This document shows, one piece after another, positions 1 to 64,000 of a stretch of 64,000 bases of DNA. The notes under the pieces were generated by a model that saw nothing but the letters and a program-made list of their open reading frames with translations, did not search any database and had not been told where the DNA came from. Source of the DNA: Neobacillus sp. PS3-34. Lineage in GTDB: Bacteria > Bacillota > Bacilli > Bacillales > Cytobacillaceae. The stretch lies in the NCBI RefSeq assembly GCF_030915465.1, contig NZ_CP133267.1:930001-994000 (forward strand), read 5' to 3'. The first letter of the stretch is position 1. Each line of letters begins with the position of its first letter. Made by a program: the position numbers and the translations under genes.

Positions 1-1247
1 TCCTTAATAGACGCAAACCACTGAGCAGTTGCACGGAAAATAACCGGCTTTTTCGTTCTCCAGTCATGAGGATAGGAGTGTGTGATAAATGAAAGCTTTA
101 ACAAGGCTCCCGCTTCTTCCAAAGCCTTTACAATCGGTTTATTGGCCTCATCATAAAATAATCCTTCAAAACCGGCCGCTTCCTTGGTCATTACGCCTTT
201 ATCATCAACCGGACAAAGAACTTCCAAGCCATATTTTTGGCCAACGTGGAAATCGTCTTCTCCGTGTCCAGGGGCTGTGTGTACGCAGCCTGTACCGGCA
301 TCGGTTGTCACGTGATCGCCAAGCATTACTAATGAATCACGGCCATACAGGGGGTGTACAGCAATAATATTTTCGAGGTCACTGCCTTTAACCTTTTGTA
401 CTGTTTCTGTTTCTTCCCAGCCAATTTCCTTTTGGACTGCTTCAAGCAGTGCTTCGGCAACCAGGAATTTTCCGCCGTTTGCAGAAACAACAACATAATC
501 AAGATCAGGATGGACAGAAATCCCTAGATTGGCAGGAATTGTCCATGGAGTAGTTGTCCAGATAATGATGCTTGTATCAGTATCCAGAACACCTTTTCCG
601 TCTTTCACTTTAAAACCTACGTAAATAGATGCAGAACGTTTGTCTTGGTATTCAATTTCAGCTTCCGCCAAGGCAGATTCACTTGAAGGTGACCAATAAA
701 CCGGCTTTAGCCCTTTATAGATATAGCCTTTTTTCGCCATTTCACCAAAAACCTTGATTTGCTGTGCTTCGTATTCAGGATTTAAAGTGATGTACGGATT
801 TTCCCAGTCTCCACGCACACCAAGGCGTTTAAACTGCGTACGTTGATTATCAATTTGTTCCAATGCGTATTCAGCGCAAAGCTTACGGAATTCAGCAACC
901 GTCATCTCTTTGCGTTTAACACCCTTATTAGTAAGTGCCTGCTCAATCGGAAGCCCATGGGTATCCCAGCCTGGAACATAAGGGGCGTTATATCCGCTCA
1001 TTGATTTATAACGGACGATAAAATCCTTCAAAATTTTATTGAGCGCGTGGCCCATGTGAATATCACCGTTTGCGTATGGATGCCCATCATGCAAAATATA
1101 CATTGGACGGTCTTTTGTACGCTCCTGAACTTTTTTGTAGATATTCATTTCTTCCCATTTTTCCTGAATTTCAGGTTCTCTTTTCGGCAGATTGCCGCGC
1201 ATCGGAAATTCAGTTTGCGGCATTAACAGCGTATCTTTATATTCCAT
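1..1247 (-). CDS. ileS: Isoleucyl-tRNA synthetase, N-terminal part (partial)
   Basis: This class I aminoacyl-tRNA synthetase charges tRNA-Ile with isoleucine in the cytoplasm. Only the first 415 codons are inside the window; the gene runs off the left edge and no stop codon is seen. The protein starts [18 protein letters not shown] and carries the class I nucleotide-binding HIGH-type sequence HMGH within [11 protein letters not shown] at about residue 65, followed by typical IleRS sequence such as [12 protein letters not shown] and the editing-domain motif WTTTPWT. The ATG at 1245-1247 follows a GGAGGAAAT-type ribosome binding site. The frame stays open from the start to the window edge. A T-box leader precedes it. 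Identity is certain; the missing C-terminal part would hold the KMSKS loop and zinc site. Confidence 0.97.
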
Positions 1248-1289
1248 TTCTATTTCCTCCTGACAGTATCATCATTAACAAATGGCCAA

Positions 1290-1555
1290 ATAAAAAAACC
1301 CCCTCATCCCAAATAGGGACGAGAAGGTTTGTTCCCGCGGTACCACCCTGATAGAAGGTGCATGAATCTGCACTTTCCTCTTTGCTCATTCGTAACGTGA
1401 ACGAAACGCCGAAGCTTATTCACCTGCGCATAACAGGCTTTCAGCCAGGAACTCAAGGGTGATCTTCCAGTTTTTCCACTTTTGCCGGGCTTCCACCATT
1501 CCCGGTTCGCTGCTAAAAGCAATTGTTTAACTGTACTGTCCCTATCATTGTCATT
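1290..1555 (-). promoter_or_regulatory. T-box riboswitch (isoleucine) with terminator, ileS leader
   Basis: The leader contains the invariant T-box core GGTGGTACCGCGG at 1335-1347 on the minus strand. It is followed by a 12-bp terminator stem (1299-1310 with 1316-1327, loop 1311-1315) and a run of seven U residues (1292-1298). A probable specifier triplet AUC (Ile) lies at 1461-1463 inside the GGAAGAUCACC segment. T-box RNAs bind uncharged cognate tRNA at the specifier and at the T-box bulge, which favours antitermination; this fits the ileS gene immediately downstream. The exact 5' limit is approximate. Confidence 0.95.
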
Positions 1556-1581
1556 GACCATTCTATTTACTTTATTAAGAA

Positions 1582-1611
1582 ATTATATGCGAAATAATGC
1601 ATTTTCGTCAA
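1582..1611 (-). promoter_or_regulatory. Sigma-A type promoter of ileS
   Basis: The minus strand has a TTGACG -35 element at 1606-1611 and a perfect TATAAT -10 element at 1582-1587, separated by 18 bases. It lies just before the T-box leader. The -35 overlaps the divIVA stop codon (1608-1610), so ileS has its own vegetative promoter although divIVA lies directly upstream. Confidence 0.75.
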
Positions 1612-2123
1612 GCTAGCGAATCTTCTTCCTCAGTCGATTTTAATTCCGTTGCATCCAATTCGTATTCGAGCAAATGATCCCAGTCATCTGTGTTCAGCAT
1701 ATCAAGCTGTGCTTCGATTAGCATTTTAAAGCGTGTGCGGAATACTTTGGACTGTTTCTTTAGATCTTCAATCTCCAAAGCAATCTTTCTTGCTTTGGAT
1801 AAAGACTCATTCACGATACGGTCAGCATTTTTTTCTGCTTCCTTGATAATGAGCTTTGCTTCCTTCTGGGCATTGCGTTTTAAATCCTCAGCAGCTTCCT
1901 GGGCAACAACGATTGATTTATGCAAAGTATCTTCAATTGTCGTAAAATGGCCCAAACGATCGTTTAAATCCTTCAACCGCTCTTCCATTTCTTTTTTCTC
2001 TCTGATGATTAACTCATAATCCTTGATAACCTGATCAAGAAACTCGTTTACTTCGTCCTCATCATAACCCCTGAAACCCTTGTTAAATTCTTTATTGTGT
2101 ATATCTAACGGCGTTAAAGGCAT
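1608..2123 (-). CDS. divIVA: Cell division site / pole determinant DivIVA
   Basis: DivIVA binds curved membrane at new septa and poles and positions division and sporulation factors. The 171-aa product starts MPLTPLDIHNKEF, with the conserved N-terminal lipid-binding domain (GFRGYDEDEVNEFLDQVIKDYE, about residues 18-37) followed by heptad-rich coiled coil to near the C terminus, which is acidic. The start at 2121-2123 is chosen because GGAGGTGG lies directly upstream and the family begins with MPLTP; an in-frame ATG 12 codons upstream lacks such a site. It is the last gene before ileS and follows ylmH, as in B. subtilis. Confidence 0.96.
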   Translation of the reverse strand: MPLTPLDIHNKEFNKGFRGYDEDEVNEFLDQVIKDYELIIREKKEMEERLKDLNDRLGHFTTIEDTLHKSIVVAQEAAEDLKRNAQKEAKLIIKEAEKNADRIVNESLSKARKIALEIEDLKKQSKVFRTRFKMLIEAQLDMLNTDDWDHLLEYELDATELKSTEEEDSLA

Positions 2124-2217
2124 TACGCCACCTCCAAATATGTTATATATCATATTCATTATGTAGTAGTGCTAATATTCGACACGGTTCCTTTTAAATC
2201 CTGCTATTGCGTGAAAT

Positions 2218-2990
2218 TTATTTTTGCTTTCCGACAGTAATCCGCAATTTTTCTTTTTTTGTTCTGCCTTCAAGTGAGGTGATTTTTGCACGGCGATGCC
2301 CACGGACTGATATAAGGTCACCTTCATCACACTCGAATGATGGATTTTCGATGACTGTCCAATTCACTTTTACATGTCCCTGCTGGATTAATAACTGTGA
2401 TTTTTGCCTGGATAAATTGTGAATACCCGATATGACTGTATCAAGCCTGAGCGAAGAGACTGTTATAGAGGCCTCAGACCATGATTGACTGATTGAAATA
2501 GCCTGTTGAAGGGGTAAGTCCAACAGCTTGACTGCAGCTTTTCCTATTGAAACAAGCTGAAGCATTAAATAATCCTTTACCTCATTGGCAGCAAAAAATT
2601 GAATCCTGTCACCTTCAAAAATGATGTCTCCAAATTTACCTCTTTTTAGCCCTAACGACATTAAGCTGCCCAAAACCTGAGGGTGCTCAATCGTCACAAA
2701 TTTCGAAGGATAGTCGATTTCAAACAGGCTGATTTGGAAATCATCAAGGTCGGCACTGCTGTAGTCCGGGAAGAGTAAAGCCCTGTTTCTTTCTGTCCCA
2801 TCACTGCCGCCAAATACCTCCCATTTCACACCTGCATTTTCTCCGATCAATGTCTTTAATATATGCTGCTCCCTTGGGTCAAGAAAGTCTGTTAATTTCG
2901 GAGCATAAGCATTTTCTACATAGTCCTGCCAATTCAGCACCTGATCGATAAAATCTCGCTCCTCGGCCTGAAATGCTGATAGATATTCAT
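2218..2990 (-). CDS. ylmH: S4-domain RNA-binding protein YlmH (reading frame interrupted)
   Basis: This member of the YlmH family has a C-terminal S4 RNA-binding domain (about residues 180-240, VKVNWTVIENPSFECDEGD). YlmH has been linked to ribosome-associated quality control. The start MNIYQHFR at 2988-2990 and the rest of the protein (from about residue 10, DFIDQVLNWQDYV) are in different frames. Adding one base in the AGGCCG sequence at 2965-2968 restores a 257-aa protein, the length of the B. subtilis protein. The break coincides with GGCC, so I treat it as a probable consensus error. The gene lies between ylmG and divIVA, as in other Bacilli. Confidence 0.88.
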
Positions 2991-3024
2991 AAGCTCCCTC
3001 TTATCCTTTAAATCTTAACAAAAA

Positions 3025-3043
3025 AGGGACTGGTTCTGTCCCT
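3025..3043 (-). terminator. Intrinsic terminator after ylmG
   Basis: The minus strand forms AGGGAC - 7-base loop - GTCCCT followed directly by TTTTTTG. It separates ylmG from ylmH and probably reduces read-through into ylmH. Confidence 0.7.
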
Positions 3044-3053
3044 GATGAGTCTT

Positions 3054-3317
3054 TTATACGAGCCATATAAATAATTTATGAAGGCCACGGGACGCCAGGT
3101 TCAAGACCATGAAGGCGACAATTGGCGAGATATCGATCATTCCTAGCGGAGGAATGATCTTGCGGAATGGTTCCAGATAGGGTTCACAAATCCGCTCCAT
3201 AAATCTGCCGACTGCACTATTTTGAGCATTTGGAAACCAGGACATTAAAATATATATAATCAATATCCATGAGTAAAAATAAAGCGCTTTTTGCAAAAGA
3301 TCGAACAAAATGACCAT
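3054..3317 (-). CDS. ylmG: YggT-family membrane protein YlmG
   Basis: This is a small integral membrane protein of 87 aa of the YggT family with two predicted membrane segments, about residues 8-27 (LYFYSWILIIYILMSWF) and 62-80 (SPIVAFMVLNLASRGL). The conserved inter-helix sequence NAVGRF...CEPYLEPFRKIIPP is present (here SAVGRFMERICEPYLEPFRK). It lies six bases after sepF in the ylm cluster. The family is linked genetically to cell division, but no biochemical role is established, and none is claimed here. Confidence 0.9.
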   Translation of the reverse strand: MVILFDLLQKALYFYSWILIIYILMSWFPNAQNSAVGRFMERICEPYLEPFRKIIPPLGMIDISPIVAFMVLNLASRGLHKLFIWLV

Positions 3318-3323
3318 TAAATT

Positions 3324-3761
3324 CTACCACCTCGAATCGTTTAAATCATGTTCCTGCATGATTTCAGATATATTGCCTGATACTTCTACATTGTCAGGGG
3401 TACATAAAAAGATGCTGCTGCCGATTCTTTGGATATCCCCGCCAATTGCATAGACGGTCCCGCTTAAAAAATCAACAATCCGTTTTGCCTGGTCATGGTC
3501 AATGCGTTGGAGATTGACCACTACAGCCCTGCGGTTTTTTAAATGATCGGCAATATCCTGAGCCTCAGCATATACACGTGGCTCGACAAGTACAACCTTA
3601 GAGGATTTTTGAACGCTTTGCAGGCTGACAACATTTTGCGGTTTTGCGGCTGGCTGTCTTTGTGGTTTAACAGGTTCAGCTTCTTCAACGTATTCCTCTT
3701 CCGTATCATCATATTCATCATCTAAAAAGAAAAATGTTTTTATTTTTGTTTTAATGCTCAT
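3324..3761 (-). CDS. sepF: Cell division protein SepF
   Basis: SepF bundles FtsZ filaments and anchors them to the membrane through an N-terminal amphipathic helix ([17 protein letters not shown]). Then comes a variable acidic linker and a C-terminal DUF552 domain (about residues 55-140, [19 protein letters not shown] to [16 protein letters not shown]). The start at 3759-3761 follows GGAGGTGCA, and its A overlaps the ylmE stop codon (TAATG), indicating translational coupling. The product is 145 aa. FtsA, its functional partner at the Z ring, is encoded about 7 kb upstream. Confidence 0.96.
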
Positions 3762-4449
3762 TACTGCACCTCCCAATCATTTTTTCCTACTAGAGCGGTT
3801 CCAATCCTTACCATAGTAGCGCCTTCTTCAACAGCAATTGAAAAGTCATTCGACATGCCCATTGATAGCTCCTTGCAGGGTGCGTGGCTGAAATAGCATT
3901 CCTGAACCTTTATCTGCAAATCCTTCAATGTTTTAAAGCATTGGCGGAGCATGCTTTCATCCTCCGTAAGCGGAGCCATGGTCATAAGGCCTCTACGCTA
4001 ATGTTATGGTATGTGCCAAGCTGTTCAATAAAGGTTACAACTTCCCCAGGCTGCAAGCCGTGCTTTGAATCCTCCCCGGATACATTGACCTGGACAAGGC
4101 ATTTTACCTTACCTTGTGAACGTTTATTGATTTCCTCCGCCAGCGAAATTCGGTCAAGCGAATGGATATACTCCACTTTATCAATGATGTTCTTTACTTT
4201 TCTCGTTTGAAGGCTGCCGATAAAATGGAAAAAAGGCTTGTCCCCCAAAGCTTCCCATTTTTCGAGAAGCCCTTCGTCCCTATTTTCACCAAGGTTGAGG
4301 ATACCTGCTTCCACAGCCTCCCTTGCTCTTTCTGTACTCACATATTTAGTGACGGCAATAATTTTTACATCTTCTGCATTTCTGCCTGTTTTATGGCAGG
4401 CTTGTTCTATTTGAAGCTTTATACTTGCCAGATTTGCAGCAACATTCAT
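3761..4449 (-). CDS. ylmE: PLP homeostasis protein, YggS/PROSC family (reading frame interrupted)
   Basis: This pyridoxal-5'-phosphate binding TIM-barrel protein of the YggS family helps balance vitamin B6 and amino-acid pools. The N-terminal 155 residues include the PLP-lysine segment IIAVTKYVS (about residue 30) and [13 protein letters not shown]. The C-terminal 74 residues include SMGMSNDF and [13 protein letters not shown], the phosphate-binding part. They are joined by a break at GAGGCCTTATG (GGCC at 3988-3991). One added base gives the expected [14 protein letters not shown] and a 229-aa protein. The start overlaps the ylmD stop, and the stop overlaps the sepF start. Confidence 0.88.
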
Positions 4450-5270
4450 TACAGCTCCTCCTTCCAGCCAACAAAGCTGGTCATTCTGCCGGTTTTCCCA
4501 TGGTCACGCCTGTGAGAAAAAAACAAATCCTGATGGCAGCTCGAACAATATTTGGTTACGCTTATATTTGCTTCTGGAATGCCGGCTTTTATCATGAGCA
4601 GCTTGTTAAGTTCCTGCAAATCCAAGGCATACTGGCCTGCTTTGATTGTATTATAGGGCTTTTTTTCGACATCTTCTAGTGTATTTTGAACGAAAGTAAT
4701 AACACGTTCATCTACAATATAACATTTTCCGCAAATGGATGGACCAATAACCGCGAAAATTTGCTCAGGCTGGATGCCTTCATTTTTCCAGGCTTCAATC
4801 ATATGCCTGGATATTTCATTTACAGTCCCCTTCCAGCCAGCATGTGCAGTTCCAATCATATTTCTATGTGGAGCAATAAAAAATAGGGGCACACAATCTG
4901 CAAAACAGAGAGTAAGCAGAATACCCTTTTCATCAGTATAAAACGCATCCGTTGCTTTAAAGGATGTCCCATACGAAGAGGCCCCTTTTCCCCGGTCCCC
5001 TGAGGTTACTTTTTGGACGGTGACATCATGTGTTTGTTCTGCACCTGCCCATGACTCAAGCGGAAACGCCAGCAGCTCTGCTAAATGCTTTCTATTTGCG
5101 CAAACAGCTTCTGGGTTGTCATTTACATGGAATCCCATATTAAAGCTCTCGAATTCATTTTTGCTATATCCGCCGTTTTTTGTCGTCATCCCCGCTATTA
5201 GGCCAGGATATTTGTCCATCCAGCTATCAATTAATAAAAATGAATCATTTTTTAAAATAAATGGTTCCAT
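4449..5270 (-). CDS. ylmD: Polyphenol oxidase / purine nucleoside phosphorylase family protein YlmD
   Basis: This 273-aa protein belongs to the multicopper polyphenol oxidoreductase (DUF152, YfiH/PgeF) family. Its members show purine nucleoside phosphorylase or laccase-like activity, and E. coli PgeF edits peptidoglycan precursors. The metal- and substrate-binding residues are present: CFADCVPLFF, GTAHAGWKGTVNE and GPSICGKCYIV, plus a C-terminal YCSSCHQDLFFSHRRDHGKTGR segment given here only by its ends YCSSC and GKTGR. It is full length and translationally coupled to ylmE (TAATG). Which activity it has here cannot be read from sequence. Confidence 0.9.
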   Translation of the reverse strand: MEPFILKNDSFLLIDSWMDKYPGLIAGMTTKNGGYSKNEFESFNMGFHVNDNPEAVCANRKHLAELLAFPLESWAGAEQTHDVTVQKVTSGDRGKGASSYGTSFKATDAFYTDEKGILLTLCFADCVPLFFIAPHRNMIGTAHAGWKGTVNEISRHMIEAWKNEGIQPEQIFAVIGPSICGKCYIVDERVITFVQNTLEDVEKKPYNTIKAGQYALDLQELNKLLMIKAGIPEANISVTKYCSSCHQDLFFSHRRDHGKTGRMTSFVGWKEEL

Positions 5271-5343
5271 TCCTTTACCTCTCGCTTTTTTTTATAGTGT
5301 AACATATACCGACAAAAAAAGTGACATGGAAAGACAATGGTTA

Positions 5344-5595
5344 TTATTCAGCTGGTATTGAGGCCTTATATCTAACTAAAATAACGTCCTCACCAATTTT
5401 AATGATGTTTTTCCAAGGGATCACGATGTCTTCCTCCCTGCCAAAAAAACCAAGCACCTTCCCATTTCCGCTAATGACTACTGCCTCCACCGTGCCAGTA
5501 TCCAGATTGATTTCAATATCCCCGATATTGCCAAGCTTTTTTCCATCAGCAACATTCACTACATCTTTTATTTGAAATTCCGATATTTTAATCAT
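5344..5595 (-). CDS. ylmC: PRC-barrel protein YlmC/YmxH family
   Basis: This is a small PRC-barrel protein of 83 aa starting MIKISEFQIKDVVN. The motifs GKKLGNIGDIEINLDTG and GKVLGFFGREEDIVIPW match the sporulation-associated YlmC/YmxH family. The start at 5593-5595 is chosen from family alignment and because an AG-rich site (GAAGAGG) is adjacent; a longer frame upstream lacks family support. It lies between sigG and ylmD; ylmA, present here in B. subtilis, is absent. The molecular role is not known. Confidence 0.85.
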   Translation of the reverse strand: MIKISEFQIKDVVNVADGKKLGNIGDIEINLDTGTVEAVVISGNGKVLGFFGREEDIVIPWKNIIKIGEDVILVRYKASIPAE

Positions 5596-5675
5596 CCTCT
5601 TCACTCCCATTACTTTTCTATTTAAAAATATATGATTTAAAATCATGAAAGTTGTTGTTTTTTACAAAAACAAAT

Positions 5676-5697
5676 AAAGCTGCCCAATGGCAGCTTT
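5676..5697 (-). terminator. Intrinsic terminator overlapping the sigG stop codon
   Basis: The stem AAAGCTGCC (5689-5697 as read on the minus strand) pairs with GGCAGCTTT across a 4-base loop and is followed by ATTTGTTTTTG. The sigG stop codon (5696-5698) is inside the first arm. Confidence 0.8.
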
Positions 5698-6474
5698 AGC
5701 TTTGGATATTTTTATTCATTTGTTTGATGGCTGCTTTCTCAAGCCTTGACACCTGGCGTGTGAAATGCCAATTTCATCTGCGACTTCCATTTGTGTTTTG
5801 CCCTGAAAAAATCTCTTGCGAAGAATCAATTTTTCCCGCTCATTTAGTCTTCTCATACCCTCTTTTAGAGCGATTTCCTCAATCCAATTTATATCCTTAT
5901 TTCGTTCATCGCTCAATTGGTCCATAACATATATAGGATCCCCGCCATCATTATAGATGGGCTCAAATAAGGATACAGGATCTTGAATCGCATCAAGGGC
6001 AAAAACAATTTCCTCATGTGGCACTTCCAAAACCTTAGCAATTTCTTCAGCTGTCGGCTCACGTGAAGTTGCACTCATTAACCGTTCTCTAACCTGTAAG
6101 GCCTTGTAGGCTATATCCCTTAGTGACCTGGATACACGGATAGGATTATTATCACGCAAGTATCTGCGAATTTCACCTATGATCATGGGTACTGCATAAG
6201 TGGAAAACTTAACGTTTTGACTTAAATCAAAGTTATCTATGGATTTCATTAGGCCGATACAGCCAACCTGGAACAGGTCATCTACAAACTCACCACGATT
6301 ATTGAACCTCTGAATGACACTTAACACAAGTCGTAAGTTTCCGTTAACGAGTTTTTCCCGCGCCGTAATATCACCATCTTGCATCTGCCTGAAAAGCAAT
6401 CTCATTTCTTCGTTTTTTAATACAGGAAGTTTTGATGTATCTACACCGCATATTTCAACTTTATTTCGAGTCAA
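5696..6474 (-). CDS. sigG: RNA polymerase forespore sigma factor SigG (C-terminal frame break)
   Basis: Sigma-G directs late forespore transcription. All sigma-70 regions are visible: region 2 (FVDDLFQVGCIGLMKSIDNF, QNVKFSTYAVPMIIGEIRRY), region 3 (SRSLRDIAYKAL) and region 4 with the helix-turn-helix. The frame breaks just after KTQMEVADEIGIS at 5754-5758. Adding one base gives the conserved tail (Q)AQVSRLEKAAIKQMNKN and a stop at 5696, for 259 aa. At the break a conserved Gln reads as His, and true CAGGCCCAG (with GGCC) would explain both changes. The start is taken as TTG at 6472-6474 because TAAGGAGGG lies directly upstream and the protein family begins (M)xRNKVEICGVD. Confidence 0.92.
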
Positions 6475-6477
6475 TTC

Positions 6478-6541
6478 TTTTTCCCTCCTTACAGGAGCTG
6501 CTGTACAAAAAACAGTATCTCCTTGAGAAGGAAAAATATGC
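6478..6541 (-). promoter_or_regulatory. Sigma-F type promoter and RBS-sequestering leader hairpin of sigG
   Basis: A GCATA -35 element (6537-6541) and a GGAGATACTG -10 element (6513-6522, matching GGNNANANTN) are spaced by 14 bases, as expected for forespore sigma-F control. The bases between the two elements (6525-6536) can pair over 11 positions, including two G-U pairs, with the sigG Shine-Dalgarno segment GGAGGGAAAAA (6478-6488). Read-through mRNA from spoIIG would contain both arms; mRNA started at this promoter lacks the left arm. This design is reported for B. subtilis sigG. Confidence 0.65.
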
Positions 6542-6645
6542 ACTTTATGATTCAGTGGATTGGACGAGTTAATGCTGAAATTAGCGGCAATTCCTCTATT
6601 TTTCTGCAAAAAATTCGTTTAAAAAAATATTTTTGCAAAAGAATT

Positions 6646-7365
6646 TTATACCATTTTGTTAAACTCCTTGCGCAATCTTTTTATGATTCTTTTTTCCAGT
6701 CTTGAAATATAAGATTGTGAAATACCAAGCATATCGGCAACATCTTTCTGGGTTTTTTCCTCTCCGTTTGTAAGTCCGAAGCGAAGCTCCATAATTTGTT
6801 TTTCACGGTCTGATAATTGATGCAGAGCCTTTGTTAAAAGCTTTCTGTCAACGTTTGCTTCCAAATCCTTAGTAATGATATCGTCATCAGTTCCGAGGAC
6901 ATCCGATAATAATAATTCATTTCCATCCCAATCAATATTAAGCGGTTCATCGAATGAAACTTCTGATCTTATTTTATTATTCCTTCTTAAATACATAAGT
7001 ATTTCATTCTCAATACACCTTGATGCGTATGTAGCAAGCTTGATCTTTTTTTCCGGGTTAAATGTATTAACCGCCTTTATAAGGCCGATGGTGCCAATAC
7101 TGATGAGATCTTCAATGTTAATTCCGGTGTTTTCAAATTTTCGCGCAATATAAACGACAAGCCTCAGATTTCTTTCAATTAATATCGATCTTGCTGCTTT
7201 ATCTCCATTAGGGAGCTTATTCAGCAGCAGTTCTTCTTCTTCCTTGTTCAAAGGAGGCGGCAGAGCCTCGCTTCCGCCAATATAATAAACTTCGTCCGTT
7301 TTTAATCCTAGTTTAATTAAAATTTTATACCAGTAGTAGGATAATCGAAGTCTCCATTTTTTCAT
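6646..7365 (-). CDS. sigE: RNA polymerase mother-cell sigma factor SigE (pro-protein)
   Basis: Sigma-E is the first mother-cell sigma factor of sporulation. It is made as an inactive membrane-associated precursor: the N-terminal stretch [20 protein letters not shown] is the basic and hydrophobic pro-sequence cleaved by SpoIIGA. Region 2 ([38 protein letters not shown]) and region 4 ([33 protein letters not shown]) are intact. The 239-aa frame has no break. It follows spoIIGA and precedes sigG in the classical spoIIG locus. Confidence 0.98.
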
Positions 7366-7409
7366 GGAAGTTCCTCCTTCTAAATTGTGTATTTTTGAGT
7401 ATAGTATTA

Positions 7410-8348
7410 TTAACTTACCTTAACCGCCTCAATGGGCTTCCTAGGTCCCGTTAGCATCTTTGGATGAACGATACATTCAAATGCTTCTTCAGCGGAGAGC
7501 TGCTGCATTGTAAAGGAAATAAGGCCTTTCTCACAAATGAATTGTTCATCCCTTGTCCTAATGGTAATTGCATCTGGCTTAACAGCTACCACCAGCTGAT
7601 GCTCTTTTCCAACCACTCTATAAGGGATTACTCTTAATCGATTCTGCCATTCAGCAGAAATTTCTCCTTCTCCCATAATGATCGACTCTGCCTCTTCGGC
7701 TAAACTCTTTATTACTTCCGGCATTTTCTCCAGCTGCTTTTTTACGGAAACGAACATAACTGGCATTTTTGATATAGGATCATATAGCTGGTTTCCGCTG
7801 TCTACCAATCCCTTAAATTCAAAATGGTGTCCTTCGATATCTACGTCAACACATACGAGCTGTTCAAACTGAATTTTCGTCATTTCCATATTTTCAAATC
7901 TCTTTTTTGAGAAGTGCCATGCAATAGGAAATCCGACGAGAATAAAAATCCAGCTGACAGGATCCCCGAAACCTTTGACACTTGAAAGGAGAATGTTTTC
8001 AGTCATCTTTCTGTCATATTGAATAAAATAATGAATACCAATCAATGCGCCGCCGATTAAAAACGTAGAGAAATATAGAGTCAAAAGCCCATTTGCAAAA
8101 TAACGCCATCTTTTAAAACCAAACGAGGTCAATACCATTAATATGGAACACAGTAATTTTGAAACCGGGTGGCTGGAATAAACATTGAGAGGTGTAAAGG
8201 ACAGTAATACGATGAATGAGCCGATTAGTCCTCCTGCAAAAATTCTCCATAATTTAATTTCTCTTTTCAGAAAAATAGCAGTTAAATAGAGGAGGAAACT
8301 ATCAAATAATAAATTCAGCGTCCAGATTACGTCCAAATATACAGCCAA
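7410..8348 (-). CDS. spoIIGA: Pro-sigma-E processing aspartic protease SpoIIGA
   Basis: SpoIIGA is a membrane-embedded protease in the mother cell that cleaves pro-sigma-E in response to the forespore signal protein SpoIIR. The 312-aa protein has five hydrophobic segments in its N-terminal 150 residues and a C-terminal protease domain with the catalytic DSG at residues 183-185 ([13 protein letters not shown]). The start is a TTG at 8346-8348 (M)[11 protein letters not shown], preceded by GGAGGTGG; the upstream in-frame stretch is glycine-rich and not family-like. It is cotranscribed with sigE 44 bases downstream. Confidence 0.95.
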
Positions 8349-8457
8349 GCAACCACCTCCTACACCGCCGCCAGTTAAAGACTGATGCTCCAAAAAGTAA
8401 GCCGCTGCCTATCTTTAACAGAGTTATTTCTTGGTACGAATATTCTGTTTACGGAAA

Positions 8458-8491
8458 AGTATAACCTAGTTGTTCCGCTGAAGTGTGTCAC
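8458..8491 (-). promoter_or_regulatory. Candidate spoIIG promoter with 22-bp spacer
   Basis: A GTGACA -35-like element (8486-8491) and a TATACT -10 element (8458-8463) are 22 bases apart, about 110 bases upstream of spoIIGA. The B. subtilis spoIIG promoter is known for the same unusual 22-bp spacing, where Spo0A~P bound at the -35 region repositions sigma-A polymerase. I could not identify clear consensus Spo0A boxes, so this rests on spacing and position. Confidence 0.5.
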
Positions 8492-8599
8492 TTTCTGTAA
8501 ACAAATTTAAAGAAATTTTCTCTTTTTCATTCGGAATTTGTCACATTTTCAAAACCTTTTTAACAAAGATTCATAAAATGTATCCTCCATTGAAATTTT

Positions 8600-8805
8600 G
8601 CTATATAAGGAGTAGTTGATTTCCACTCCAGGATGCTCGCTTTCCGCGGGGCGGGCGGTGAGCCTCCTCGGCGCACAGCGCCTGTGGGGTCTCACCTGTC
8701 CCGCTGCTCCCGCTGGAGTCTCGCACCTTCCGCTCCAATCAACTTCTTTTTCAACGATTTCTTTTAAAAACCTATTTGCAAGACAACATTCTTTTAGAAA
8801 ACAGC
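8600..8805 (+). repeat. Dispersed repeat family A, copy A1 (short form)
   Basis: This GC-rich element between the ftsZ 3' end and the spoIIGA promoter has a core running from GTAGTTGATTTCCACTCC to CCGCTCCAATCAACTTC. Its right end, CTTTTAGAAAACAGC, is shared with copy A5. It lacks the roughly 60-bp internal segment present in A4 and A5 (after CTCCCGC) and lacks a clear left terminal repeat. Open frames across it on both strands are not counted as genes. Confidence 0.85.
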
Positions 8806-8818
8806 GTAAATAAAAAAA

Positions 8819-8843
8819 GACATGATCCAAAACGGATCATGCC
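8819..8843 (-). terminator. Intrinsic terminator of ftsZ
   Basis: The minus strand reads GGCATGATCC - loop - GGATCATGTC followed by TTTTTTTATTT. It lies 20 bases after the ftsZ stop codon and is the end of the ftsA-ftsZ transcription unit. Confidence 0.85.
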
Positions 8844-8863
8844 TTTTTAATAACATTATTTTT

Positions 8864-10001
8864 TTAGCGTCTGCGGTTGCGATTGCGCAGGAATGTAGGA
8901 ATATCTAGAGCATCTTCCTGGGAAACAGATGTATTTCTCACTGGTTCCTGCTGGACTTCTTCCCTTTTTGGCTGCTCTCTTTTGACTGTTCCAATATTAG
9001 GCTTAGCCTGTCCAAACGCTGGTCGCGTCATCTTAGGCTGAGAGGATTCTTCATTAAAGCCAGTCGCAATTACTGTAACAATGATCTCATCTTTAAGAGT
9101 TTCATTAATTACAGATCCAAATATCATGTTTACTTCTTGGTCAGATGCAGAAGCAACAATATCTGCAGCTTCCTGAACTTCATACAGGCTCAAATTTGCA
9201 CCGCCTGTAATATTCATTAACACACCCTGAGCTCCGTCAATGGATGTTTCCAGTAATGGAGAGCTGATAGCTTTTTTAGCAGCTTCTGCCGCGCGATTTT
9301 CACCTGCCGCAACCCCGATTCCCATAAGAGCAGAACCTTTGTTGGACATGATTGTTTTTACATCGGCAAAATCAAGGTTAATCAAGCCTGGTACAGCGAT
9401 TAAGTCTGAGATACCCTGGACACCCTGGCGAAGTACATTATCCGCTTCGCGGAATGCTTCAAGCATCGGAGTGCTTTTATCAACGATTTCAAGTAGTCGG
9501 TCATTCGGGATAACAATTAAAGTATCCACAGCTTCTTTCATGGAAGCGATACCTCCAGAAGCCTGGTTTGAACGTTTTTTCCCTTCGAAGGTAAACGGCC
9601 ATTGTTACCACACCTACAGTTAATGCCCCAAGTTCTCTTGCAATTTGGGCAATAACAGGAGCTGCACCCGTTCCTGTACCACCGCCCATTCCGGCAGTTA
9701 CGAACACCATATCCGCACCGCGAAGTGCCTCTTCAACCTGTTCACGGCTTTCTTCTGCAGCCTTTTTACCCACTTCCGGATTTGCACCGGCACCAAGACC
9801 GCGGGTAAGCTTTGCCCCAATTTGCATTTTAACCTCTGCTTTTGACAGGTTTAATGCTTGAGCGTCTGTATTTACGGCGATAAATTCCACACCCTGAACG
9901 CCATGCTCAATCATCCGGTTAACTGCATTGTTTCCTCCGCCGCCTACACCGATGACTTTTATCGTAGCTAGTTGGTCTAAATTAGTATCAAACTCTAACA
10001 T
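8864..10001 (-). CDS. ftsZ: Cell division GTPase FtsZ (reading frame interrupted)
   Basis: FtsZ polymerizes with GTP into the cytokinetic Z ring. The N-terminal part has the nucleotide-binding [13 protein letters not shown] segment (about 18-30) and the tubulin signature GGGTGTG at residues 106-112. The C-terminal part has the [15 protein letters not shown] region and ends with the conserved partner-binding tail [13 protein letters not shown]. The two parts are in different frames. At ACAATGGCCG (GGCC at 9597-9600), removing one base restores [20 protein letters not shown] and a 378-aa protein. Division in most bacteria needs FtsZ, so a true loss is implausible. It lies 42 bases after ftsA. 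Confidence 0.95.
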
Positions 10002-10043
10002 GAAAAATCCTCCTAATTCGTCGAGATTCCTTTATCGCCCAGT

Positions 10044-11327
10044 CTACTCAAAAAAGTATCCAAGAAATTTTTTTACTCTTGATGAAACTTTTTCTTCCGG
10101 CTGCTTTTCTTGCTTTGGTTTAGGCTGCTGCTGTTTTGGAATTCGCTTTTCCTTCGGTTCGGAAACTGGAGATGGCACGCTTGCCAATCCGCCTCTTAAC
10201 TTCGCGTTTTTATAAGCAAACTTTATTAATCCTACCGCTGTAGTATATTGGGGTTCTCTGACACCAATATAATCAGGGACAGCCATTCTTACCCGGTTCT
10301 GGAAAATAACCTGACCAAGCTCCAATATACCCTGTAAATTGGATACTCCGCCAGTTAATACATATCCCCCAGGCAAATCTCGGACGCCCATTCTTTTCAT
10401 TTCATTTGAAACCAACTCGAAGATTTCTTCCATCCTTGCTTCTATAATATCAGAAATTTCAAGCTGGTTAAATTGTTGATGCTGATCGCTTCCAATGATC
10501 GGCACACTGAAAACTTCTTCTTCAGAGGCATCATCATAAAAAGCATGTCCATATTTGACCTTAATTTTTTCTGCATCTTCCGTGGAAGTCCGCAGGCCGA
10601 TGGACAAGTCTTTAGTGATATGGTCTCCGCCAATCGGAATAACGCTGGTTGCCTTTAAATGCCCCTGGTCAAATACTGCGATGGTAGTAGAACCTCCACC
10701 GATGTCAACAAGAGCAACACCAAGATTTTTTTCATCTTTCGATAAGGCAAAGGAAGCTGCGGCCAGTGGCTGCAAAGTTATGTCTAATACATCTAGACCA
10801 GCACGCTCTACACAGCGCAGTGTATTATGTAAAATGGTTTTTGATCCAGTAATTATGGTACCTTCCATTTCAAGCCTAACACCTATCATGCCGCGCGGGT
10901 CATTGATTTCATCCAAACCGTCAACAATAAATTGCCTTGGAATGACGTCGATGATTTCTCTCTCTGGAGGAATCGATACAACCTGGGCTGCATCAATGAC
11001 ACGGGATACATCTTCGTTCGATATTTCGCGGTTATCACTCGAAACCGCCACAACGCCATGGCATTGCTGAAGCATGACATGATTGCCGGAAATTCCGACA
11101 ATTACCTGTCTAATCTCCATACCTATCATTCTCTCAGCCTGCTCAATTGCCCTTTTAATAGAATGAACGGTTTCATCTATATCAACAATGGATCCCTTCC
11201 GCAAACCTTCGGAATGAACATTGCCAACACCAATAATATTTAATGAGTCGTTGACCATTTCACCAATGATTACTTTTACACTGGATGTACCGATGTCAAG
11301 ACTTACATATATCTCATTGCTGTTCAT
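10044..11327 (-). CDS. ftsA: Cell division actin-like protein FtsA
   Basis: FtsA is an actin-fold ATPase that tethers FtsZ to the membrane. The 427-aa frame is intact. The first phosphate loop is SLDIGTSSVKVIIGE (about residues 9-23), the second is ALVDIGGGSTTIAVF (about 205), and the adenosine motif is GYVLTGGVSNLQG (about 325-340). The C terminus VSSRVKKFLGYFFE is the amphipathic membrane-targeting helix, preceded by a Gln/Lys/Pro-rich linker. The start codon follows AAGGAGGTGCC. It forms a unit with ftsZ. Confidence 0.98.
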   Translation of the reverse strand: MNSNEIYVSLDIGTSSVKVIIGEMVNDSLNIIGVGNVHSEGLRKGSIVDIDETVHSIKRAIEQAERMIGMEIRQVIVGISGNHVMLQQCHGVVAVSSDNREISNEDVSRVIDAAQVVSIPPEREIIDVIPRQFIVDGLDEINDPRGMIGVRLEMEGTIITGSKTILHNTLRCVERAGLDVLDITLQPLAAASFALSKDEKNLGVALVDIGGGSTTIAVFDQGHLKATSVIPIGGDHITKDLSIGLRTSTEDAEKIKVKYGHAFYDDASEEEVFSVPIIGSDQHQQFNQLEISDIIEARMEEIFELVSNEMKRMGVRDLPGGYVLTGGVSNLQGILELGQVIFQNRVRMAVPDYIGVREPQYTTAVGLIKFAYKNAKLRGGLASVPSPVSEPKEKRIPKQQQPKPKQEKQPEEKVSSRVKKFLGYFFE

Positions 11328-11396
11328 TCACTGGCACCTCCTTTAACATCCTAAAAATTGAACAACAATACTTTTTGTCCATTTATTTGCTATTTC

Positions 11397-11424
11397 TTTA
11401 TATCTTATAAATTATTCGTCACAA
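11397..11424 (-). promoter_or_regulatory. Candidate vegetative promoter of ftsA-ftsZ
   Basis: A TTGTGA -35-like element (11419-11424) and a TATAAA -10-like element (11397-11402) are separated by 16 bases in the 120-base gap between sbp and ftsA. B. subtilis ftsA also has promoters here, including a sigma-H one, which I could not identify by eye. Confidence 0.35.
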
Positions 11425-11448
11425 CTACATGATTCCCTTTAAAAAAAA

Positions 11449-11811
11449 TCAATTTTTTTCTATTTTTTGCTTGTTGGTTGACCATTTTGACAATATTATT
11501 CTGCGGATGACCGCGATATTCTGGAATAATCGCACTCCAAACGCAAATACTGCTGCTAAATACAAGTCTACACCAAGATGGACACCTAGAAAAGCCAAAC
11601 TTGCAGCAAGGATAATATTAAAGAAAAATCCTGAAACAAAAACCTTTTCATCATAAATATTTTGCAAATGGGCCCTTATGCCTCCAAACAATGTATCGAA
11701 GGCTGCCAGGACGGCAATCGATAAATAGTTAGAGTACTCCTCAGGGATGCGGATATCTGTAAGCAAGCCCAGAAAAACGCCTACAATCAATCCCATTAAT
11801 GGAAGCCACAT
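11449..11811 (-). CDS. sbp: Small basic membrane protein Sbp (DUF1290)
   Basis: This 120-aa membrane protein has three to four hydrophobic segments: about 1-18 (MWLPLMGLIVGVFLGLL), 28-46, 58-76 and 80-98. It ends in a basic tail RRIILSKWSTNKQKIEKN. It matches Sbp of the B. subtilis division cluster by sequence (DTLFGGIRAHLQNIYDEKVF) and position between ylxX and ftsA. Its ATG overlaps the ylxX stop (TAATG) and is preceded by AAAGGAGG. Function is unknown. Confidence 0.9.
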   Translation of the reverse strand: MWLPLMGLIVGVFLGLLTDIRIPEEYSNYLSIAVLAAFDTLFGGIRAHLQNIYDEKVFVSGFFFNIILAASLAFLGVHLGVDLYLAAVFAFGVRLFQNIAVIRRIILSKWSTNKQKIEKN

Positions 11812-12548
11812 TACGATTTGCCTCCTTTTTCAACAGGTTCCATATTTCGAATGCGAATAGGGTTTCCATAAGAAGGAACTGTTATGTCCGGCTTCGGTTC
11901 TGAAACCTTCAGCCTTAAATTATCTATAAAAAACTCTTCTGCAGACTTTGAAACCTGCATTCTATTGTATAGCTTTTCTGCGGTACTCATATTGTCAGTG
12001 ACCACTTTTACTTCTATCGGGAGGTCCCTGATCGTATAGCCGTCAATTTTTGTTTCTTTGTTGATATCACGTATAACGGTAGTATTTATAACGCGCTGTC
12101 CATCAATCGAAATTTGTTTTGCTTCATACATATTCAATTCATTTAATAGCCTTTTAAGAAGATCAGGAGATACTGACGAAGTTACAGGTTCACCCAATTT
12201 TATCTCTTCATAAACAGGTTCAATTGTCAGGATAATGCCCGGACCCTTAATTTCGGTCAGGCCCGCTTCAGTTTTTAACTCATCAAGTGTTTCCCTTAGA
12301 ACCTGTTCCTTGCTTTGTTTGCGTTTAGAGTCGTAAGCGGAAAGCTTGTCTTCATTGGAACGTATTTCCTTAAGGAGATTGGATTGAAGCTCTTTTTCCT
12401 TAAGAAGGTCTTCCCGAAGCTGCCAAATATCCCTCGTATCTCTTTCTACAGGCTTCTTTACTGTTTGAAACTGAATGGCAATCATAAAACCTACAATTGC
12501 GGCCACCAGCGTAAAGCTTCCTATTTTATTCTTGCCCACCTCTTTCAC
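11811..12548 (-). CDS. ylxX: DUF881 family protein YlxX
   Basis: This 245-aa DUF881 protein has one N-terminal membrane segment (about residues 10-27, SFTLVAAIVGFMIAIQF), a coiled-coil stretch (about 40-90, with many Glu/Lys/Leu) and the DUF881 core with GPGIILTIEP, INGQRV-like ISIDGQRVINTT and DLPIEVKVV. It is paralogous to ylxW directly upstream. The start is read as GTG at 12546-12548. The role is unknown; membership of the division cluster suggests an envelope function. Confidence 0.85.
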   Translation of the reverse strand: MKEVGKNKIGSFTLVAAIVGFMIAIQFQTVKKPVERDTRDIWQLREDLLKEKELQSNLLKEIRSNEDKLSAYDSKRKQSKEQVLRETLDELKTEAGLTEIKGPGIILTIEPVYEEIKLGEPVTSSVSPDLLKRLLNELNMYEAKQISIDGQRVINTTVIRDINKETKIDGYTIRDLPIEVKVVTDNMSTAEKLYNRMQVSKSAEEFFIDNLRLKVSEPKPDITVPSYGNPIRIRNMEPVEKGGKS

Positions 12549-12598
12549 CTAACCTTCTAACCTTTTTCTTTGGTGGACAAAATGCACCATCAAAATTT

Positions 12599-13309
12599 CT
12601 AGCTTCCTAAAATAGGATCAAGCACGATATTATCCTCTTCTTCCAGTGAAAAAACAATATTGTCATTGACGAGCTGATCCTTTACGCCCCCGGTCAGGTT
12701 AAGTGCAGATGATAAAACATCCGGATCTCCTATAGCAGTGATGACGAAGGGGGCAGGATGCTCTACACCATCGACTGTAATGACTGGCCCATTGCAATTA
12801 ATATAGGAATGGCTTGAGAGTCTCTGGCCATTAATTGCGACAGCTGATGCACCGGAAATATAAAGCTCATTAATCACCTTGAAAACATGAAATTCATGGA
12901 CGAGGTAATTATTAATGTTTTTTTCATCCGGGTTGTAGTCACCATCGTCCAGGGTAACCTTCACGCCTTTTCCCTTTACCTTTACCTTACCAAGAAACAT
13001 ACGATATTTTTCAGCGTCCTCTGCAAGGTTAAAATAGATGTTCGCTTCTTTGGAGAGTTCCTTTTCATTTTTAAGAACCTTCCCCTGCTTATTCCTCAGC
13101 TCTTTTTGGAGGCTTCTGTTAGCTTCCTCCTGTGCAATTAACTGATTTCTTAAATCGATCGTTTTATCCCATTGTTTACTTGTAATTTTATTATGATGGC
13201 TTTCATTTTCTCTTTGGGTAAGATGATAGGAAAAGGCAATCATATATCCCAAGACAAGGCACACAAGAGATAGTACAACATGATTACCTTTTACCTTTAG
13301 TTTTTTCAT
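12599..13309 (-). CDS. ylxW: DUF881 family protein YlxW
   Basis: This 236-aa protein has the same architecture as YlxX: a short basic N terminus, a membrane segment at about residues 9-28 (HVVLSLVCLVLGYMIAFSY), a coiled coil at about 45-90, and the DUF881 domain (VKVTLDDGDYN, AVAINGQRLSSHSYINCNGP, PFVITAIGDP). Its start lies inside the end of divIB (26-base overlap) and is preceded by GGGGAGG. No catalytic residues are evident. Confidence 0.87.
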   Translation of the reverse strand: MKKLKVKGNHVVLSLVCLVLGYMIAFSYHLTQRENESHHNKITSKQWDKTIDLRNQLIAQEEANRSLQKELRNKQGKVLKNEKELSKEANIYFNLAEDAEKYRMFLGKVKVKGKGVKVTLDDGDYNPDEKNINNYLVHEFHVFKVINELYISGASAVAINGQRLSSHSYINCNGPVITVDGVEHPAPFVITAIGDPDVLSSALNLTGGVKDQLVNDNIVFSLEEEDNIVLDPILGS

Positions 13310-14072
13310 CTTTTACCTCCCCTTCCGTTTCATAAGCTCTGAAAAATGACCCCACTTCTAAATCAATTACACCTTTTTTATTGGGATCCAGTTGGCTTAT
13401 GATTGAAGGATAATGCGCCATCTTTTCTGAAAATGTCCTTAAAGTAGCACTAACTTCAAACCCATCATTCATAAATAACGAAATATGATACTTGTCCGTT
13501 TTTTGCGGAGTATAATGAATCTCTGAAATGGAATTAAGGACTTCATTAGGCAGCTCTTTAAGCGCTTTTACCATTTCCTTCATGGCGAAGCCCTCTTCAA
13601 AATCAACTAACACTGGTGCATTTACTGGAATTTCCGACGATTTTTCATCCAACAGGATTTTTCCGTTATCAAGCACAGGATAATAAGCGGATTCTTTAGC
13701 AAGGAATGCCATTCTCTGATGTTCCTTTACTTCAATTAAAATTGAATTTGGCCATTCTATCGATACCTTTGCATCTTTAATTTCAGGCTGGCTTTCCAGT
13801 TTAGAGGCAATTTCATTCTTTTTGATTTTCCAAATATTTGTTTTCTGTGTCAAGCCTGTCTGCATAATAAGGTCTTTTGAGGAATATAATTCATTACCTT
13901 TAACCGTTATATATTTCACATGGCTTAAAGGTGATTGCACATAGATTACACAGGCAATAAGCATGAAAAATAGAAGCAATAGCATGATAAGCCTTCTATT
14001 AGCTTTTCTGCGCCTTTGTTGTTTTAGTTTTGGTATCCTATCCTCAAGGGGAACAATTTTCCCTTTTTCCAA
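13284..14072 (-). CDS. divIB: Cell division protein DivIB (FtsQ)
   Basis: DivIB/FtsQ is a bitopic divisome protein acting with FtsL and DivIC to regulate septal peptidoglycan synthesis. The 262-aa product has a basic cytoplasmic N terminus, one membrane helix (about 28-47, LIMLLLLFFMLIACVIYV), an extracytoplasmic POTRA domain beginning SHVKYITVKGNELYS, and the beta domain containing VSIEWPNSILIEVKEHQR. The C terminus is charged. The frame is intact. It overlaps ylxW at its 3' end. Confidence 0.95.
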   Translation of the reverse strand: MEKGKIVPLEDRIPKLKQQRRRKANRRLIMLLLLFFMLIACVIYVQSPLSHVKYITVKGNELYSSKDLIMQTGLTQKTNIWKIKKNEIASKLESQPEIKDAKVSIEWPNSILIEVKEHQRMAFLAKESAYYPVLDNGKILLDEKSSEIPVNAPVLVDFEEGFAMKEMVKALKELPNEVLNSISEIHYTPQKTDKYHISLFMNDGFEVSATLRTFSEKMAHYPSIISQLDPNKKGVIDLEVGSFFRAYETEGEVKDEKTKGKR

Positions 14073-14204
14073 TCCCTCTCACCTCACCAGAACAGCGGAA
14101 GCCGACTGAATTTTTAATCGGCAGCAGATAAAAGTGAAACAACGGCACGAAAAAATCATGCCGTCATCCAGTTCCACAGCTTTTTTCCCTATATCTAATG
14201 AATT

Positions 14205-14213
14205 ATTATATCA
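14205..14213 (-). promoter_or_regulatory. Extended -10 promoter upstream of divIB
   Basis: The minus strand carries TGATATAAT (extended TGN plus perfect TATAAT at 14205-14210), about 135 bases upstream of divIB in the gap after murB. No convincing -35 is seen, consistent with an extended -10 promoter. The leader between it and divIB contains two hairpin-forming stretches (around 14110-14135 and 14140-14165). Confidence 0.5.
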
Positions 14214-14245
14214 CAATCTGCGTATGCGAAAAGCACTATTTACTA

Positions 14246-15154
14246 TTACTTTCGCCCGATTATTTCTACTTCCGTTTCCATTTTGATTTCGTATAAATCG
14301 TAAATAGTATCCTTTACATGCTGGATGAGCGCCAGCACATCTTCAGCGGTCGCGGCTCCCGCGTTTACAATAAAATTCCCATGCATTTCCGAAATTTTCG
14401 CTCCGCCTATACTATGGCCCTTCAAGCCTGCAGCTTCAATTAATTTCCCTGCATAGTTAGGAAGAGGGTTGCGGAAGATACTGCCTGCACATGGAAAATT
14501 CCATGGCTGCGTTTCTTTTCGATAGTCTTTATTTTTCTTTATTTCTGCCGTGATTGCTTCTTTGTCTCCTTTTCGGAGCTGAAAGACTGCTTCCACTACC
14601 ACACCCGGCATTTTCTTTTGGAGAACAGACGATCTGTAGGAAAACTCCATTTCCGCATTTGAAAGCCATTCCATCGTCCCATCCTCAAATAGTATTAAGG
14701 CTTTCGTTAAAATTTTTGAAATGTCCGAGCCGTGAGCTCCGGCATTCATATAAACTGCTCCGCCGACAGAACCAGGGATTCCCCCTGCAAATTCAAGCGC
14801 CTGATAATCCCTGTTTACTAATCATTGTTGCAAAGCTTACGAGCGAATGCCCGCCTCCAACCTTCACTTCTGAATCATGTACTTCAAGCTGATCAATGCC
14901 TGAACCAAGCTTAATCACGGCTCCTTCGATCCCTTTATCGGATACAAGAAGATTTGACCCTCTTCCAATTGCACGCCATTTAAGGTTTTTCGTTTTGATA
15001 AAATCCATTGCCTTCCTTAAATTATCAGTTGATGAAGGCTCAATAAAAATATCTGCCGGCCGCCAATTTTTATGGTAGTGTGATTGGAAAGCGGTTCGTA
15101 CTCTTTCACTTTTCCTATTTGCAAGCTTTTTAATTCGTTAACTAATCCGTCCAT
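14246..15154 (-). CDS. murB: UDP-N-acetylenolpyruvoylglucosamine reductase MurB (two frame breaks)
   Basis: MurB reduces UDP-GlcNAc-enolpyruvate to UDP-MurNAc with NADPH and FAD. FAD-binding sequences are visible: [14 protein letters not shown] (about 60-75) and, after the second break, [18 protein letters not shown]; the catalytic region [18 protein letters not shown] and GNFIVN follow. Breaks lie at GGCGGCCGG (GGCC at 15058-15061, one base missing) and at AGGCGCTTGAA (14797-14802, one base extra relative to AGGCCTTGAA). Correcting both gives 302 aa beginning [14 protein letters not shown]. The start at 15152-15154 follows GGGAGG. It lies after murG, as in B. subtilis. Confidence 0.92.
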
Positions 15155-15216
15155 ATTTACCTCCCTATCTTACTTAAAACGGGGTTAATGTAGTCTATGC
15201 TGATCTCTTTTTTAGG

Positions 15217-16319
15217 CTACTTCTGTTTTGTATTTGTAATTTGCTTCATTACCTTATAGAGCCTTCCCGCGGAATCCGGTACTCCCATTTTTGTCGCCTT
15301 TATCTTCATATCCTTTTGTTTCTCTTTATTAAGCATCACACTATCAATTTTTTGCAGGAGAGCCTTCGAGTTCAAATCTTTTTCAAGAAGAAGCTCAGCG
15401 GCCCCACCATCACTGAGTGACCTTGCGTTCTTCTCCTGATGATTATTTGTTACATATGGGCTCGGTATTAAGATACTCGGGATACCCAAAGAGGTTAACT
15501 CAGCAAGTGTGGTCGCACCTGCTCTCGATACAACAAGATCAACACCAGCGAGAACTTCAGGCATATTATGGATGAATGGCTTAATGACCACATTCTGAGG
15601 ATTGCCGACAAGGTCGACTTCTTTTTTTACATCCTCGAAATGAGCATCACCCGTTACATACAATATTTGATACGGTTTATCAGCAAACTCTGCCAAAGAC
15701 CTCACAACCGATTCATTAATCGGCCTCGCTCCCCTGCTCCCTCCAAATATAAGGACAGCAGGCAGATTTGTTTTTAATCCTGTAGAAAGCCTTCCACGTA
15801 TCCCGTCCTGGCCGCGCACCTCTGATGCACGGGGATTCCCGGTAAAAACTACCTTTTCTTTTGGGAAATATTCTTCTGCTTCCTTAAAGCAAACAGCGAT
15901 TTTGTTAACATACCTGCTTAAAAATTTATTGGTCAATCCCGGCACGCTGTTTTGTTCATGAATGATTGTTGGGACACGTAACTTAGCTGCCGCATAAACA
16001 ACAGGCCGCAAACATACCCTCCTGTCCCAATTACTACATCTGGCTTAAATTCTTTAAGCATTTTCTTGCTGTCCCTGACGCCCTTAAGAAATCTCAGAAC
16101 CGTTTTTATGTTATCAAATGAAAGCTTCCTTTTAAATCCTGTTATATGTATTGATTTGAATGGAATATTCTCTCTTGGGACAATTTTGCTTTCCAGCCCA
16201 TTTTCTGTTCCGATATATAAAAATTCATCATCTTCACTTTCTTTTTGAATCTCCCTTATAAGGGCCAGCGCCGGATATATATGTCCGCCGGTTCCCCCTC
16301 CGCTAACAGCGATTTTCAT
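15217..16319 (-). CDS. murG: UDP-GlcNAc:lipid I N-acetylglucosaminyltransferase MurG (reading frame interrupted)
   Basis: MurG makes lipid II from lipid I at the inner membrane face (GT28 family). The N terminus [20 protein letters not shown] carries the first glycine loop, and the C-terminal half carries [14 protein letters not shown], the donor-binding part [20 protein letters not shown] and [13 protein letters not shown] frame break lies at TGCGGCCTGTT (GGCC at 16004-16007); one added base restores [17 protein letters not shown] and a 367-aa protein. It is the gene after spoVE; a TATACT box at 16393-16398 on the minus strand is a possible -10 element for it. Confidence 0.94.
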
Positions 16320-16522
16320 AACTACACCTCATTTTAAAAATAATCCAAACCTCAAGCCAGCAAATACAGAGATGGAGTGAAAACCACCCAGTGAGTATAC
16401 CCCATTTTACTATAAACAAAACTTTTCTGAAGGCCGTGAAAAAAGATTGTTAAAGAACTGTAATAAAATCAAACAAGGATTGGAAACAATTGTTTAATTT
16501 TGGATGTTTATAAACAAAAAGA

Positions 16523-16540
16523 GCCCTGTGTTTACAGGGC
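16523..16540 (-). terminator. Intrinsic terminator after spoVE
   Basis: The minus strand forms GCCCTGT - AAAC - ACAGGGC followed by TCTTTTTG, five bases after the spoVE stop codon. It separates spoVE from murG, so murG probably depends partly on its own promoter in the following 200 bases. Confidence 0.8.
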
Positions 16541-16545
16541 AAGCC

Positions 16546-17645
16546 TCAATATCTTGCATATCGGCTTATATTCAGCAGAACGCCAATTGCCATCAGCATA
16601 AGCGTTAAGGAAGAGCCTCCGTAACTTAGAAAAGGCAAGGTAATTCCTGTTACCGGCATTAATCCCGTGACAACTCCGATATTAATCATTACCTGAATGG
16701 CAACCATGGCAATGATTCCGACCGCCAGAAAGCTTCCATACAAATCCGGGGCTCCAAGTGCAATCCGAATCCCTCTCCATAGCAAAAGAGAAAACAGCAG
16801 TAAAATCAGGGATCCGCCTATAAATCCAAGTTCCTCTGCCAGTATCGCGAAAATAAAATCAGTCTGTGGTTCTGGCAGATAGAAAAACTTCTGGCGGCTT
16901 TCCCCCAATCCGAGCCCAAATAATCCACCTGGACCGATTGCGTAAAGTGACTGGATAATTTGGAATCCGCTTCCCAATGCATCGGACCATGGGTCCAAAA
17001 AAGAAGTTATCCTTTTAATTCGATAGGGAGCAGAAATAATTAATCCTATAAAACCAGCCACCCCTAGCAGCGCAAGCCTGCAAAATGGCTGATTCTTGCA
17101 CCAGCTACGAATATCATAACTACACAGGTCCCCATCATTACTGTTCCAGTTCCGAGATCTGGCTGCAGCATTATCATCGCAAAGGCAATAAAAGCGAGTC
17201 CTAGTGAAGGGACCAGACCCTTCTTAAATGAGGTAATCAGCTTTTGACGTTCGGATAAATATTTTGCCAGAAACGCAATCATCGCCAGCTTCATAAACTC
17301 TGAAGGCTGTATTGAAAAGGCTCCTACACCAATCCAGCTTCTTGAACCGTTACGTACATTGCCGACACCTGGTATGAGTACAAGTACAAGTAAAACAAAG
17401 CAGACAATTAAGATAACCTTTGACCATGTCCGCCAGGTCCAATAATTAATATTCATAATAAAAAACATGGCGGCAATTCCTACTCCTGCAAAAAGCATCT
17501 GCCTTTTAGCAAAGAAGAAAGAATCATGAAATTTATAATCTGCCCAGACTGCACTCGCACTGTATACCATAATTAGTCCTATTGCCAGCAGTGTAAAAGT
17601 TACAATTAATAAAATGAAATCAGGAGTCGTTTTCTTTGTCGGCAC
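16546..17645 (-). CDS. spoVE: Stage V sporulation protein E, SEDS glycosyltransferase (reading frame interrupted)
   Basis: SpoVE is the SEDS-family peptidoglycan polymerase for spore cortex and works with the class B PBP SpoVD. The protein has about ten membrane segments. Signature sequences are MVYSASAVWA, GVGAFSIQPSEFMKLAMI, MLQPDLGTGTVM and PVTGITLPFLSYGGSS. The break is at GCAGGCTTGCG (17074-17079): reading GCAGGCCTTGCG restores HFAGLALLGVAGFIG and exactly 366 aa, the B. subtilis SpoVE length. The start is GTG at 17643-17645, (M)PTKKTTPDF. The position between murD and murG supports SpoVE over FtsW. Confidence 0.93.
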
Positions 17646-17717
17646 CGCTACACACCTCAACCGATAGGATTGGAGCCTGAAAGTTATGCCTGGAACATTT
17701 CCCGCATAGACAAGCCC

Positions 17718-19070
17718 TTACTTAAGCTTATGCACCGCGTTGATAAAAATGTCTCCCCTGACCTCAAAAGTTTTGTATTGATCCCAGCTCGCACATGCAG
17801 GAGATAACAAAATCACGTCGCCTGGTTCAGATAAACTAAATGCTACAGGCACGGCTTTCTCAACATTATCGACATGCGAAATCGTTTTTATTCCAGCCTG
17901 TCGACCCACACGCTCGATTTTCGCTGCAGTCTGGCCGAAGGTAATCATTGCTTTTACATTTTTTAAAAATGGAATCAGCTCATCGAACTCATTTCCCCTG
18001 TCAAGGCCGCCAGCCAACAGGACTACAGGCTGCTGAAATGCTGCAAGAGCGTTTACGGTTGCAAGGATATTTGTTGCCTTTGAGTCATTATAAAATTTTC
18101 TGTTGTTTACTTCGCCAATGTACTGGAGGCGGTGTTTAACACCTGTAAATGTTGTTAATACCTCTTTGATCGCTTCATTGCTTACTTCAGAGAGTTTAGC
18201 CGCTGCCATAGAAGACAATATATTTTCAAGATTATGTGTTCCCGGCAGGACGACATCCTTTATTTCTATTACCTGCTCTCCATTGAAGCATAGCCATCCA
18301 TTATCAACATAAGCACCATGCTCCAGCTTGTTTTTTGCAGAAAAAGGGATAATAGCCGCATTTGAGTGCTTGGCAATTTCCATTACTTCATCCTGTTCCG
18401 CATTTACAATCAGGTATTCAGAGCCGGTCTGATTTTTAGTGATATTCGCTTTTGCATTAAAATATTCGCTTCTCGTACCGTGATAGTCCAAATGAGCATC
18501 ATATAAATTTGTGATAATGGCGATTTTCGGATTAAAAGTTTCAATCCCCATAAGCTGGAATGAGGAAAGTTCAATGACAATTGTATTATCCGGCTTCGCC
18601 TCTTCGGCAACCCCTGATGCCACTGTCCCTATGTTTCCAGCAATTAAAGGGTTTTTACGCCCTGCTTCCAGCATTTCATGGACGAGGGTAGTCGTCGTCG
18701 TTTTTCCGTTTGTACCTGTGATCGCAATAAATGGTGCTTCCGATATTTGATATGCAAGCTCTACCTCGGTGATGACTGGAATTCCTCTATTTAACGCCCC
18801 TTCTATCATCGGATTATTATAAGGAATTCCGGGATTTTTAACGATTAATTCAAAGCCTTCTTCAAGCAATTCAATCGGATGCTCCCCGCAAATCACTTTT
18901 ATGCCTTGCTCCAGCAATCCCTGTGCTTCAGGATTTTCTGACAGTGGCTTCATATCATTAACGGTGACAAATGCACCCAGCTTATGTAGTAGAGAGGCCG
19001 CTGTAACGCCGCTCTTTGCCAGTCCAAGGACCAGAATTTTTTTATGACAGTAAGTATTGATCTTTTTCAA
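17718..19070 (-). CDS. murD: UDP-N-acetylmuramoylalanine-D-glutamate ligase MurD
   Basis: MurD adds D-Glu to UDP-MurNAc-L-Ala using ATP. The 450-aa frame is intact. An N-terminal Rossmann-like segment [15 protein letters not shown] precedes the ATP-binding loop GTNGKTTTT at residues 119-127. The central domain has ELSSFQL and [13 protein letters not shown], and the C-terminal domain has [20 protein letters not shown] and [20 protein letters not shown]. The stop is adjacent to the next start (mraY ends at 19071, upstream), giving tight packing in the mur operon. Confidence 0.97.
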
Positions 19071-20044
19071 TTACAACCACACCTCAATATAAATTCCTAG
19101 AATCGCAAACAATAAACCTACACTCCAAAAAGTGACAACCACTTTCCACTCAGACCAGCCGATTAATTCGTAATGATGATGAAGCGGGCTCATCCTGAAA
19201 ATTCTTCTCCCTGTTGTTTTAAAAGAAATAACCTGAAGGATAACGGACAATGTTTCAATTACAAACACTCCGCCAATGATAATCAGCAGAAATTCAAGCT
19301 TTGTTAAAATGGCAACTGCGGCAATAGCCCCGCCGAGTGCCAGGGACCCTGTATCTCCCATAAAAACCTTGGCAGGATGTGCATTAAAAACGAGAAAGCC
19401 AAGAACAGCTCCAACTACTGCGACACAAAAAATGGCAATCTCAAACTGTGATTGATTCCATGCTAACACCGCAAACGCTCCAAACGCAATTGCAGCCGTG
19501 CCGGAAACTAAACCATCCAATCCATCAGTAAGATTCACCGCATTGGAGAATCCAACAAGCCAAAAAATAATTAAAATGACAAAAAACCAGCCTAAATCAA
19601 AAGAGTTATTACTAAAAGGAAGGGTAATTTCTGTTGGAAATTCATTTTGTTTATATATTAAATAAAACACGATTGAGATAATAATCTGTCCCAATAGCTT
19701 TTGCCTAGAGGTAAGACCTAAATTTCTCTTTAACACTACCTTAATAAAATCATCAAGAAAACCAAGCAGACCGAAACCAAAGGTAACCAGGATCAAGAGA
19801 TACGTTTTTACCGTAGGTTCAGCAAACTTGCCTGTCATTACCAGAGCAGTAATGATGACAGAAAATAAGATCATCAGCCCCCCATTGTCGGTGTACCTGA
19901 TTTTTTTTGATGCGATTTAGGTCCTTCTTCCCTTATGCTTTGTCCAAATTTCAACCTTCTTAAGAAGGGAATAAAAACTGGAGAAATCAAAACAGTAATT
20001 AAAAAGGCCAAAATGATTGTGAAGAATATAACTTGCTCCAGCAT
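19071..20044 (-). CDS. mraY: Phospho-MurNAc-pentapeptide transferase MraY (reading frame interrupted)
   Basis: MraY transfers phospho-MurNAc-pentapeptide to undecaprenyl phosphate to make lipid I. It is a ten-helix membrane enzyme. Visible motifs are [14 protein letters not shown] (about residues 43-56), [20 protein letters not shown] and [12 protein letters not shown], which includes catalytic and Mg2+ aspartates. The frame breaks at ATGGGGGGCTGATG (19876-19883). One added C (GGCC) restores GGLMILFSV and 324 aa, the usual length. The start at 20042-20044 follows GGAGGGG. Confidence 0.95.
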
Positions 20045-20045
20045 A

Positions 20046-20500
20046 TTATCCCCTCCTTCCTTTATCGCCGATGTCTGCCTGGCCATTTAATTTTTCAAGC
20101 ATTACAGCTATATCATATGTTTTTTTATTTTTGTTAAGACGTTCTTTATCTAAAAAAAGAAATTTCGTAATATTCATTTTCTTATCCGTTTCTCCATTTA
20201 TTTTTTCTGAGTACATATACAGTAATTCTTCTAAAGCGTTAAAAAGATCTTCAGCAAGGAACACCGGAAAATGATTGGGCGTGTAGAATGGAAGTTCTCT
20301 TCCTTTTTCCCAGACCGCAGCAATTGCACCATTGGCAATCGCTTCATCTAACCTGCTGGATTCACCATGTAAAGGAATGAAAATGCCTCTTGGCATCAGG
20401 GCACTCGAGCAGTCTGAAACAGTGTGAAACACCAGCCTGAATCCTGGATGCCTCTGTCATGTTTAAACATCTGTGCCAAATCCCCAAAAGTTAAGTACAT
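20046..20500 (-). CDS. Orphan MurF-like N-terminal domain protein (reading frame interrupted)
   Basis: This is a short gene tightly packed between murE and mraY. Read through a break at AGAGGCATCC (20449-20453; AGAGGCCATCC restores the frame) it encodes about 151 aa starting [17 protein letters not shown]. The sequence [40 protein letters not shown], cited only by its ends FHTVSD and AIAAVW, resembles the UDP-precursor binding N domain of MurF/MurE. There is no ATP-binding GTNGKTT loop or C-terminal ligase domain, so it cannot be a complete ligase. The C-terminal 50 residues are Lys-rich. Its start is two bases after the murE stop. I infer a nucleotide-precursor-binding accessory or decayed MurF; function is unknown. 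Confidence 0.65.
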
Positions 20501-20501
20501 T

Positions 20502-21962
20502 TCATCGCCCCTCAATTGCATCTTTAGCCATTTTTCGATCGTCAAAATCAAATACTTGACTGCCAATGATCTGATAAGTTTCATGGCCTTTTCCAGCGAT
20601 TAAAATTACATCACCTTCCGACGCATTCTTCACAGCAAACTCAATAGCTGCTTTCCTGTCCGGAATTAATTGGTAGGATTTTCCTTCTGCACCAGCCTGC
20701 ATATCCTTAAGAATCTCAATTGGGTCTTCACTTCTCGGATTATCTGAAGTGAAAATAGGGTCTGTTGCTAGATTGCATGCAATCTTCGCCATTAAAGGGC
20801 GCTTTGTACGGTCCCTATCCCCTCCACAGCCAACGACAACAAAAACCTTTTTTTGAGCAAATTGGGAAATGGTGCTCAGCACGTTTTCTAGGCTGTCAGG
20901 TGTATGGGCGTAATCCACTATTACCGTAAAATCCTGTCCTGCATTTACAAGCTCAAAACGGCCTGCAACACCCTCGACCCCTTCAATAGAACGAATAATA
21001 TGTTCGAGAGGCATTCCTAAGGCAAGGCCTGCTCCAATGCCCGCTAAAACATTATATACACTGAATTTCCCAATAAGCTGCATGTTGACTAATAATTCCC
21101 TGCCGGCTGCAGATAAAGTGAAAGCCGTTCCCTTGGAAGTCATGGTAATATCTTTTGCAGAAATATCCGCTTTCTGATCAATACCGTAAGTGATGATATG
21201 GGCTGAAGTTCCGCGCATGAAAGAATCAGATGCCGGATCATCCACATTTAGAACCGCAAACTTCGGTTTGTTAGTTTCAAAGGTGTTCCCCAGCTGTGAA
21301 AATAGCAATCCTTTAGCATGCTTATATTCTTCCATCGTATGGTGATAATCAAGATGGTCCTGAGATAGATTGGTAAATACAGCAACATCAAATTCTGTGC
21401 CACGTACTCTCCCTTCATCCAGAGCATGGGAGGAAACCTCCATTACGGCAGCTTCTACTCCCTCATCCGCCATGCTTTTAAACGTCTTTTGAAGGGTGAG
21501 GCTTTCGGGTGTTGTATTTTTGGTTTCAATCATTTGGGCACCTATTTTTGTATACATTGTGCCTATTAAACCCGTCTTTTTTCCAGCATCGGATAAAACC
21601 TTCTCTATTAAATGGCTTACTGTCGTTTTGCCATTTGTACCTGTAATTCCGACCAGCTTGAATTTGCGGCTCGGCTGTCCATAAAAGGCATCCGCCAGCA
21701 CGGCCATTGCCCTGTTAGTATCGTTAACGACAATCACCGGTACATTCAAAGGCAAATCATGTTCGGCAATCACAGCCACTGCACCGCTTTTCACTGCTGC
21801 TTCTGCAAAATCATGTCCATCGACGGTATAGCCTTTGATACAAATAAATAAACTTCCTTGCTCTACCTTACGATTATCATTTTCAATGGAAGTAATATCG
21901 GGATTCTCACCGCTAAATGGTACCAAAGCGTGTAGATTGTTAAGAAGCTCATGTAATTTCAT
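20502..21962 (-). CDS. murE: UDP-MurNAc-tripeptide synthetase MurE (meso-DAP type)
   Basis: MurE adds the third residue of the peptidoglycan stem peptide. The 486-aa frame is intact. The N domain includes [20 protein letters not shown] (residues 25-44), the ATP loop GTNGKTT is at 108-114, and [10 protein letters not shown] is at about 198-207. The substrate signature DNPR at 407-410 selects meso-diaminopimelate, not lysine. The C-terminal part has LIAGKGHE. The start is ATG at 21960-21962, about 125 bases after spoVD, with a terminator-like hairpin between them. Confidence 0.98.
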
Positions 21963-22056
21963 TTTTTCTCAAATCCTCTCATTGCAAAACATGGCGTATT
22001 TATTTTACATGATAATGATTCACATTGCCATTGATACAGGGAAGAAACAGAAAATA

Positions 22057-22079
22057 GGGCGGTAAGGAATTTACCGCCC
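22057..22079 (-). terminator. Hairpin/terminator between spoVD and murE
   Basis: The minus strand forms a perfect 9-bp stem GGGCGGTAA - 5-base loop - TTACCGCCC followed by TATTTT. It lies just after the spoVD stop codon. It may end the spoVD transcript, so vegetative murE transcription needs read-through or a promoter in the following 90 bases. Confidence 0.7.
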
Positions 22080-22087
22080 GCAGTCAA

Positions 22088-24008
22088 TCAATCATTGTTT
22101 TTTCCAAAATATAGCCTGATGGTTGAACCTTCCTTCAATTTAACACCAGCCTCGGGCGATTGCTTCACCACAACATCACCTTCTCCGCTTGCATCAATCT
22201 TTAAATTTACCATCTGTTCCTGTAGCTCGCTTTTAGTCATTCCTACCACATTTGGAACTTTGATTAACGGAGTATCTGTCCATTTCATTTTCTTCTCGAT
22301 CTGATTTTTTCTTGGAGGAACTCCTAAGCCCTTAATCCATCCTTCATGATATTTCCGACAATCGGTGCTGAAACGACACCGCCGAACTGTACAGTACCTT
22401 TCGGATTATCGACAGCAACGTACACTACCAGCTGAGGGTCATCAGCTGGTGCAAATCCTATAAAAGAAACGATATGATTGTTTTCTAAGTAATGCCCGTT
22501 TTGAGCTTTTTGCGCTGTCCCCGTTTTGCCTCCAATACGGTATGAATCGACAAAGGCATTTCCCCCTGTCCCCTGTGCAACAACACTTTCAAGGGCATTA
22601 CGTATCTTTTTCGAGGTCTCTTCAGAAATAACTTTCCGCTTCGCTACAGGCGATTTCCTCATGACAACTTCTTTTGTAACTGGATCGATGAGTTCCTTGG
22701 CAATATAAGGGGTATAGAGAGTGCCTCCGTTGACCGCTGCCGAAACTGCAGCAACCTGTTGGATCGGGGTTACTGAAACACCCTGTCCAAACGCTGTAGT
22801 AGCCAATTCGACCGGCCGACCCTATTCAGATTAAATAATATTCCAGAACCTTCACCCTGCAAGTCAATTCCTGTTTTTTCACCGAACCCAAAGCCTTTAA
22901 TATATTTAAAGAGCTTTTCCTTCCCGAGCCTTTCCCCCAATTCAACAAATCCAGGGTTACAAGAATTTTGGACAACCTCTAAGAAACTCTGGCTTCCGTG
23001 ACCGCCAGCCTTCCAGCATCTCAGCCTTGCCCCGGCAACTTCTGCAAAACCAGGATCATAAAAATGCTCTTTCTCCAGATCTACCTTTCCTTCTTCAAGA
23101 GCCGCGGCAAGAGTGATGATCTTGAAAGTCGAACCAGGTTCATACGTGCTCCAGACAGGCAAATTTCGGTTATAAACTTCCTGCGGGACATTTCGGAAAT
23201 TTGCTGGATCAAAATTGGGCCTGCTCGACATCGCAAGGATTTCCCCATTATTGGGATTCATTGCGATGGCAATCAATCCGTCTGGATTATAGGCAGCCTG
23301 GGCGTTATCCAGCTCTCTTTCCATTATTGTCTGTATTTTGGTATCTACCGTCAGCTTTAGGTCCAGGCCATTGATCGGGGGCTGATAATCGTCAGCCATG
23401 TCATTCATCCGCTCACCTTTAGCATTGGCATAAAACTTAACGGAACCTTCTTCACCACTTAACTCTTTATCATAAAACTGTTCCATGCCCATTAAGCCCT
23501 GATTGTCAATTCCGGCAAAGCCAAGAACATGAGAAAGATAGCTGCCATACGGATAATATCTTTTTGAATCTTCACCAATATAAACCCCATCAAGGCCAAG
23601 GGCTCTAATTTCTTTAGCTTTTTCATGAGAAATTTTTCTTCCCCCTGGCAGCCTGACCATTGATTCACCCATTGTAATGTCTTTATAGGTCTTTTCTTTA
23701 TTTAACTTTAGGACTGCGGCTAATTTTTCTGCTGTAGGTCCAGGATTTTTAATTTGCCTTGGAACGACATATACAGTTGGTGCACTGATGTTTGTCGCTA
23801 GTGCAACACCATTCCGATCGATTATTTCACCCCTTTTGGGTTGAAAAGGTATATTCCGGCTCCACGACCCTTTTGCAAGATCTGTTAATTTATCCCCAAG
23901 AAAAAATTGTACATATCCAAGACGGACGTCGATTATTAAAAAGGTCAGAATGCCGATGAACAATGCGATCATTAGCCGTTTTCTTACAGTTACATTAGAC
24001 ACACGCAT
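22088..24008 (-). CDS. spoVD: Stage V sporulation protein D, class B penicillin-binding protein (two frame breaks)
   Basis: SpoVD is the transpeptidase for spore cortex synthesis and pairs with SpoVE. An N-terminal membrane helix (about 13-32), a dimerization domain (PKRGEIIDRNGVALATN) and the transpeptidase motifs EPGSTFK (active Ser), SCN and GGKTGTAQK are present. A C-terminal PASTA domain (VPNVVGMTKSELQEQM) follows. Two cysteines 19 residues apart (RCWK and NSCN) match the redox pair controlled by StoA in B. subtilis. Breaks at GTCGGCCGGTCG (GGCC at 22814-22817) and AGGGCTTAGG (22327-22332) each need one base; the result is 640 aa. Confidence 0.95.
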
Positions 24009-24070
24009 AAATGAACGATCCTCCTTTTCATAGGTCGTTCATTTATATGCTTGTACTTATTAAAATATTA
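24009..24070 (-). promoter_or_regulatory. Sigma-E type promoter and start-region hairpin of spoVD
   Basis: A TAATATT -35 (24064-24070) and CATATAAA -10 (24042-24049) are 14 bases apart, close to the sigma-E consensus. A perfect 10-bp inverted repeat AAATGAACGA / TCGTTCATTT (24035-24044 and 24009-24018) encloses the AAAAGGAGGA ribosome binding site in a 16-base loop, and its right arm abuts the ATG (24006-24008). The left arm overlaps the -10, so only read-through mRNA from pbpB would carry the complete hairpin. The promoter is recognised from consensus; the control is inferred. Confidence 0.65.
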
Positions 24071-24093
24071 CGGTCACAAAATTAGCAGAGCTT

Positions 24094-26338
24094 TTAATCA
24101 TGGACAGTATCTTCTTCGTTTTCTTTGCCCTTTGCAGAAGAACTATTCTTTGCCTTTTGCTTTCCCTTGCTCTTTTTTGTATTTTCCTCAAAAAGCTGTT
24201 CAGGAGATTGCAATTCGATAATCAGGTTGTCCCCATTTTTAACAGGAGTTCCTTTTTTCATGCTCTGTTTATAAGCATAACCGCTGCCAGCCGTATGGAG
24301 CTTAATATTCAGGAGCCTCGCTACCTTCATGGCATCTCTCAGCGACCATCCTTTTAAATCAGGCATGACTGCATTTCCTCCAGTATAAATGACCACCTTT
24401 TCACCCTCGAGAATGGTTTTACCTCCTTTTGGAAGCTGCCCCTCCACTTTACTGCCATTACCAAGAACCACTGTATCAAGACCCTCCGCCTGCAATTCTT
24501 TAACAGCAGCATCTGATGACTGGCCAATGATGTCAGGTATTTCACCGGTAACTGGTTTCTCCTGTTTTGATGGCTGAATGTTCATGTATTGAAGGCTGCT
24601 CTTCATTACTGGATCAAAAATCATGGATACGGGTATCGATCCTTTAAAGTAGCTGTCTATTTTAGGCTGCTGAACAGCGACATAAACAATTAGCTTCGGG
24701 TCGTCTTTTGGTGCCATCCCTAAAAATGAAAATACGTAGTTCTCGGGACCGGTCAAGTATTTCCCATCTGGTCCAGGCATTTGTGCTGTTCCCGTTTTCC
24801 CGGCAACACTGTAGCCGTCAATTTTATACCGGCTTCCTGTCCCTTTTGGGGAGGTAACAACCGTTTCGAGAATATCCCTAACCTTTTTTGCAGTTTCCGC
24901 AGAAATAGGATTGGACACTACTTCCGGCTCTGTTTGCTTAATTATCTTGCCACTATCATGATCAACGATTTTCTCGACAACATGAGGCTTCATCATCTTC
25001 CCGCCATTCGCTACGGCTGTAGCTGCCTGGATTTGCTGGATTGGAGTGATGGCTGTTCCCTGCCCAAAAGCAGTTGTGGCTTTTTCTATTGGCCAGTTAA
25101 ATTGTATTTTTCCTGAAGTTTCATAAGGAAGATCTATTCCTGTTGGCTTATCAAAACCAAATTTTGTTAAATAGGTTCTCAATTTATCAAAACCTAATTT
25201 TTCATTTGCAAGTTTTGCAAATGCAACGTTAGAAGATCGCTGGACTCCCTCCAAAAAAGTAATAGGACCCCATCCAACATAATTATGGTCATGGATGGTG
25301 CTATTTGAAATTTTATAAGATCCAGACTTGTATATCTCACTCGGATTGAATTTATTTTCTTGAATGGCAGCCGATAAGGTAAAGATTTTCATCGTCGAAC
25401 CCGGCTCAAAGGAGGTTTCAATTGCTTCGTTATGCCAACTATTCTGGATTCCTTCCCTTGTTGTTGGATGAAATGTAGGTCTCTCGCCATTCCCAGTATT
25501 TCACCTGTTTTTGGATCTGCTACAATAGCAATTATTTTTTTCGGCTTGTATTCCTTATCCACTTTATCGATTGAATCCTCAAGGAAGGTCTGAATTTTCT
25601 TATCAAGAGTTAAATAAATATCATTTCCATTTTGTGCGGGAGTAATTTTTTGCTTGCCGTCCGGGAGTAAATAACCCCACAAATCACTTTGATAATTAAT
25701 GGTTCCATTTTTTCCGGTAAGGTAGGAATTTAAGGTTTTTTCCACTCCCAATTTTCCTTCGGTTTTATAAGTTCCATCCTTTTGTTGCTTGCGCTCAACA
25801 AAACCGACCACATGGGATGCGAAAATGCCATTTGGATAAAACCGCTTAGAGTCACGGGTGAAGGTAATCCCCGGGAGATGGAGCTGCTCAATTTCTGTTT
25901 TGGTTTGATGTGAAATATCCCGGCCGCTCTTCCGAATTCCACCTGGAAAACACCTTTTTTGGTTAGCTTGTTATAAATATCGGATTCTTCCATATCAATG
26001 TATTTAGCTAATTCCCGCGCCGTTTTTTCCGGTTTAGTCACATGCATTGGCTTTTTTGGATTGGTGGTCATTTTTTTACTTAGAATCGCAATTAAGGTAT
26101 ATGCTGAGGTGTCCTCCGAAACGACCTCCCCTTTTCGGTCGTAAATCGTTCCTCTCCCTGCTTCCAATACGCCCTGTTTCATATATTTTTGCTGAGCCCT
26201 TGCAGCTAAAGGCTGCCCAGCAGCTTCACCTGTAATTTGAATCGTGAAATATCGGAAAATCAATATAAAAAAGAGCAGGCTGAAGAATAAAAATAATCCC
26301 GCTGCTCCAACATTCATATTTTTCTGTTTCTTGATCAT
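24094..26338 (-). CDS. pbpB: Class B penicillin-binding protein PBP2B (two frame breaks)
   Basis: PBP2B is the division transpeptidase. The N terminus has a membrane segment (about 9-30) followed by EAGRGTIYDRKGEVVSEDT. The transpeptidase motifs are EPGSTMK (active Ser), SSN (QRSSNVAF) and GKTGTAQ. The C terminus carries two PASTA domains (IPDIIGQSSDAAVKELQ and VMPDLKGWSLRDAMKVA) and a Lys/Ser-rich tail. Breaks lie at AGAGCGGCCGGG (GGCC at 25922-25925) and ATGGCGAGAGACC (25481-25488); one base each gives 748 aa. The ATG overlaps the ftsL stop codon. Confidence 0.94.
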
Positions 26339-26710
26339 TTTCCTTGCACTACCTTAACATTATTTTCATTTAGCTGCAGTCCAAGCTTCCTCGCCTTTCC
26401 CAAATTCGTTCATATGTACTTAATTCACTTACCTGATCTTTGAGGTCACTGTTTACTTTTTCCTGTTCCTTCATTGAAACCTGAATATCCTGTATATCTT
26501 TGTTAACACTATAAATTTTCGCTTGATTGGAAATCATATGGACTGCGCCAAACCCAACCATTGCTGCGAAGGTAATTCCCAGTACCTTTTCCCCAGGTGT
26601 TAGCCAAAACTTTTTAAAACTGGCCTTTTAGGCTCTATAACCTGCCCTTGCTGCTGTTGTTGCTGTTGTTGCTGTTGTTGCTGCTGCATTTTTCTTGCAA
26701 GATTGCTCAT
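26335..26710 (-). CDS. ftsL: Cell division protein FtsL with N-terminal polyglutamine tract (two frame breaks)
   Basis: FtsL is a small bitopic divisome protein forming a coiled-coil complex with DivIC and DivIB. The start MSNLARKM at 26708-26710 is followed by 13 consecutive glutamines, then GQVIEPKRPV. A membrane segment (GEKVLGITFAAMVGFGAVHM) and a coiled coil (YSVNKDIQDIQVSMKEQEKV) come next. Breaks lie at TTTTGGCTAAC (26601-26606; TTTGGCCTAAC restores) and AAAGGCGAGG (26391-26396; AAAGGCCGAGG restores). The corrected length is 125 aa, close to B. subtilis FtsL. The stop overlaps the pbpB start (ATGA). Confidence 0.9.
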
Positions 26711-26746
26711 CTTTTCCCCTCCTAATATATTTTTTCTATTTTTAAT

Positions 26747-27679
26747 TTATAATTTTTCAGCGATTCTAAGCTTAGCAGACCGAGCCCGGTTGTTTTGTTC
26801 CAATTCCTCTTCACTCGGCAGGATCGGCTTTCTTGTAACCAATTTAAGAACTGGTTTGTATTCATCAGGTATTATAGGAAGGCCTGGAAGCAGGTTTGGC
26901 GTTTCACTCGCTTTTTTGAAGGCAGATTTACAGATCCTGTCCTCCAGCGAATGGAATGTAATAACACTGATTCTTCCACCGGGCTTCAGCAGACCAATGG
27001 CTTGTTCAAGAGACTTTTCAAAAACGCCTAGCTCATCATTCACAGCGATTCTGATTGCCTGAAAAACGCGTTTAGCTGGATGGCCGCCTTTCCTTCTGGC
27101 CGGAGCTGGAATCGCATCTTTAATCAGGTCAACAAGCTCACCGGTTGATTCGATTGGCTTCTTTTCTCTTGCTGCTTCAATTTTCCTGGCAACCTGCTTG
27201 GAAAACTTCTCTTCACCGTATTGAAAAAAGATTCTTACCAAATCTTCATATCTCCAATGATTAATTACATCATATGCGGAGAGAGTGGCATCACTGTCCA
27301 TTCTCATGTCCAGCGGGGCATCATGGTGATAACTAAAGCCTCTTTCCGGTGTATCCAGCTGCGGTGAGGAAACACCAAGATCGTAAAGGATCCCATCCAC
27401 CTTTTCGATACCTAATTCTTCTAATTCGCTTTTTAAAAATGAAAAATTGCTCTTTATGATGGTTAATTGTTCTTCGTAGGCTGATAATTTTTCCTTTGCA
27501 TTAGCAATGGCCGTTTCATCCTGGTCAAAAGCAAATAACTTTCCTTTTTTGTTCAGTTTTGAGAGAAGATAAGAACTGTGTCCGGCACCGCCGAGAGTAC
27601 AATCGACATATATGCCATCCGGCTTAATATTCAAGCCCTCCACCGTTTCCTTCAATAAGACAGTTGTATGTTCAAACAC
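26747..27679 (-). CDS. rsmH: 16S rRNA m4C1402 methyltransferase RsmH (MraW)
   Basis: RsmH N4-methylates C1402 of 16S rRNA using SAM. The SAM-binding motif [19 protein letters not shown] (about residues 22-40), [22 protein letters not shown] (ends GILYDL and RGFSY) and [12 protein letters not shown] are diagnostic. The start is GTG at 27677-27679, (M)[11 protein letters not shown], with GGAAAGGTGG upstream; the product is 310 aa. It is the second gene of the mraZ-rsmH-ftsL-pbpB unit. The frame is intact. Confidence 0.97.
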
Positions 27680-27743
27680 TATGCATTTCCACCTTTCCAA
27701 TCGATCGGCAATTAACAGAAATTATATCAGTATAGTATTCCCG

Positions 27744-28175
27744 TTATATATCAAAGCCAATCATATTTTCTGCAATTTCTGCAAAAGATTCTTCTGACTC
27801 TGTAAAATAGTCTTCCCAAATCTGTTTGCTCCATATTTCAATTCGATTGGAAACGCCCAAAATGACACATTCTTTATCTAATTTCGCATATTGGAGCAGC
27901 GGGGCAGGAATATTGATTCTCCCCTGTTTATCGATTTCACTTTCAGTTGCACCTGAAAAGAAAAATCTTGTAAAGGCTCGGGCATCTTTCTTAGTTAAAG
28001 GCAAACCTTTTAACTTTTCTTCGATTAAGCTCCATTCTGAGAGTGGATAACCAAATAAGCATTGATCCAGACCCCGCGTAATAACAAACATTTCCCCTAG
28101 GTCATCGCGGAATTTGGAGGGCACGATTAAACGGCCTTTATTATCAATGTTATGATGGTATTCACCCATGAACAT
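27744..28175 (-). CDS. mraZ: Transcriptional regulator MraZ
   Basis: MraZ is an AbrB/SpoVT-like fold DNA-binding protein that regulates the division cluster. The 143-aa product starts [16 protein letters not shown] and has the two tandem motifs [13 protein letters not shown] (about 11-23) and [16 protein letters not shown] (about 85-100). The start at 28173-28175 matches the family start; in-frame codons upstream overlap the likely ribosome binding site GGGGG. Three TGG repeats at 10-bp spacing lie just upstream and are probably its own operator. Confidence 0.96.
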
Positions 28176-28205
28176 AGCCATTACCCCCACTTTCTATTTA
28201 AAATG

Positions 28206-28230
28206 TACCACAATCCCCCACTTTCCTCCA
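28206..28230 (-). promoter_or_regulatory. Candidate MraZ operator: three TGG repeats at 10-bp spacing
   Basis: On the minus strand TGGAG (28226-28230), TGGGG (28216-28220) and TGGTA (28206-28210) are each exactly 10 bases apart, 30-55 bases upstream of mraZ. MraZ proteins of several bacteria bind short TGGGN repeats with 5-base spacers, so autoregulation is likely. The -10 element is not clear; TACATT at about 28203-28208 overlaps the last repeat. Confidence 0.55.
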
Positions 28231-28300
28231 CACATTTTTTAAAGTAATCTGAATGTAATATTTATCTTTTGGTTTCGGTTAAGAAAAGAGTCGTAAAAAA

Positions 28301-28333
28301 CAAAAAACTTCACCTAAGTGGTGAAGTTTTTTG
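28301..28333. terminator. Bidirectional terminator upstream of mraZ
   Basis: A 14-bp perfect stem, CAAAAAACTTCACC with GGTGAAGTTTTTTG, and a 5-base loop give A- and T-rich flanks on both strands. It isolates the mraZ promoter from upstream transcription. A related hairpin lies at 29051-29073. Confidence 0.75.
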
Positions 28334-28361
28334 TTTTTAAAATGTAATTAAGTAAAAGACT

Positions 28362-28432
28362 CGTTGATTTCCGCTGCGGGTGGACGCTTTCCGCGGGGCG
28401 GGCGGTGAGCCTCCTCGCCGCTCCAATCAACT
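28362..28432 (+). repeat. Dispersed repeat family A, truncated copy A2
   Basis: Only the start of the core (GTTGATTTCCGCTGCGGG to GAGCCTCCTCG) and the last bases (CCGCTCCAATCAAC) of repeat family A remain. It borders the IS1182-type remnant on the left. Confidence 0.7.
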
Positions 28433-28436
28433 GGGT

Positions 28437-28804
28437 TTCAGGCACTTCTATTCGGGGGTTGGCCGTCCAAATATCGCTCCAGTCGTTTTGTTCAAGATGG
28501 TCTTCATCCAATACATATTTGGCAGCCGGTCCATTCGCCAGACCATTAAAGAAATTGAAACTAACGTGGCCTACCGTTGGTTCCTTGGGTTTGGCTGCTA
28601 TACAGATGTCCCCCATTTCTCCACCTTCGGTAAGAATTATGATCGCCGATATCAGGATTCCGAGGTGTTTGAACAATATGGCATGCGTTGGACAACCTTC
28701 GGGGGCTGAAAAAATTGTCCATGCTGGAGATGCTTACGTTTGCTGCCATGAACCTGAAGAAACTGGCCACCTGGACATGGCAGGTGGCTAAAAAGGCGCA
28801 CTAA
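28437..28804 (+). mobile_element. IS1182-family transposase remnant with internal deletion
   Basis: The plus-strand frame encodes a transposase N-terminal fragment, GRPNIAPVVLFKMVFIQY to FSTFGKNYDRRYQDSEVFEQ (about 75 aa). This is fused directly to the transposase C-terminal end YGMRWTTF, then after a one-base frame break LKKLSMLEMLTFAAMNLKK and LATWTWQVAKKAH. Both parts match what I know of IS1182-family DDE transposases. The catalytic middle is missing, so the element is dead. It is flanked by oppositely oriented family A fragments, A2 and A3. Confidence 0.75.
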
Positions 28805-28845
28805 AGCACCAATGATCTGGTTTATCGTTCTCATGGGAACGGTAC

Positions 28846-28978
28846 TAGTAGATTGGAGCGGAAGGTGCTTGACTCCTGGGGGATCAGCGTTCCAGGCGAG
28901 ACCCCGCAGGCGCTCCCTTGCGCCGAGGAGTCTCGACGAACGCCCCCGGAAAGCAAGCACCTGGAGCGCAAATCACAC
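28846..28978 (-). repeat. Dispersed repeat family A, diverged inverted copy A3
   Basis: In reverse orientation this stretch reads through the family A core (GCGCTCCAGGTGCTTGCTTTCC to CACCTTCCGCTCCAATC, cited by ends). It is more diverged than A1, A4 and A5. It forms an inverted pair with A2 around the transposase remnant. Confidence 0.65.
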
Positions 28979-29007
28979 CTTCCAAATGAATTTTTTCTAA
29001 AAACCTA

Positions 29008-29033
29008 AGGCAGCGAGAGCTATCTCGCTGCCT
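29008..29033 (-). terminator. Intrinsic terminator after bshC
   Basis: An 11-bp perfect stem, AGGCAGCGAGA with TCTCGCTGCCT, and a 4-base loop are followed on the minus strand by TAGGTTTTTAG. A second hairpin (29051-29073, AAACTTCACC with GGTGAAGTTT) lies between it and the bshC stop codon. Confidence 0.75.
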
Positions 29034-29073
29034 TTGTCGACAATCTGAAACTTCACCATGGAGGTGAAGTTTT

Positions 29074-30708
29074 TTATAACTTAATTACTTTATGCTGACC
29101 ATCAAATTTAAAAGGTAATGTTAGGAGATCACGAATCAAATCAAGTCCATAGAGATTCATATAATCAAAAACATTCCATATTCTTTCCTGCGGGGACCCT
29201 TCAGGCCTTAGTGCAAGATCGATTCTTGTGAATTTACTAAGGATTACATCATGCTTCCTTCGAATGGAATCCTCGATACGTGATTCCATAAACCCAATTT
29301 GCTGAATGAGAATTTCTTCATTCTTTTTTAAAAGAGGAAGAAGTCCACGGTCCATTTGTGCTGTCTTATCTTCGATCTCACGATATTGCTGTATCAGTTT
29401 CTCTCTTGTGTCAGAAAACAGCTCTTCCAGTTCCTTATCCTTGATAGATTCGAGGAAACTCTCCCGCTCAACTGATGTTCCTCTGCTGAGAACTTCCTTT
29501 ATATCCAATTGCAAATCCTGCAAATCTGTTTCAATGGAACGATCCAGCAAGGTTATGTTTAGTCTGGGAACGATCGGAGGCATTTTAATAGCGAAATGCT
29601 CGAAAACCTTCTTTAATTCTGCCCAGTACGCAATTTCACCAGGACCGGCAATAAAGCCAAGTGTAGGAAAAAGCAAATCCTGTGTTAACGGCCTTGTTAC
29701 AACATTATTGCTTAATTTTTCTGGTTGATGGAGCGCAATTTCCAATAATTCCTCTTTTGAAAAAGAAATTGCCCCATTTTTCCCCACAAACATGTCTTTG
29801 TTTCTGTCAAACTCCAATAAAATCCGTTCATTTAGCTCTGGTTCATAAAAAAATAAGTTCGCACTATTCTCACCAGCTTCAATTGTCAGAGAATAACCTT
29901 TTTCATTTATTTCTTTTTGCTGCTCTAGGAGAGAAAAGGTAATGACATCATGATGGGTAATTTGCTGTTCAAATATACTTTTTTCGATATGCCGGAGCTC
30001 TTTATTTCCGGAATCCACAATTAAGAGTCCTTCATCCTTAAATAGTTCCATTATGATAGCAGCAAAGAAATCCGTAAAACTGGCTGCCCGTGATAAGGAT
30101 TGCTCAATAAACTCGATGAGACTATTTGTATGGTCTGTTTCACCGAAATTCTCAATCAAATTTTTAGCCCATGACAGGCAAACTTCCCGATCCAATGGTA
30201 TGTCCGTAACCATTTTCTTTTGCAGCACTCTTTCCGGATATGTCCATTTGTCCGCTCTTTTCTCTACCGGAACATACACATGATTGACTTCATGATAATC
30301 ATGGTCTTCACCCGCAATCCAAAAAACAGGCACAACAGGAATTCCAAGTTCCTTTTCCTTTTGTTCGGAAAGTTTAAGGATCGAAATAACCTTATGTATT
30401 GTATAAAGGGGACCCGTCAATATACCGGCTTGCTGCCCGCCGATGATGACGGCAGAATTATGTTCCCTTAGTTTTGCAATGGACTCTTTTACAGCAGACG
30501 ACGAAGGAAATTTGCTCATATAGTCTTCAATATGTTCAGCAACTTCATTTCGCGGAAAAGATCTATTTTTTAATTCATTTAATCTTTCTTGATAATCCGA
30601 TTTTTGGTCAAAACGGTAATGGAAAAATGGCAATATTTCATCGGATTGTTCTAAATAACTTGATGCAAAACGGTTCGTTGCTGGCAAAGAGAGATTTAAC
30701 ATCTCCAT
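29074..30708 (-). CDS. bshC: Bacillithiol biosynthesis cysteine-adding enzyme BshC
   Basis: BshC is the putative ligase joining cysteine to glucosaminyl-malate to form bacillithiol. The 544-aa protein is full length and intact. Family motifs are VIIGGQQAGILTGPLYTIHK (ends VIIGGQ and TIHK), PVVPVFWIAGEDHDYHEVNH (HxGH-like core) and LGFIAGPGEIAYWAELK. A long helical segment near the C terminus (about residues 410-480) fits the known coiled-coil extension. It lies upstream of mraZ, as in B. subtilis, but separated from it by about 900 bases of repeat and transposon debris. Confidence 0.95.
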   Translation of the reverse strand: MEMLNLSLPATNRFASSYLEQSDEILPFFHYRFDQKSDYQERLNELKNRSFPRNEVAEHIEDYMSKFPSSSAVKESIAKLREHNSAVIIGGQQAGILTGPLYTIHKVISILKLSEQKEKELGIPVVPVFWIAGEDHDYHEVNHVYVPVEKRADKWTYPERVLQKKMVTDIPLDREVCLSWAKNLIENFGETDHTNSLIEFIEQSLSRAASFTDFFAAIIMELFKDEGLLIVDSGNKELRHIEKSIFEQQITHHDVITFSLLEQQKEINEKGYSLTIEAGENSANLFFYEPELNERILLEFDRNKDMFVGKNGAISFSKEELLEIALHQPEKLSNNVVTRPLTQDLLFPTLGFIAGPGEIAYWAELKKVFEHFAIKMPPIVPRLNITLLDRSIETDLQDLQLDIKEVLSRGTSVERESFLESIKDKELEELFSDTREKLIQQYREIEDKTAQMDRGLLPLLKKNEEILIQQIGFMESRIEDSIRRKHDVILSKFTRIDLALRPEGSPQERIWNVFDYMNLYGLDLIRDLLTLPFKFDGQHKVIKL

Positions 30709-30823
30709 TCATTGTACTTCCTTTCTGGTCAACCAATATTCATTCCTATCGAGTATAGCATTTACAGCAGCGTTTGAAAAAAAACTTTGCTTGCAATGTC
30801 ATGAAAAAATTTCTTACGGACAT

Positions 30824-31219
30824 TTAGAGCAGTTCTGCGTATTCTGTGACTCGAATCAGAAGACCAATGAAAGTTAATGCAATATATGCAATGAAAAACA
30901 TCAGGAAATTAAATCTCCAAAACCCCTTAAAAACCTTGGTGAAAATAATTTCCCCCTTCACTTTCCAATGGACGACCGCAAAGATTGCTGCAATAAAAAG
31001 AAGTAATAAAACCATAATCCAGAAAAGGGACTTCCCCCATATCGTTAAAATAAGAAAATGGACGGAAAAAATAAAGAAAAGCGTACTGTAATCAGAGGCA
31101 TGATGTATGGATTTTCGTTGATTTTTGGTCAGCCATTTACTAATGACAAAGACAATAAAATAGCATAAAATCGGCACTGTAATAAGCAGTGTAAATAGAA
31201 AAGACAACACCCCGCTCAA
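30824..31219 (-). CDS. DUF3397 family membrane protein
   Basis: This 131-aa integral membrane protein has four predicted helices, about residues 5-27, 44-61 (LFFIFSVHFLILTIW), 64-86 (LFWIMVLLLLFIAAIFAVVHW) and 103-124. Sequence and location next to bshC match the DUF3397 family found beside bshC in many Bacilli. The GAGC start region overlaps the end of the ketopantoate reductase gene by four bases (31216-31219), suggesting cotranscription. The function is unknown. Confidence 0.8.
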   Translation of the reverse strand: MSGVLSFLFTLLITVPILCYFIVFVISKWLTKNQRKSIHHASDYSTLFFIFSVHFLILTIWGKSLFWIMVLLLLFIAAIFAVVHWKVKGEIIFTKVFKGFWRFNFLMFFIAYIALTFIGLLIRVTEYAELL

Positions 31220-32116
31220 TTCAAACCCTCCCTGTTTTGCTCCTTTCCTTTCAAAAGATGGAAAAAGCTTTCTGTTAACGGTCCCTGTTTTTTCTTTTTC
31301 TTCGCTTCTCCCACAACAAATCCCAAAATAGCATCCACTTCAGTCATTCGCTTTGCTTCAATATCTTTCAGCATCGAAGAGCGATTATCCTCTGTTTTTC
31401 TGCATATTTCCACCACCTGCTGAAAATAAGCATCACGATTGTTCAATTCAAGAATATCTGCAATTTCTTCAAACAGGTCCTGAAAGACATTAAAATAAAA
31501 AAGATTATCGATTAACTGTCCATTTTCAACTGAAAGAATGGCAGTCAATGGATTTATCACTGCATTGGCAACCAACTTTCCCAAGAGCATTTCATAAAAA
31601 TCATCTGTTATGACCATTGGGAAATCAGAAGGCCTCTTTGGCCAGCTCTGTTAATAATTCATTATTCCCTTTGAAAACCGCCAATTTAGTCAAGCCCTCT
31701 CCCCTATGGCAAACAGTGAAAGGATTTTCTTTGTAAGCACCGTGCTCCACCGAGCCAACAAACACATTGTCAGAAAGCACATTCGGTAGCAATTCTAAAT
31801 GGCCCATTCCATTTTGCAAAAAAAGTATGCCTTCTTTTTTCCCTTGGGACTTATTGATTAATGCTATCACTTCTTGAAGCTGATATTGTTTTACGGTTAC
31901 AATTGTTAAATCTTCCATTCCCCTGTATTCAGCTATCGGCAGAGCGTTTACATTTGATGTGATATGGAGTCCGTTTTTCTTTACAACAATTCCGTTCCGA
32001 TTAATTTCTTCAGCCTGCTCCTTGGTCCTAGTGTATAAAGTAAGAGGAAAAGCTTGTTTTAGGAGAGCAGCAAATAATAGACCTATTGATCCTGCCCCGA
32101 TAATAGCAATTTTCAT
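31216..32116 (-). CDS. ylbQ: 2-dehydropantoate 2-reductase YlbQ/PanE (reading frame interrupted)
   Basis: Ketopantoate reductase makes pantoate from ketopantoate with NADPH in CoA biosynthesis. The N-terminal Rossmann fold starts MKIAIIGAGSIGLLFAALLK (residues 1-20), then FLQNGMGHLELL and VGSVEHGAYKENP follow. The helical C-terminal domain has KLVANAVINPLTAILSVENG. The frame breaks at GAGGCCTTCTGATTT (GGCC at 31631-31634); removing one base restores the frame and gives about 299 aa. The start MKIAII at 32114-32116 is clear. Confidence 0.88.
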
Positions 32117-32181
32117 ATGTATCCCTCTTTTTTTCTTTTAAGAATATTTTACCAAAACCGCAACCCAAAAAAAGCATAAAA

Positions 32182-32211
32182 ATCCCTTTTCGAAAAAAAT
32201 CGAAAAGGGAT
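32182..32211 (-). terminator. Intrinsic terminator after the acyl-CoA carboxylase operon
   Basis: A 12-bp perfect stem, ATCCCTTTTCGA with TCGAAAAGGGAT, and a 6-base loop are followed on the minus strand by TTTTATG. It lies six bases after the carboxyltransferase stop codon. Confidence 0.85.
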
Positions 32212-32216
32212 CATGA

Positions 32217-33757
32217 TCATACTGGATAAACCGGATGCTTTCGGACACTAAAATTTAATTCTTTTGTTTCGTAATAAGCAAACCGTTGAACTAAGGTCTC
32301 TCTTAATTCAGATGCGGCAACAATTTCATCGACAATCAATTCGGACGCTAGTTTATAAATATCGATATGCTCTTTGTATTCCTGATGCTTTGCCTGGACA
32401 AAAGCAATCCTTTCTTTTGGATCCTGAATTTCGTTTATTTTATTGGAATAGACAGCATTCACTGCTGCTTCCGGACCCATAACAGCAATTTGGGCTGTCG
32501 GCAGCGCAATACAGCAATCAGGTTCGAACGCGGGCCTGCCATGGCATATAATCCTGCCCCATATGCCTTCCTGACTATTACAGAAATCTTTGGCACAGTT
32601 GCCGAGCTCATAGCGGCAATCAATTTCGCTCCATGACGAATGATTCCTGCACGTTCCACCTTTGTGCCAATCATAAACCCTGGCACATCCGCCAGGAAAA
32701 GCAATGGGATATGGAACGCATCACAGAGCTGAATAAATTTGGCTGCTTTATCTGCAGAATCTACAAATAGGACACCACCCTTAACCTTTGGCTGGTTGGC
32801 AATAATCCCTACCACTTTACCATTCATCCGGGCAAAACCTGTAATAAGCTCAGAAGCAAACAGTTTTTTCACTTCAAAAAAACTGCCCTGGTCAATCAAA
32901 TTATCAATACATTCGTACATATCAAAGGGGGCATTCTGGTTTTCAGGAATAACAGCTTCGAGCGGCCGTCCTTCCTTCGGAGCAGTTCCCTCGATGACTT
33001 TTGTTTTTTGGGTGAAATTCGCAGGAAAATACCCAATATACTTTTTGGCTTGCTCGATTGCTTCCTGCTCACTGTAAGCAAGAACATCGCCGCAGCCGCT
33101 AACCGAACAATGCATGCGTGCCCCGCCCATTTCTTCCAGCGTAACTTTCTCGCCGATCACCTTTTCCGCCATTCTCGGTGAGCCTAAGTACATAGAAGCA
33201 TTCTGGTCAACCATTATAACAATGTCACAAAATGCCGGAATATAAGCGCCACCTGCAGCAGAAAGGCCAAAAAGTATGCACACCTGTGGGATCATCCCGG
33301 AGAGCTTCACCTGATTATAAAAAATTGGCCTGCGCCCCTGCGGTTAGGAAACATCTGAAGCTGATCCGTTATCCTCGCTCCAGCAGAATCTACCAGATAG
33401 AATAAAGGAACTCTCAGTTTTTCGGCAGTTTCCTGGATTCTTATTATTTTCTCAACCGTCCTGGCTCCCCACGAACCGGCCTTTACCGTTGAATCATTCG
33501 CCATTACGCACACAGTTTGCCCGTTGATTTTCCCAATCGCTGTTACTACACCGTCAGCAGGTAGGTCTCCGCCTGGAAATTAGCGAATTTCCCATCCTCT
33601 TCATATTTTCCCTGATCGAATAACAACGCAAGCCGTTCACGTACAAACAGCTTATTTTGCTCTGCCAGCTTTTCATGATATTTCGAATCGGCCTTCCCGC
33701 TTCGACTGTTTTGCGTTTTTCCTGCAAGCCCTCATTGATTGTTATATTTTCAGACAT
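32217..33757 (-). CDS. yngE: Acyl-CoA carboxylase carboxyltransferase subunit, YngE-like (four frame breaks)
   Basis: This is the carboxyltransferase component of a propionyl-/methylcrotonyl-type acyl-CoA carboxylase. The pieces read in order: MSENITINEGLQEKRKTVEAGG, KYHEKLAEQNKLFVRERLALL, NDSTVKAGSWGARTVEKIIR with LVDSAGARITDQLQMFPNRRGAG, GLSAAGGAYIPAFCD, LADVPGFMIGTKVERAGIIRHGA and KAYGAGLYAMAGP. The final piece runs MGPEAAVNAVYSNKI to PVYPV. Breaks lie at 33690-33693 (AAGGCCG), 33553-33562, 33327-33330 (AGGCCA) and 32533-32536 (AGGCCCG), each needing one base. The total of 514 aa is the family length. The intact biotin partners upstream argue that the gene is functional and the breaks are artefacts. 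Confidence 0.85.
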
Positions 33758-33796
33758 TTTTTCCTCCCCTTTGTACGGTCTTTTCACCAAATTAAG

Positions 33797-34009
33797 CTAT
33801 TCCAATACGATTAAGACGTCACCTTCGTTAACGAAGTCCCCAATGTTTACCTTCAGTTCTTTAACTGTACCCTGAGTAGTACTTTCAACAGGAATTTCCA
33901 TCTTCATCGATTCCAGCATTAGTACTTCTTGTCCTTCATTCACTGGTGCACCTTCTGTAACCATTACATTTAAAACCGTTCCCGCCATAGTAGATGTGAT
34001 TTCTTTCAT
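33797..34009 (-). CDS. yngHB: Biotin carboxyl carrier protein (biotin/lipoyl attachment domain)
   Basis: This 70-aa single-domain carrier has the biotinylation motif ESMKMEIP with the target lysine at residue 36, flanked by the TMAGTVLNVMVTEGAPVNEG and GTVKELKVNIGDFVNEGD strands. It lies 15 bases after the biotin carboxylase and about 40 before the carboxyltransferase, so it is the shuttle of the same enzyme. The frame is intact. It corresponds to B. subtilis YngHB. Confidence 0.92.
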   Translation of the reverse strand: MKEITSTMAGTVLNVMVTEGAPVNEGQEVLMLESMKMEIPVESTTQGTVKELKVNIGDFVNEGDVLIVLE

Positions 34010-34024
34010 CGTTAATTCCCCCTG

Positions 34025-35365
34025 TTATTTCACTAATTTTGCATTTGCCAAAAAGCTGGTTGTATAGCTTCCATTTTGAAAGTCCCGATCAGATAAAATA
34101 GACAAAAATAACGGGACATTGGTTTTAATGCCTTCTATTTTCATTTCTTTGAAAAACGATTCAGCTTTCATTAATGCTTCCTGTCTCGTTTCCCCATGAA
34201 AAATACATTTTGCAATCATCGGGTCGTAAAAAGGAGTTACAGTATCTCCTTCTGTATAACCGCTATCGATACGAGCATCTGTGTTACCTGCCCATTGCAT
34301 TACCGTAATTTTGCCTGGCGACGGCAGAAACCGGACAGGGTCTTCTGCGTATAGTCGAAACTCTGCAGAATTGCCGCTTGAAGTAATTTCCGGCTGAAGC
34401 AATGGCAATTTTTCGCCTCTCGCAACGAGAATTTGCCATTTCACCAAGTCGAGTCCAGTTACCTGTTCTGTCACCGGATGCTCTACCTGCAGCCTTGTGT
34501 TCATTTCCAGAAAATAAAAATTTTCATTTTCATCGACAATGAACTCTATTGTCCCAGCATTTACATATTGAACGGCCCTGGCAGCCTGAAGCGCAGTTTC
34601 AAACATCTTTTCTCTTGCCGCATCAGACAGGAACGGTGACGGAGACTCTTCGACCACTTTCTGGTGGCGTCTTTGTATTGAGCAATCTCTTTCAAAAAGG
34701 TGGACCATATTCCCATATTGATCACCAAACACCTGCACCTCGATATGTCTTCCTTCAGCAATATATTTTTCTATGAATACTTCATCAGATCCAAAGTATG
34801 CTTTTGCTCTTGCCTTAGTGGAATCGAAGGACTTAACGAGCGCTTGCTCATCTTCACAGCGGATCATTCCAATTCCGCCTCCTCCGCTGCTTGCCTTAAG
34901 CATGATCGGGTAGCCGATTGATTGGGCAAGATTCACAGCTTCTTCAAGGGACTGGATTCCAGTTCCTGAACCTGGAACGACAGGAACACCTGCCTGCTCC
35001 ATTGTTTGGCGCGAAATAATTTTATCACCCATTAATTCAATTGTTTTCGCTTTGGGGCCGATAAAAATCATGCCTTCCTTTTCAACCATTTGCGCGAAAG
35101 CAGCATTTTCGGACAGGAAACCATATCCCGGGTGAATTCCATCAACCTTTTCCTGTTTTGCAGCTTCAAGAATTACATCTGCCAGAAGGTATGATTTATT
35201 TACAGGCGCTTCACCAATCCTAATCGCCTTTGAAGCCGCCTTAACAAAAGGCATCTCTTTATCAGCATCTGAATAAACCGCTACGGTTTCAATCCCCATA
35301 TCATGGCATGTTTTAATAATTCTTAATGCGATTTCTCCTCTATTGGCAATTAAAATTTTTTGCAC
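34025..35365 (-). CDS. yngH: Biotin carboxylase subunit, YngH-like
   Basis: This ATP-grasp enzyme carboxylates biotin on the carrier protein. The 446-aa protein has KILIANRGEIALRIIKTC (residues 3-20), the glycine-rich ATP lid KASSGGGGIGMIRCE (about 160), HLFERDCSIQRRHQKVVEE (about 230) and FLEMNTRLQVEHPVTE (about 285). The start is GTG at 35363-35365 after AAAGGGG; a longer in-frame stretch upstream is not conserved. AccC of fatty acid synthesis is very similar, but the operon with a YngE-type carboxyltransferase points to acyl-CoA (branched-chain amino acid or propionate) metabolism. Confidence 0.92.
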   Translation of the reverse strand: MQKILIANRGEIALRIIKTCHDMGIETVAVYSDADKEMPFVKAASKAIRIGEAPVNKSYLLADVILEAAKQEKVDGIHPGYGFLSENAAFAQMVEKEGMIFIGPKAKTIELMGDKIISRQTMEQAGVPVVPGSGTGIQSLEEAVNLAQSIGYPIMLKASSGGGGIGMIRCEDEQALVKSFDSTKARAKAYFGSDEVFIEKYIAEGRHIEVQVFGDQYGNMVHLFERDCSIQRRHQKVVEESPSPFLSDAAREKMFETALQAARAVQYVNAGTIEFIVDENENFYFLEMNTRLQVEHPVTEQVTGLDLVKWQILVARGEKLPLLQPEITSSGNSAEFRLYAEDPVRFLPSPGKITVMQWAGNTDARIDSGYTEGDTVTPFYDPMIAKCIFHGETRQEALMKAESFFKEMKIEGIKTNVPLFLSILSDRDFQNGSYTTSFLANAKLVK

Positions 35366-35662
35366 TGTATTTCCCCTTTCTACCACTATTTACCCCACAT
35401 TACTATATCTTTCTACAAGTTTTGCTGAATTTCCTGCAAATTTTGAAAACGCTTGCTAAGGATTCAAGAAGAAATTTAGATTTGCCGATAAGTCCAACTT
35501 CAGAGAGGGATCCTTCTCCACTGTTGGAAGATTCACTATTTTTGTTATATAATAAAAATAATAATTTATGAAGATACTAAAAAGTATTTTTATTTTAATG
35601 TTATTCAAATTTCATCTGCTATATACAATATAAAGATGAGTATCATTCAAGGGGGTATTTTT
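35366..35662. other. Divergent intergenic region yngH-ylbP
   Basis: About 300 bases separate the divergently transcribed biotin carboxylase and ylbP genes. It is AT-rich toward ylbP. A weak plus-strand promoter (TTATTC, 17 bases, TACAAT, ending near 35630) could serve ylbP. I found no convincing promoter for the carboxylase operon and no repeat or hairpin. Confidence 0.4.
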
Positions 35663-36136
35663 ATGGCAGCGAAAATCACAAAATTAAAAGTTAACTTTAA
35701 AACTCTCGAAGAATTTAAGAAATTCAAGGAATACGGCATTCAGGAACTTTCCATGCTAGAGGATCTTGAAGCAAACATTATCGAAGATGAAAGCGATTCC
35801 CCATTCTATGGTATTTACTTCGGAGATAAGTTGGTTGCAAGGATGAGCCTCTATCAGGTGGATGCTAAATTTGACCGCTACTTCTATCCATCTCAAAACT
35901 ATTTGGAGTTATGGAAATTAGAAGTGTTGCCAGATTATCAGGGAAAAGGATATGGTAAAGCGTTAGTTGAATTCGCCAAAGGCTTCGGCCTCCCTATTAA
36001 GACAAATCCTCGTGTTAAATCAAATGAATTTTGGGGTAAAATGGGCTTTACGAGCGTAGATTACGATGTGGAACGGGATCGCGGAGAGAATCCTCTTGTC
36101 TGGTATCCAGAGGGTGTAGGGGCACAAAAATATTAA
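35663..36136 (+). CDS. ylbP: GNAT family N-acetyltransferase YlbP
   Basis: This 157-aa protein of the GNAT fold has the acetyl-CoA binding motif VLPDYQGKGYGKALVEFA (about 95-112) and a conserved core YLELWKLEVL. Its substrate is not known. The start ATG at 35663 follows AAGGGGG; the frame upstream of it is non-coding. It is divergent from the biotin carboxylase operon across about 300 bases and ends just before repeat B1. Confidence 0.9.
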   Translation: MAAKITKLKVNFKTLEEFKKFKEYGIQELSMLEDLEANIIEDESDSPFYGIYFGDKLVARMSLYQVDAKFDRYFYPSQNYLELWKLEVLPDYQGKGYGKALVEFAKGFGLPIKTNPRVKSNEFWGKMGFTSVDYDVERDRGENPLVWYPEGVGAQKY

Positions 36137-36155
36137 GAAGATTTTTTTCATGAAT

Positions 36156-36318
36156 AAAAGCGCAAGCGCCCTGGTTAGCCCCGACAGGCATAAGACGAAT
36201 CACGCAGGAAATCCCGATTTCTGGAGTGATATGGCTTATGACCCCGAGGGGCTGGGCGCTGTAGCTAGATTAATACAACTTGTAGAAGTTATCCACTTCA
36301 TTCAATTTAATAATTTCC
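36156..36318 (+). repeat. Dispersed repeat family B, copy B1
   Basis: This roughly 160-bp sequence begins AAAAGCGCAAGCGCCCTGG and is nearly identical to B2 (51195-51358). The segment AGCGCCC...AGCCCC can pair with GGGGCT...GGGCGCT about 85 bases downstream, giving a long interrupted stem. It sits directly after ylbP and before the shared terminator. An open frame across it is not a gene. Confidence 0.85.
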
Positions 36319-36326
36319 TAAACGAC

Positions 36327-36356
36327 AAAAAAGCGGACATGGCTGTCCGCTTTTTT
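36327..36356. terminator. Bidirectional terminator between ylbP and ylbO
   Basis: A 13-bp perfect stem, AAAAAAGCGGACA with TGTCCGCTTTTTT, and a 4-base loop serve both convergent genes. Confidence 0.85.
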
Positions 36357-36359
36357 ATA

Positions 36360-36986
36360 TTATTCGATTCTTTCAAGGTTTCCATTCTTATCCATTTGGA
36401 ACTTAACTTTTTTTTGCCGGTCCTCTTCTTGATGAACCACCATTTTTCTTGCACGGTCCATAATTTCAATTAAGGAACGGTAGTCTTCTTCTATCGCTTT
36501 TAAATTTTTTGCAAGCTTTTCATTTTCAGCGGCGAGATAAAATGCTTTTTTCTCTAAATCTTTTATTTTTTCAGTGTTTCTTTCTTTATCATCTTCCATG
36601 TTGAAGGATGCTTCAGCTCTTTCATTAAGGCGACTCAAAAAGTGTAAAACGTCTTGGAAGTTTATATCCCCATTTTCGGTATTCATTTCTGGCTGAGCCT
36701 GAACTTGAACATCGACTGTTACGCTTGCTGCAACTGGATTCTCGGAAGGAGTAGTTCTTTTAGCATCCTTCCTCTGTTTTTTTGCAAGTTCTATTCCTGT
36801 TTTATATTGCTTGCGAACATATGAATTCCAGCGGAAGCCGCATGCCGCTGATGTTCTGGAAAGCTTCCTCCCTACCTCTTCAAAAGCCTGAAGCTGTGTT
36901 CCTCCATCCCGAATATGCCTTAAAACCACTTCTGCAAGCAATAAATCTTCATCTTGTGTCCATGCATCCTGACGAGTTGGTGACAT
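36360..36986 (-). CDS. ylbO: RsfA family transcription factor YlbO
   Basis: This 208-aa RsfA-type regulator has an N-terminal Myb/SANT-like DNA-binding domain (RQDAWTQDEDLLLAEVVLRH to FRWNSYVRKQY, about residues 5-60). A variable linker and a C-terminal coiled coil (about 125-190, DLEKKAFYLAAENEKLAKNL) follow. RsfA proteins modulate sigma-dependent sporulation genes. The start at 36984-36986 is chosen because GGGGGGAT precedes MSPTRQDAW; the longer frame lacks a site. It is in the same place as B. subtilis ylbO. Confidence 0.87.
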   Translation of the reverse strand: MSPTRQDAWTQDEDLLLAEVVLRHIRDGGTQLQAFEEVGRKLSRTSAACGFRWNSYVRKQYKTGIELAKKQRKDAKRTTPSENPVAASVTVDVQVQAQPEMNTENGDINFQDVLHFLSRLNERAEASFNMEDDKERNTEKIKDLEKKAFYLAAENEKLAKNLKAIEEDYRSLIEIMDRARKMVVHQEEDRQKKVKFQMDKNGNLERIE

Positions 36987-37076
36987 CAGAAAATCCCCCC
37001 TAGTGTTTTTATTCATACATATGCATCTACTAGAAAAGATAGACTGATATCCTAAAGCCAAATTAATAATTATTCA

Positions 37077-37832
37077 TTATTTCTTATTGAGAAAATTAAA
37101 AACATATTCATGATGTGCGTCGCTCTCCCACAGAACAGAGCAAGTTCGGACTTCTTCCTGAATTCTTTGCTGCAGGCCGCTTGCCTTCCATTTGTTTATC
37201 CATATCATTTTGTAAGCCAGCAGTACATTAACATTACGCTCCACCATTTTTTCAAGAAAGGCATTTAGGGCAATTCTAGGGTCAGTATCGTAGAGTTGAT
37301 TAATAAACCCAATTTCCGTTAAATATTCAACCGGTTTAACTTCCGCCTCGCTGAGAAGAGGAAATGCTGCGGAATACGAAAGCTTTTCCGCTAAAATCGA
37401 CCCGCCTCCCCAGCCAGTTGTGATGGCTTGTTTTCCCTGGATAAATCCCGCCTTGGTTCCTCTTCTTGCAAGACGGTAATCACAGGAGATAGCCAGCTCG
37501 CAGCCTCCTCCCACAGCATGGCCATTCATCAATGCAACAGTCGGCTTAGGGAGAACAAGCAAATCATATAGTATGTCGGACATCTTCGAAAGCATGAAAT
37601 ACGCTTCTTCCTTCGTTTCAAGGGTGTGAAAAACAGAGAGATCCCCTCCAGAACAAAATGCTTTCTCACCGCTTCCTGTAATAACAAGCGCTTTTATGGA
37701 CGGATCTCCAGCTAGAAGAATTGCCTCCTGAAGTCCAAGCATTACATCATAGTTGATCGCATTTCTTCTTTCTTCTCTTTCAATCGTAAAAAATAAGATT
37801 CCATTTTCATGCTTTTCTATCGAGTAATCCAT
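37077..37832 (-). CDS. Enoyl-CoA hydratase/isomerase family protein
   Basis: This 251-aa crotonase-fold protein starts MDYSIEKHENGILFFTIERE. The oxyanion-hole sequences FCSGGDLSVFH (about residue 60) and GHAVGGGCELAISCDYRLA (about 105) are present. The catalytic acidic residues of canonical enoyl-CoA hydratases are not clearly conserved: the expected Glu after GGGCELA is present, but the second acidic loop reads GWGGGSILAEKLSYS. It may be a hydratase, isomerase or 3-hydroxyisobutyryl-CoA hydrolase-like enzyme. The insertion between ylbO and rpmF is not in B. subtilis. GGGGTGAAAG precedes the ATG. Confidence 0.8.
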   Translation of the reverse strand: MDYSIEKHENGILFFTIEREERRNAINYDVMLGLQEAILLAGDPSIKALVITGSGEKAFCSGGDLSVFHTLETKEEAYFMLSKMSDILYDLLVLPKPTVALMNGHAVGGGCELAISCDYRLARRGTKAGFIQGKQAITTGWGGGSILAEKLSYSAAFPLLSEAEVKPVEYLTEIGFINQLYDTDPRIALNAFLEKMVERNVNVLLAYKMIWINKWKASGLQQRIQEEVRTCSVLWESDAHHEYVFNFLNKK

Positions 37833-37895
37833 AACAGCTTTCACCCCAGTGTAAGATTTAACTCATTAGTATGTATTAAAAAGTTTGGGAACGAC

Positions 37896-37929
37896 AAAAG
37901 CACAAGGGCATTAAGCTCCTTGTGCTTTT
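37896..37929 (-). terminator. Intrinsic terminator after rpmF
   Basis: A 12-bp perfect stem, AAAAGCACAAGG with CCTTGTGCTTTT, has a 10-base loop and a T tract on the minus strand. It ends the ylbN-rpmF unit. Confidence 0.85.
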
Positions 37930-37943
37930 TATCCTAACGAAAA

Positions 37944-38117
37944 TTAGTTGTTAACAACGTCTTTTCCTTTGTATGTTCCGCAAGCTTTGCATACGCGGTG
38001 AGCAAGTTTCATTTCACCACAGTTTGGGCAGGCTACCATACCAGGTACATTTAATTTAAAATGAGTACGACGCTTTCTTTTCGCAGTTTTAGATGTTCTT
38101 CTAAAAGGTACAGCCAT
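37944..38117 (-). CDS. rpmF: 50S ribosomal protein L32
   Basis: This is a 57-aa ribosomal protein of the zinc-ribbon (C+) form: [18 protein letters not shown] supplies four cysteines. The N terminus [19 protein letters not shown] is typical. The start at 38115-38117 follows GGAGGTGGG. It is cotranscribed with ylbN, as in most Firmicutes. Confidence 0.98.
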
Positions 38118-38199
38118 TCTTCCCACCTCCTTAAAGAGTATTAAGAAAGTAATGAAGGCCAGTTTATCTGGTTCTTCACTTTGCTTCTTTTTTTGCCGA

Positions 38200-38733
38200 T
38201 TATGAATCGGAAGAATTGTTGTCGTCAAAAAACTTTGCGAGCTCAGCGAGTCTCGGATCGATCTTTTTCGACTGATCCTCTTCGTGAACAACTTCCCAAC
38301 CCTTTCCGGATTGCGGAGCAGCTCCTTCACGAATATTATCATCGCAAAAAACCTGCATTGGAACCTCAAGTAAAAGTATCTCTCTAATGACGGGCATTAC
38401 ATCGATGACATCACCTTTTACTTGATGAACCTCCTCTTCCGTTTCAAAATCTGAACCGTTTAAGAGGAATGTTTCAGTCGTTTCGACAATAATTGGATAA
38501 TTGACATCAACTAATGTGCGAGAACAAGGAAGAACGAGATAGCCTTCTATCTTTAAATGGAAGGTCACTTTTGTCGAGCCAATATCGGCCCGTCCAGTTA
38601 CATGGATTGGTGACACATCCCGGATGGTTGGATCATCATTTTTAATCTCATCTACCTGTATGGTTTCATCGATTAAAAAATCCTTGTTTCGACTTTTTTG
38701 CAATTGGCTTAATGTCCATTTCAATTGAATCAC
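38200..38733 (-). CDS. ylbN: DUF177 (YceD) family protein YlbN
   Basis: This 177-aa DUF177 protein is the conserved partner upstream of rpmF. The family is tied to 23S rRNA/large-subunit accumulation in plants and bacteria, without a defined activity. The conserved [12 protein letters not shown] stretch lies at about residues 75-86 and the acidic tail ([19 protein letters not shown]) is typical. The frame is intact. Its start MIQLKW has AGGTGAT upstream. Confidence 0.92.
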
Positions 38734-38977
38734 CTCAAGGCAACAAAGGTAATTATAGCCTTCGAATAATTTTTTGTCAATGTTTTTTCTTTACACCTGG
38801 AATTGCGGATTTTCCGGTGCATGACATCCATTTTACCACGGAAAGGATCTCTTATTAAGTGTATCCTTTATCTTTTTTTGCAAACCTATTGCCAATTTGA
38901 AAATAATCATTGATTGGGTTAATTTGTTATTATAAATAAAAATATTACAAATGAATTCACTTAAGGAGATCAGGATA

Positions 38978-40192
38978 ATGAAAGCAGTCGGTTTAATCGT
39001 TGAATATAATCCTTTTCATAATGGCCACGCATATCATTTGCAGTCATCCAGAGAAGCGGCTGGCGCTGATGTAGTCATTGCTGTCATGAGCGGAAATTTC
39101 CTTCAAAGAGGTGAGCCTGCACTAGTATCAAAATGGACTAGGTCGAAAATGGCATTGCTGGGCGGTGCAGATATCGTCTTAGAGCTTCCCTATTTGTTTG
39201 CAACACAAAAAGCAGAAACTTTTGCTAATGGTGCTGTTTCTATTTTAGAAGCAGCTGGGTGCGAATCCCTCTGTTTCGGCAGTGAAAATGGTGATATTTC
39301 ATCTTTTACGAATACATTAAATTTTCTTGCCGAAAACAATGAAGAGTTTGAAAAAAAAATAAACCAATATATAAAAACAGGCGTGAGTTACCCTAAAGCC
39401 CAGTCACTTTCATTTACTGAACTGGCATCTGATAAAAACCTCCTGAATTTATCCAAACCGAATAACATTCTTGGCTATGAATATATTAAGGCTATTATGC
39501 GACAGAAAAGTTCAATTAAGCCTATGACAATACAGCGAAAACAGGCTGAATATCATGATGAACATTTTTCCTCCGCGACCATCGCCAGTGCTACGAGCAT
39601 CAGAAAAGCAATTTTCGGAGATACTGCAGACCGGGAGCAGATTGGACAGTTCATTCCCTCTTCTACGCTCGAGCTGTTGGAAAATTATTATAATGTATAT
39701 GGACTGTTCCATAACTGGGAAAGCTATTGGCCATTATTAAAATTCAGGCTGCTTCAAATGAATTCGGAAGAATTGCGAACAATATACGAAATTGAAGAGG
39801 GTTTGGAAAATAGGCTGTTACGAGCAGCCGCAAATGCTGAGTCCTTCTCAGGCTTTATGGAAGAAGTTAAAACAAAGCGTTATACATGGACAAGGCTCCA
39901 ACGTATTTGTGTACATATATTAACCAATGCCCGGAAAGAGGAAATGCTGGCTGGCAATGAAAAAGCCTCTTATTTAAGACTTTTAGGAATGTCCCAAAAT
40001 GGACGAGATTACTTAAAAAAGATGAAGTCCCATTTTTCACTTCCACTCGTTTCCAGACTTTCTTCCAGCAAGCTGTCTTCTCTTTCACTTGATATTAAGG
40101 CAGGGCGTATTTATTCTTGTGCATTGACTGGAAAAAATCAGACGAAGCTTCTTAATATGGAATACAATCAGCCCCCTATCAGTATTCCTTGA
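38978..40192 (+). CDS. tmcAL: tRNA(Met) cytidine acetate ligase TmcAL (YlbM)
   Basis: TmcAL makes N4-acetylcytidine at the wobble position of elongator tRNA-Met using acetate and ATP. The 404-aa protein opens MKAVGLIVEYNPFHNGHAYH, whose HNGH is the nucleotidyltransferase HxGH motif. MSGNFLQRGEPALVSKWTRS and GADIVLELPYLFATQ follow. The start ATG at 38978 is preceded by TTAAGGAGATCAGG; the frame extends nine codons further up without family support. It is divergent from ylbN and is followed by repeat A4. Confidence 0.93.
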   Translation: MKAVGLIVEYNPFHNGHAYHLQSSREAAGADVVIAVMSGNFLQRGEPALVSKWTRSKMALLGGADIVLELPYLFATQKAETFANGAVSILEAAGCESLCFGSENGDISSFTNTLNFLAENNEEFEKKINQYIKTGVSYPKAQSLSFTELASDKNLLNLSKPNNILGYEYIKAIMRQKSSIKPMTIQRKQAEYHDEHFSSATIASATSIRKAIFGDTADREQIGQFIPSSTLELLENYYNVYGLFHNWESYWPLLKFRLLQMNSEELRTIYEIEEGLENRLLRAAANAESFSGFMEEVKTKRYTWTRLQRICVHILTNARKEEMLAGNEKASYLRLLGMSQNGRDYLKKMKSHFSLPLVSRLSSSKLSSLSLDIKAGRIYSCALTGKNQTKLLNMEYNQPPISIP

Positions 40193-40209
40193 TAAAGATA
40201 TTTCTTTTT

Positions 40210-40490
40210 GGCTGTTTTCTAAAAGATTGTTGTTTTTAGTAGTAGTTGATTTCCGCTTCAGGATGCTCGCTTTCCGCGGGGTGGGTGGTGAGCCTCCTCG
40301 CCGCTGAAGCGACTGCGGGGTCTCACCTGTCCCACTGCTCCCGCAGGACGTTGAATCAGCTCCCTAGAATCAACACCGCACGAAGGAAATGCGATAGCAT
40401 TTTCGAGGATCTCGCACCTTCCGCTCCAATCAACTTCTTTATCAACCATCTGATTCACTCTAAATAGCAACAAAGTTTACAAAAACAGCC
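40210..40490 (+). repeat. Dispersed repeat family A, copy A4 (long form, ends exchanged)
   Basis: Terminal inverted repeats GGCTGTTTTC and AAAACAGCC bound a core from GTAGTTGATTTCCGCTTC to CCGCTCCAATCAACTTC. The core contains the extra segment GGACGTTGAATC to GCATTTTCGAGGA also found in A5. The left end (GGCTGTTTTCTAAAAGATTG) is the reverse complement of the right end of A5, and the right end matches the reverse complement of the left end of A5. The core is therefore inverted relative to its ends. It starts 17 bases after the tmcAL stop codon. Confidence 0.85.
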
Positions 40491-40529
40491 TTCTTTTTTT
40501 AGATTTTTCGTGCTCAGCTGGGAGGTTTA

Positions 40530-40841
40530 GTCCTTAATCGGATTTATTAAAGACCGTTTTCCGTTTCACCTAAGGAATTTTGTCCTCAAATCGGGCTTAT
40601 TAAAGACATTTCCCCCTCCACCTGAGTGGTTTTGTCCTCAATAGGGCTTATTGAAGACTGTTTCACTCTTCACCTGAGTGGTTTTGTCCTCAATAGAGCT
40701 TATTGAAGACAGGTTCTCTCTTCACCTGACGGGTTTTGTCCTTCATCGAACTGATGAAGGACTTTTTTCCTCTTCACCAGGTATTTTTTGTCCTTCATCG
40801 GGCTTATGAAGGACAGTTTCATACTCAAAGGGCGTTTTTTG
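40530..40841. repeat. Six 52-bp tandem repeats, each with a hairpin
   Basis: Units start with GTCC at 40530, 40582, 40634, 40686, 40738 and 40790, exactly 52 bases apart, with a degenerate seventh start near 40841. Each has the form GTCCTxxAT - short loop - ATxxAxGAC followed by a T-rich stretch and CACCTGAG-like sequence. Unit 5 has a perfect 10-bp stem (GTCCTTCATC / GATGAAGGAC) and unit 6 a 9-bp stem. Units 3 and 4 use TCAATA / TATTGA instead, so the stem bases change together. No open frame of note covers the array. Confidence 0.9.
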
Positions 40842-41034
40842 TCAATCTTGGAAAGCCGCCACTATGTTAAAAGGATACTGTTCTATTTATCCTCTCTTTT
40901 TTTAAATAACAAATATAATGCCATGCAAACGTATACTGCCATAACCAAACAGAGAAACACGCGGGTAGATAAGTATATTATTAATATGGCCCGTCACCCA
41001 ATTCCATTAAAATCATCCTCCAATCCTCCTCATG
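40842..41034. other. Intergenic sequence after the tandem array
   Basis: About 190 AT-rich bases lie between the 52-bp array and the CBO0543-type gene. A short plus-strand frame crosses it but has no ribosome binding site or recognisable product. I see nothing else here. Confidence 0.4.
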
Positions 41035-41547
41035 TTATTTGAGTTCTGAGAGGGAAGGATGGAAAATAAAGAGTAAAACTGCCATTACCGGGACGGATAA
41101 TATTAGAGCTGCCATGGGCCGTTTATAGTGAATGGTGACCATGCCGAACAAAATAATATTAAACAGAGTAGACCAAATAATGCCCCAGCCATTTTCATAT
41201 ATAAATATTCCTTTCTTGACAAATAGGAATTCCAGGAAGGAAAAGTAGGCTACCCATATACCAATATATACAAGGATTTTTTTCCCTTTCGGCAGATATC
41301 TTAAGTAGATCATTATGACTACAGGGATGATGAAAAAAGAAAAAACCAATTCAATAAGCGTATGATTTAACCATTTAACGGTCACTGCTTTATACGCCCA
41401 AAGGGTATGCTGATAAAAAATAAAATTATATAGCATATTACTAATGATAAAATATTGGATTGTTGGATAATATTCCTTCCACTTCTTCCAATCGACAAAT
41501 ATTTTTGCGAAAAAGATATAAACCAATATTACTAATAAAAGATACAT
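41035..41547 (-). CDS. CBO0543 family membrane protein
   Basis: This 170-aa integral membrane protein has about five helices (roughly residues 2-16, 28-46, 66-84, 94-110, 120-160). Sequence features such as WKEYYPTIQYFIISNMLYNFIF, cited by its ends WKEYYP and NFIF, and TLWAYK agree with the CBO0543 family of spore-formers, whose members occur in multiple copies in Bacillaceae. The function is unknown. It is a lineage-specific insertion between tmcAL and ylbL relative to B. subtilis. Confidence 0.72.
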   Translation of the reverse strand: MYLLLVILVYIFFAKIFVDWKKWKEYYPTIQYFIISNMLYNFIFYQHTLWAYKAVTVKWLNHTLIELVFSFFIIPVVIMIYLRYLPKGKKILVYIGIWVAYFSFLEFLFVKKGIFIYENGWGIIWSTLFNIILFGMVTIHYKRPMAALILSVPVMAVLLFIFHPSLSELK

Positions 41548-41606
41548 AAAAATTCCCTTTTTATTTTTATTTTCCCATATAAAAGATTCCTTTATTCTAC
41601 AAAAAG

Positions 41607-41634
41607 AAAAAACATGCCTGGTAGCATGTTTTTA
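41607..41634 (-). terminator. Intrinsic terminator after ylbL
   Basis: The stem AAAACATGC - CTGGTA type loop - GCATGTTTT with T tracts lies 20 bases after the ylbL stop codon. Confidence 0.8.
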
Positions 41635-41654
41635 AGATTAAGAAATAATAAACC

Positions 41655-42677
41655 TTAAGTTTTTTGCCGTAATTTACTCAAATACCTAACTGCTTGGTCA
41701 AAGGTGTCTACAGGCACAATTTTCATCTTTGTTCCAATATCCTTAGCCGTTTTCACCGCAGCCCGATAATTGGAGTCCGCTGCCCCCTTTTCATTTGGGG
41801 CAAAAAAGATTTCTGCCCCTGCTTTGTCAGCAGCAATAATCTTTTGCTCTATCCCACCAATGGGCACCACTATTCCATCAGGAGAAATCGTTCCAGTACC
41901 TGCTATTTGATATCCCTTTGTCAAATCCTCTTTTGTAAGCTGGTTATAAATTTCAAGAGAAAACATTAATCCCGCCGATGGACCGCCAATCTCATCTGTA
42001 TTAATCTTTACATGCGGATTTGTAATAATATCTTTATCATCAACCAGACCAATTCCTACTCCAACCTTAGAAGGATCGTCTTTGAATTTTTTTAAAGCCA
42101 TTTTTACTTGCCGGGTCTTACCATCCCTTGAATAGGTTAATGAAATGGAATCTCCCACATGCTTTTTTCTGACATAATCAGTAAACTTTTCTGCGGAATC
42201 AAATATTTGCCCATCTACTTTAAAAATTTTGTCGCCAGTTTTAAGCTTGCCTTCTGCAGGCATGCCGGGGACCACTTCAAGTATATAGACACCTTTATAA
42301 CGGTAATGAACAGGAAGCCTCGCCTTATGGAATGCTGTTTCAATCGCATTCTCTTTCGAACCCTCCATCATATGAAGCTGGCGGGCATTGTATTCTTCAT
42401 CCGTTTCCTTTTTATCTCTTATCATATCGATAGGATAGATTTCCTGATACTTGCTTAACTTTGCCGCAAGATATGAGTATATATTCGCCTGCCCCATCCG
42501 GACAGTTGTTAACATGAAACTTCCGCTTTCATCTTGACCGTTCTCCACATTAATAATCGGTTCGAGTTCCTTTGCCATTCCAGGTTTGGACACATAATAA
42601 GGCAATGAATAGAACATGGCTGCAATTAAAATAACAGTGATTATAATGAATGGGCGTAAAGAAAACCTGCTGCGCAT
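41655..42677 (-). CDS. ylbL: PDZ-Lon type membrane protease YlbL
   Basis: This 340-aa protein has an N-terminal membrane helix (about residues 10-28), a PDZ domain (YRYKGVYILEVVPGMPAEGK, LKTGDKIFKVDGQ) and a C-terminal Lon-like protease domain. The catalytic serine is in IGGPSAGLMFSL, and the likely lysine of the dyad is in AADKAGAEIFFAP. YlbL has been connected to degradation of the division inhibitor YneA in B. subtilis. The start at 42675-42677 (MRSRFSLRP) is placed three bases before the corrected ylbK stop; GGGAGGAG lies upstream with a long spacer. Confidence 0.9.
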   Translation of the reverse strand: MRSRFSLRPFIIITVILIAAMFYSLPYYVSKPGMAKELEPIINVENGQDESGSFMLTTVRMGQANIYSYLAAKLSKYQEIYPIDMIRDKKETDEEYNARQLHMMEGSKENAIETAFHKARLPVHYRYKGVYILEVVPGMPAEGKLKTGDKIFKVDGQIFDSAEKFTDYVRKKHVGDSISLTYSRDGKTRQVKMALKKFKDDPSKVGVGIGLVDDKDIITNPHVKINTDEIGGPSAGLMFSLEIYNQLTKEDLTKGYQIAGTGTISPDGIVVPIGGIEQKIIAADKAGAEIFFAPNEKGAADSNYRAAVKTAKDIGTKMKIVPVDTFDQAVRYLSKLRQKT

Positions 42678-42679
42678 TT

Positions 42680-43464
42680 TTAAGCTGTCTCCTCCCATTG
42701 CTTGATGACTTTTTTTATTTGATTTATATGCTTCTTTGTTTCTTCTTCTCCCATTTTGATGATTTCTTCAATGTTTGTAAAAGCACGGGAGCTATACGCC
42801 TCTACATGGGCCGAATCATTACATCTGAAGCAGCCTCCCTGGTAATTACTAATTCTGTTTGCATAATATCAATGCTTTGCATAATCACATCATAAATGGA
42901 CGTTATTTCAGCGTTTTTTTTCACCTTTGAAACGTCCACTGCAATCACAATATCAGCACCCATTTCTTTTGCCACTGAAACTGGAACACGGTCAACAACG
43001 CCACCATCAACCAGAATCCGTCCATTTAATTTTTCTGGAACAAAGATTCCCGGAATAGAGATACTTGCCCTTACAGCATCTGAAATGGGGCCTTCACGAA
43101 AAACCACTTTTTCACCAGTCATTAAGTCTGTCGCAACGACAGCAACCGGAATATCCAGGTCTTGGAGATTTTTTCCGTGTGTAAAAACCTTGATTAATTC
43201 CTTTACACGTTTACCGGATATGAATCCCATCTTAGGGACAGTAAAATCAAGATAATATTTTCTTTTAAAAGCTCCTGAAAGTTTATACAAGCGATCCATT
43301 TCAATGCCGGCTCCATAAAAACAGCCTACAAGCGCCCCCATGCTGCTGCCAGCGATCAAATCGATCGGGATACCTTCATCTTTTAATACTTTAATGGCAC
43401 CTAGATGGGCAAAACCTCGGGCTCCGCCTGAACCAAGTGCCAACCCAATCCTCGGTCTCGCCAT
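42680..43464 (-). CDS. ylbK: Patatin-like phospholipase/NTE family protein YlbK (C-terminal frame break)
   Basis: This is a patatin-family serine hydrolase. The oxyanion sequence GSGGARGFAHLGAI (about residues 12-25), the nucleophile elbow GSSMGALVG (about 39) and the catalytic DGG in LVDGGVVDRVP are present. The frame breaks after DVMIRP at CGGCCCATG (GGCC at 42809-42812). One added base extends it by HVEAYSSRAFTNIEEII to a stop at 42680, for 261 aa. It is adjacent to ylbL and divergent from ylbJ, as in B. subtilis. Confidence 0.9.
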
Positions 43465-43480
43465 TATAGTTTCCCCCTAA

Positions 43481-43670
43481 AAGCGTAAGCGCCTTGTTCA
43501 GCCCCGACAAGCTTAAGACGTAACTTGCAGAATGATCCTGCACTCAGGAGAGGTACAGCCTAAGACCTCGAGCTGTAACAATCATCGCTTTAGCAAGCCA
43601 TGATTGTTACAAGATACTCAAGGAAGCTCATTCGCTGGTGAATCTGGCTAGGCGCTGAAGCTGGACAGTT
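43481..43670 (+). repeat. Dispersed repeat family B, diverged copy B3
   Basis: This stretch begins AAAAGCGTAAGCGCCTTG and ends near GGCGCTGAAGCTGGAC, matching the ends of B1 and B2. The middle differs and includes an 11-bp inverted repeat, GTAACAATCAT / ATGATTGTTAC, around 43575-43612. It fills most of the 360-base gap between the divergent ylbK and ylbJ genes; the rest is AT-rich, without a clear promoter. Confidence 0.65.
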
Positions 43671-43823
43671 TTCAAGTTAATTATAGATAGCTCATTCAAT
43701 CTTATGGTCTAAAATTACTTTCTATGAGTATATTGTTTTATATGAGGACAAGGCAATATCCTATTCTATCATTGTTTTTATGCCTTGGACAGAAAGTTAA
43801 TCCGAGGAAGGAGGCCCTGTTTA

Positions 43824-45035
43824 GTGCTTCGTTCAAAATTTAAAACACTTCTCTTAGCCACATCGGTGACGATTATGGCTTCATCGCTGATCTCCTTCCC
43901 ACAGGAATCATTCGAGGCCTCTATTCGAGGGCTGAATATGTGGTGGGAGATCGTCTTCCCTTCACTTTTGCCATTTTTTATAGTTTCTGAGATGCTAATC
44001 GGCTTTGGTGTTGTGAAATTTATAGGCGTTTTGCTCGAACCATTAATGAGGCCGCTATTCAAAGTTCCTGGAGTGGGCGGTTTTGTTTGGGCAATGGGGA
44101 TGGCTTCCGGTTATCCTTCTGGAGCAAAATTTACAGCAAGACTAAGGCAGGAAGGCCAGTTAACGAGAATAGAGTCAGAGCGGCTCGTTTCTTTTACAAA
44201 TTCATCTAATCCGCTCTTTATTTTTGGAGCTGTATCGGTTGGATTTTTCAATAATGCCCATTTAGGTATCCTGCTTGCATTATCACATTATCTAGGAAAC
44301 ATTTGCGTTGGTCTAATAATGAGATTTTACGGCAGAGAGGGTTCTAATAAAAGGAATGATCCAAAAACTAAATTTAAAATGAGATCGGCTTTATCCGCAC
44401 TGCATCAAACAAGAATCAAAGACAACCGCCCAATTGGAAAGCTCCTTGGAGATGCAGTTACATCTTCCATTCAAACGCTATTAATGATTGGAGGATTTAT
44501 CATTTTATTCTCAGTGATAAACAAACTCCTCTATCATTTACATATAACCGCTCTCCTGGCAAAAGGGGTTGAATTCATTCTTTCTGCCTTGCATTTACCG
44601 CAAATATTAAGTATCCCATTCATTTCCGGCCTGTTTGAAATTACACTAGGAAGCCAAATGACAAGCCAGGTTCAGGATGCGACACTTCTGCAGCAAGCGA
44701 TGATTACGAGCTTTATTTTGGCCTTCAGCGGATTTAGTGTCCAGGCTCAGGTGGCCAGTATCCTCGCGCAAACAGATATCCGCTTCCAGCCTTTTTTCTT
44801 TGCGAGAATACTACATGGTTTTTTCGCAAGTTTATTCGCCTTGCTTTTATGGAAGCCAGTATATTTGCATCTCCGCAGCTCTGAGCAGCCATCCAATGCA
44901 TTGCCTGTCAGCTTTTTCGACCAGGCGGCACATATGAGTACTTTTTATCAAAAAATGATCGCCATAGGACCCATTTTTACAATATCCGCACTTGCGATTT
45001 ATTTACTTATCCTGACAAAAAGATTGAAGTCATAA
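43824..45035 (+). CDS. ylbJ: Sporulation integral membrane protein YlbJ
   Basis: YlbJ is a sigma-E dependent mother-cell membrane protein of the nucleoside recognition (Gate) family needed for cortex formation. The 403-aa protein has about eight hydrophobic segments and the family sequences WWEIVFPSLLPFFIVSEML, GFVWAMGMASGYPSGAKFTA, SFTNSSNPLFIFGAVSVGFF and FSGFSVQAQVASIL. The start is GTG at 43824-43826 after AAGGAGG; the frame extends 13 codons upstream. It is intact. Confidence 0.92.
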   Translation: MLRSKFKTLLLATSVTIMASSLISFPQESFEASIRGLNMWWEIVFPSLLPFFIVSEMLIGFGVVKFIGVLLEPLMRPLFKVPGVGGFVWAMGMASGYPSGAKFTARLRQEGQLTRIESERLVSFTNSSNPLFIFGAVSVGFFNNAHLGILLALSHYLGNICVGLIMRFYGREGSNKRNDPKTKFKMRSALSALHQTRIKDNRPIGKLLGDAVTSSIQTLLMIGGFIILFSVINKLLYHLHITALLAKGVEFILSALHLPQILSIPFISGLFEITLGSQMTSQVQDATLLQQAMITSFILAFSGFSVQAQVASILAQTDIRFQPFFFARILHGFFASLFALLLWKPVYLHLRSSEQPSNALPVSFFDQAAHMSTFYQKMIAIGPIFTISALAIYLLILTKRLKS

Positions 45036-45036
45036 A

Positions 45037-45109
45037 GAAAACTCGCGATTTGGCGAGCCATCTGGGGCGAAGAAAAGGCTTAATTGCCCTTATACTTTCT
45101 TATTAGCTG
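45037..45109 (+). repeat. Dispersed repeat family C, copy C1
   Basis: This stretch begins GAAAACTCGCGATTTGGCGAGCC and continues through GGCGAAGAAAAGGCTTAATTGC. It aligns with C2 (59979-60070), and its opening CTCGC...GGCGAG forms a short hairpin. It lies right after the ylbJ stop codon. Confidence 0.65.
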
Positions 45110-45112
45110 AAA

Positions 45113-45143
45113 ACAGGCCAGAGGAAATCATTCCCTGGCCTGT
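45113..45143. terminator. Bidirectional terminator between ylbJ and coaD
   Basis: ACAGGCCAG and CTGGCCTGT form a 9-bp perfect stem followed by CTTTTTC on the plus strand; the reverse strand is A/T flanked too. It serves the convergent ylbJ and coaD genes. Confidence 0.75.
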
Positions 45144-45149
45144 CTTTTT

Positions 45150-45644
<495 letters not shown>

Positions 45645-46204
45645 TTATTCCTCTATAGCTTTACGATAAATAGTAACAGCTATTATTCCATATTTTTCAG
45701 TTCTAATTTGCCGCATTTCACCTGCTTCAGCAGGTAAAACCACATCATGGCTGTGTTCACAGACAATGGTACCATCAATGCTTAATAGCGACTGTTCACT
45801 TATTTTTTCCAACAGACTAACCAGCTGCTGTTTCTTATAGGGAGGATCCAAGAAAATATAATCAAACTGCAATTCCCTTTTTATCAGTGCTTTTAATGCT
45901 CTGTCAGCGTCATTTCTGTATACCTCTGACTGTTCCTCAAACCCACACGCTTTAATATTCTCATGGATGGTCTGGATTGCTTTTGGTTCCCTGTCTATAA
46001 AGATAACCTTTTCTAATCCCCTGCTAAGGCCTCTAATCCAAGCCCCCCGCTGCCGGCAAAGAGGTCAAGTCCAGTTCCCCCTTCAAAATAGGGGCCAATC
46101 ATATTAAAAACCGCTTCTTTCACTTTATCTGTAGTAGGTCTTGTCGTGTTGCCTGGCACCGCTTTCAATGGTCTGCCTTTGCAACTTCCTGAAACCACTC
46201 TCAT
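45645..46204 (-). CDS. rsmD: 16S rRNA (guanine966-N2)-methyltransferase RsmD (reading frame interrupted)
   Basis: RsmD methylates G966 of 16S rRNA. The start [18 protein letters not shown] at 46202-46204 and the SAM motif [16 protein letters not shown] (about residues 45-60) are in one frame. The catalytic DPPY motif ([12 protein letters not shown]) is in the next frame. The break follows GAGGCCTTAGC (GGCC at 46028-46031), where one added base restores [16 protein letters not shown] and 186 aa. It corresponds to B. subtilis ylbH. Confidence 0.92.
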
Positions 46205-46334
46205 ATACATATCACCACAAATCAACAAAATTCTTATTTCTTCATTATCCTATCATAATTTGAAAATACCGCCAAATTGATATGATTGAAAACGAATTTT
46301 GACATCTCTACAAACTAAAACAGGCTGTAATAAG

Positions 46335-46370
46335 GAATGGGCCAACTGTCTAATTGACCCATTCCTTAAC
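46335..46370 (-). terminator. Hairpin after the FAD oxidase gene
   Basis: AAGGAATGGGTCAAT and (A)TTGGCCCATTCCTT form a long stem of about 15 bp with a short loop, 12 bases after the stop codon. The following T content is modest, so termination is likely but less certain. Confidence 0.6.
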
Positions 46371-46381
46371 ATTGCTTTTAT

Positions 46382-47757
46382 TTAATCTCGGAATATTTTT
46401 CCAGGGTTTAAAATCCCTTTTGGATCTAATGAATTTTTGATTGACTTCATCACATCCAGGGCTTCACCATGTTCTTTTCGCTGATAACCGGCATTTCCAA
46501 CACCAACTCCGTGTTCACCTGTACAAGAACCACCTCTGGCAAGGGCGTAATCAACAAGATGCGTATTTAATTGATGTGCTTTTTCTACTTCGACTGGATC
46601 GTTTAAATCAATCATTATAATAGTATGGTAATTTCCGTCCCCTACATCGCCAAAATAGCCCCATCTAAACCGATAGCATCCAGCGCGACCCTGGCATCAT
46701 GGATAGCCCCTTCCAATTCGGAAATAGGAAGGCAAACATCGGTAACCATCATTTTTTTACCTGGAGATTTATGAACGAAAGCGTAAGCCAGATTGTGGCG
46801 AACATCCCAAAGCAGGGCACGTGCCTTTGAATCAGTCTCAAACAAAAATTCTTCACATTTTTTGTCTGCGGCTAAAATTTGTGTCAATTCTACATCAGAT
46901 TGGAGACTTGCTTCACTTCCATGGAATTCCATGAAAAGTGTAGGCTTTTCTGGATAATCGGTATTGTTATAAAGATTCACCTGTTTAATCGATCTGGAAT
47001 CTATTAATTCAATTCGGGCAATCTGAATTCCCGCAGACAGAATATCAACTACTGTAGAAACCGCTGACTCGATGCTCGGAAACACTGCCCTGGCCGCACT
47101 AATTACTTCTGGTATTCCAAAAACTCGAAGCGTCAATTCGGTGAAAACACCTAGCGTTCCTTCAGACCCAACAAAAAGTCCAGTGATATTATATCCAGAA
47201 GAAGATTTTGCTGTCATGCTCCCGGTATGGATAATTCGTCCATCGGCGAGAACCACTTCTAAATCTCGAACCTGGTCGCGCATAACACCATATCTTACAG
47301 AGGTTGTGCCGCTTGCGTTTGTCGCAGCCATGCCACCAATTGTCGCATCTGCCCCAGGATCAACAGTGAAAAATAATCCATATTTTTTTAACTCCTTATT
47401 TAACTGTGACCGTGTCACCCCAGGCTGAACACGTACAAGAAAGTCATTTGGGCGTACCTCTACAATTTGGTTCATAAATTGGAAGTCAAGAGATATCCCC
47501 CCATGATAAGGTATTGCATGGCCTTCCAGGCTTGTTCCGAGACCAAATGGGGTAACTGGTACCTGGTTTTCATTTGCAAATTTCAGGATATTGCTTACCT
47601 CTTCCGAACTTTTAGGGAATACAACTACATCCGGTAAATGTGGGGTGTGGTAGGATTCATCCTTGCTATGCTGTTCCAATACAGTTGGATTTACCGTTAC
47701 CTGACTTTCTGGAATGACTCTTTTCAACTCATCTAATAATGTCTCGGAAAATTTCAT
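46382..47757 (-). CDS. FAD-binding oxidase, D-lactate dehydrogenase/glycolate oxidase GlcD family (reading frame interrupted)
   Basis: This flavoprotein has the FAD_binding_4 domain followed by FAD-oxidase_C. Key sequences are TPFGLGTSLEGHAIP (about residues 70-84), DPGADATIGGMAATNASGTTS and GLFVGSEGTLGVFTELTLR. The last piece has LARGGSCTGEHGVGVG, and its C terminus DPKGILNPGKIF is typical of the family. The break is at ATTTTGGCGATGTAGG (46645-46652), where the family has GH(V)GDGNYH. One added base, probably with GGCC restored, gives 458 aa. D-lactate is the likeliest substrate, but glycolate or other 2-hydroxy acids are possible. It is inserted between ylbG and rsmD relative to B. subtilis. 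Confidence 0.85.
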
Positions 47758-47867
47758 AGTTCCTCCTATATTTCAAAATAAACACTCCACTTTAATTATA
47801 GGTAATATTCAGAATGTTACAACCGATCTAGAACTGGTATTCTTCATTTAACACCTGCGGGTATACG
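47758..47867. other. Upstream region of the FAD oxidase gene
   Basis: About 110 bases between the FAD oxidase start and the first hairpin of the RNA candidate. It is AT-rich and holds the oxidase ribosome binding site (AGGAGGA on the minus strand). No clear promoter or repeat was found. Confidence 0.35.
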
Positions 47868-48085
47868 ATCAATGAATACTCATTGATTTTTTAAAAAAGG
47901 TGTATAAGCTCCTTCAATGTGGAAATAATGTTATTAACAACATCAATTCGAGGATGTTGTTGCCAACCGCGGAGAAGACTTACGTTTCCCCATAAGTTCT
48001 TCCTCCGGTTTCTCCTCTCCCTTTGCCTTCTATCCCTAATAAGGATATAGAAGGACCCTGCAGAATTTTCTGCAGGGTTTTTTCT
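47868..48085 (+). ncRNA. Candidate structured RNA region ending in a strong terminator
   Basis: On the plus strand a first terminator-like hairpin (ATCAATGA - ATAC - TCATTGAT then T6, 47868-47893) is followed by several further hairpins. They are AACAACATC / GATGTTGTT (47937-47961), a longer imperfect stem (CCGCGGAGAAGACTTACG with CATAAGTTCTTCCTCCGG, about 47968-48007), and CCTTCTAT / ATAGAAGG (about 48026-48054). A perfect terminator, CCCTGCAGAA - TT - TTCTGCAGGG-T6, lies at 48056-48085. No protein gene is visible in the 600 bases between the FAD oxidase start and the next gene apart from repeat A5. Whether it is a small RNA or a leader is unknown; the second hairpin would also fold on the minus strand. 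Confidence 0.5.
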
Positions 48086-48092
48086 TTTTTAT

Positions 48093-48381
48093 AGGCTGTT
48101 TTCGTATTTGTTGCTATTTAAGGAGTAGTTGATTTCCACTCCAGGATGCTTGCTTTCCGCGGGGCGGGCGGTGAGCCTCCTCGGCGCACAGCGCCTGTGG
48201 GGTCTCACCTGTCCCGCTGCTCCCGCAGGACGTTGAATCGGCTTCCTAGAATCAACACCGCACGAAGGAAATGCGAGAGCATTTTCGAGGAGCTCGCACC
48301 TTCCGCTCCAATCAACTTCTTTTTCAACGATTTGCTTTTAAAAACTTATTTGCAAAACAACAATCTTTTAGAAAACAGCCT
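48093..48381 (+). repeat. Dispersed repeat family A, copy A5 (long form)
   Basis: The ends AGGCTGTTTTC and GAAAACAGCCT are inverted repeats. The core matches A1 and A4 and contains the extra internal segment (GGACGTTGAATC to GCATTTTCGAGGA) missing in A1. It ends three bases before the stop codon of the following minus-strand gene. Confidence 0.87.
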
Positions 48382-48383
48382 TT

Positions 48384-49814
48384 TTATATGTCTGAAAGGA
48401 AAATTTCATCTTTTGTTTCTTTTACATTTACTTTAAAAATTGACTTCAGTCCGTTCAGACTGATATAAATTTTATTATTTTTATTTTCAAATGGGTTTTT
48501 TAATAGTCCAAAGGATTGGCCGTTATAAGTAAATATAAGCTGATCAAATTTAAATCGATACAAATTTTGCTTCTTTTTGATTTCGGCTGTCTGCTGTGCG
48601 TCAGAGCCATTTACCTTGTAGCCCAACTTCCTCATCGTATCAAAAAATGGAAATAACCTGCTGGATCCAACAGTAAGAATGTCCAAGCTGTTGACTTGCT
48701 TGCCGTTAATATACGTTTTGCGCTGTCCTGAAAAGACAAGCGGATTGAATTGTTTTGAGCCCATCGAATTTAAAGTGAAAAAATTGGTGCTTTGGCCGCG
48801 AATATTTCCTAACAGCCTATCAAGATCAATCGCGCTTTTTACTTTTTCCTGTTTATTGACTGCTTGCTCAAACCTCTGTATCTCTAAGTGGGTTAGTGAG
48901 GAGTGCAGCTCATTTAATGCAAACTTTCCCATTGCTGTCTCTGCAGGTTTTTTTCTGTTCATCGCCGAAAAAAGGTCCACTAACCAGGCTTCCTTTGACA
49001 GGAAAGGCACAAACTTTTTGCGATAATAGTTTTCGGACAAAACAGTATCCAGTTCGTCTACATTCATGCTTTTGTTTGTCGTGAACATACCTGGGAGCTG
49101 TTTGTTCCCAATTTGGCTGGTATGGATTAAAGAAAGGAATGGTGCATTCCTTACAAATGAACCCTTAACCTTAGTCAATGGCAGCTTTTCTTTTGGGTTT
49201 TCAGTATAATAGGTGAACATTGAATTACCAGCTGTTATATAAAGTGTTTTCTTTTGCCAATATAAAGGGACTATCGTCTTCTTTCCTTCAAATACATAAT
49301 AATCAATTAACTCCATTTTTTTAAAGCCTTTAAGAGGGATGCCTGCTGCCCACGTTCCTCCCCGGCTTCCCGAAGCAATGACTCTTATCTTTGTAGCAGC
49401 TATGTCAATATCTCTTAGACTTGCAGACCAGTTTGTTAGTAGTACAGATGGCAGATTCCTCCTAAAAGGCAAGGAATAGCGGATCCGTAAAACTCCCTTT
49501 TTAGACTGGTAAGTTTGCGGTATTCCGTCTTTTGAGACACAACCTATTCCGGCCATTTGAATACAGCCCCATTTAATACTTTCAGGTGGTGGAATAATCT
49601 GGTATTCTATATTATCTCGCAGGCGACTAAAGGTCTGCGTCACTTGCAATAAGCCGCTTTCTTTTAATTCAACAATCATTTCCTGGCTTGCTTTCACCTT
49701 CAATTTATTTTTAGCCGTTTCCTGTCCATTTGAAAAGACGTTCCATTGCCAGTATAGAAGTCCTGCAAGTACAGTAAATAAGGCAATCAACAACTTCAGA
49801 AAATTCATTGCCAT
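48384..49814 (-). CDS. Exported or membrane-anchored protein of unknown function (476 aa)
   Basis: I do not recognise this gene. The product starts MAMNFLKLLIALFTVLAGLL (signal anchor, residues about 4-22) followed by a long hydrophilic extracytoplasmic part rich in beta-type sequence (YQIIPPPESIKWGCIQ, VLRIRYSLPFRR). Two cysteines (WGCIQ, IGCVS) lie 9 residues apart. Near the C terminus, DQLIFTYNGQSFGLLKNPF and KIYISLNGLKSIF resemble the repeats of copper amine oxidase-like N-terminal (stalk) domains. The start is placed at MAMNFLK after GAAGGAGA. It is absent from the B. subtilis ylb order. Envelope function is only inferred. Confidence 0.75.
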   Translation of the reverse strand: MAMNFLKLLIALFTVLAGLLYWQWNVFSNGQETAKNKLKVKASQEMIVELKESGLLQVTQTFSRLRDNIEYQIIPPPESIKWGCIQMAGIGCVSKDGIPQTYQSKKGVLRIRYSLPFRRNLPSVLLTNWSASLRDIDIAATKIRVIASGSRGGTWAAGIPLKGFKKMELIDYYVFEGKKTIVPLYWQKKTLYITAGNSMFTYYTENPKEKLPLTKVKGSFVRNAPFLSLIHTSQIGNKQLPGMFTTNKSMNVDELDTVLSENYYRKKFVPFLSKEAWLVDLFSAMNRKKPAETAMGKFALNELHSSLTHLEIQRFEQAVNKQEKVKSAIDLDRLLGNIRGQSTNFFTLNSMGSKQFNPLVFSGQRKTYINGKQVNSLDILTVGSSRLFPFFDTMRKLGYKVNGSDAQQTAEIKKKQNLYRFKFDQLIFTYNGQSFGLLKNPFENKNNKIYISLNGLKSIFKVNVKETKDEIFLSDI

Positions 49815-49996
49815 TTGGTATTCTCCTTCATTCACAATCCTTCTATTACCATATCATGCCTTTATAAAATCGTCACAGAAATTTTGGGAGTTTTTTGCTT
49901 CCAGTTTTTATATAATTAAATCATATTAAGACCTTCTCTTCCTCCGGAAAAAATGGTAAGTTATTCGTGATATTAACCAAAAAGGAGAACAATCAT

Positions 49997-50383
49997 TTGA
50001 TACAGCGTTTTATAGAATTAGGCCAAGGATACTCCGATATATACGAACTAATAGAACTTGCAAAATCGAATCACAGCCGGCTCCAGCATATGATTGCGCT
50101 TCACACCGTGATTGAAAAAAAGGCGACTTCTCTGGCCATTATTTTGAAGCCGACTGATCCGGGTAAATTCCAGCCGATTTATATATGCAGGGAAGGAATC
50201 CCAAATCCAAACTTACTACCCAACAAAAGGTTTGATTTATTCGCACAAACGGCAGAAGAACTGAACAAAAAAATTATTGAACTGTCGGTTAAACCATCGA
50301 CAATTTTCCCCGAGAAAGAACTTTTCTACCAGCAGTTAATTGGTATTCTAAGGCTCAACCATTTCTTAGCTCCTTTGCAATAA
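49997..50383 (+). CDS. Conserved Bacillus protein of unknown function (DUF7147-like)
   Basis: This 128-aa soluble protein starts (M)IQRFIELGQGYSDIYELIEL from a TTG at 49997-49999, eight bases after AAAGGAG; the ATG-like start ten codons up has no such site. It contains TSLAIILKPTDPGKFQPIYI and LPNKRFDLFAQTAEELNKKI. Similar proteins next to ylbG in other Bacilli are, I believe, sometimes mislabelled methylthioribose kinase; nothing kinase-like is visible. It is convergent with ylbG. Confidence 0.7.
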   Translation: MIQRFIELGQGYSDIYELIELAKSNHSRLQHMIALHTVIEKKATSLAIILKPTDPGKFQPIYICREGIPNPNLLPNKRFDLFAQTAEELNKKIIELSVKPSTIFPEKELFYQQLIGILRLNHFLAPLQ

Positions 50384-50400
50384 GCTGCAGAAAGTAAAGA

Positions 50401-50435
50401 AAAAAGGCGGGGGCTCCGAACCCCCACACCTTTTT
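50401..50435. terminator. Bidirectional terminator between the DUF7147-like gene and ylbG
   Basis: GGCGGGGGCTCCGAACCCCCACACC, cited by its arms GGGGG and CCCCC, lies between A5 and T5 runs and forms a GC-rich stem with a 7-base loop. It abuts the ylbG stop codon. Confidence 0.75.
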
Positions 50436-50709
50436 AAATTCCCATCTTATAATCATATTCTTTTGCTTTGTCAGGAGCTGAATTTTCAAATTCCATTTTT
50501 AAGAAAGGCTTATAGGATGGCTCCACTTTTTTCACAAAAGAATAGGAACTCAATTTCTCCATAATACCTTCTAGATCTTCCTGATTACAATATAGGACCA
50601 CATATTTCAGTCTCTTTGAGACATAATGAACATTCCCAAAACGCCTTAACATTTTAGCCTGCTTTAACGAATACAGCCATACAACCAAACCCTGTCTCTG
50701 ACCAAGCAT
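50434..50709 (-). CDS. ylbG: DUF2129 family protein YlbG
   Basis: This 91-aa DUF2129 protein starts [19 protein letters not shown] with the conserved core [14 protein letters not shown] (about residues 28-41) and [18 protein letters not shown]. It is a cytoplasmic protein of unknown function found beside ylbF and rsmD in Bacilli. The frame is intact. Confidence 0.93.
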
Positions 50710-50829
50710 ATTGTTTTCCCCTTACCGATTGTTTTTATTAGTCTAGCATATAAAACAACTGAAATTCAATTCTTACATGCAAACTCATATGGGTAAGTTA
50801 TAAGAAAATAGAGAATGAAGGTGATTAAT

Positions 50830-51159
50830 GTGGACTTAGATGACATTTGGAAAGTGTTTATTAGTCTGCTTCAGTCAAATCAGCTGATTGATCACGCAGA
50901 TTGGAAAAAAGCTGCTGGAATACCCTTTGTTTATATAAGGCCGAAAATCACAACAGCGCAAACAGCTGTTGAAAAGGCCATTTTGCTCGCATCCTCAAAG
51001 GCGATGAAGGGGAAGCAGCTTCACAGCGAAACTTTATTTGTAAGGAGAGAAATTAACCTCCTTGTTTACCGGCATCGTTTTTACGTTCCCCAAAAGAAAA
51101 TGTTTTGCTGCGGAAATCTTTGCGCTGACTGTGTAAGATTCGATTATGCAAGGTTTTAA
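50830..51159 (+). CDS. Conserved hypothetical protein, small, with C-terminal CxxxC(x2)C
   Basis: This 109-aa product is read from a GTG at 50830 (M)DLDDIWKVFISLLQSNQ, preceded by AAGGTGAT. No family is recognised. It has a basic centre (MKGKQLHSETLFVRREINLL) and a C-terminal cysteine cluster KKMFCCGNLCADCVRFDY, with four cysteines in eight residues that could bind a metal. It is convergent with ylbF and followed by repeat B2. Coding status rests on the ribosome binding site and codon pattern only. Confidence 0.6.
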   Translation: MDLDDIWKVFISLLQSNQLIDHADWKKAAGIPFVYIRPKITTAQTAVEKAILLASSKAMKGKQLHSETLFVRREINLLVYRHRFYVPQKKMFCCGNLCADCVRFDYARF

Positions 51160-51194
51160 AAGAAAATCCTATTCGAAAACTTCGTTTAAAAGAA

Positions 51195-51358
51195 CAAAAG
51201 GCGCAAGCGCCCTGGTTAGCCCCGACAGGCATAAGACGAATCATGCAGGAAATCCTGATTTCTGGAGTGATTTGGCTTATGACCCCGAGGGGCTGGGTGC
51301 TGGAGCTAGATTAATACAACTTGGAGAAGTTATTCACATCATTTAATTTTATAATTTT
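51195..51358 (+). repeat. Dispersed repeat family B, copy B2
   Basis: This copy is almost identical to B1 over about 160 bases (AAAAGGCGCAAGCGCCCTGG to ATTTTATAATTTTCT). It again lies between the end of a plus-strand gene and a terminator shared with a convergent minus-strand gene. Confidence 0.85.
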
Positions 51359-51368
51359 CTGGACGAAG

Positions 51369-51398
51369 AAAAAAACGGCAAAAATTTGCCGTTTTTTT
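51369..51398. terminator. Terminator after ylbF
   Basis: AAAAAACGGCAAA and TTTGCCGTTTTTT form a stem of about 13 bp around a 2- to 4-base loop, touching the ylbF stop codon. Confidence 0.8.
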
Positions 51399-51843
51399 AT
51401 GCTGAACATCCGCAGCTTCCTCCGGATCCACAGCCTCCGCCGCAGCTCGACATGGTATCGAAGAAAGGATTTCCGGTTGGGACTTTAACTTGCTTTGAGA
51501 CAGCGCCGCCAATTAGAACGCTGATCTGATTCAATAAATCCTGCATGTCATTTTCCGCTTTTCTAAATTCAGCAACGTAATGATCCAAATCCATTTCCCT
51601 TTTTGCTTCCCGGATTTGTGTCATCACTATTTTATAGTCTGGATGGTATTTACCAAAACGCTGAACTTCCTCGTATTGTTCCTTAAGCTTGGCAAAATGG
51701 CGGATTTTCCGCTGTGTGCCTTGATTGGATTGCAATTTATATAAACAAATTTGATAATTTTCGGCAATATCTGATTCCATAATCATATGGCTCAAATTTT
51801 CGGCATGCTCCAAAAGTTCTATTCTTTCAGATGTAGCAAGCAT
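51397..51843 (-). CDS. ylbF: RicAFT complex / YlbF family regulator YlbF (RicF)
   Basis: YlbF (RicF) forms the Y/Ric complex with YmcA and YaaT, which carries Fe-S clusters and affects RNase Y, competence, biofilm and sporulation. The 148-aa protein is helical (about residues 1-125) and ends with a cysteine/glycine-rich tail, SSCGGGCGSGGSCGCSA, holding four cysteines likely to bind the cluster. The frame is intact. Confidence 0.93.
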   Translation of the reverse strand: MLATSERIELLEHAENLSHMIMESDIAENYQICLYKLQSNQGTQRKIRHFAKLKEQYEEVQRFGKYHPDYKIVMTQIREAKREMDLDHYVAEFRKAENDMQDLLNQISVLIGGAVSKQVKVPTGNPFFDTMSSCGGGCGSGGSCGCSA

Positions 51844-51902
51844 TCACCCACCTCCATCCATTATTCTACCATGTTTAAAGGGGGAATGCGAAAAAATTCA
51901 TG

Positions 51903-52340
51903 TTAACCAGGAACAGCTACTAAAAATTCCTTTTTAAGTCCATAAGGTTCGTTTGTAGGTTTTAATACTTCTAGCATAACCCGATGATTCCCACTTGGCA
52001 GCCCTTTTATGATAAAAGCGGCAGCTGTAAATTCCCCTCTTTTCTTTCCATCGACCCAAGCGGCAATTTTACCAATCCTTTTCTTTGTGGGATCGTTCTG
52101 GCGGAAAGAAATTCCTGTAACAATACACTCTACAAGCAGATTATTCCCTCTTAGGCCATATTGAACGAAAAAATCATTGTTATTTTCTGCTAGACTCATC
52201 GCTGCGGAAATGTCCTTGCTCGAATGAACATTCATTTCTTCAGCCGAAACACTTCTCGGCTCCGGTATATCCCTCTGGCATCCACAAAAAATGCCAAGCA
52301 TAAAGCCTGACATGATGAAAGAAATCAGTCCCCATTTCAA
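51903..52340 (-). CDS. Putative lipoprotein of unknown function
   Basis: This 145-aa product is read from a TTG at 52338-52340 (M)KWGLISFIMSGFMLGIFCGC, eight bases after AAAGGAG. The hydrophobic signal ends in a lipobox-like GIFC or FCGC cysteine at about residues 18-20. The mature part (AWVDGKKRGEFTAAAFIIKG, LPSGNHRVMLEVLKPT) looks like a beta-sandwich domain. No family is recognised. It lies between ylbE and ylbF, where B. subtilis has no gene. Confidence 0.7.
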   Translation of the reverse strand: MKWGLISFIMSGFMLGIFCGCQRDIPEPRSVSAEEMNVHSSKDISAAMSLAENNNDFFVQYGLRGNNLLVECIVTGISFRQNDPTKKRIGKIAAWVDGKKRGEFTAAAFIIKGLPSGNHRVMLEVLKPTNEPYGLKKEFLVAVPG

Positions 52341-52462
52341 TGTCATCACTCCTTTATGCATGTAGTGTTTGCTATATATATTTTTTTACTCTTTTTATAT
52401 GTTTAAAAACCCAGATTAACTGCTATTCGAACAATAGGCAGAATGAGCTAATTCCATACAAA

Positions 52463-52489
52463 AACGCACATCCTCAATTGATGTGCGTT
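52463..52489 (-). terminator. Intrinsic terminator after ylbE
   Basis: AACGCACATC and GATGTGCGTT form a 10-bp perfect stem followed by TTTTGT on the minus strand, three bases after the ylbE stop codon. Confidence 0.85.
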
Positions 52490-52492
52490 AAG

Positions 52493-52732
52493 TTAATTTT
52501 GATTTTTCATCGACTGAAACATATGGAACATCATGGAGGCCATTTGAACACCGTTTGTAAATTTTTCTACCTGATGTGGCACGGTTCTTTTATAGTGGTG
52601 TAAAGAAGCAATCTCCAAAGATTCCAAGTCAAAAGGATTTCTTGAAAGCTTTCTATACCAAATCGGCTGTTCTCTGACAAATTTCTGTAAATCTGTTTTA
52701 GTTTCCAAATAATCAATGATTTCTTTTCTCAT
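52493..52732 (-). CDS. ylbE: YlbE-like family protein
   Basis: This 79-aa protein starts MRKEIIDYLETKTDLQKFVR and contains QPIWYRKLSRNPFDLESLE and HYKRTVPHQVEKFTNG, typical of the YlbE family of spore-formers. GAAAGGA lies upstream of the ATG. It follows ylbD, and the function is unknown. Confidence 0.9.
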   Translation of the reverse strand: MRKEIIDYLETKTDLQKFVREQPIWYRKLSRNPFDLESLEIASLHHYKRTVPHQVEKFTNGVQMASMMFHMFQSMKNQN

Positions 52733-52753
52733 TTCCAGGTATCCTTTCTATAG

Positions 52754-53169
52754 TTAGTCTTTCCTGAACATAAAAGGATGTTTTGGACCTTCTGGAGCTT
52801 TAGGCTGGCTCGGCTGGCTGTTTCCCTGGAATTGTGAAAGCAGTCCCTGAATGGCCCAAGAGCCTGGCTTGCATTGTTAATATAAACCTGCATTTGTCCT
52901 GGATCAATTTTTTTCGCCATACCTGTCAATTGTGACATCCAGTCTCCCTTTTTTTCATCGTCTGCTTCCTTATTTCCGCTTGTTCCTTTCGTGCTATGTT
53001 CGGAACGGAAGGCATTCCACTTTTCATCTTCTTCCCCAAGCAGATACCAGTCTTCATAAAGATCCTGCCAGGAGGACTTCCCGCTGCGCACTTCGTTGAT
53101 TATTTTCGGATTATTTTTCACAAATTCCTTAAACTTCAATACAGATGGGTGCAATTTTTTTTGTTCCAT
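52754..53169 (-). CDS. ylbD: Spore coat-associated protein YlbD (C-terminal frame break)
   Basis: YlbD is reported as a coat component in B. subtilis. It starts MEQKKLHPSVLKFKEFVKNN with WQDLYEDWYLLGEED (about residues 33-47) and a helical DWMSQLTGMAKKIDPGQMQV, cited by its ends. The frame breaks at CTTGGGCCATT (GGCC at 52853-52856). One added base gives LGAIQGLLSQFQG, then a Gln/Pro-rich end PSQPKAPEGPKHPFMF and a stop at 52754, for 138 aa. It precedes ylbE. Confidence 0.87.
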
Positions 53170-53320
53170 AAATTTTCACCTCTGTTTAATTCATTCACCT
53201 ATATTACCTTATGATTATGTACGCAGTTGGTGAAAATTCTTTCTGACAATATATAATTTTTATTAATGGACCAATAATGTTAAGATGTCTTATGATATGA
53301 ATAGAAAGAGGTATTAAAAT

Positions 53321-53823
53321 ATGAAAGACCATTTAATCGAGCTTTTCAACGCATGTATCGAAAGCAGCTCCGAAGAAGATCTGCAAGTCCTTCAGCATGT
53401 GTTAAAAGGCATACACCATAAGATAAGCGGTAAAAACACCATTTATATTAATAGCTTGCTACATATGGAAAGGAAATTGGAAAATGGCATATGTGAAATA
53501 ACCATTCCACTAAATCCTTTGCTGAATAATTCATTTGAGATTACCCATGGCGGAATTACAGCCACTTTACTTGATACTGCGATGGGAACACTCGCGAACT
53601 CCCAATTATCACCAGGCTTAGGTGCTGTTACGAGCCAATTGGACATCCACTACCTTGCTCCCGGTATAGGGGATTCCATTCAATGCCGAGCTGAACTAAT
53701 CCATAAGGGAAAAAAGACAATGGTCGTGTTGGGGGAAGCTTTTCGCTCTGATGGCACAAAAATTGCCCATGCAACGGGAAGCTTTATTGTGATTAATACA
53801 AACAAAACGGAGGGCCTAAATAG
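53321..53823 (+). CDS. PaaI-type hotdog thioesterase (C-terminal frame break)
   Basis: This is a hotdog-fold acyl-CoA thioesterase of the PaaI/YbgC-like group. The conserved NSFEITHGGITATLLDTAMG (about residues 70-89) contains the HGG and catalytic acidic positions, and TSQLDIHYLAPG follows. The read frame runs on through GAGGGCCTAAATAG into low-quality sequence. With one added base at the GGCC (53813-53816) it stops at TAG 53821-53823 after TNKTEGPK, for 167 aa. That places GGAGGGG as the ribosome binding site of the next gene. Substrate unknown. Confidence 0.78.
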
Positions 53824-53825
53824 AA

Positions 53826-54224
53826 ATGGTAACTGCGATTGTAATTCCGATCATTTGCCTCTATTTTTTCTGGCTAACAAAAAAAGAAATGAACGAAAGT
53901 GAAACCAAATGGCGGAACTTAAGTACCATCAGGGAAGAAGCAATCGTAACAGGAAGAGTTAAGACCATTTCAGAGGAAAGACAAAGGTATTATTATCACA
54001 GATATATTTATGTTCAAGAATTGCTTATTCAGACAGATTCGAACCCAATCCGCGTAAAAAAAATAACCCCTTTAACAAAAGATTGCAAAATTGAACCATT
54101 TCAAGCCGGTGATGATTACATTTTTTATGGACAATGGAATGAGGGGCATTTTCTATGTAATCGATATATGGAAAGCGGTGCACGGAATGAGATACATAAA
54201 AGTAAAAAAGAAGCTTCGCACTAA
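53826..54224 (+). CDS. Small membrane protein of unknown function
   Basis: This 132-aa product starts MVTAIVIPIICLYFFWLTKK, a single membrane helix, followed by a charged soluble domain with VTGRVKTISEERQRYYYHRY, ELLIQTDSNPIRVKK and GDDYIFYGQW. It resembles a short-chain OB- or SH3-like domain, but I do not recognise a family. It follows the thioesterase, whose probable stop lies just before it, and it ends in a bidirectional terminator. Confidence 0.65.
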   Translation: MVTAIVIPIICLYFFWLTKKEMNESETKWRNLSTIREEAIVTGRVKTISEERQRYYYHRYIYVQELLIQTDSNPIRVKKITPLTKDCKIEPFQAGDDYIFYGQWNEGHFLCNRYMESGARNEIHKSKKEASH

Positions 54225-54241
54225 CAAGCGAAGCTTCTTTT
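54206..54241. terminator. Bidirectional terminator between the small membrane protein gene and ylbC
   Basis: AAAAGAAGCTTCGC and GCGAAGCTTCTTTT form a 14-bp perfect stem. The stop codon of the plus-strand gene (54222-54224) is in the loop. Confidence 0.85.
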
Positions 54242-54243
54242 CA

Positions 54244-55326
54244 TTATTTGGCCCATTTTTGAATGAAATTTTGGGTATAGTACTTCTGATAAACACCTAC
54301 ACCCAGATGGGTGAAATCCTTGTTTAATAGTGATTCACGGTGCCCTTTACTATTCAGCCAGCCTTCTACTACAGCTGGTCCATCAGTATAATTTGCCGCA
54401 ATATTTTCGCCAGCTGCCTGAAACACCACTTTTTCAGTTTTCAATCGGTCTGACAGGCTTCCAAATTTCTTAGAGGTATGAGAGAAATCATTATGTTCAA
54501 ACATGTCTTTACTATGGCGATAAGCAGCTTCAGAAATTTTTTCATCCCACTTTAATGCTTTTAAATTATGGCGGGAACGAAGTACATTCGTTATATCGAA
54601 AATTTCTTTTTCCGTACCGTCTTCTATTCCCTTCCACAATGCTTCATCTGGCTGCAAGGGTTCCAGCAATTGGCCCTGTAAGCAAGTTCGTAAGGCCTTT
54701 GCTTAACGATGGTTGCAGCGTCTAAAAACCTCACACTTGAGAGGGTTCCAGTAAATTTATCAATATAAAGCTGAACATAAATATCGCCAAGCTGGAGAAG
54801 GGCGCGTATTTAAATCCATATCAGTCAATTCGAACCGATAAGTATTTCCACTTATATTAATATCGATATTTGCATTGAAAAACTGAGTATTAAAGATCTC
54901 CTCAACTGACTCACCTATTTCAAAAGGAGCCACATTTAAATCCTTCCCCATCGCATAGATGGTTACCACCTTATTATTTTCAACCCCAGCCTGAAGGTAA
55001 TGCGCATTATCTCCATTGTAAATGTACCAGTCATATCCATATATAGATTTATCAATTCTAAGTGGCTTGCCATATGTTTTTATTAATTCATCTATGTTTT
55101 GTCCAATTAGCTTAGAGAGGCCTTCATTGGGCATATCCTGGCGTGAATTAATCTGATTTCCGGACTTTTTCAGAGCTTCAGGCGGCTTCTGGTATACGGA
55201 AGAATCTTCTTTTAATAGAACATCCTTCTCTGTATTATCAGTCAGGCTCACATAAAAACCCACCATTAAAAAAATGGCAACCAGAATTAGTATTCTAAAA
55301 AGTGTCCGCAGAAGCACCCTCCTCAC
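54244..55326 (-). CDS. ylbC: CAP-domain (SCP/PR1) protein YlbC (two frame breaks)
   Basis: This membrane-anchored protein has an N-terminal helix (about residues 7-27), a CAP-associated domain (LIGQNIDELIKTYGKP to FELTDMDL), and a C-terminal CAP domain. The CAP domain carries LRSRHNLKALKWDEKISEAA, HNDFSHTSKKFGSL, AGENIAANYTDGP, and VVEGWLNSKGHRESLLNKDF with HLGVGVY. Breaks lie near ACGCGCCCTTCTCC (54799-54805, likely a GGCC site with two bases missing) and AGGGCCAATTG (GGCC at 54672-54675). Corrected length is about 361 aa. It is cotranscribed with the ylb genes. Confidence 0.83.
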
Positions 55327-55451
55327 TAATGTTACTTCTATCAGTATATGTATGATTAAATTTATTATATCATCAATAATATTTCTTTTAATAGAATTTC
55401 ACTTCAGTAAGGAAAAAATAACACAGATTAACCCATTAAGATTTTAAAATT

Positions 55452-55479
55452 AAAAAAGGTACCAATTGGTACCTTTTTA
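55452..55479 (-). terminator. Intrinsic terminator after ylbB
   Basis: AAAAAGGTACC and GGTACCTTTTT form an 11-bp perfect stem with a 4-base loop, three bases after the ylbB stop codon. Confidence 0.85.
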
Positions 55480-55481
55480 TC

Positions 55482-55916
55482 TTAATGCTGTACACCATTA
55501 TAGTTGGACTCTGAAATCTCTGTTAAAGCTTTCTTTGCCTGGTCATCTGTTAATTGGCGGACAGCAAAATCACCAAGTGCGACGATTCCAATTAATTGTC
55601 CATTTTCAACCACTGGCAGCCGGCGAATTTGATGATCTGCCATTAGACGGACAGCTTCCTCACTGGAGGCGTCCGGTGAAATGGTGATTAAATCATTGCT
55701 CATAATGTCTTCCACTTTAGTAGAGCCAGGATGCTTTTCAGCTACACCTCTTATTACAATATCACGATCAGTTATCATACCCACCAGCTTATTTTTATCC
55801 ACAATTGGAACGGCACCAACATTTAATTCTTTCATTTTTACAGCAACCTCGTAAATATTATCGAGTAAAGTACAGCTTTCAACTTTGTCCGTCATTATTT
55901 CCCTGATTTTTTCCAT
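55482..55916 (-). CDS. ylbB: CBS domain pair protein YlbB
   Basis: This 144-aa protein consists of two CBS domains: MEKIREIMTDKVESCTLLDN to ITDRDIVIRG (about 1-57) and VEDIMSNDLITISPDASSEE to IVALGDFAVRQ (about 68-125). Such modules bind adenine nucleotides. The start at 55914-55916 follows GGAGGTTGC; the frame upstream is not conserved. It is in the same place as B. subtilis ylbB. Confidence 0.92.
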   Translation of the reverse strand: MEKIREIMTDKVESCTLLDNIYEVAVKMKELNVGAVPIVDKNKLVGMITDRDIVIRGVAEKHPGSTKVEDIMSNDLITISPDASSEEAVRLMADHQIRRLPVVENGQLIGIVALGDFAVRQLTDDQAKKALTEISESNYNGVQH

Positions 55917-56166
55917 ATTAAGCAACCTCCAAGTGTATGCTTTCTCTGACATTTACATAGAATTTCCTATTTCAATCCAAAATATTCTTTCTATTTGCAG
56001 ATCCATCAGCTATTTAATAACCTCATGGGATTTACAATCATGTTTGATTGTATGAATTCATTGCAACTTCAAGCGTTTTCAACTATTATTAAAAATGAAT
56101 TAAACTTGCTGTAAATCCATTAAAATGGAACACAGGGAAATGGCATTGTTTTAGGAGGGATACGTA
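55917..56166. other. Divergent intergenic region ylbB-ylbA
   Basis: This AT-rich 250-base region contains the start regions of both divergent genes. I see no conserved hairpin or repeat. Promoter elements are not strong enough to call. Confidence 0.3.
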
Positions 56167-56526
56167 ATGAAATTAGAAATTAATGAATTTGAAAAGCTCA
56201 AGGCAGACCTAAACCGTCTGGATGAGGTAATGCTCGATCATGGATTGGTACGCGAAGGCCAATGGGACTACGAGCGTGTTACATATGACAAAAAATTCGA
56301 ATTGAAAGAAGGCGTTTTCTACCTTCGAGTAAGAGGCTATGCGGTTGAAGGCGACGTTGGCGCCAATCGTGCAGTCATCCAGCTTATGACTCCGCTTCTT
56401 GGTAAACATTATTATCCGCACGGCGTTGAATATGGAGAAGGAGAAAGCTTCCCTTCTTCATTAGTAACCCAATGCAAAAAAATACTTGCCGAAGTCAAAG
56501 CAGAAGTTGATAAATTTGCAATATAA
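56167..56526 (+). CDS. ylbA: YugN-like family protein YlbA
   Basis: This 119-aa YugN-like protein starts MKLEINEFEKLKADLNRLDE, with a core GQWDYERVTYDKKFELKEG and PLLGKHYYPHGVEYGE. The ATG follows TAGGAGGGAT. It corresponds to ylbA of B. subtilis. Function is unknown. The frame is intact. Confidence 0.9.
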   Translation: MKLEINEFEKLKADLNRLDEVMLDHGLVREGQWDYERVTYDKKFELKEGVFYLRVRGYAVEGDVGANRAVIQLMTPLLGKHYYPHGVEYGEGESFPSSLVTQCKKILAEVKAEVDKFAI

Positions 56527-56542
56527 GAACAAAAAGGCGCAT

Positions 56543-56908
56543 TTATTGCGTCTTTTGTTTTTTTTGTAGAATATTCAAGAGGACTATATTTACTTTTCGG
56601 ACGAAAATACCGGTTAGGTCCTTCGTATCGAGAAAGATACGTTTCTGAAAACTTGTAAGTTTTTCAATAATATTCTCTGTCATTTCGATATTCACAAATA
56701 TATCAACTGACACCGCATTTTCCTTAAAGCATATCCGTACCCCTTTATATGAAATAATATTTTCAGACTTCAACCATACACTGAACTTTTTGTTTTTGGG
56801 AGCAAGCGAAAGAAAATCGAATTCACTTAAATTGTAATCAACGATGGCAAATAAAATCCTTGCAACAGCATTTTTTGTGTCGGGTGTTAGATTGGAATTC
56901 TCCATCAT
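56543..56908 (-). CDS. Small protein, weakly Asp23/Gls24-like
   Basis: This 121-aa product starts MMENSNLTPDTKNAVARILF; the codon choice between 56908 and 56905 is open (GAGGTG upstream). The second half has GVRICFKENAVSVDIFVNI and a pattern of strand, helix, strand that resembles the Asp23/Gls24 (DUF322) fold. The match is by pattern only and could be wrong. It is convergent with ylbA, with only 16 bases between the stop codons. Confidence 0.6.
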   Translation of the reverse strand: MMENSNLTPDTKNAVARILFAIVDYNLSEFDFLSLAPKNKKFSVWLKSENIISYKGVRICFKENAVSVDIFVNIEMTENIIEKLTSFQKRIFLDTKDLTGIFVRKVNIVLLNILQKKQKTQ

Positions 56909-57040
56909 TTTCACCTCGGCGCTTTTTTGAAGGTTAAAAAAGCAAATTTTGTTGTTTAATCCATTAAATGCATAATATAATTTAATTGTTAATGAATTTA
57001 TTTCGAATTGCTTTAATGGTTTATAGAGAGGGGTACACCA

Positions 57041-58098
57041 TTGTTCGGTCTTTTTAATAAAAAAAGTTTAATCTATCTTTTAATTATTACGGCTATTGCT
57101 ATCTTGCTGTATTATATCTTCCCAGTTTCAATACCGCTAATTTTAGCCTTGATTACTGCGATACTTCTGAATCCATTGACCGAAATGTTGGAAATAAAAC
57201 TTAAATTTAAAAGGCGGAATGCTGTTTTGTCAGTTTTTCTTTCTTTTATGCTTTTAATAGGATTATCAGGTTATTTTATTACAACAAAGGTAGTCACTGA
57301 AGCAGTCAAAATTGTCGAAAACGCTCCACAATATATTAATGACCTCAATTCGGCATGGAATAAAGTTCAAAATAGTTATACGCATGCTTCCAGGAACTTG
57401 CCTTCAGAGGTTGTAAATGAAATAAGCAAACAAATTAACAGTTTCTTAAACAAACTGAGAGTTGATTTGCTAGCTTATGTTAATATTAATAACTTGAAAA
57501 TCCTTTTAACGAATATTCCCAGTTACCTTGTTAGCTTCCTTGTTTATCTAATTGCACTATTTTTATTCCTGCTCGATTTGCCAGAGCTTCGAAGGCGGAC
57601 ATATGCCCATCTAACATCAAAGACAGCAGATAAGGTAAATTTTATGACATCCAGGCTGTCCTATGTCGTCTTCGGTTTCTTTAAAGCGCAATTCCTTGTC
57701 AGCTTAATTATTTTCATTGTGTCATTGATTGGATTATTAATAATTTCACCTGACACAGCTATCGTATTGTCATTAATTATCTGGGGGATCGATTTTATAC
57801 CCATTCTCGGCTCAATCATCATTCTTGGTCCATGGTCGCTTTATCTGCTCCTCCTCGGAAATGTTTCGATGGGAACACAGCTGGCCATTTTAGCAGGTAT
57901 CCTATTAATAATCAGAAGAACAGTCGAACCGAAGGTATTGGGAACACATATGGGGCTTTCACCTTTATCAACTCTCATTGCCATGTATCTCGGCATTAAA
58001 CTGTTGGGTCTCCTCGGATTCATTATCGGCCCCTTCTCCTGATTCTCTTTACCTCAGCAAGAGAGGCTGGAATCATTAAGCTGAATTTTAAAATTTAG
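57041..58098 (+). CDS. AI-2E family transporter, YtvI-like sporulation protein (C-terminal frame break)
   Basis: This PerM/AI-2E family membrane protein has about eight helices. Family sequences include ALITAILLNPLTEML (about residues 38-52), LSLIIWGIDFIPILGSIIIL, GPWSLYLLLLGN and VEPKVLGTHMGLSPLSTLI, and it has a long soluble insertion at about 85-160. The frame breaks at ATCGGCCCCTTCTCC (GGCC at 58028-58031). One added base gives GPLLLILFTSAREAGIIKLN and a stop at 58096, for 352 aa. Start is TTG at 57041-57043 after GAGAGGGG. Homologs include the sporulation-specific YtvI; assignment to it is by similarity. Confidence 0.82.
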
Positions 58099-58099
58099 T

Positions 58100-58127
58100 A
58101 AAAGGACCGGGATTAGCCGGTCCTTTT
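58100..58127. terminator. Bidirectional terminator after the YtvI-like gene
   Basis: AAAAGGACCGG and CCGGTCCTTTT form an 11-bp perfect stem with a 6-base loop, between the convergent YtvI-like and GNAT genes. Confidence 0.85.
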
Positions 58128-58139
58128 CTATGAATATTA

Positions 58140-59312
58140 TTAGAAAAAATCGTAGAAAAATGGTTTTACTGGCGAAATCATTTTTTCAAGCACATTTACC
58201 TCTGACTGTGACCCTTGCAGATAACCCATACTGTAAAGATCTGCTGGCCTTTTATAGCCAAAAAGCATGGCGGTTAAGGCATTTATATTCAGTTTAATTC
58301 CTCTTTGCGGCGGTTGTGCGCAAGTACTTCCCGGTTTATTTTTATACACCTTTATTTCCTCATTCCCGATTAAATAGCTGCCATTATTCCAAGGCGCATA
58401 GGAATCATCAATATGTAAAAAAATCTGTTCATCTGTGTGGGAAAAGGAGTATTTTTTTAAACACGCTTCAGCATCTACGATCCTTGCCATGAAATAGGGA
58501 TAAACTTCAGATTTTTGTTTTGGCTGATGTATAAAGTAAGGGAAATGTTCATGGACAGAAACAAGAATGCTTACTTGATCGACCATGGAATCGTGCTGAC
58601 AGATAAAATTCCACAGCCCCTCTCTTGCTTCTTGATTTAGAGCAGTAATTTCCTGAACATCCATTTTTCTATCGCTTACATTAAAAAGGAGATACCCCGT
58701 TGCCTCATGGTTTTCATTATAATAAACTGCCATTTGACTGTCATGATACACTGACAGCTTCCACCATTCCGTTTCTCTGACAAGCATTCCTGAGAATTGT
58801 GAAGCGTATTTATCATAAACTTCTTCTATTTCTTTATGATGAGTTTCCTTATCATAACGCTTAACGTAACCACCTGGGTTCCCATGAAACTGTAAATCCT
58901 TATTCTCGATTGTTATTTTTTTATTATCAGTGAAAATTTCCCACCCGTAATTTCTATAAAAGGAGATATCAAACGGATGAAGCAGAGATACAATTTCGCC
59001 TTCATCTTTCATTTGCTTCAATGCTTCCGTTATTAATGCCTTTACATATCCTTTTCTTCTGTATTCAGGAAAAGTAGCAACACCTGCTATTCCGCCCATT
59101 TTCCATTTTTTAGTTGAGACCATTATTTCCAAAGGAATAATATGCAGCTTAGCTGCTAATTGCTCTTCCTCATAAATACCTAATATACGGTGATATTTTA
59201 ATCTTTCTTTTCTGCCTTCAATATCTTCATCCTTAATCTTATATTGAAAAGCATACATGGATAATTTCATTGAATCGATATATTGTTCCTCAGTTAAATG
59301 CTTAATTTCCAA
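58140..59312 (-). CDS. GNAT family N-acetyltransferase, Eis-like
   Basis: This 390-aa protein has the Eis/YpcK-like two-GNAT-domain layout. The acetyl-CoA binding motif VATFPEYRRKGYVKALITEA lies at about residues 78-97, and LLHPFDISFYRNYGWEI at about 112-128. A C-terminal sterol-carrier-like domain (about 290-390) contains LNINALTAMLFGYKRPADLY, which in Eis-type proteins closes the fold. The substrate is unknown; some relatives acetylate aminoglycosides, so resistance should not be assumed. The frame is intact. Confidence 0.85.
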   Translation of the reverse strand: MEIKHLTEEQYIDSMKLSMYAFQYKIKDEDIEGRKERLKYHRILGIYEEEQLAAKLHIIPLEIMVSTKKWKMGGIAGVATFPEYRRKGYVKALITEALKQMKDEGEIVSLLHPFDISFYRNYGWEIFTDNKKITIENKDLQFHGNPGGYVKRYDKETHHKEIEEVYDKYASQFSGMLVRETEWWKLSVYHDSQMAVYYNENHEATGYLLFNVSDRKMDVQEITALNQEAREGLWNFICQHDSMVDQVSILVSVHEHFPYFIHQPKQKSEVYPYFMARIVDAEACLKKYSFSHTDEQIFLHIDDSYAPWNNGSYLIGNEEIKVYKNKPGSTCAQPPQRGIKLNINALTAMLFGYKRPADLYSMGYLQGSQSEVNVLEKMISPVKPFFYDFF

Positions 59313-59391
59313 GGTCTTTCCCCCTTAACCATAATCTCTATATACCTTCGCCTAAAAATATCAAATTCCTTCTATTCAATTTTTACTAATA

Positions 59392-59420
59392 AAAAAACGC
59401 CCTTCGATCAAGGCGTTTTT
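59392..59420 (-). terminator. Intrinsic terminator after ctaM
   Basis: AAAAACGCC and GGCGTTTTT with TT/AA closing pairs form a stem of about 11 bp with one bulged base, seven bases after the corrected ctaM stop codon. Confidence 0.75.
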
Positions 59421-59426
59421 CATGCT

Positions 59427-59893
59427 TTAAAAACCTAAAATTGCTTTTATTACAGAGGTTGTTTCTCCGCCTCTATAGAAAATATACAGGAGCATGTACA
59501 CTGCTACGCCCGTAATCGCGGTAAAAAACCAGATTATACTTGTAATACGCCAAGCTTACGATGGATAGACAATTTATTTTTAAATCCAGTAAGCAGCGTC
59601 ACTATCCCAAAAATAGCGCCTGTTGTTGCTAAAAAGATATGGAAAACCAGGAACACAGTATAATAAATTTTAATATTTGCTGGTCCTCCAAAGGAAGTAT
59701 TTCCAATAAAAATCGTTCTGCTGGCATAAATCAAAAAGAAAATTAGGGCAAATATTGCAGCAGCAATCATTGTTTTTTTGTGTGCCTGGATGTTTTTCTG
59801 GCGTATTTGCCACCATCCAATCGCAACAGTTAGGGCACTCAAGACAATAAATGATGTGCTGATCGTAGGTAATACTGGCAATGAGTAATTCAT
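59427..59893 (-). CDS. ctaM: DUF420 family heme-copper oxidase assembly protein CtaM (C-terminal frame break)
   Basis: CtaM (DUF420, YozB-like) is a four-helix membrane protein needed for haem A/aa3-type oxidase function in Staphylococcus. It starts MNYSLPVLPTISTSFIVLSA, with IRQKNIQAHKKTMIAAAIFA, YASRTIFIGNTSFGGP and FHIFLATTGAIFGIVTL. The frame breaks at CTTGGCGTATT (59547-59552). CTTGGCCGTATT restores HRKLGRITSIIWFFTAI and a stop at 59427, for 155 aa. It lies next to ctaG and the ctaDEF genes, in line with its role. Confidence 0.85.
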
Positions 59894-59978
59894 TAAAAAA
59901 TTCCTCTCTTTACAGTTATTCAAACATAATTCTAGAATAGTTGGCCTATTTAATCAAATTATTTTCATGAAAAATAAA

Positions 59979-60070
59979 GAAAACTCGCCGATTGGCGAGC
60001 CTTAAGGCGAAGACAGAGGCGAAGTTGCACTTATGCGTTCAGAATTTATTGATATAAATTCTGATTAGCC
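59979..60070 (+). repeat. Dispersed repeat family C, copy C2
   Basis: GAAAACTCGCCGATTGGCGAGCC and the following GGCGAAGACAGAGGCGAAGTTGC align with C1. A second small hairpin, AGAATTTATTGATATAAATTCT, cited by arms AGAATTTAT and ATAAATTCT, is unique to this copy. It fills the gap between the ctaM 5' region and the ctaG 3' end. Confidence 0.65.
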
Positions 60071-60106
60071 AAAAAAATCCCCCGGACGAGAGATTTTTGA
60101 TAAAAA

Positions 60107-61009
60107 TTATTCTACTGCTGAAGGGCTAATATCTTGTGATAGTTCTTGTTCAGACTCTGCCTGGTCCTTTCGGTACCATTCAAAAAATACCTGGCCCAGA
60201 ATGGTTCCATATACAACTTCCTGTATAACCTTCATTAGGACACCGCCTAATTGCTGATCATGAATTAACGACATCGAATTAAACAGTTCAGGTCCGCTTA
60301 AATTAAGGCTTGCCAGTGTTGATGGGGGAACGCATAGCTTCATTGCTTCTCCCCATGCATGAGGGTCTGAAAAGGTTGCATACATAGGTGTATCAGCAAA
60401 AATAATCAGCGCACAAGCAGGAGTCAGCAAAATACCATCGGCAAAAATATATCCGACCTTCTTTAAACCATTTAATGTCTGATAATCCGATAATTTATTA
60501 ACTAAAGGCCACCACATAAAAATGGCAGTTACAAATAACAAGGATGTATAAAAGCCATGAAGCCACATATTCTGCTTTATCGTATCAAAAATCAATGGTA
60601 TATGGTAAACAGAGAAAAAACCATTGAAAACAATAAGAGCAATAATCGGTTTCGTCATTATCGGAAATACAGTGCGGATGACAGGGAGTCTTAGAACTCC
60701 TCTCCACACCCACTGTGGTAATCCCAAAATAATAATGGGAGGAATAACCAAACAGAGAACCGCCATTTGAATCATATGTGCGTAAAACATCAAGTGTCCC
60801 ATTAAATCCAGTGGCGAACCCTTAATTGCATATAAAATCACAATCCCAGCAGAAAATAAAATTCCCTGTTCAACTGTCAAAGGCTCGTTGCTTTTAAATC
60901 TTTTTCTATATCTTACTGTTATAAGAAAATAACCGACAAGGATTAGCAGCAGTACTGAAAGAAAATATGGGCTCCAAAGGGCTTGAAAACCAAAAATATC
61001 TAATGTCAT
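60107..61009 (-). CDS. ctaG: Cytochrome c oxidase assembly factor CtaG (caa3-type)
   Basis: CtaG of Bacilli is a seven-helix membrane protein required for caa3 oxidase assembly. The 300-aa product begins MTLDIFGFQALWSPYFL and contains conserved histidines in LMGHLMFYAHMIQMAV (about residues 70-85) and SLIHDQQLGGVLMKV (about 245), possible copper ligands. The C terminus is acidic. It follows ctaF, from which it is separated by a terminator. Confidence 0.94.
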   Translation of the reverse strand: MTLDIFGFQALWSPYFLSVLLLILVGYFLITVRYRKRFKSNEPLTVEQGILFSAGIVILYAIKGSPLDLMGHLMFYAHMIQMAVLCLVIPPIIILGLPQWVWRGVLRLPVIRTVFPIMTKPIIALIVFNGFFSVYHIPLIFDTIKQNMWLHGFYTSLLFVTAIFMWWPLVNKLSDYQTLNGLKKVGYIFADGILLTPACALIIFADTPMYATFSDPHAWGEAMKLCVPPSTLASLNLSGPELFNSMSLIHDQQLGGVLMKVIQEVVYGTILGQVFFEWYRKDQAESEQELSQDISPSAVE

Positions 61010-61130
61010 AACAGGTTATCACCTCGAAAATTCATGTCTTTATTATAACCCTTAATTGTTTAGGCGGCAAAGGTGCGGACATTTCCATTTATCCCAATTT
61101 GTTCCTTGTTTGCGATTTTTTAAACAAAAA

Positions 61131-61155
61131 GAAAATCGGCATTAAGCCGATTTTC
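61131..61155 (-). terminator. Intrinsic terminator after ctaF
   Basis: GAAAATCGGC and GCCGATTTTC form a 10-bp stem with a 5-base loop followed by TTTTTGTTT on the minus strand. Confidence 0.85.
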
Positions 61156-61162
61156 ACATTTC

Positions 61163-61498
61163 TTACCACCAAATAATTGTCGTAAAAGTCAGCACAGTTA
61201 TCAATCCGACAACGAGACCGGAATAAAGGAATAATGCTGGAGCTTCATGACCTTTTTGGTTCATATGCATGAAGTAATATAACTGAAAAATCACCTGCAC
61301 TATAGCTAAAAGGATTATAACTGGAACTGTAAACCATGCAGTGAATCCTTCAATCGCAACCGTTGCGAATGCGATAAGTGTCAGGAATATCATCAAAGCA
61401 AAGGATACAACCTGATAGCGCATTTCTTCAGCACTTTTTTTGCGTCGATATTCAATGTCAACTCTAGGGTTACCTGAATTTAATTGTTGACTAGCCAT
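61163..61498 (-). CDS. ctaF: Cytochrome caa3 oxidase subunit IV CtaF
   Basis: This small subunit is 111 aa with three membrane helices (about residues 28-48, 52-74, 86-108) and a charged N terminus (DIEYRRKKSAEEMRYQ). It starts four bases after ctaE. It stabilizes the oxidase; catalysis is in subunit I. The frame is intact. Confidence 0.95.
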   Translation of the reverse strand: MASQQLNSGNPRVDIEYRRKKSAEEMRYQVVSFALMIFLTLIAFATVAIEGFTAWFTVPVIILLAIVQVIFQLYYFMHMNQKGHEAPALFLYSGLVVGLITVLTFTTIIWW

Positions 61499-61502
61499 CA
61501 GT

Positions 61503-62132
61503 TTATCCCACCATTCCCATTAAATAGACTACTGTAAAGATAAATACCCAAACAACGTCAATAAAGTGCCAGTATAAGCTAAATACATAGAATTTAGGCG
61601 CGTTGTAAAGGTTTAAACCTCGTTTAGAGTTTCTAAACATTAATGTCAGACACCATAATAAACCAAAAGCAACGTGGCCACCATGGAAACCAACCAATGT
61701 GTAGAACGCAGATCCAAATGCGCTGCTTGTAAACGTATGGTGAAAATGATGAACATAATGGTTGAATTCGTAAATCTCCAAGCCAAGGAATCCAGCACCT
61801 AAAAGAACTGTAAGTCCAAGCCATATCATCATTTTCTTAAACGCAAAGTTTTTCATGTGGTACATTGCGTAAACGCTTGTTAATGAGCTAGTCAATAACA
61901 GCATCGTCGCAGCAAATGTAAGCGGCAGTTCAAACAGGTCCTTTGCAAGCGCCTGGTTTGTATTCGGAACCTTATCCTTTAATGCAAGATAGGTTGCAAA
62001 GAGAGAAGCGAATAGAACAGTCTCTCCCCCTAAGAATAACCAAAAACCTAAGAATTTATTTTTTGCTTCAAGGGTAGCCTTTTCAGGCGAAGCAGGCCAT
62101 GTTTCATACGTGAATTTTTCTTCAGCGTGCAT
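61503..62132 (-). CDS. ctaE: Cytochrome caa3 oxidase subunit III CtaE
   Basis: This subunit III is 209 aa with five membrane helices. Conserved sequences are FWLFLGGETVLFASLFATY (about residues 30-48), GFHGGHVAFGLLWCL (about 152) and LYWHFIDVVWVFIFTVVYL near the C terminus. Its ATG overlaps the ctaD stop (TAATG). The frame is intact. Confidence 0.97.
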   Translation of the reverse strand: MHAEEKFTYETWPASPEKATLEAKNKFLGFWLFLGGETVLFASLFATYLALKDKVPNTNQALAKDLFELPLTFAATMLLLTSSLTSVYAMYHMKNFAFKKMMIWLGLTVLLGAGFLGLEIYEFNHYVHHFHHTFTSSAFGSAFYTLVGFHGGHVAFGLLWCLTLMFRNSKRGLNLYNAPKFYVFSLYWHFIDVVWVFIFTVVYLMGMVG

Positions 62133-64000
62133 TATGCCTTTACCCCCTTTTCGTTTTCTTCAAGCAAGTCTTCTTTATGGATATGGAAACCGTGATCATC
62201 TTTAACCGATCTTACAAACATAGATCCAAAAGTTACTGCCAATCCAAAAATCAATACTGGAAGTCCCCATGTATGGTCATGATGATACATTGCGCCAAAT
62301 GCAGCAATGAATAGTCCAAGTGATATCATAAATGGAATGAAAGACGAGTTTGGCATATGGATATCGCCAAGCGGCTCTGCCGGTGTCATTGCTTTCTTGC
62401 CTTCCATTTTTTCAAGCCAGTAAGCATCTAAACCGCGGACAAGCGGAAGCTGCTTGAAATTATAGAATGGAGGCGGAGAAGCAATGGCCCATTCAAGCGT
62501 TCTTCCGTCGCCCCATGGATCGTTTCCAACTCTAACATTTTTAACAGATGTCATGATGATATTGAACAATAGAACAATAACACCAGCAGCCATAAAGAAC
62601 GCTCCAACAGTACTTACCATATTGGCTGTTTCAAAGCCCTGACCTGGTAGGTAAGTAAATACACGACGCGGCATCCCCCATAAACCTAGGAAATGCTGGA
62701 TAAAGAAGGTTAAATGGAAGCCAATAAGGAAAAGCCAGAAGGTAATTTTCCCAAGTGTTTCGTTCAACATTGTTCCAAACATTTTAGGCCAATACAAATG
62801 TGTACCGGCTAGCAATGCCAATACCACACCACCAACGATAACGTAATGGAAGTGGGCAACAACGAAATAGCTGTCATGATACTGGTAATCGGCTGCAGCA
62901 GAAGCAAGCATAACACCAGTTACCCCACCTGCTACGAAAGAAGGAATAAAGGAAACCGCATAAAGCATAGGCGTTGTAAATTTAACGCTTCCTCCCCACA
63001 TCGTAAACAGCCAGTTAAAGATTTTAATACCTGTTGGTACACCAATTGCCATCGTTGCTACCGCAAAAATTGCATTGGCAACAGGTCCTAAACCAGTTGT
63101 AAACATATGGTGAGCCCATACCATGAATCCTAGGAAACCAATCAATACGAGCGCGAAAACCATGGATGAATAACCGAATAAACGCTTACGCGAGAAAATC
63201 GCGAATATTTCAGAAAAAATACCGAATGCAGGAAGTATTAAAATGTAAACTTCAGGGTGTCCGAAGATCCAGAATAAATGCTCCCAGATTACAGTGTTTC
63301 CTCCCATTGTTACTTCGAAGAAATTAGCTCCGAATAAACGGTCAAACGACATAAGCACTAGCCCTACAGTTAATGGAGGGAAAGCGAATAGAATTAGGGC
63401 TGATGTAACAAACGTTGCCCATGTAAACAACGGCATACGCATATAAGTCATGCCCGGAGCACGCATATTAATGATTGTTACTAGGAAATTGATACCCCCG
63501 ATTAATGTACCAAAACCTGAAATTTGCAAACCTAACACGTAAAAATCAATACCATGTCCTTTGGATGCGACTGCCAGTGACGCATAAGAAGTCCAGCCAG
63601 CATCCGGAGCGCCTCCTAAAAACCATGAAAGGTTAAGAAATACTCCTCCAAAGAAAAATAACCAAAACCCTAATGCGTTAACAAATGGGAATGCTACGTC
63701 CCGTGCTCCTATTTGCAATGGCATTACAGCATTCATGAACGCAAAGACAAGCGGCATCGCTGCCAGGAATATCATTGTCGTTCCGTGCATTGTAAGAATT
63801 TCATTATATAACCCGGCACTTACGAAGTCATTGTTTGGTACAGCAAGCTGTATCCGGATAAACATTGCTTCCAATCCGCCAACGACGAAGAAAAATCCGC
63901 CGGCAATAAGATATAGGATGGCGATTTTCTTATGGTCAACAGTTGTTAGAAAGTCCCAGATCGTTGCGCCAAATCCTTGTTTCTTAGCATAGGTACTCAC
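62132..64000 (-). CDS. ctaD: Cytochrome caa3 oxidase subunit I CtaD
   Basis: Subunit I of the heme-copper oxidase reduces O2 and pumps protons. The 622-aa frame is intact. Metal ligands are visible: His72 (MHGTT) and His385 for heme a, His383 for heme a3, and His248, His297 and His298 for CuB. His248 and Tyr252 in GHPEVYILILP form the cross-linked pair. The proposed start is a GTG at the last three bases of the window, (M)STYAKKQGFGATIW; this gives the B. subtilis CtaD length, but the ribosome binding site lies outside. ctaC would lie just beyond. Confidence 0.97.
   Translation of the reverse strand: MSTYAKKQGFGATIWDFLTTVDHKKIAILYLIAGGFFFVVGGLEAMFIRIQLAVPNNDFVSAGLYNEILTMHGTTMIFLAAMPLVFAFMNAVMPLQIGARDVAFPFVNALGFWLFFFGGVFLNLSWFLGGAPDAGWTSYASLAVASKGHGIDFYVLGLQISGFGTLIGGINFLVTIINMRAPGMTYMRMPLFTWATFVTSALILFAFPPLTVGLVLMSFDRLFGANFFEVTMGGNTVIWEHLFWIFGHPEVYILILPAFGIFSEIFAIFSRKRLFGYSSMVFALVLIGFLGFMVWAHHMFTTGLGPVANAIFAVATMAIGVPTGIKIFNWLFTMWGGSVKFTTPMLYAVSFIPSFVAGGVTGVMLASAAADYQYHDSYFVVAHFHYVIVGGVVLALLAGTHLYWPKMFGTMLNETLGKITFWLFLIGFHLTFFIQHFLGLWGMPRRVFTYLPGQGFETANMVSTVGAFFMAAGVIVLLFNIIMTSVKNVRVGNDPWGDGRTLEWAIASPPPFYNFKQLPLVRGLDAYWLEKMEGKKAMTPAEPLGDIHMPNSSFIPFMISLGLFIAAFGAMYHHDHTWGLPVLIFGLAVTFGSMFVRSVKDDHGFHIHKEDLLEENEKGVKA

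Follow-up and report, generated by a model that had tools for sequence, protein, structure and literature searches.

The broken reading frames in the analysed stretch of DNA (64,000 nt, C1:930001-994000 of a single-contig 4.9-Mb genome; hereafter the window) are, with high confidence, consensus errors of the assembly at GGCC, likely via GG(5mC)C in native long reads, and not a product of gene decay; as sequencing errors, they leave the genes themselves most likely intact. The initial annotation of the window had read the breaks as consensus error at modified GGCC, and this reading is supported by the enrichment of breaks at GGCC, an enzyme pair of the matching type, the variation among the rRNA copies, a distant stretch of the same chromosome, and clean assemblies of relatives that carry the pair.

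The references were G001 and G003, draft genomes of the same genus in 20 and 100 contigs, respectively. Breaks were located by frameshift-tolerant alignment of their proteins to the window, and a break was kept only if placed by both. The nearest named MurE records are 70-75% identical, with labels that include Neobacillus, Mesobacillus, Bacillus sp. and 'Paenibacillus sp. BSR1-1'. Of the 65 window genes that aligned, 19 hold the 27 breaks on which G001 and G003 agree. Genes were grouped by position (19 in the window, 27 in the second stretch described below; 22 and 27 if grouped by reference name). Breaks placed by a single relative, three in the window and 20 in the second stretch, were left out before counting; 21 of the 23 lack both GGCC and a half site (GGC or GCC). 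The initial annotation had counted about 30 breaks in 22 genes, and its observation is confirmed. Sixteen of the 17 positions that it listed have a confirmed break at a distance of 8 nt or less, and the 17th (53813) is in a part of the window with no alignable sequence in the relatives.

The genes ftsZ, murB, murG, mraY, spoVE, spoVD and sigG, identified by NCBIfam, are all broken, and broken genes identified by Pfam include the rsmD-like, DivIC-family and carboxyl transferase genes. The protein encoded at the pbpB position is PBP2X-like, but under the cut-off of that model, and the Cons_hypoth95 gene at 45648..46204 is presumably rsmD. The broken genes are as follows (coordinates, strand, product, breaks).

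2221..2990, minus strand, S4-domain (PS_II_S4-like) protein gene; break 2962-2966, net -1, GGCC
3776..4449, minus strand, YggS-family PLP protein gene; break 3992-3993, net -1, GGCC within 2 nt
5699..6474, minus strand, sigG; break 5750-5760, net -1, GGC
8867..10001, minus strand, ftsZ; break 9599-9602, net +1, GGCC
14249..15163, minus strand, murB; breaks 14798 (net +1, GCC) and 15057-15061 (net -1, GGCC)
15220..16319, minus strand, murG; break 16003-16007, net -1, GGCC
16549..17660, minus strand, spoVE; break 17071-17078, net -1, GCC
19074..20044, minus strand, mraY; break 19875-19885, net -1, GCC
22100..24008, minus strand, spoVD; breaks 22325-22329 (net -1, GCC) and 22813-22817 (net -1, GGCC)
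24130..26338, minus strand, penicillin-binding protein, pbpB position; breaks 25483-25493 (net -1, GCC) and 25923-25933 (net -1, GGCC)
26338..26710, minus strand, DivIC-family, ftsL position; breaks 26392-26399 (net -1, GCC) and 26622-26629 (net -1, GGCC)
31225..32116, minus strand, ketopantoate-reductase-like (ApbA); break 31630-31636, net -2, GGCC
32220..33772, minus strand, carboxyl transferase; breaks 32529-32536 (net -1, GGCC), 33323-33327 (net -1, GGCC within 2 nt), 33568-33572 (net -1, GCC) and 33687-33694 (net +2, GGCC)
42686..43464, minus strand, patatin-like; break 42806-42807, net -1, GGCC within 2 nt
45648..46204, minus strand, rsmD-like (Cons_hypoth95); break 46020-46030, net -1, GGCC
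52757..53169, minus strand, ylbD-like coat protein; break 52853-52857, net -1, GGCC
54247..55266, minus strand, CAP-domain protein (ylbC in the initial annotation); breaks 54673-54677 (net -1, GGCC) and 54798-54801 (net -2, GGC)
57020..58095, plus strand, AI-2E-family transporter; break 58028-58038, net -1, GGCC
59430..59893, minus strand, DUF420 (ctaM in the initial annotation); break 59547-59548, net -1, GCC

The window also holds a repeat of about 130 bases (about 28847-28975, within 28327-29051) with dozens of matches in the same genome and in G001-G003; a longer stretch around it recurs at several places in the genome.

Of 104 aligned genes in the second stretch (C1:3860001-3960000; 100 kb, 2.9 Mb away), 27 are broken, with 32 breaks in all. 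This stretch was chosen via L135, the one of 12 sampled 20-kb stretches of the genome to which alignment was applied (the query L126 gave no syntenic stretch); all 12 entered the GGCC-depletion count. In total, 59 breaks were found in 122 kb of doubly aligned coding sequence, with a net change of minus one in 51, minus two in three, plus one in three and plus two in two; one break of the second stretch is poorly placed (interval of 70 nt). For event counts with single references, thresholds of at least 55% identity and at least 80 residues were used. At these thresholds, the window of this genome shows 25 events over 46 kb with one reference and 27 over 47 kb with the other; in the second stretch, each reference gives 39 (76 and 74 kb). 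In the swap control, no events were found with G001 as the target (49 and 67 kb), and five and four with G003 as the target (50 and 67 kb); hence, some apparent breaks occur without the problem of this genome.

Fourteen of the 27 breaks in the window hold GGCC inside the break interval ±2 nt, whereas random placement in coding sequence (3000 trials) produced 0.43 such breaks on average and three at most. The distance to the nearest GGCC is bimodal, with 17 of 27 breaks at 0-2 nt and the other ten at 87 nt or more; GGC or GCC lies within 4 nt of all ten. The clustering described in the initial annotation thus stands, but its figure of about 20 breaks at GGCC is slightly high, the count for the window being 17. 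For both stretches together, 34 of 59 breaks are 0-2 nt from GGCC and the other 25 all at least 31 nt away. With the interval widened to ±3 nt, 31 of the 59 breaks contain GGCC, where random placement in coding sequence would give 1.0; GGC or GCC is present in 22 of the remaining 28 (background about 21%), and the last six lack even a half site at this distance.

Counted by site, a break touches 34 of 244 GGCC sites in both stretches (13.9%). The next tetramer is AGGC, which overlaps GGCC (35 of 839 sites, 4.2%), and values for the remaining all-GC tetramers are 1.7-3.5%. Away from GGCC, breaks were found at 12 of 1589 G/C runs of at least three (0.8%), at three of 967 A/T runs of at least five, and at 21 of 1888 GGC/GCC sites. 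The frequency of indels at GGCC relative to other words had been set beforehand as decisive, and GGCC came out on top, well above other GC-rich words and homopolymers. In the doubly aligned coding sequence of the window, breaks affect 17 of the 105 GGCC sites and spare the other 88, in agreement with the earlier view that the error is partial.

At half-site breaks, a relative carries GGCC at the matching place in six of 22 cases (background 9-10%), as expected if the true site is GGCC. For full-site breaks, GGCC was present in the relatives in eight of 15 cases in the window (background 25%), and in three of 16 in the second stretch (background 34%), the latter with no clear excess. Depletion of GGCC was also considered as a trace of lost sites. 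The window has 128 GGCC against a Markov expectation of 162, but G003 (130 against 168) and G001 (71 against 102) are equally depleted, so that the depletion in the window is uninformative on lost sites.

For the rRNA comparison (genes only), the full-length copies at 1.97-2.28 Mb were used, five each of 23S and 16S; not included were two 23S fragments and, for 16S, the shortened copy L150 and four fragments. Of the 29 variable columns in 23S, 18 are no more than 3 nt from GGCC, a zone that takes in 2.2% of columns, and 11 lie outside it; in 16S, this zone takes in 4.7% of columns and holds five of the ten variable columns, the other five lying outside. Clusters of indels are at GGCC in three of three cases in 16S and three of four in 23S; one 23S cluster was not flagged. 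One length difference in 16S is common to four of the five copies, in a stretch which we take to be universally conserved. Such variation among working rRNA copies, which have no reading frame, is not expected. With a like bias in the rRNA and in the second stretch, the GGCC errors are independent of gene and of reading frame. Partial or shortened 16S/23S copies are present at C1:3271756-3276390, C1:2262506-2263727 and C1:2194966-2196368; these could be misassemblies or real remnants.

The initial annotation had envisaged a GGCC-specific methyltransferase elsewhere in the genome, and a candidate is present. Profile search of the genome gave a single match to PF00145, i.e. a sole C5-cytosine methyltransferase; PF02384 gave two matches, and PF01555 gave none. 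The methylase (444 aa, or 416 aa from a later start) has M.HaeIII as its best PDB match (query 136-422 to 1dct 25-318, E 4.3e-61), and the alignment runs through the C-terminal recognition part. An adjoining, divergent gene (L031:7084-8805; locus of the pair, C1:4777083-4780189) encodes a restriction enzyme of 573 aa that matches the Type II profile PDLC03444 REase_II with 796 bits over positions 1-572 of 576; BsuRI has 576 aa. A methylase with 68% identity is fused to an RE_NgoPII domain, and NgoPII cuts GGCC. Both genes of the pair have open frames; GGCC occurs twice in the methylase gene and is absent from the restriction enzyme gene. The M.HaeIII match and the adjoining restriction enzyme suggest a restriction-modification system of the HaeIII/BsuRI type, with GGCC as the predicted target of methylation and cleavage, for which the error pattern offers indirect support. 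The pair adjoins Druantia-like genes (L031:4621-19928; C1 about 4774620-4789927), for which a 1866-aa DruE4-like helicase, a DruK-like nuclease and a weakly DruL/DruF-like protein are predicted.

The restriction enzyme is present in five of 193 family genomes searched, including the genome studied here, and the other four carriers have an adjoining methylase with 77-85% identity. As a control, two-reference breaks were determined in the 20-kb division cluster of 12 genomes (the four carriers and eight others); one single-reference break each in G023 and G013 was left out. The own division cluster contains 12 breaks and 37 GGCC sites, with six breaks at GGCC and six at half sites. No breaks were found in the four carriers over 160 GGCC sites; in these assemblies (20 kb each) the errors are absent despite the same methylase, and the methylase and its sites alone therefore do not break genes in the organism. 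Two carriers, G023 and G056, have contigs above 4 Mb, and may thus be long-read genomes that are free of the problem. Six of the eight genomes outside the five carriers have no breaks in this cluster; the other two are G048 (six breaks, none at GGCC or a half site) and G051 (three breaks, none at GGCC, two at half sites). The six breaks in G048, a single-contig genome (L183, G048:C1:1065500-1085499), are all net gains, several of them at A/T runs, and represent a different error class.

Long-read error from sequence context alone, at GGCC or G/C runs and independent of methylation, is an improbable source of the breaks. GGCC with an adjoining third G or C is broken more often (11 of 49) than plain GGCC, as such a context effect would have it; yet plain GGCC is itself broken at 23 of 195 sites (11.8%) as against 0.8% for G/C runs of at least three elsewhere, and none of the nine breaks in the non-carriers G048 and G051 is at GGCC. 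Less credible still is genuine gene decay or mutation concentrated at GGCC, with the methylase or the restriction enzyme as possible drivers: the breaks do fall at the predicted target of the genome's own enzyme pair, but ftsZ, murB, murG and mraY are required by a living cell, the rRNA copies are affected too, the division cluster of the four other carriers is free of breaks, and deamination of 5mC would lead to substitutions, whereas 54 of 59 breaks are a net loss of one or two bases. Recoding at GGCC, by programmed frameshifting or some other device, would fit one motif common to the breaks of many genes, and can virtually be discarded, since the same genes are unbroken in relatives, untranslated rRNA is hit at the same motif, and 210 of the 244 GGCC sites in aligned coding sequence are free of breaks.

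For the preferred explanation, consensus error at methylated GGCC, the following course is proposed. Throughout the genome, the inner cytosine of GGCC is very probably methylated through the HaeIII/BsuRI-type pair, and native DNA would have been sequenced as long reads, in all likelihood by nanopore and with a basecaller untrained on this mark. The signal would be distorted at methylated GGCC, and the consensus would lose or alter a base at a fraction of the sites, mostly with a net change of minus one.

The genome will carry false pseudogenes, including essential division genes, and false 16S/23S heterogeneity, by which studies of gene loss, pan-genomes or 16S would be misled; about two thousand breaks are extrapolated for the chromosome from the 59 in 122 kb if the rate is uniform. 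Conversely, a probable methylation target can be pointed to from the assembly alone. We tentatively suggest, though with somewhat less than even confidence, that a finished genome left unpolished carries an accidental methylome in its pattern of errors: motif-centred breaks, in rRNA copies as well as in single-copy genes, would name the target of an active methylase from the consensus and not from raw signal. If true, bulk use on public long-read genomes could provide specificities for uncharacterised methylases and flags for repolishing; here, it was tried on one genome.

This kind of artefact is already known from Dcm sites and from R10.4.1 typing. Consensus errors at Dcm sites (CCWGG) were reported in nanopore assemblies (PMC6591954), and as far as described there, they resemble the present errors in being centred on a 5mC target, in a motif that default basecallers handle poorly, and in being partial; here, however, the motif is GGCC, in a finished Bacillaceae genome, and was found from the assembly alone, with the platform deduced. 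Strain-specific, methylation-related errors in R10.4.1 nanopore typing are strongly reduced by PCR amplification (PMC11389150), and a motif was affected at specific occurrences only (PMC12392509). From the accessible parts of both reports, the errors likewise share a conserved motif of which some occurrences are affected; both worked from reads, the former with PCR controls and with base ambiguities as the errors, whereas here only the consensus was used and mostly indels were scored. Among the matches listed for literature on GGCC, nanopore or frameshift errors, no title concerned a GGCC case, and PMC5816649 and PMC10305163, in the portions available, are not decisive on GGCC errors. The product of the HaeIII methylase is given as GG(5mC)C in the available part of PMC7559349. 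The present pair resembles HaeIII/BsuRI-type systems, to the extent that PMC7559349 and PMC10899764 describe them in the parts at hand, in its C5-methylase closest to M.HaeIII and the adjoining 573-aa Type II restriction enzyme; it differs from them in its Druantia-like neighbourhood, and in that specificity and activity are predicted here.
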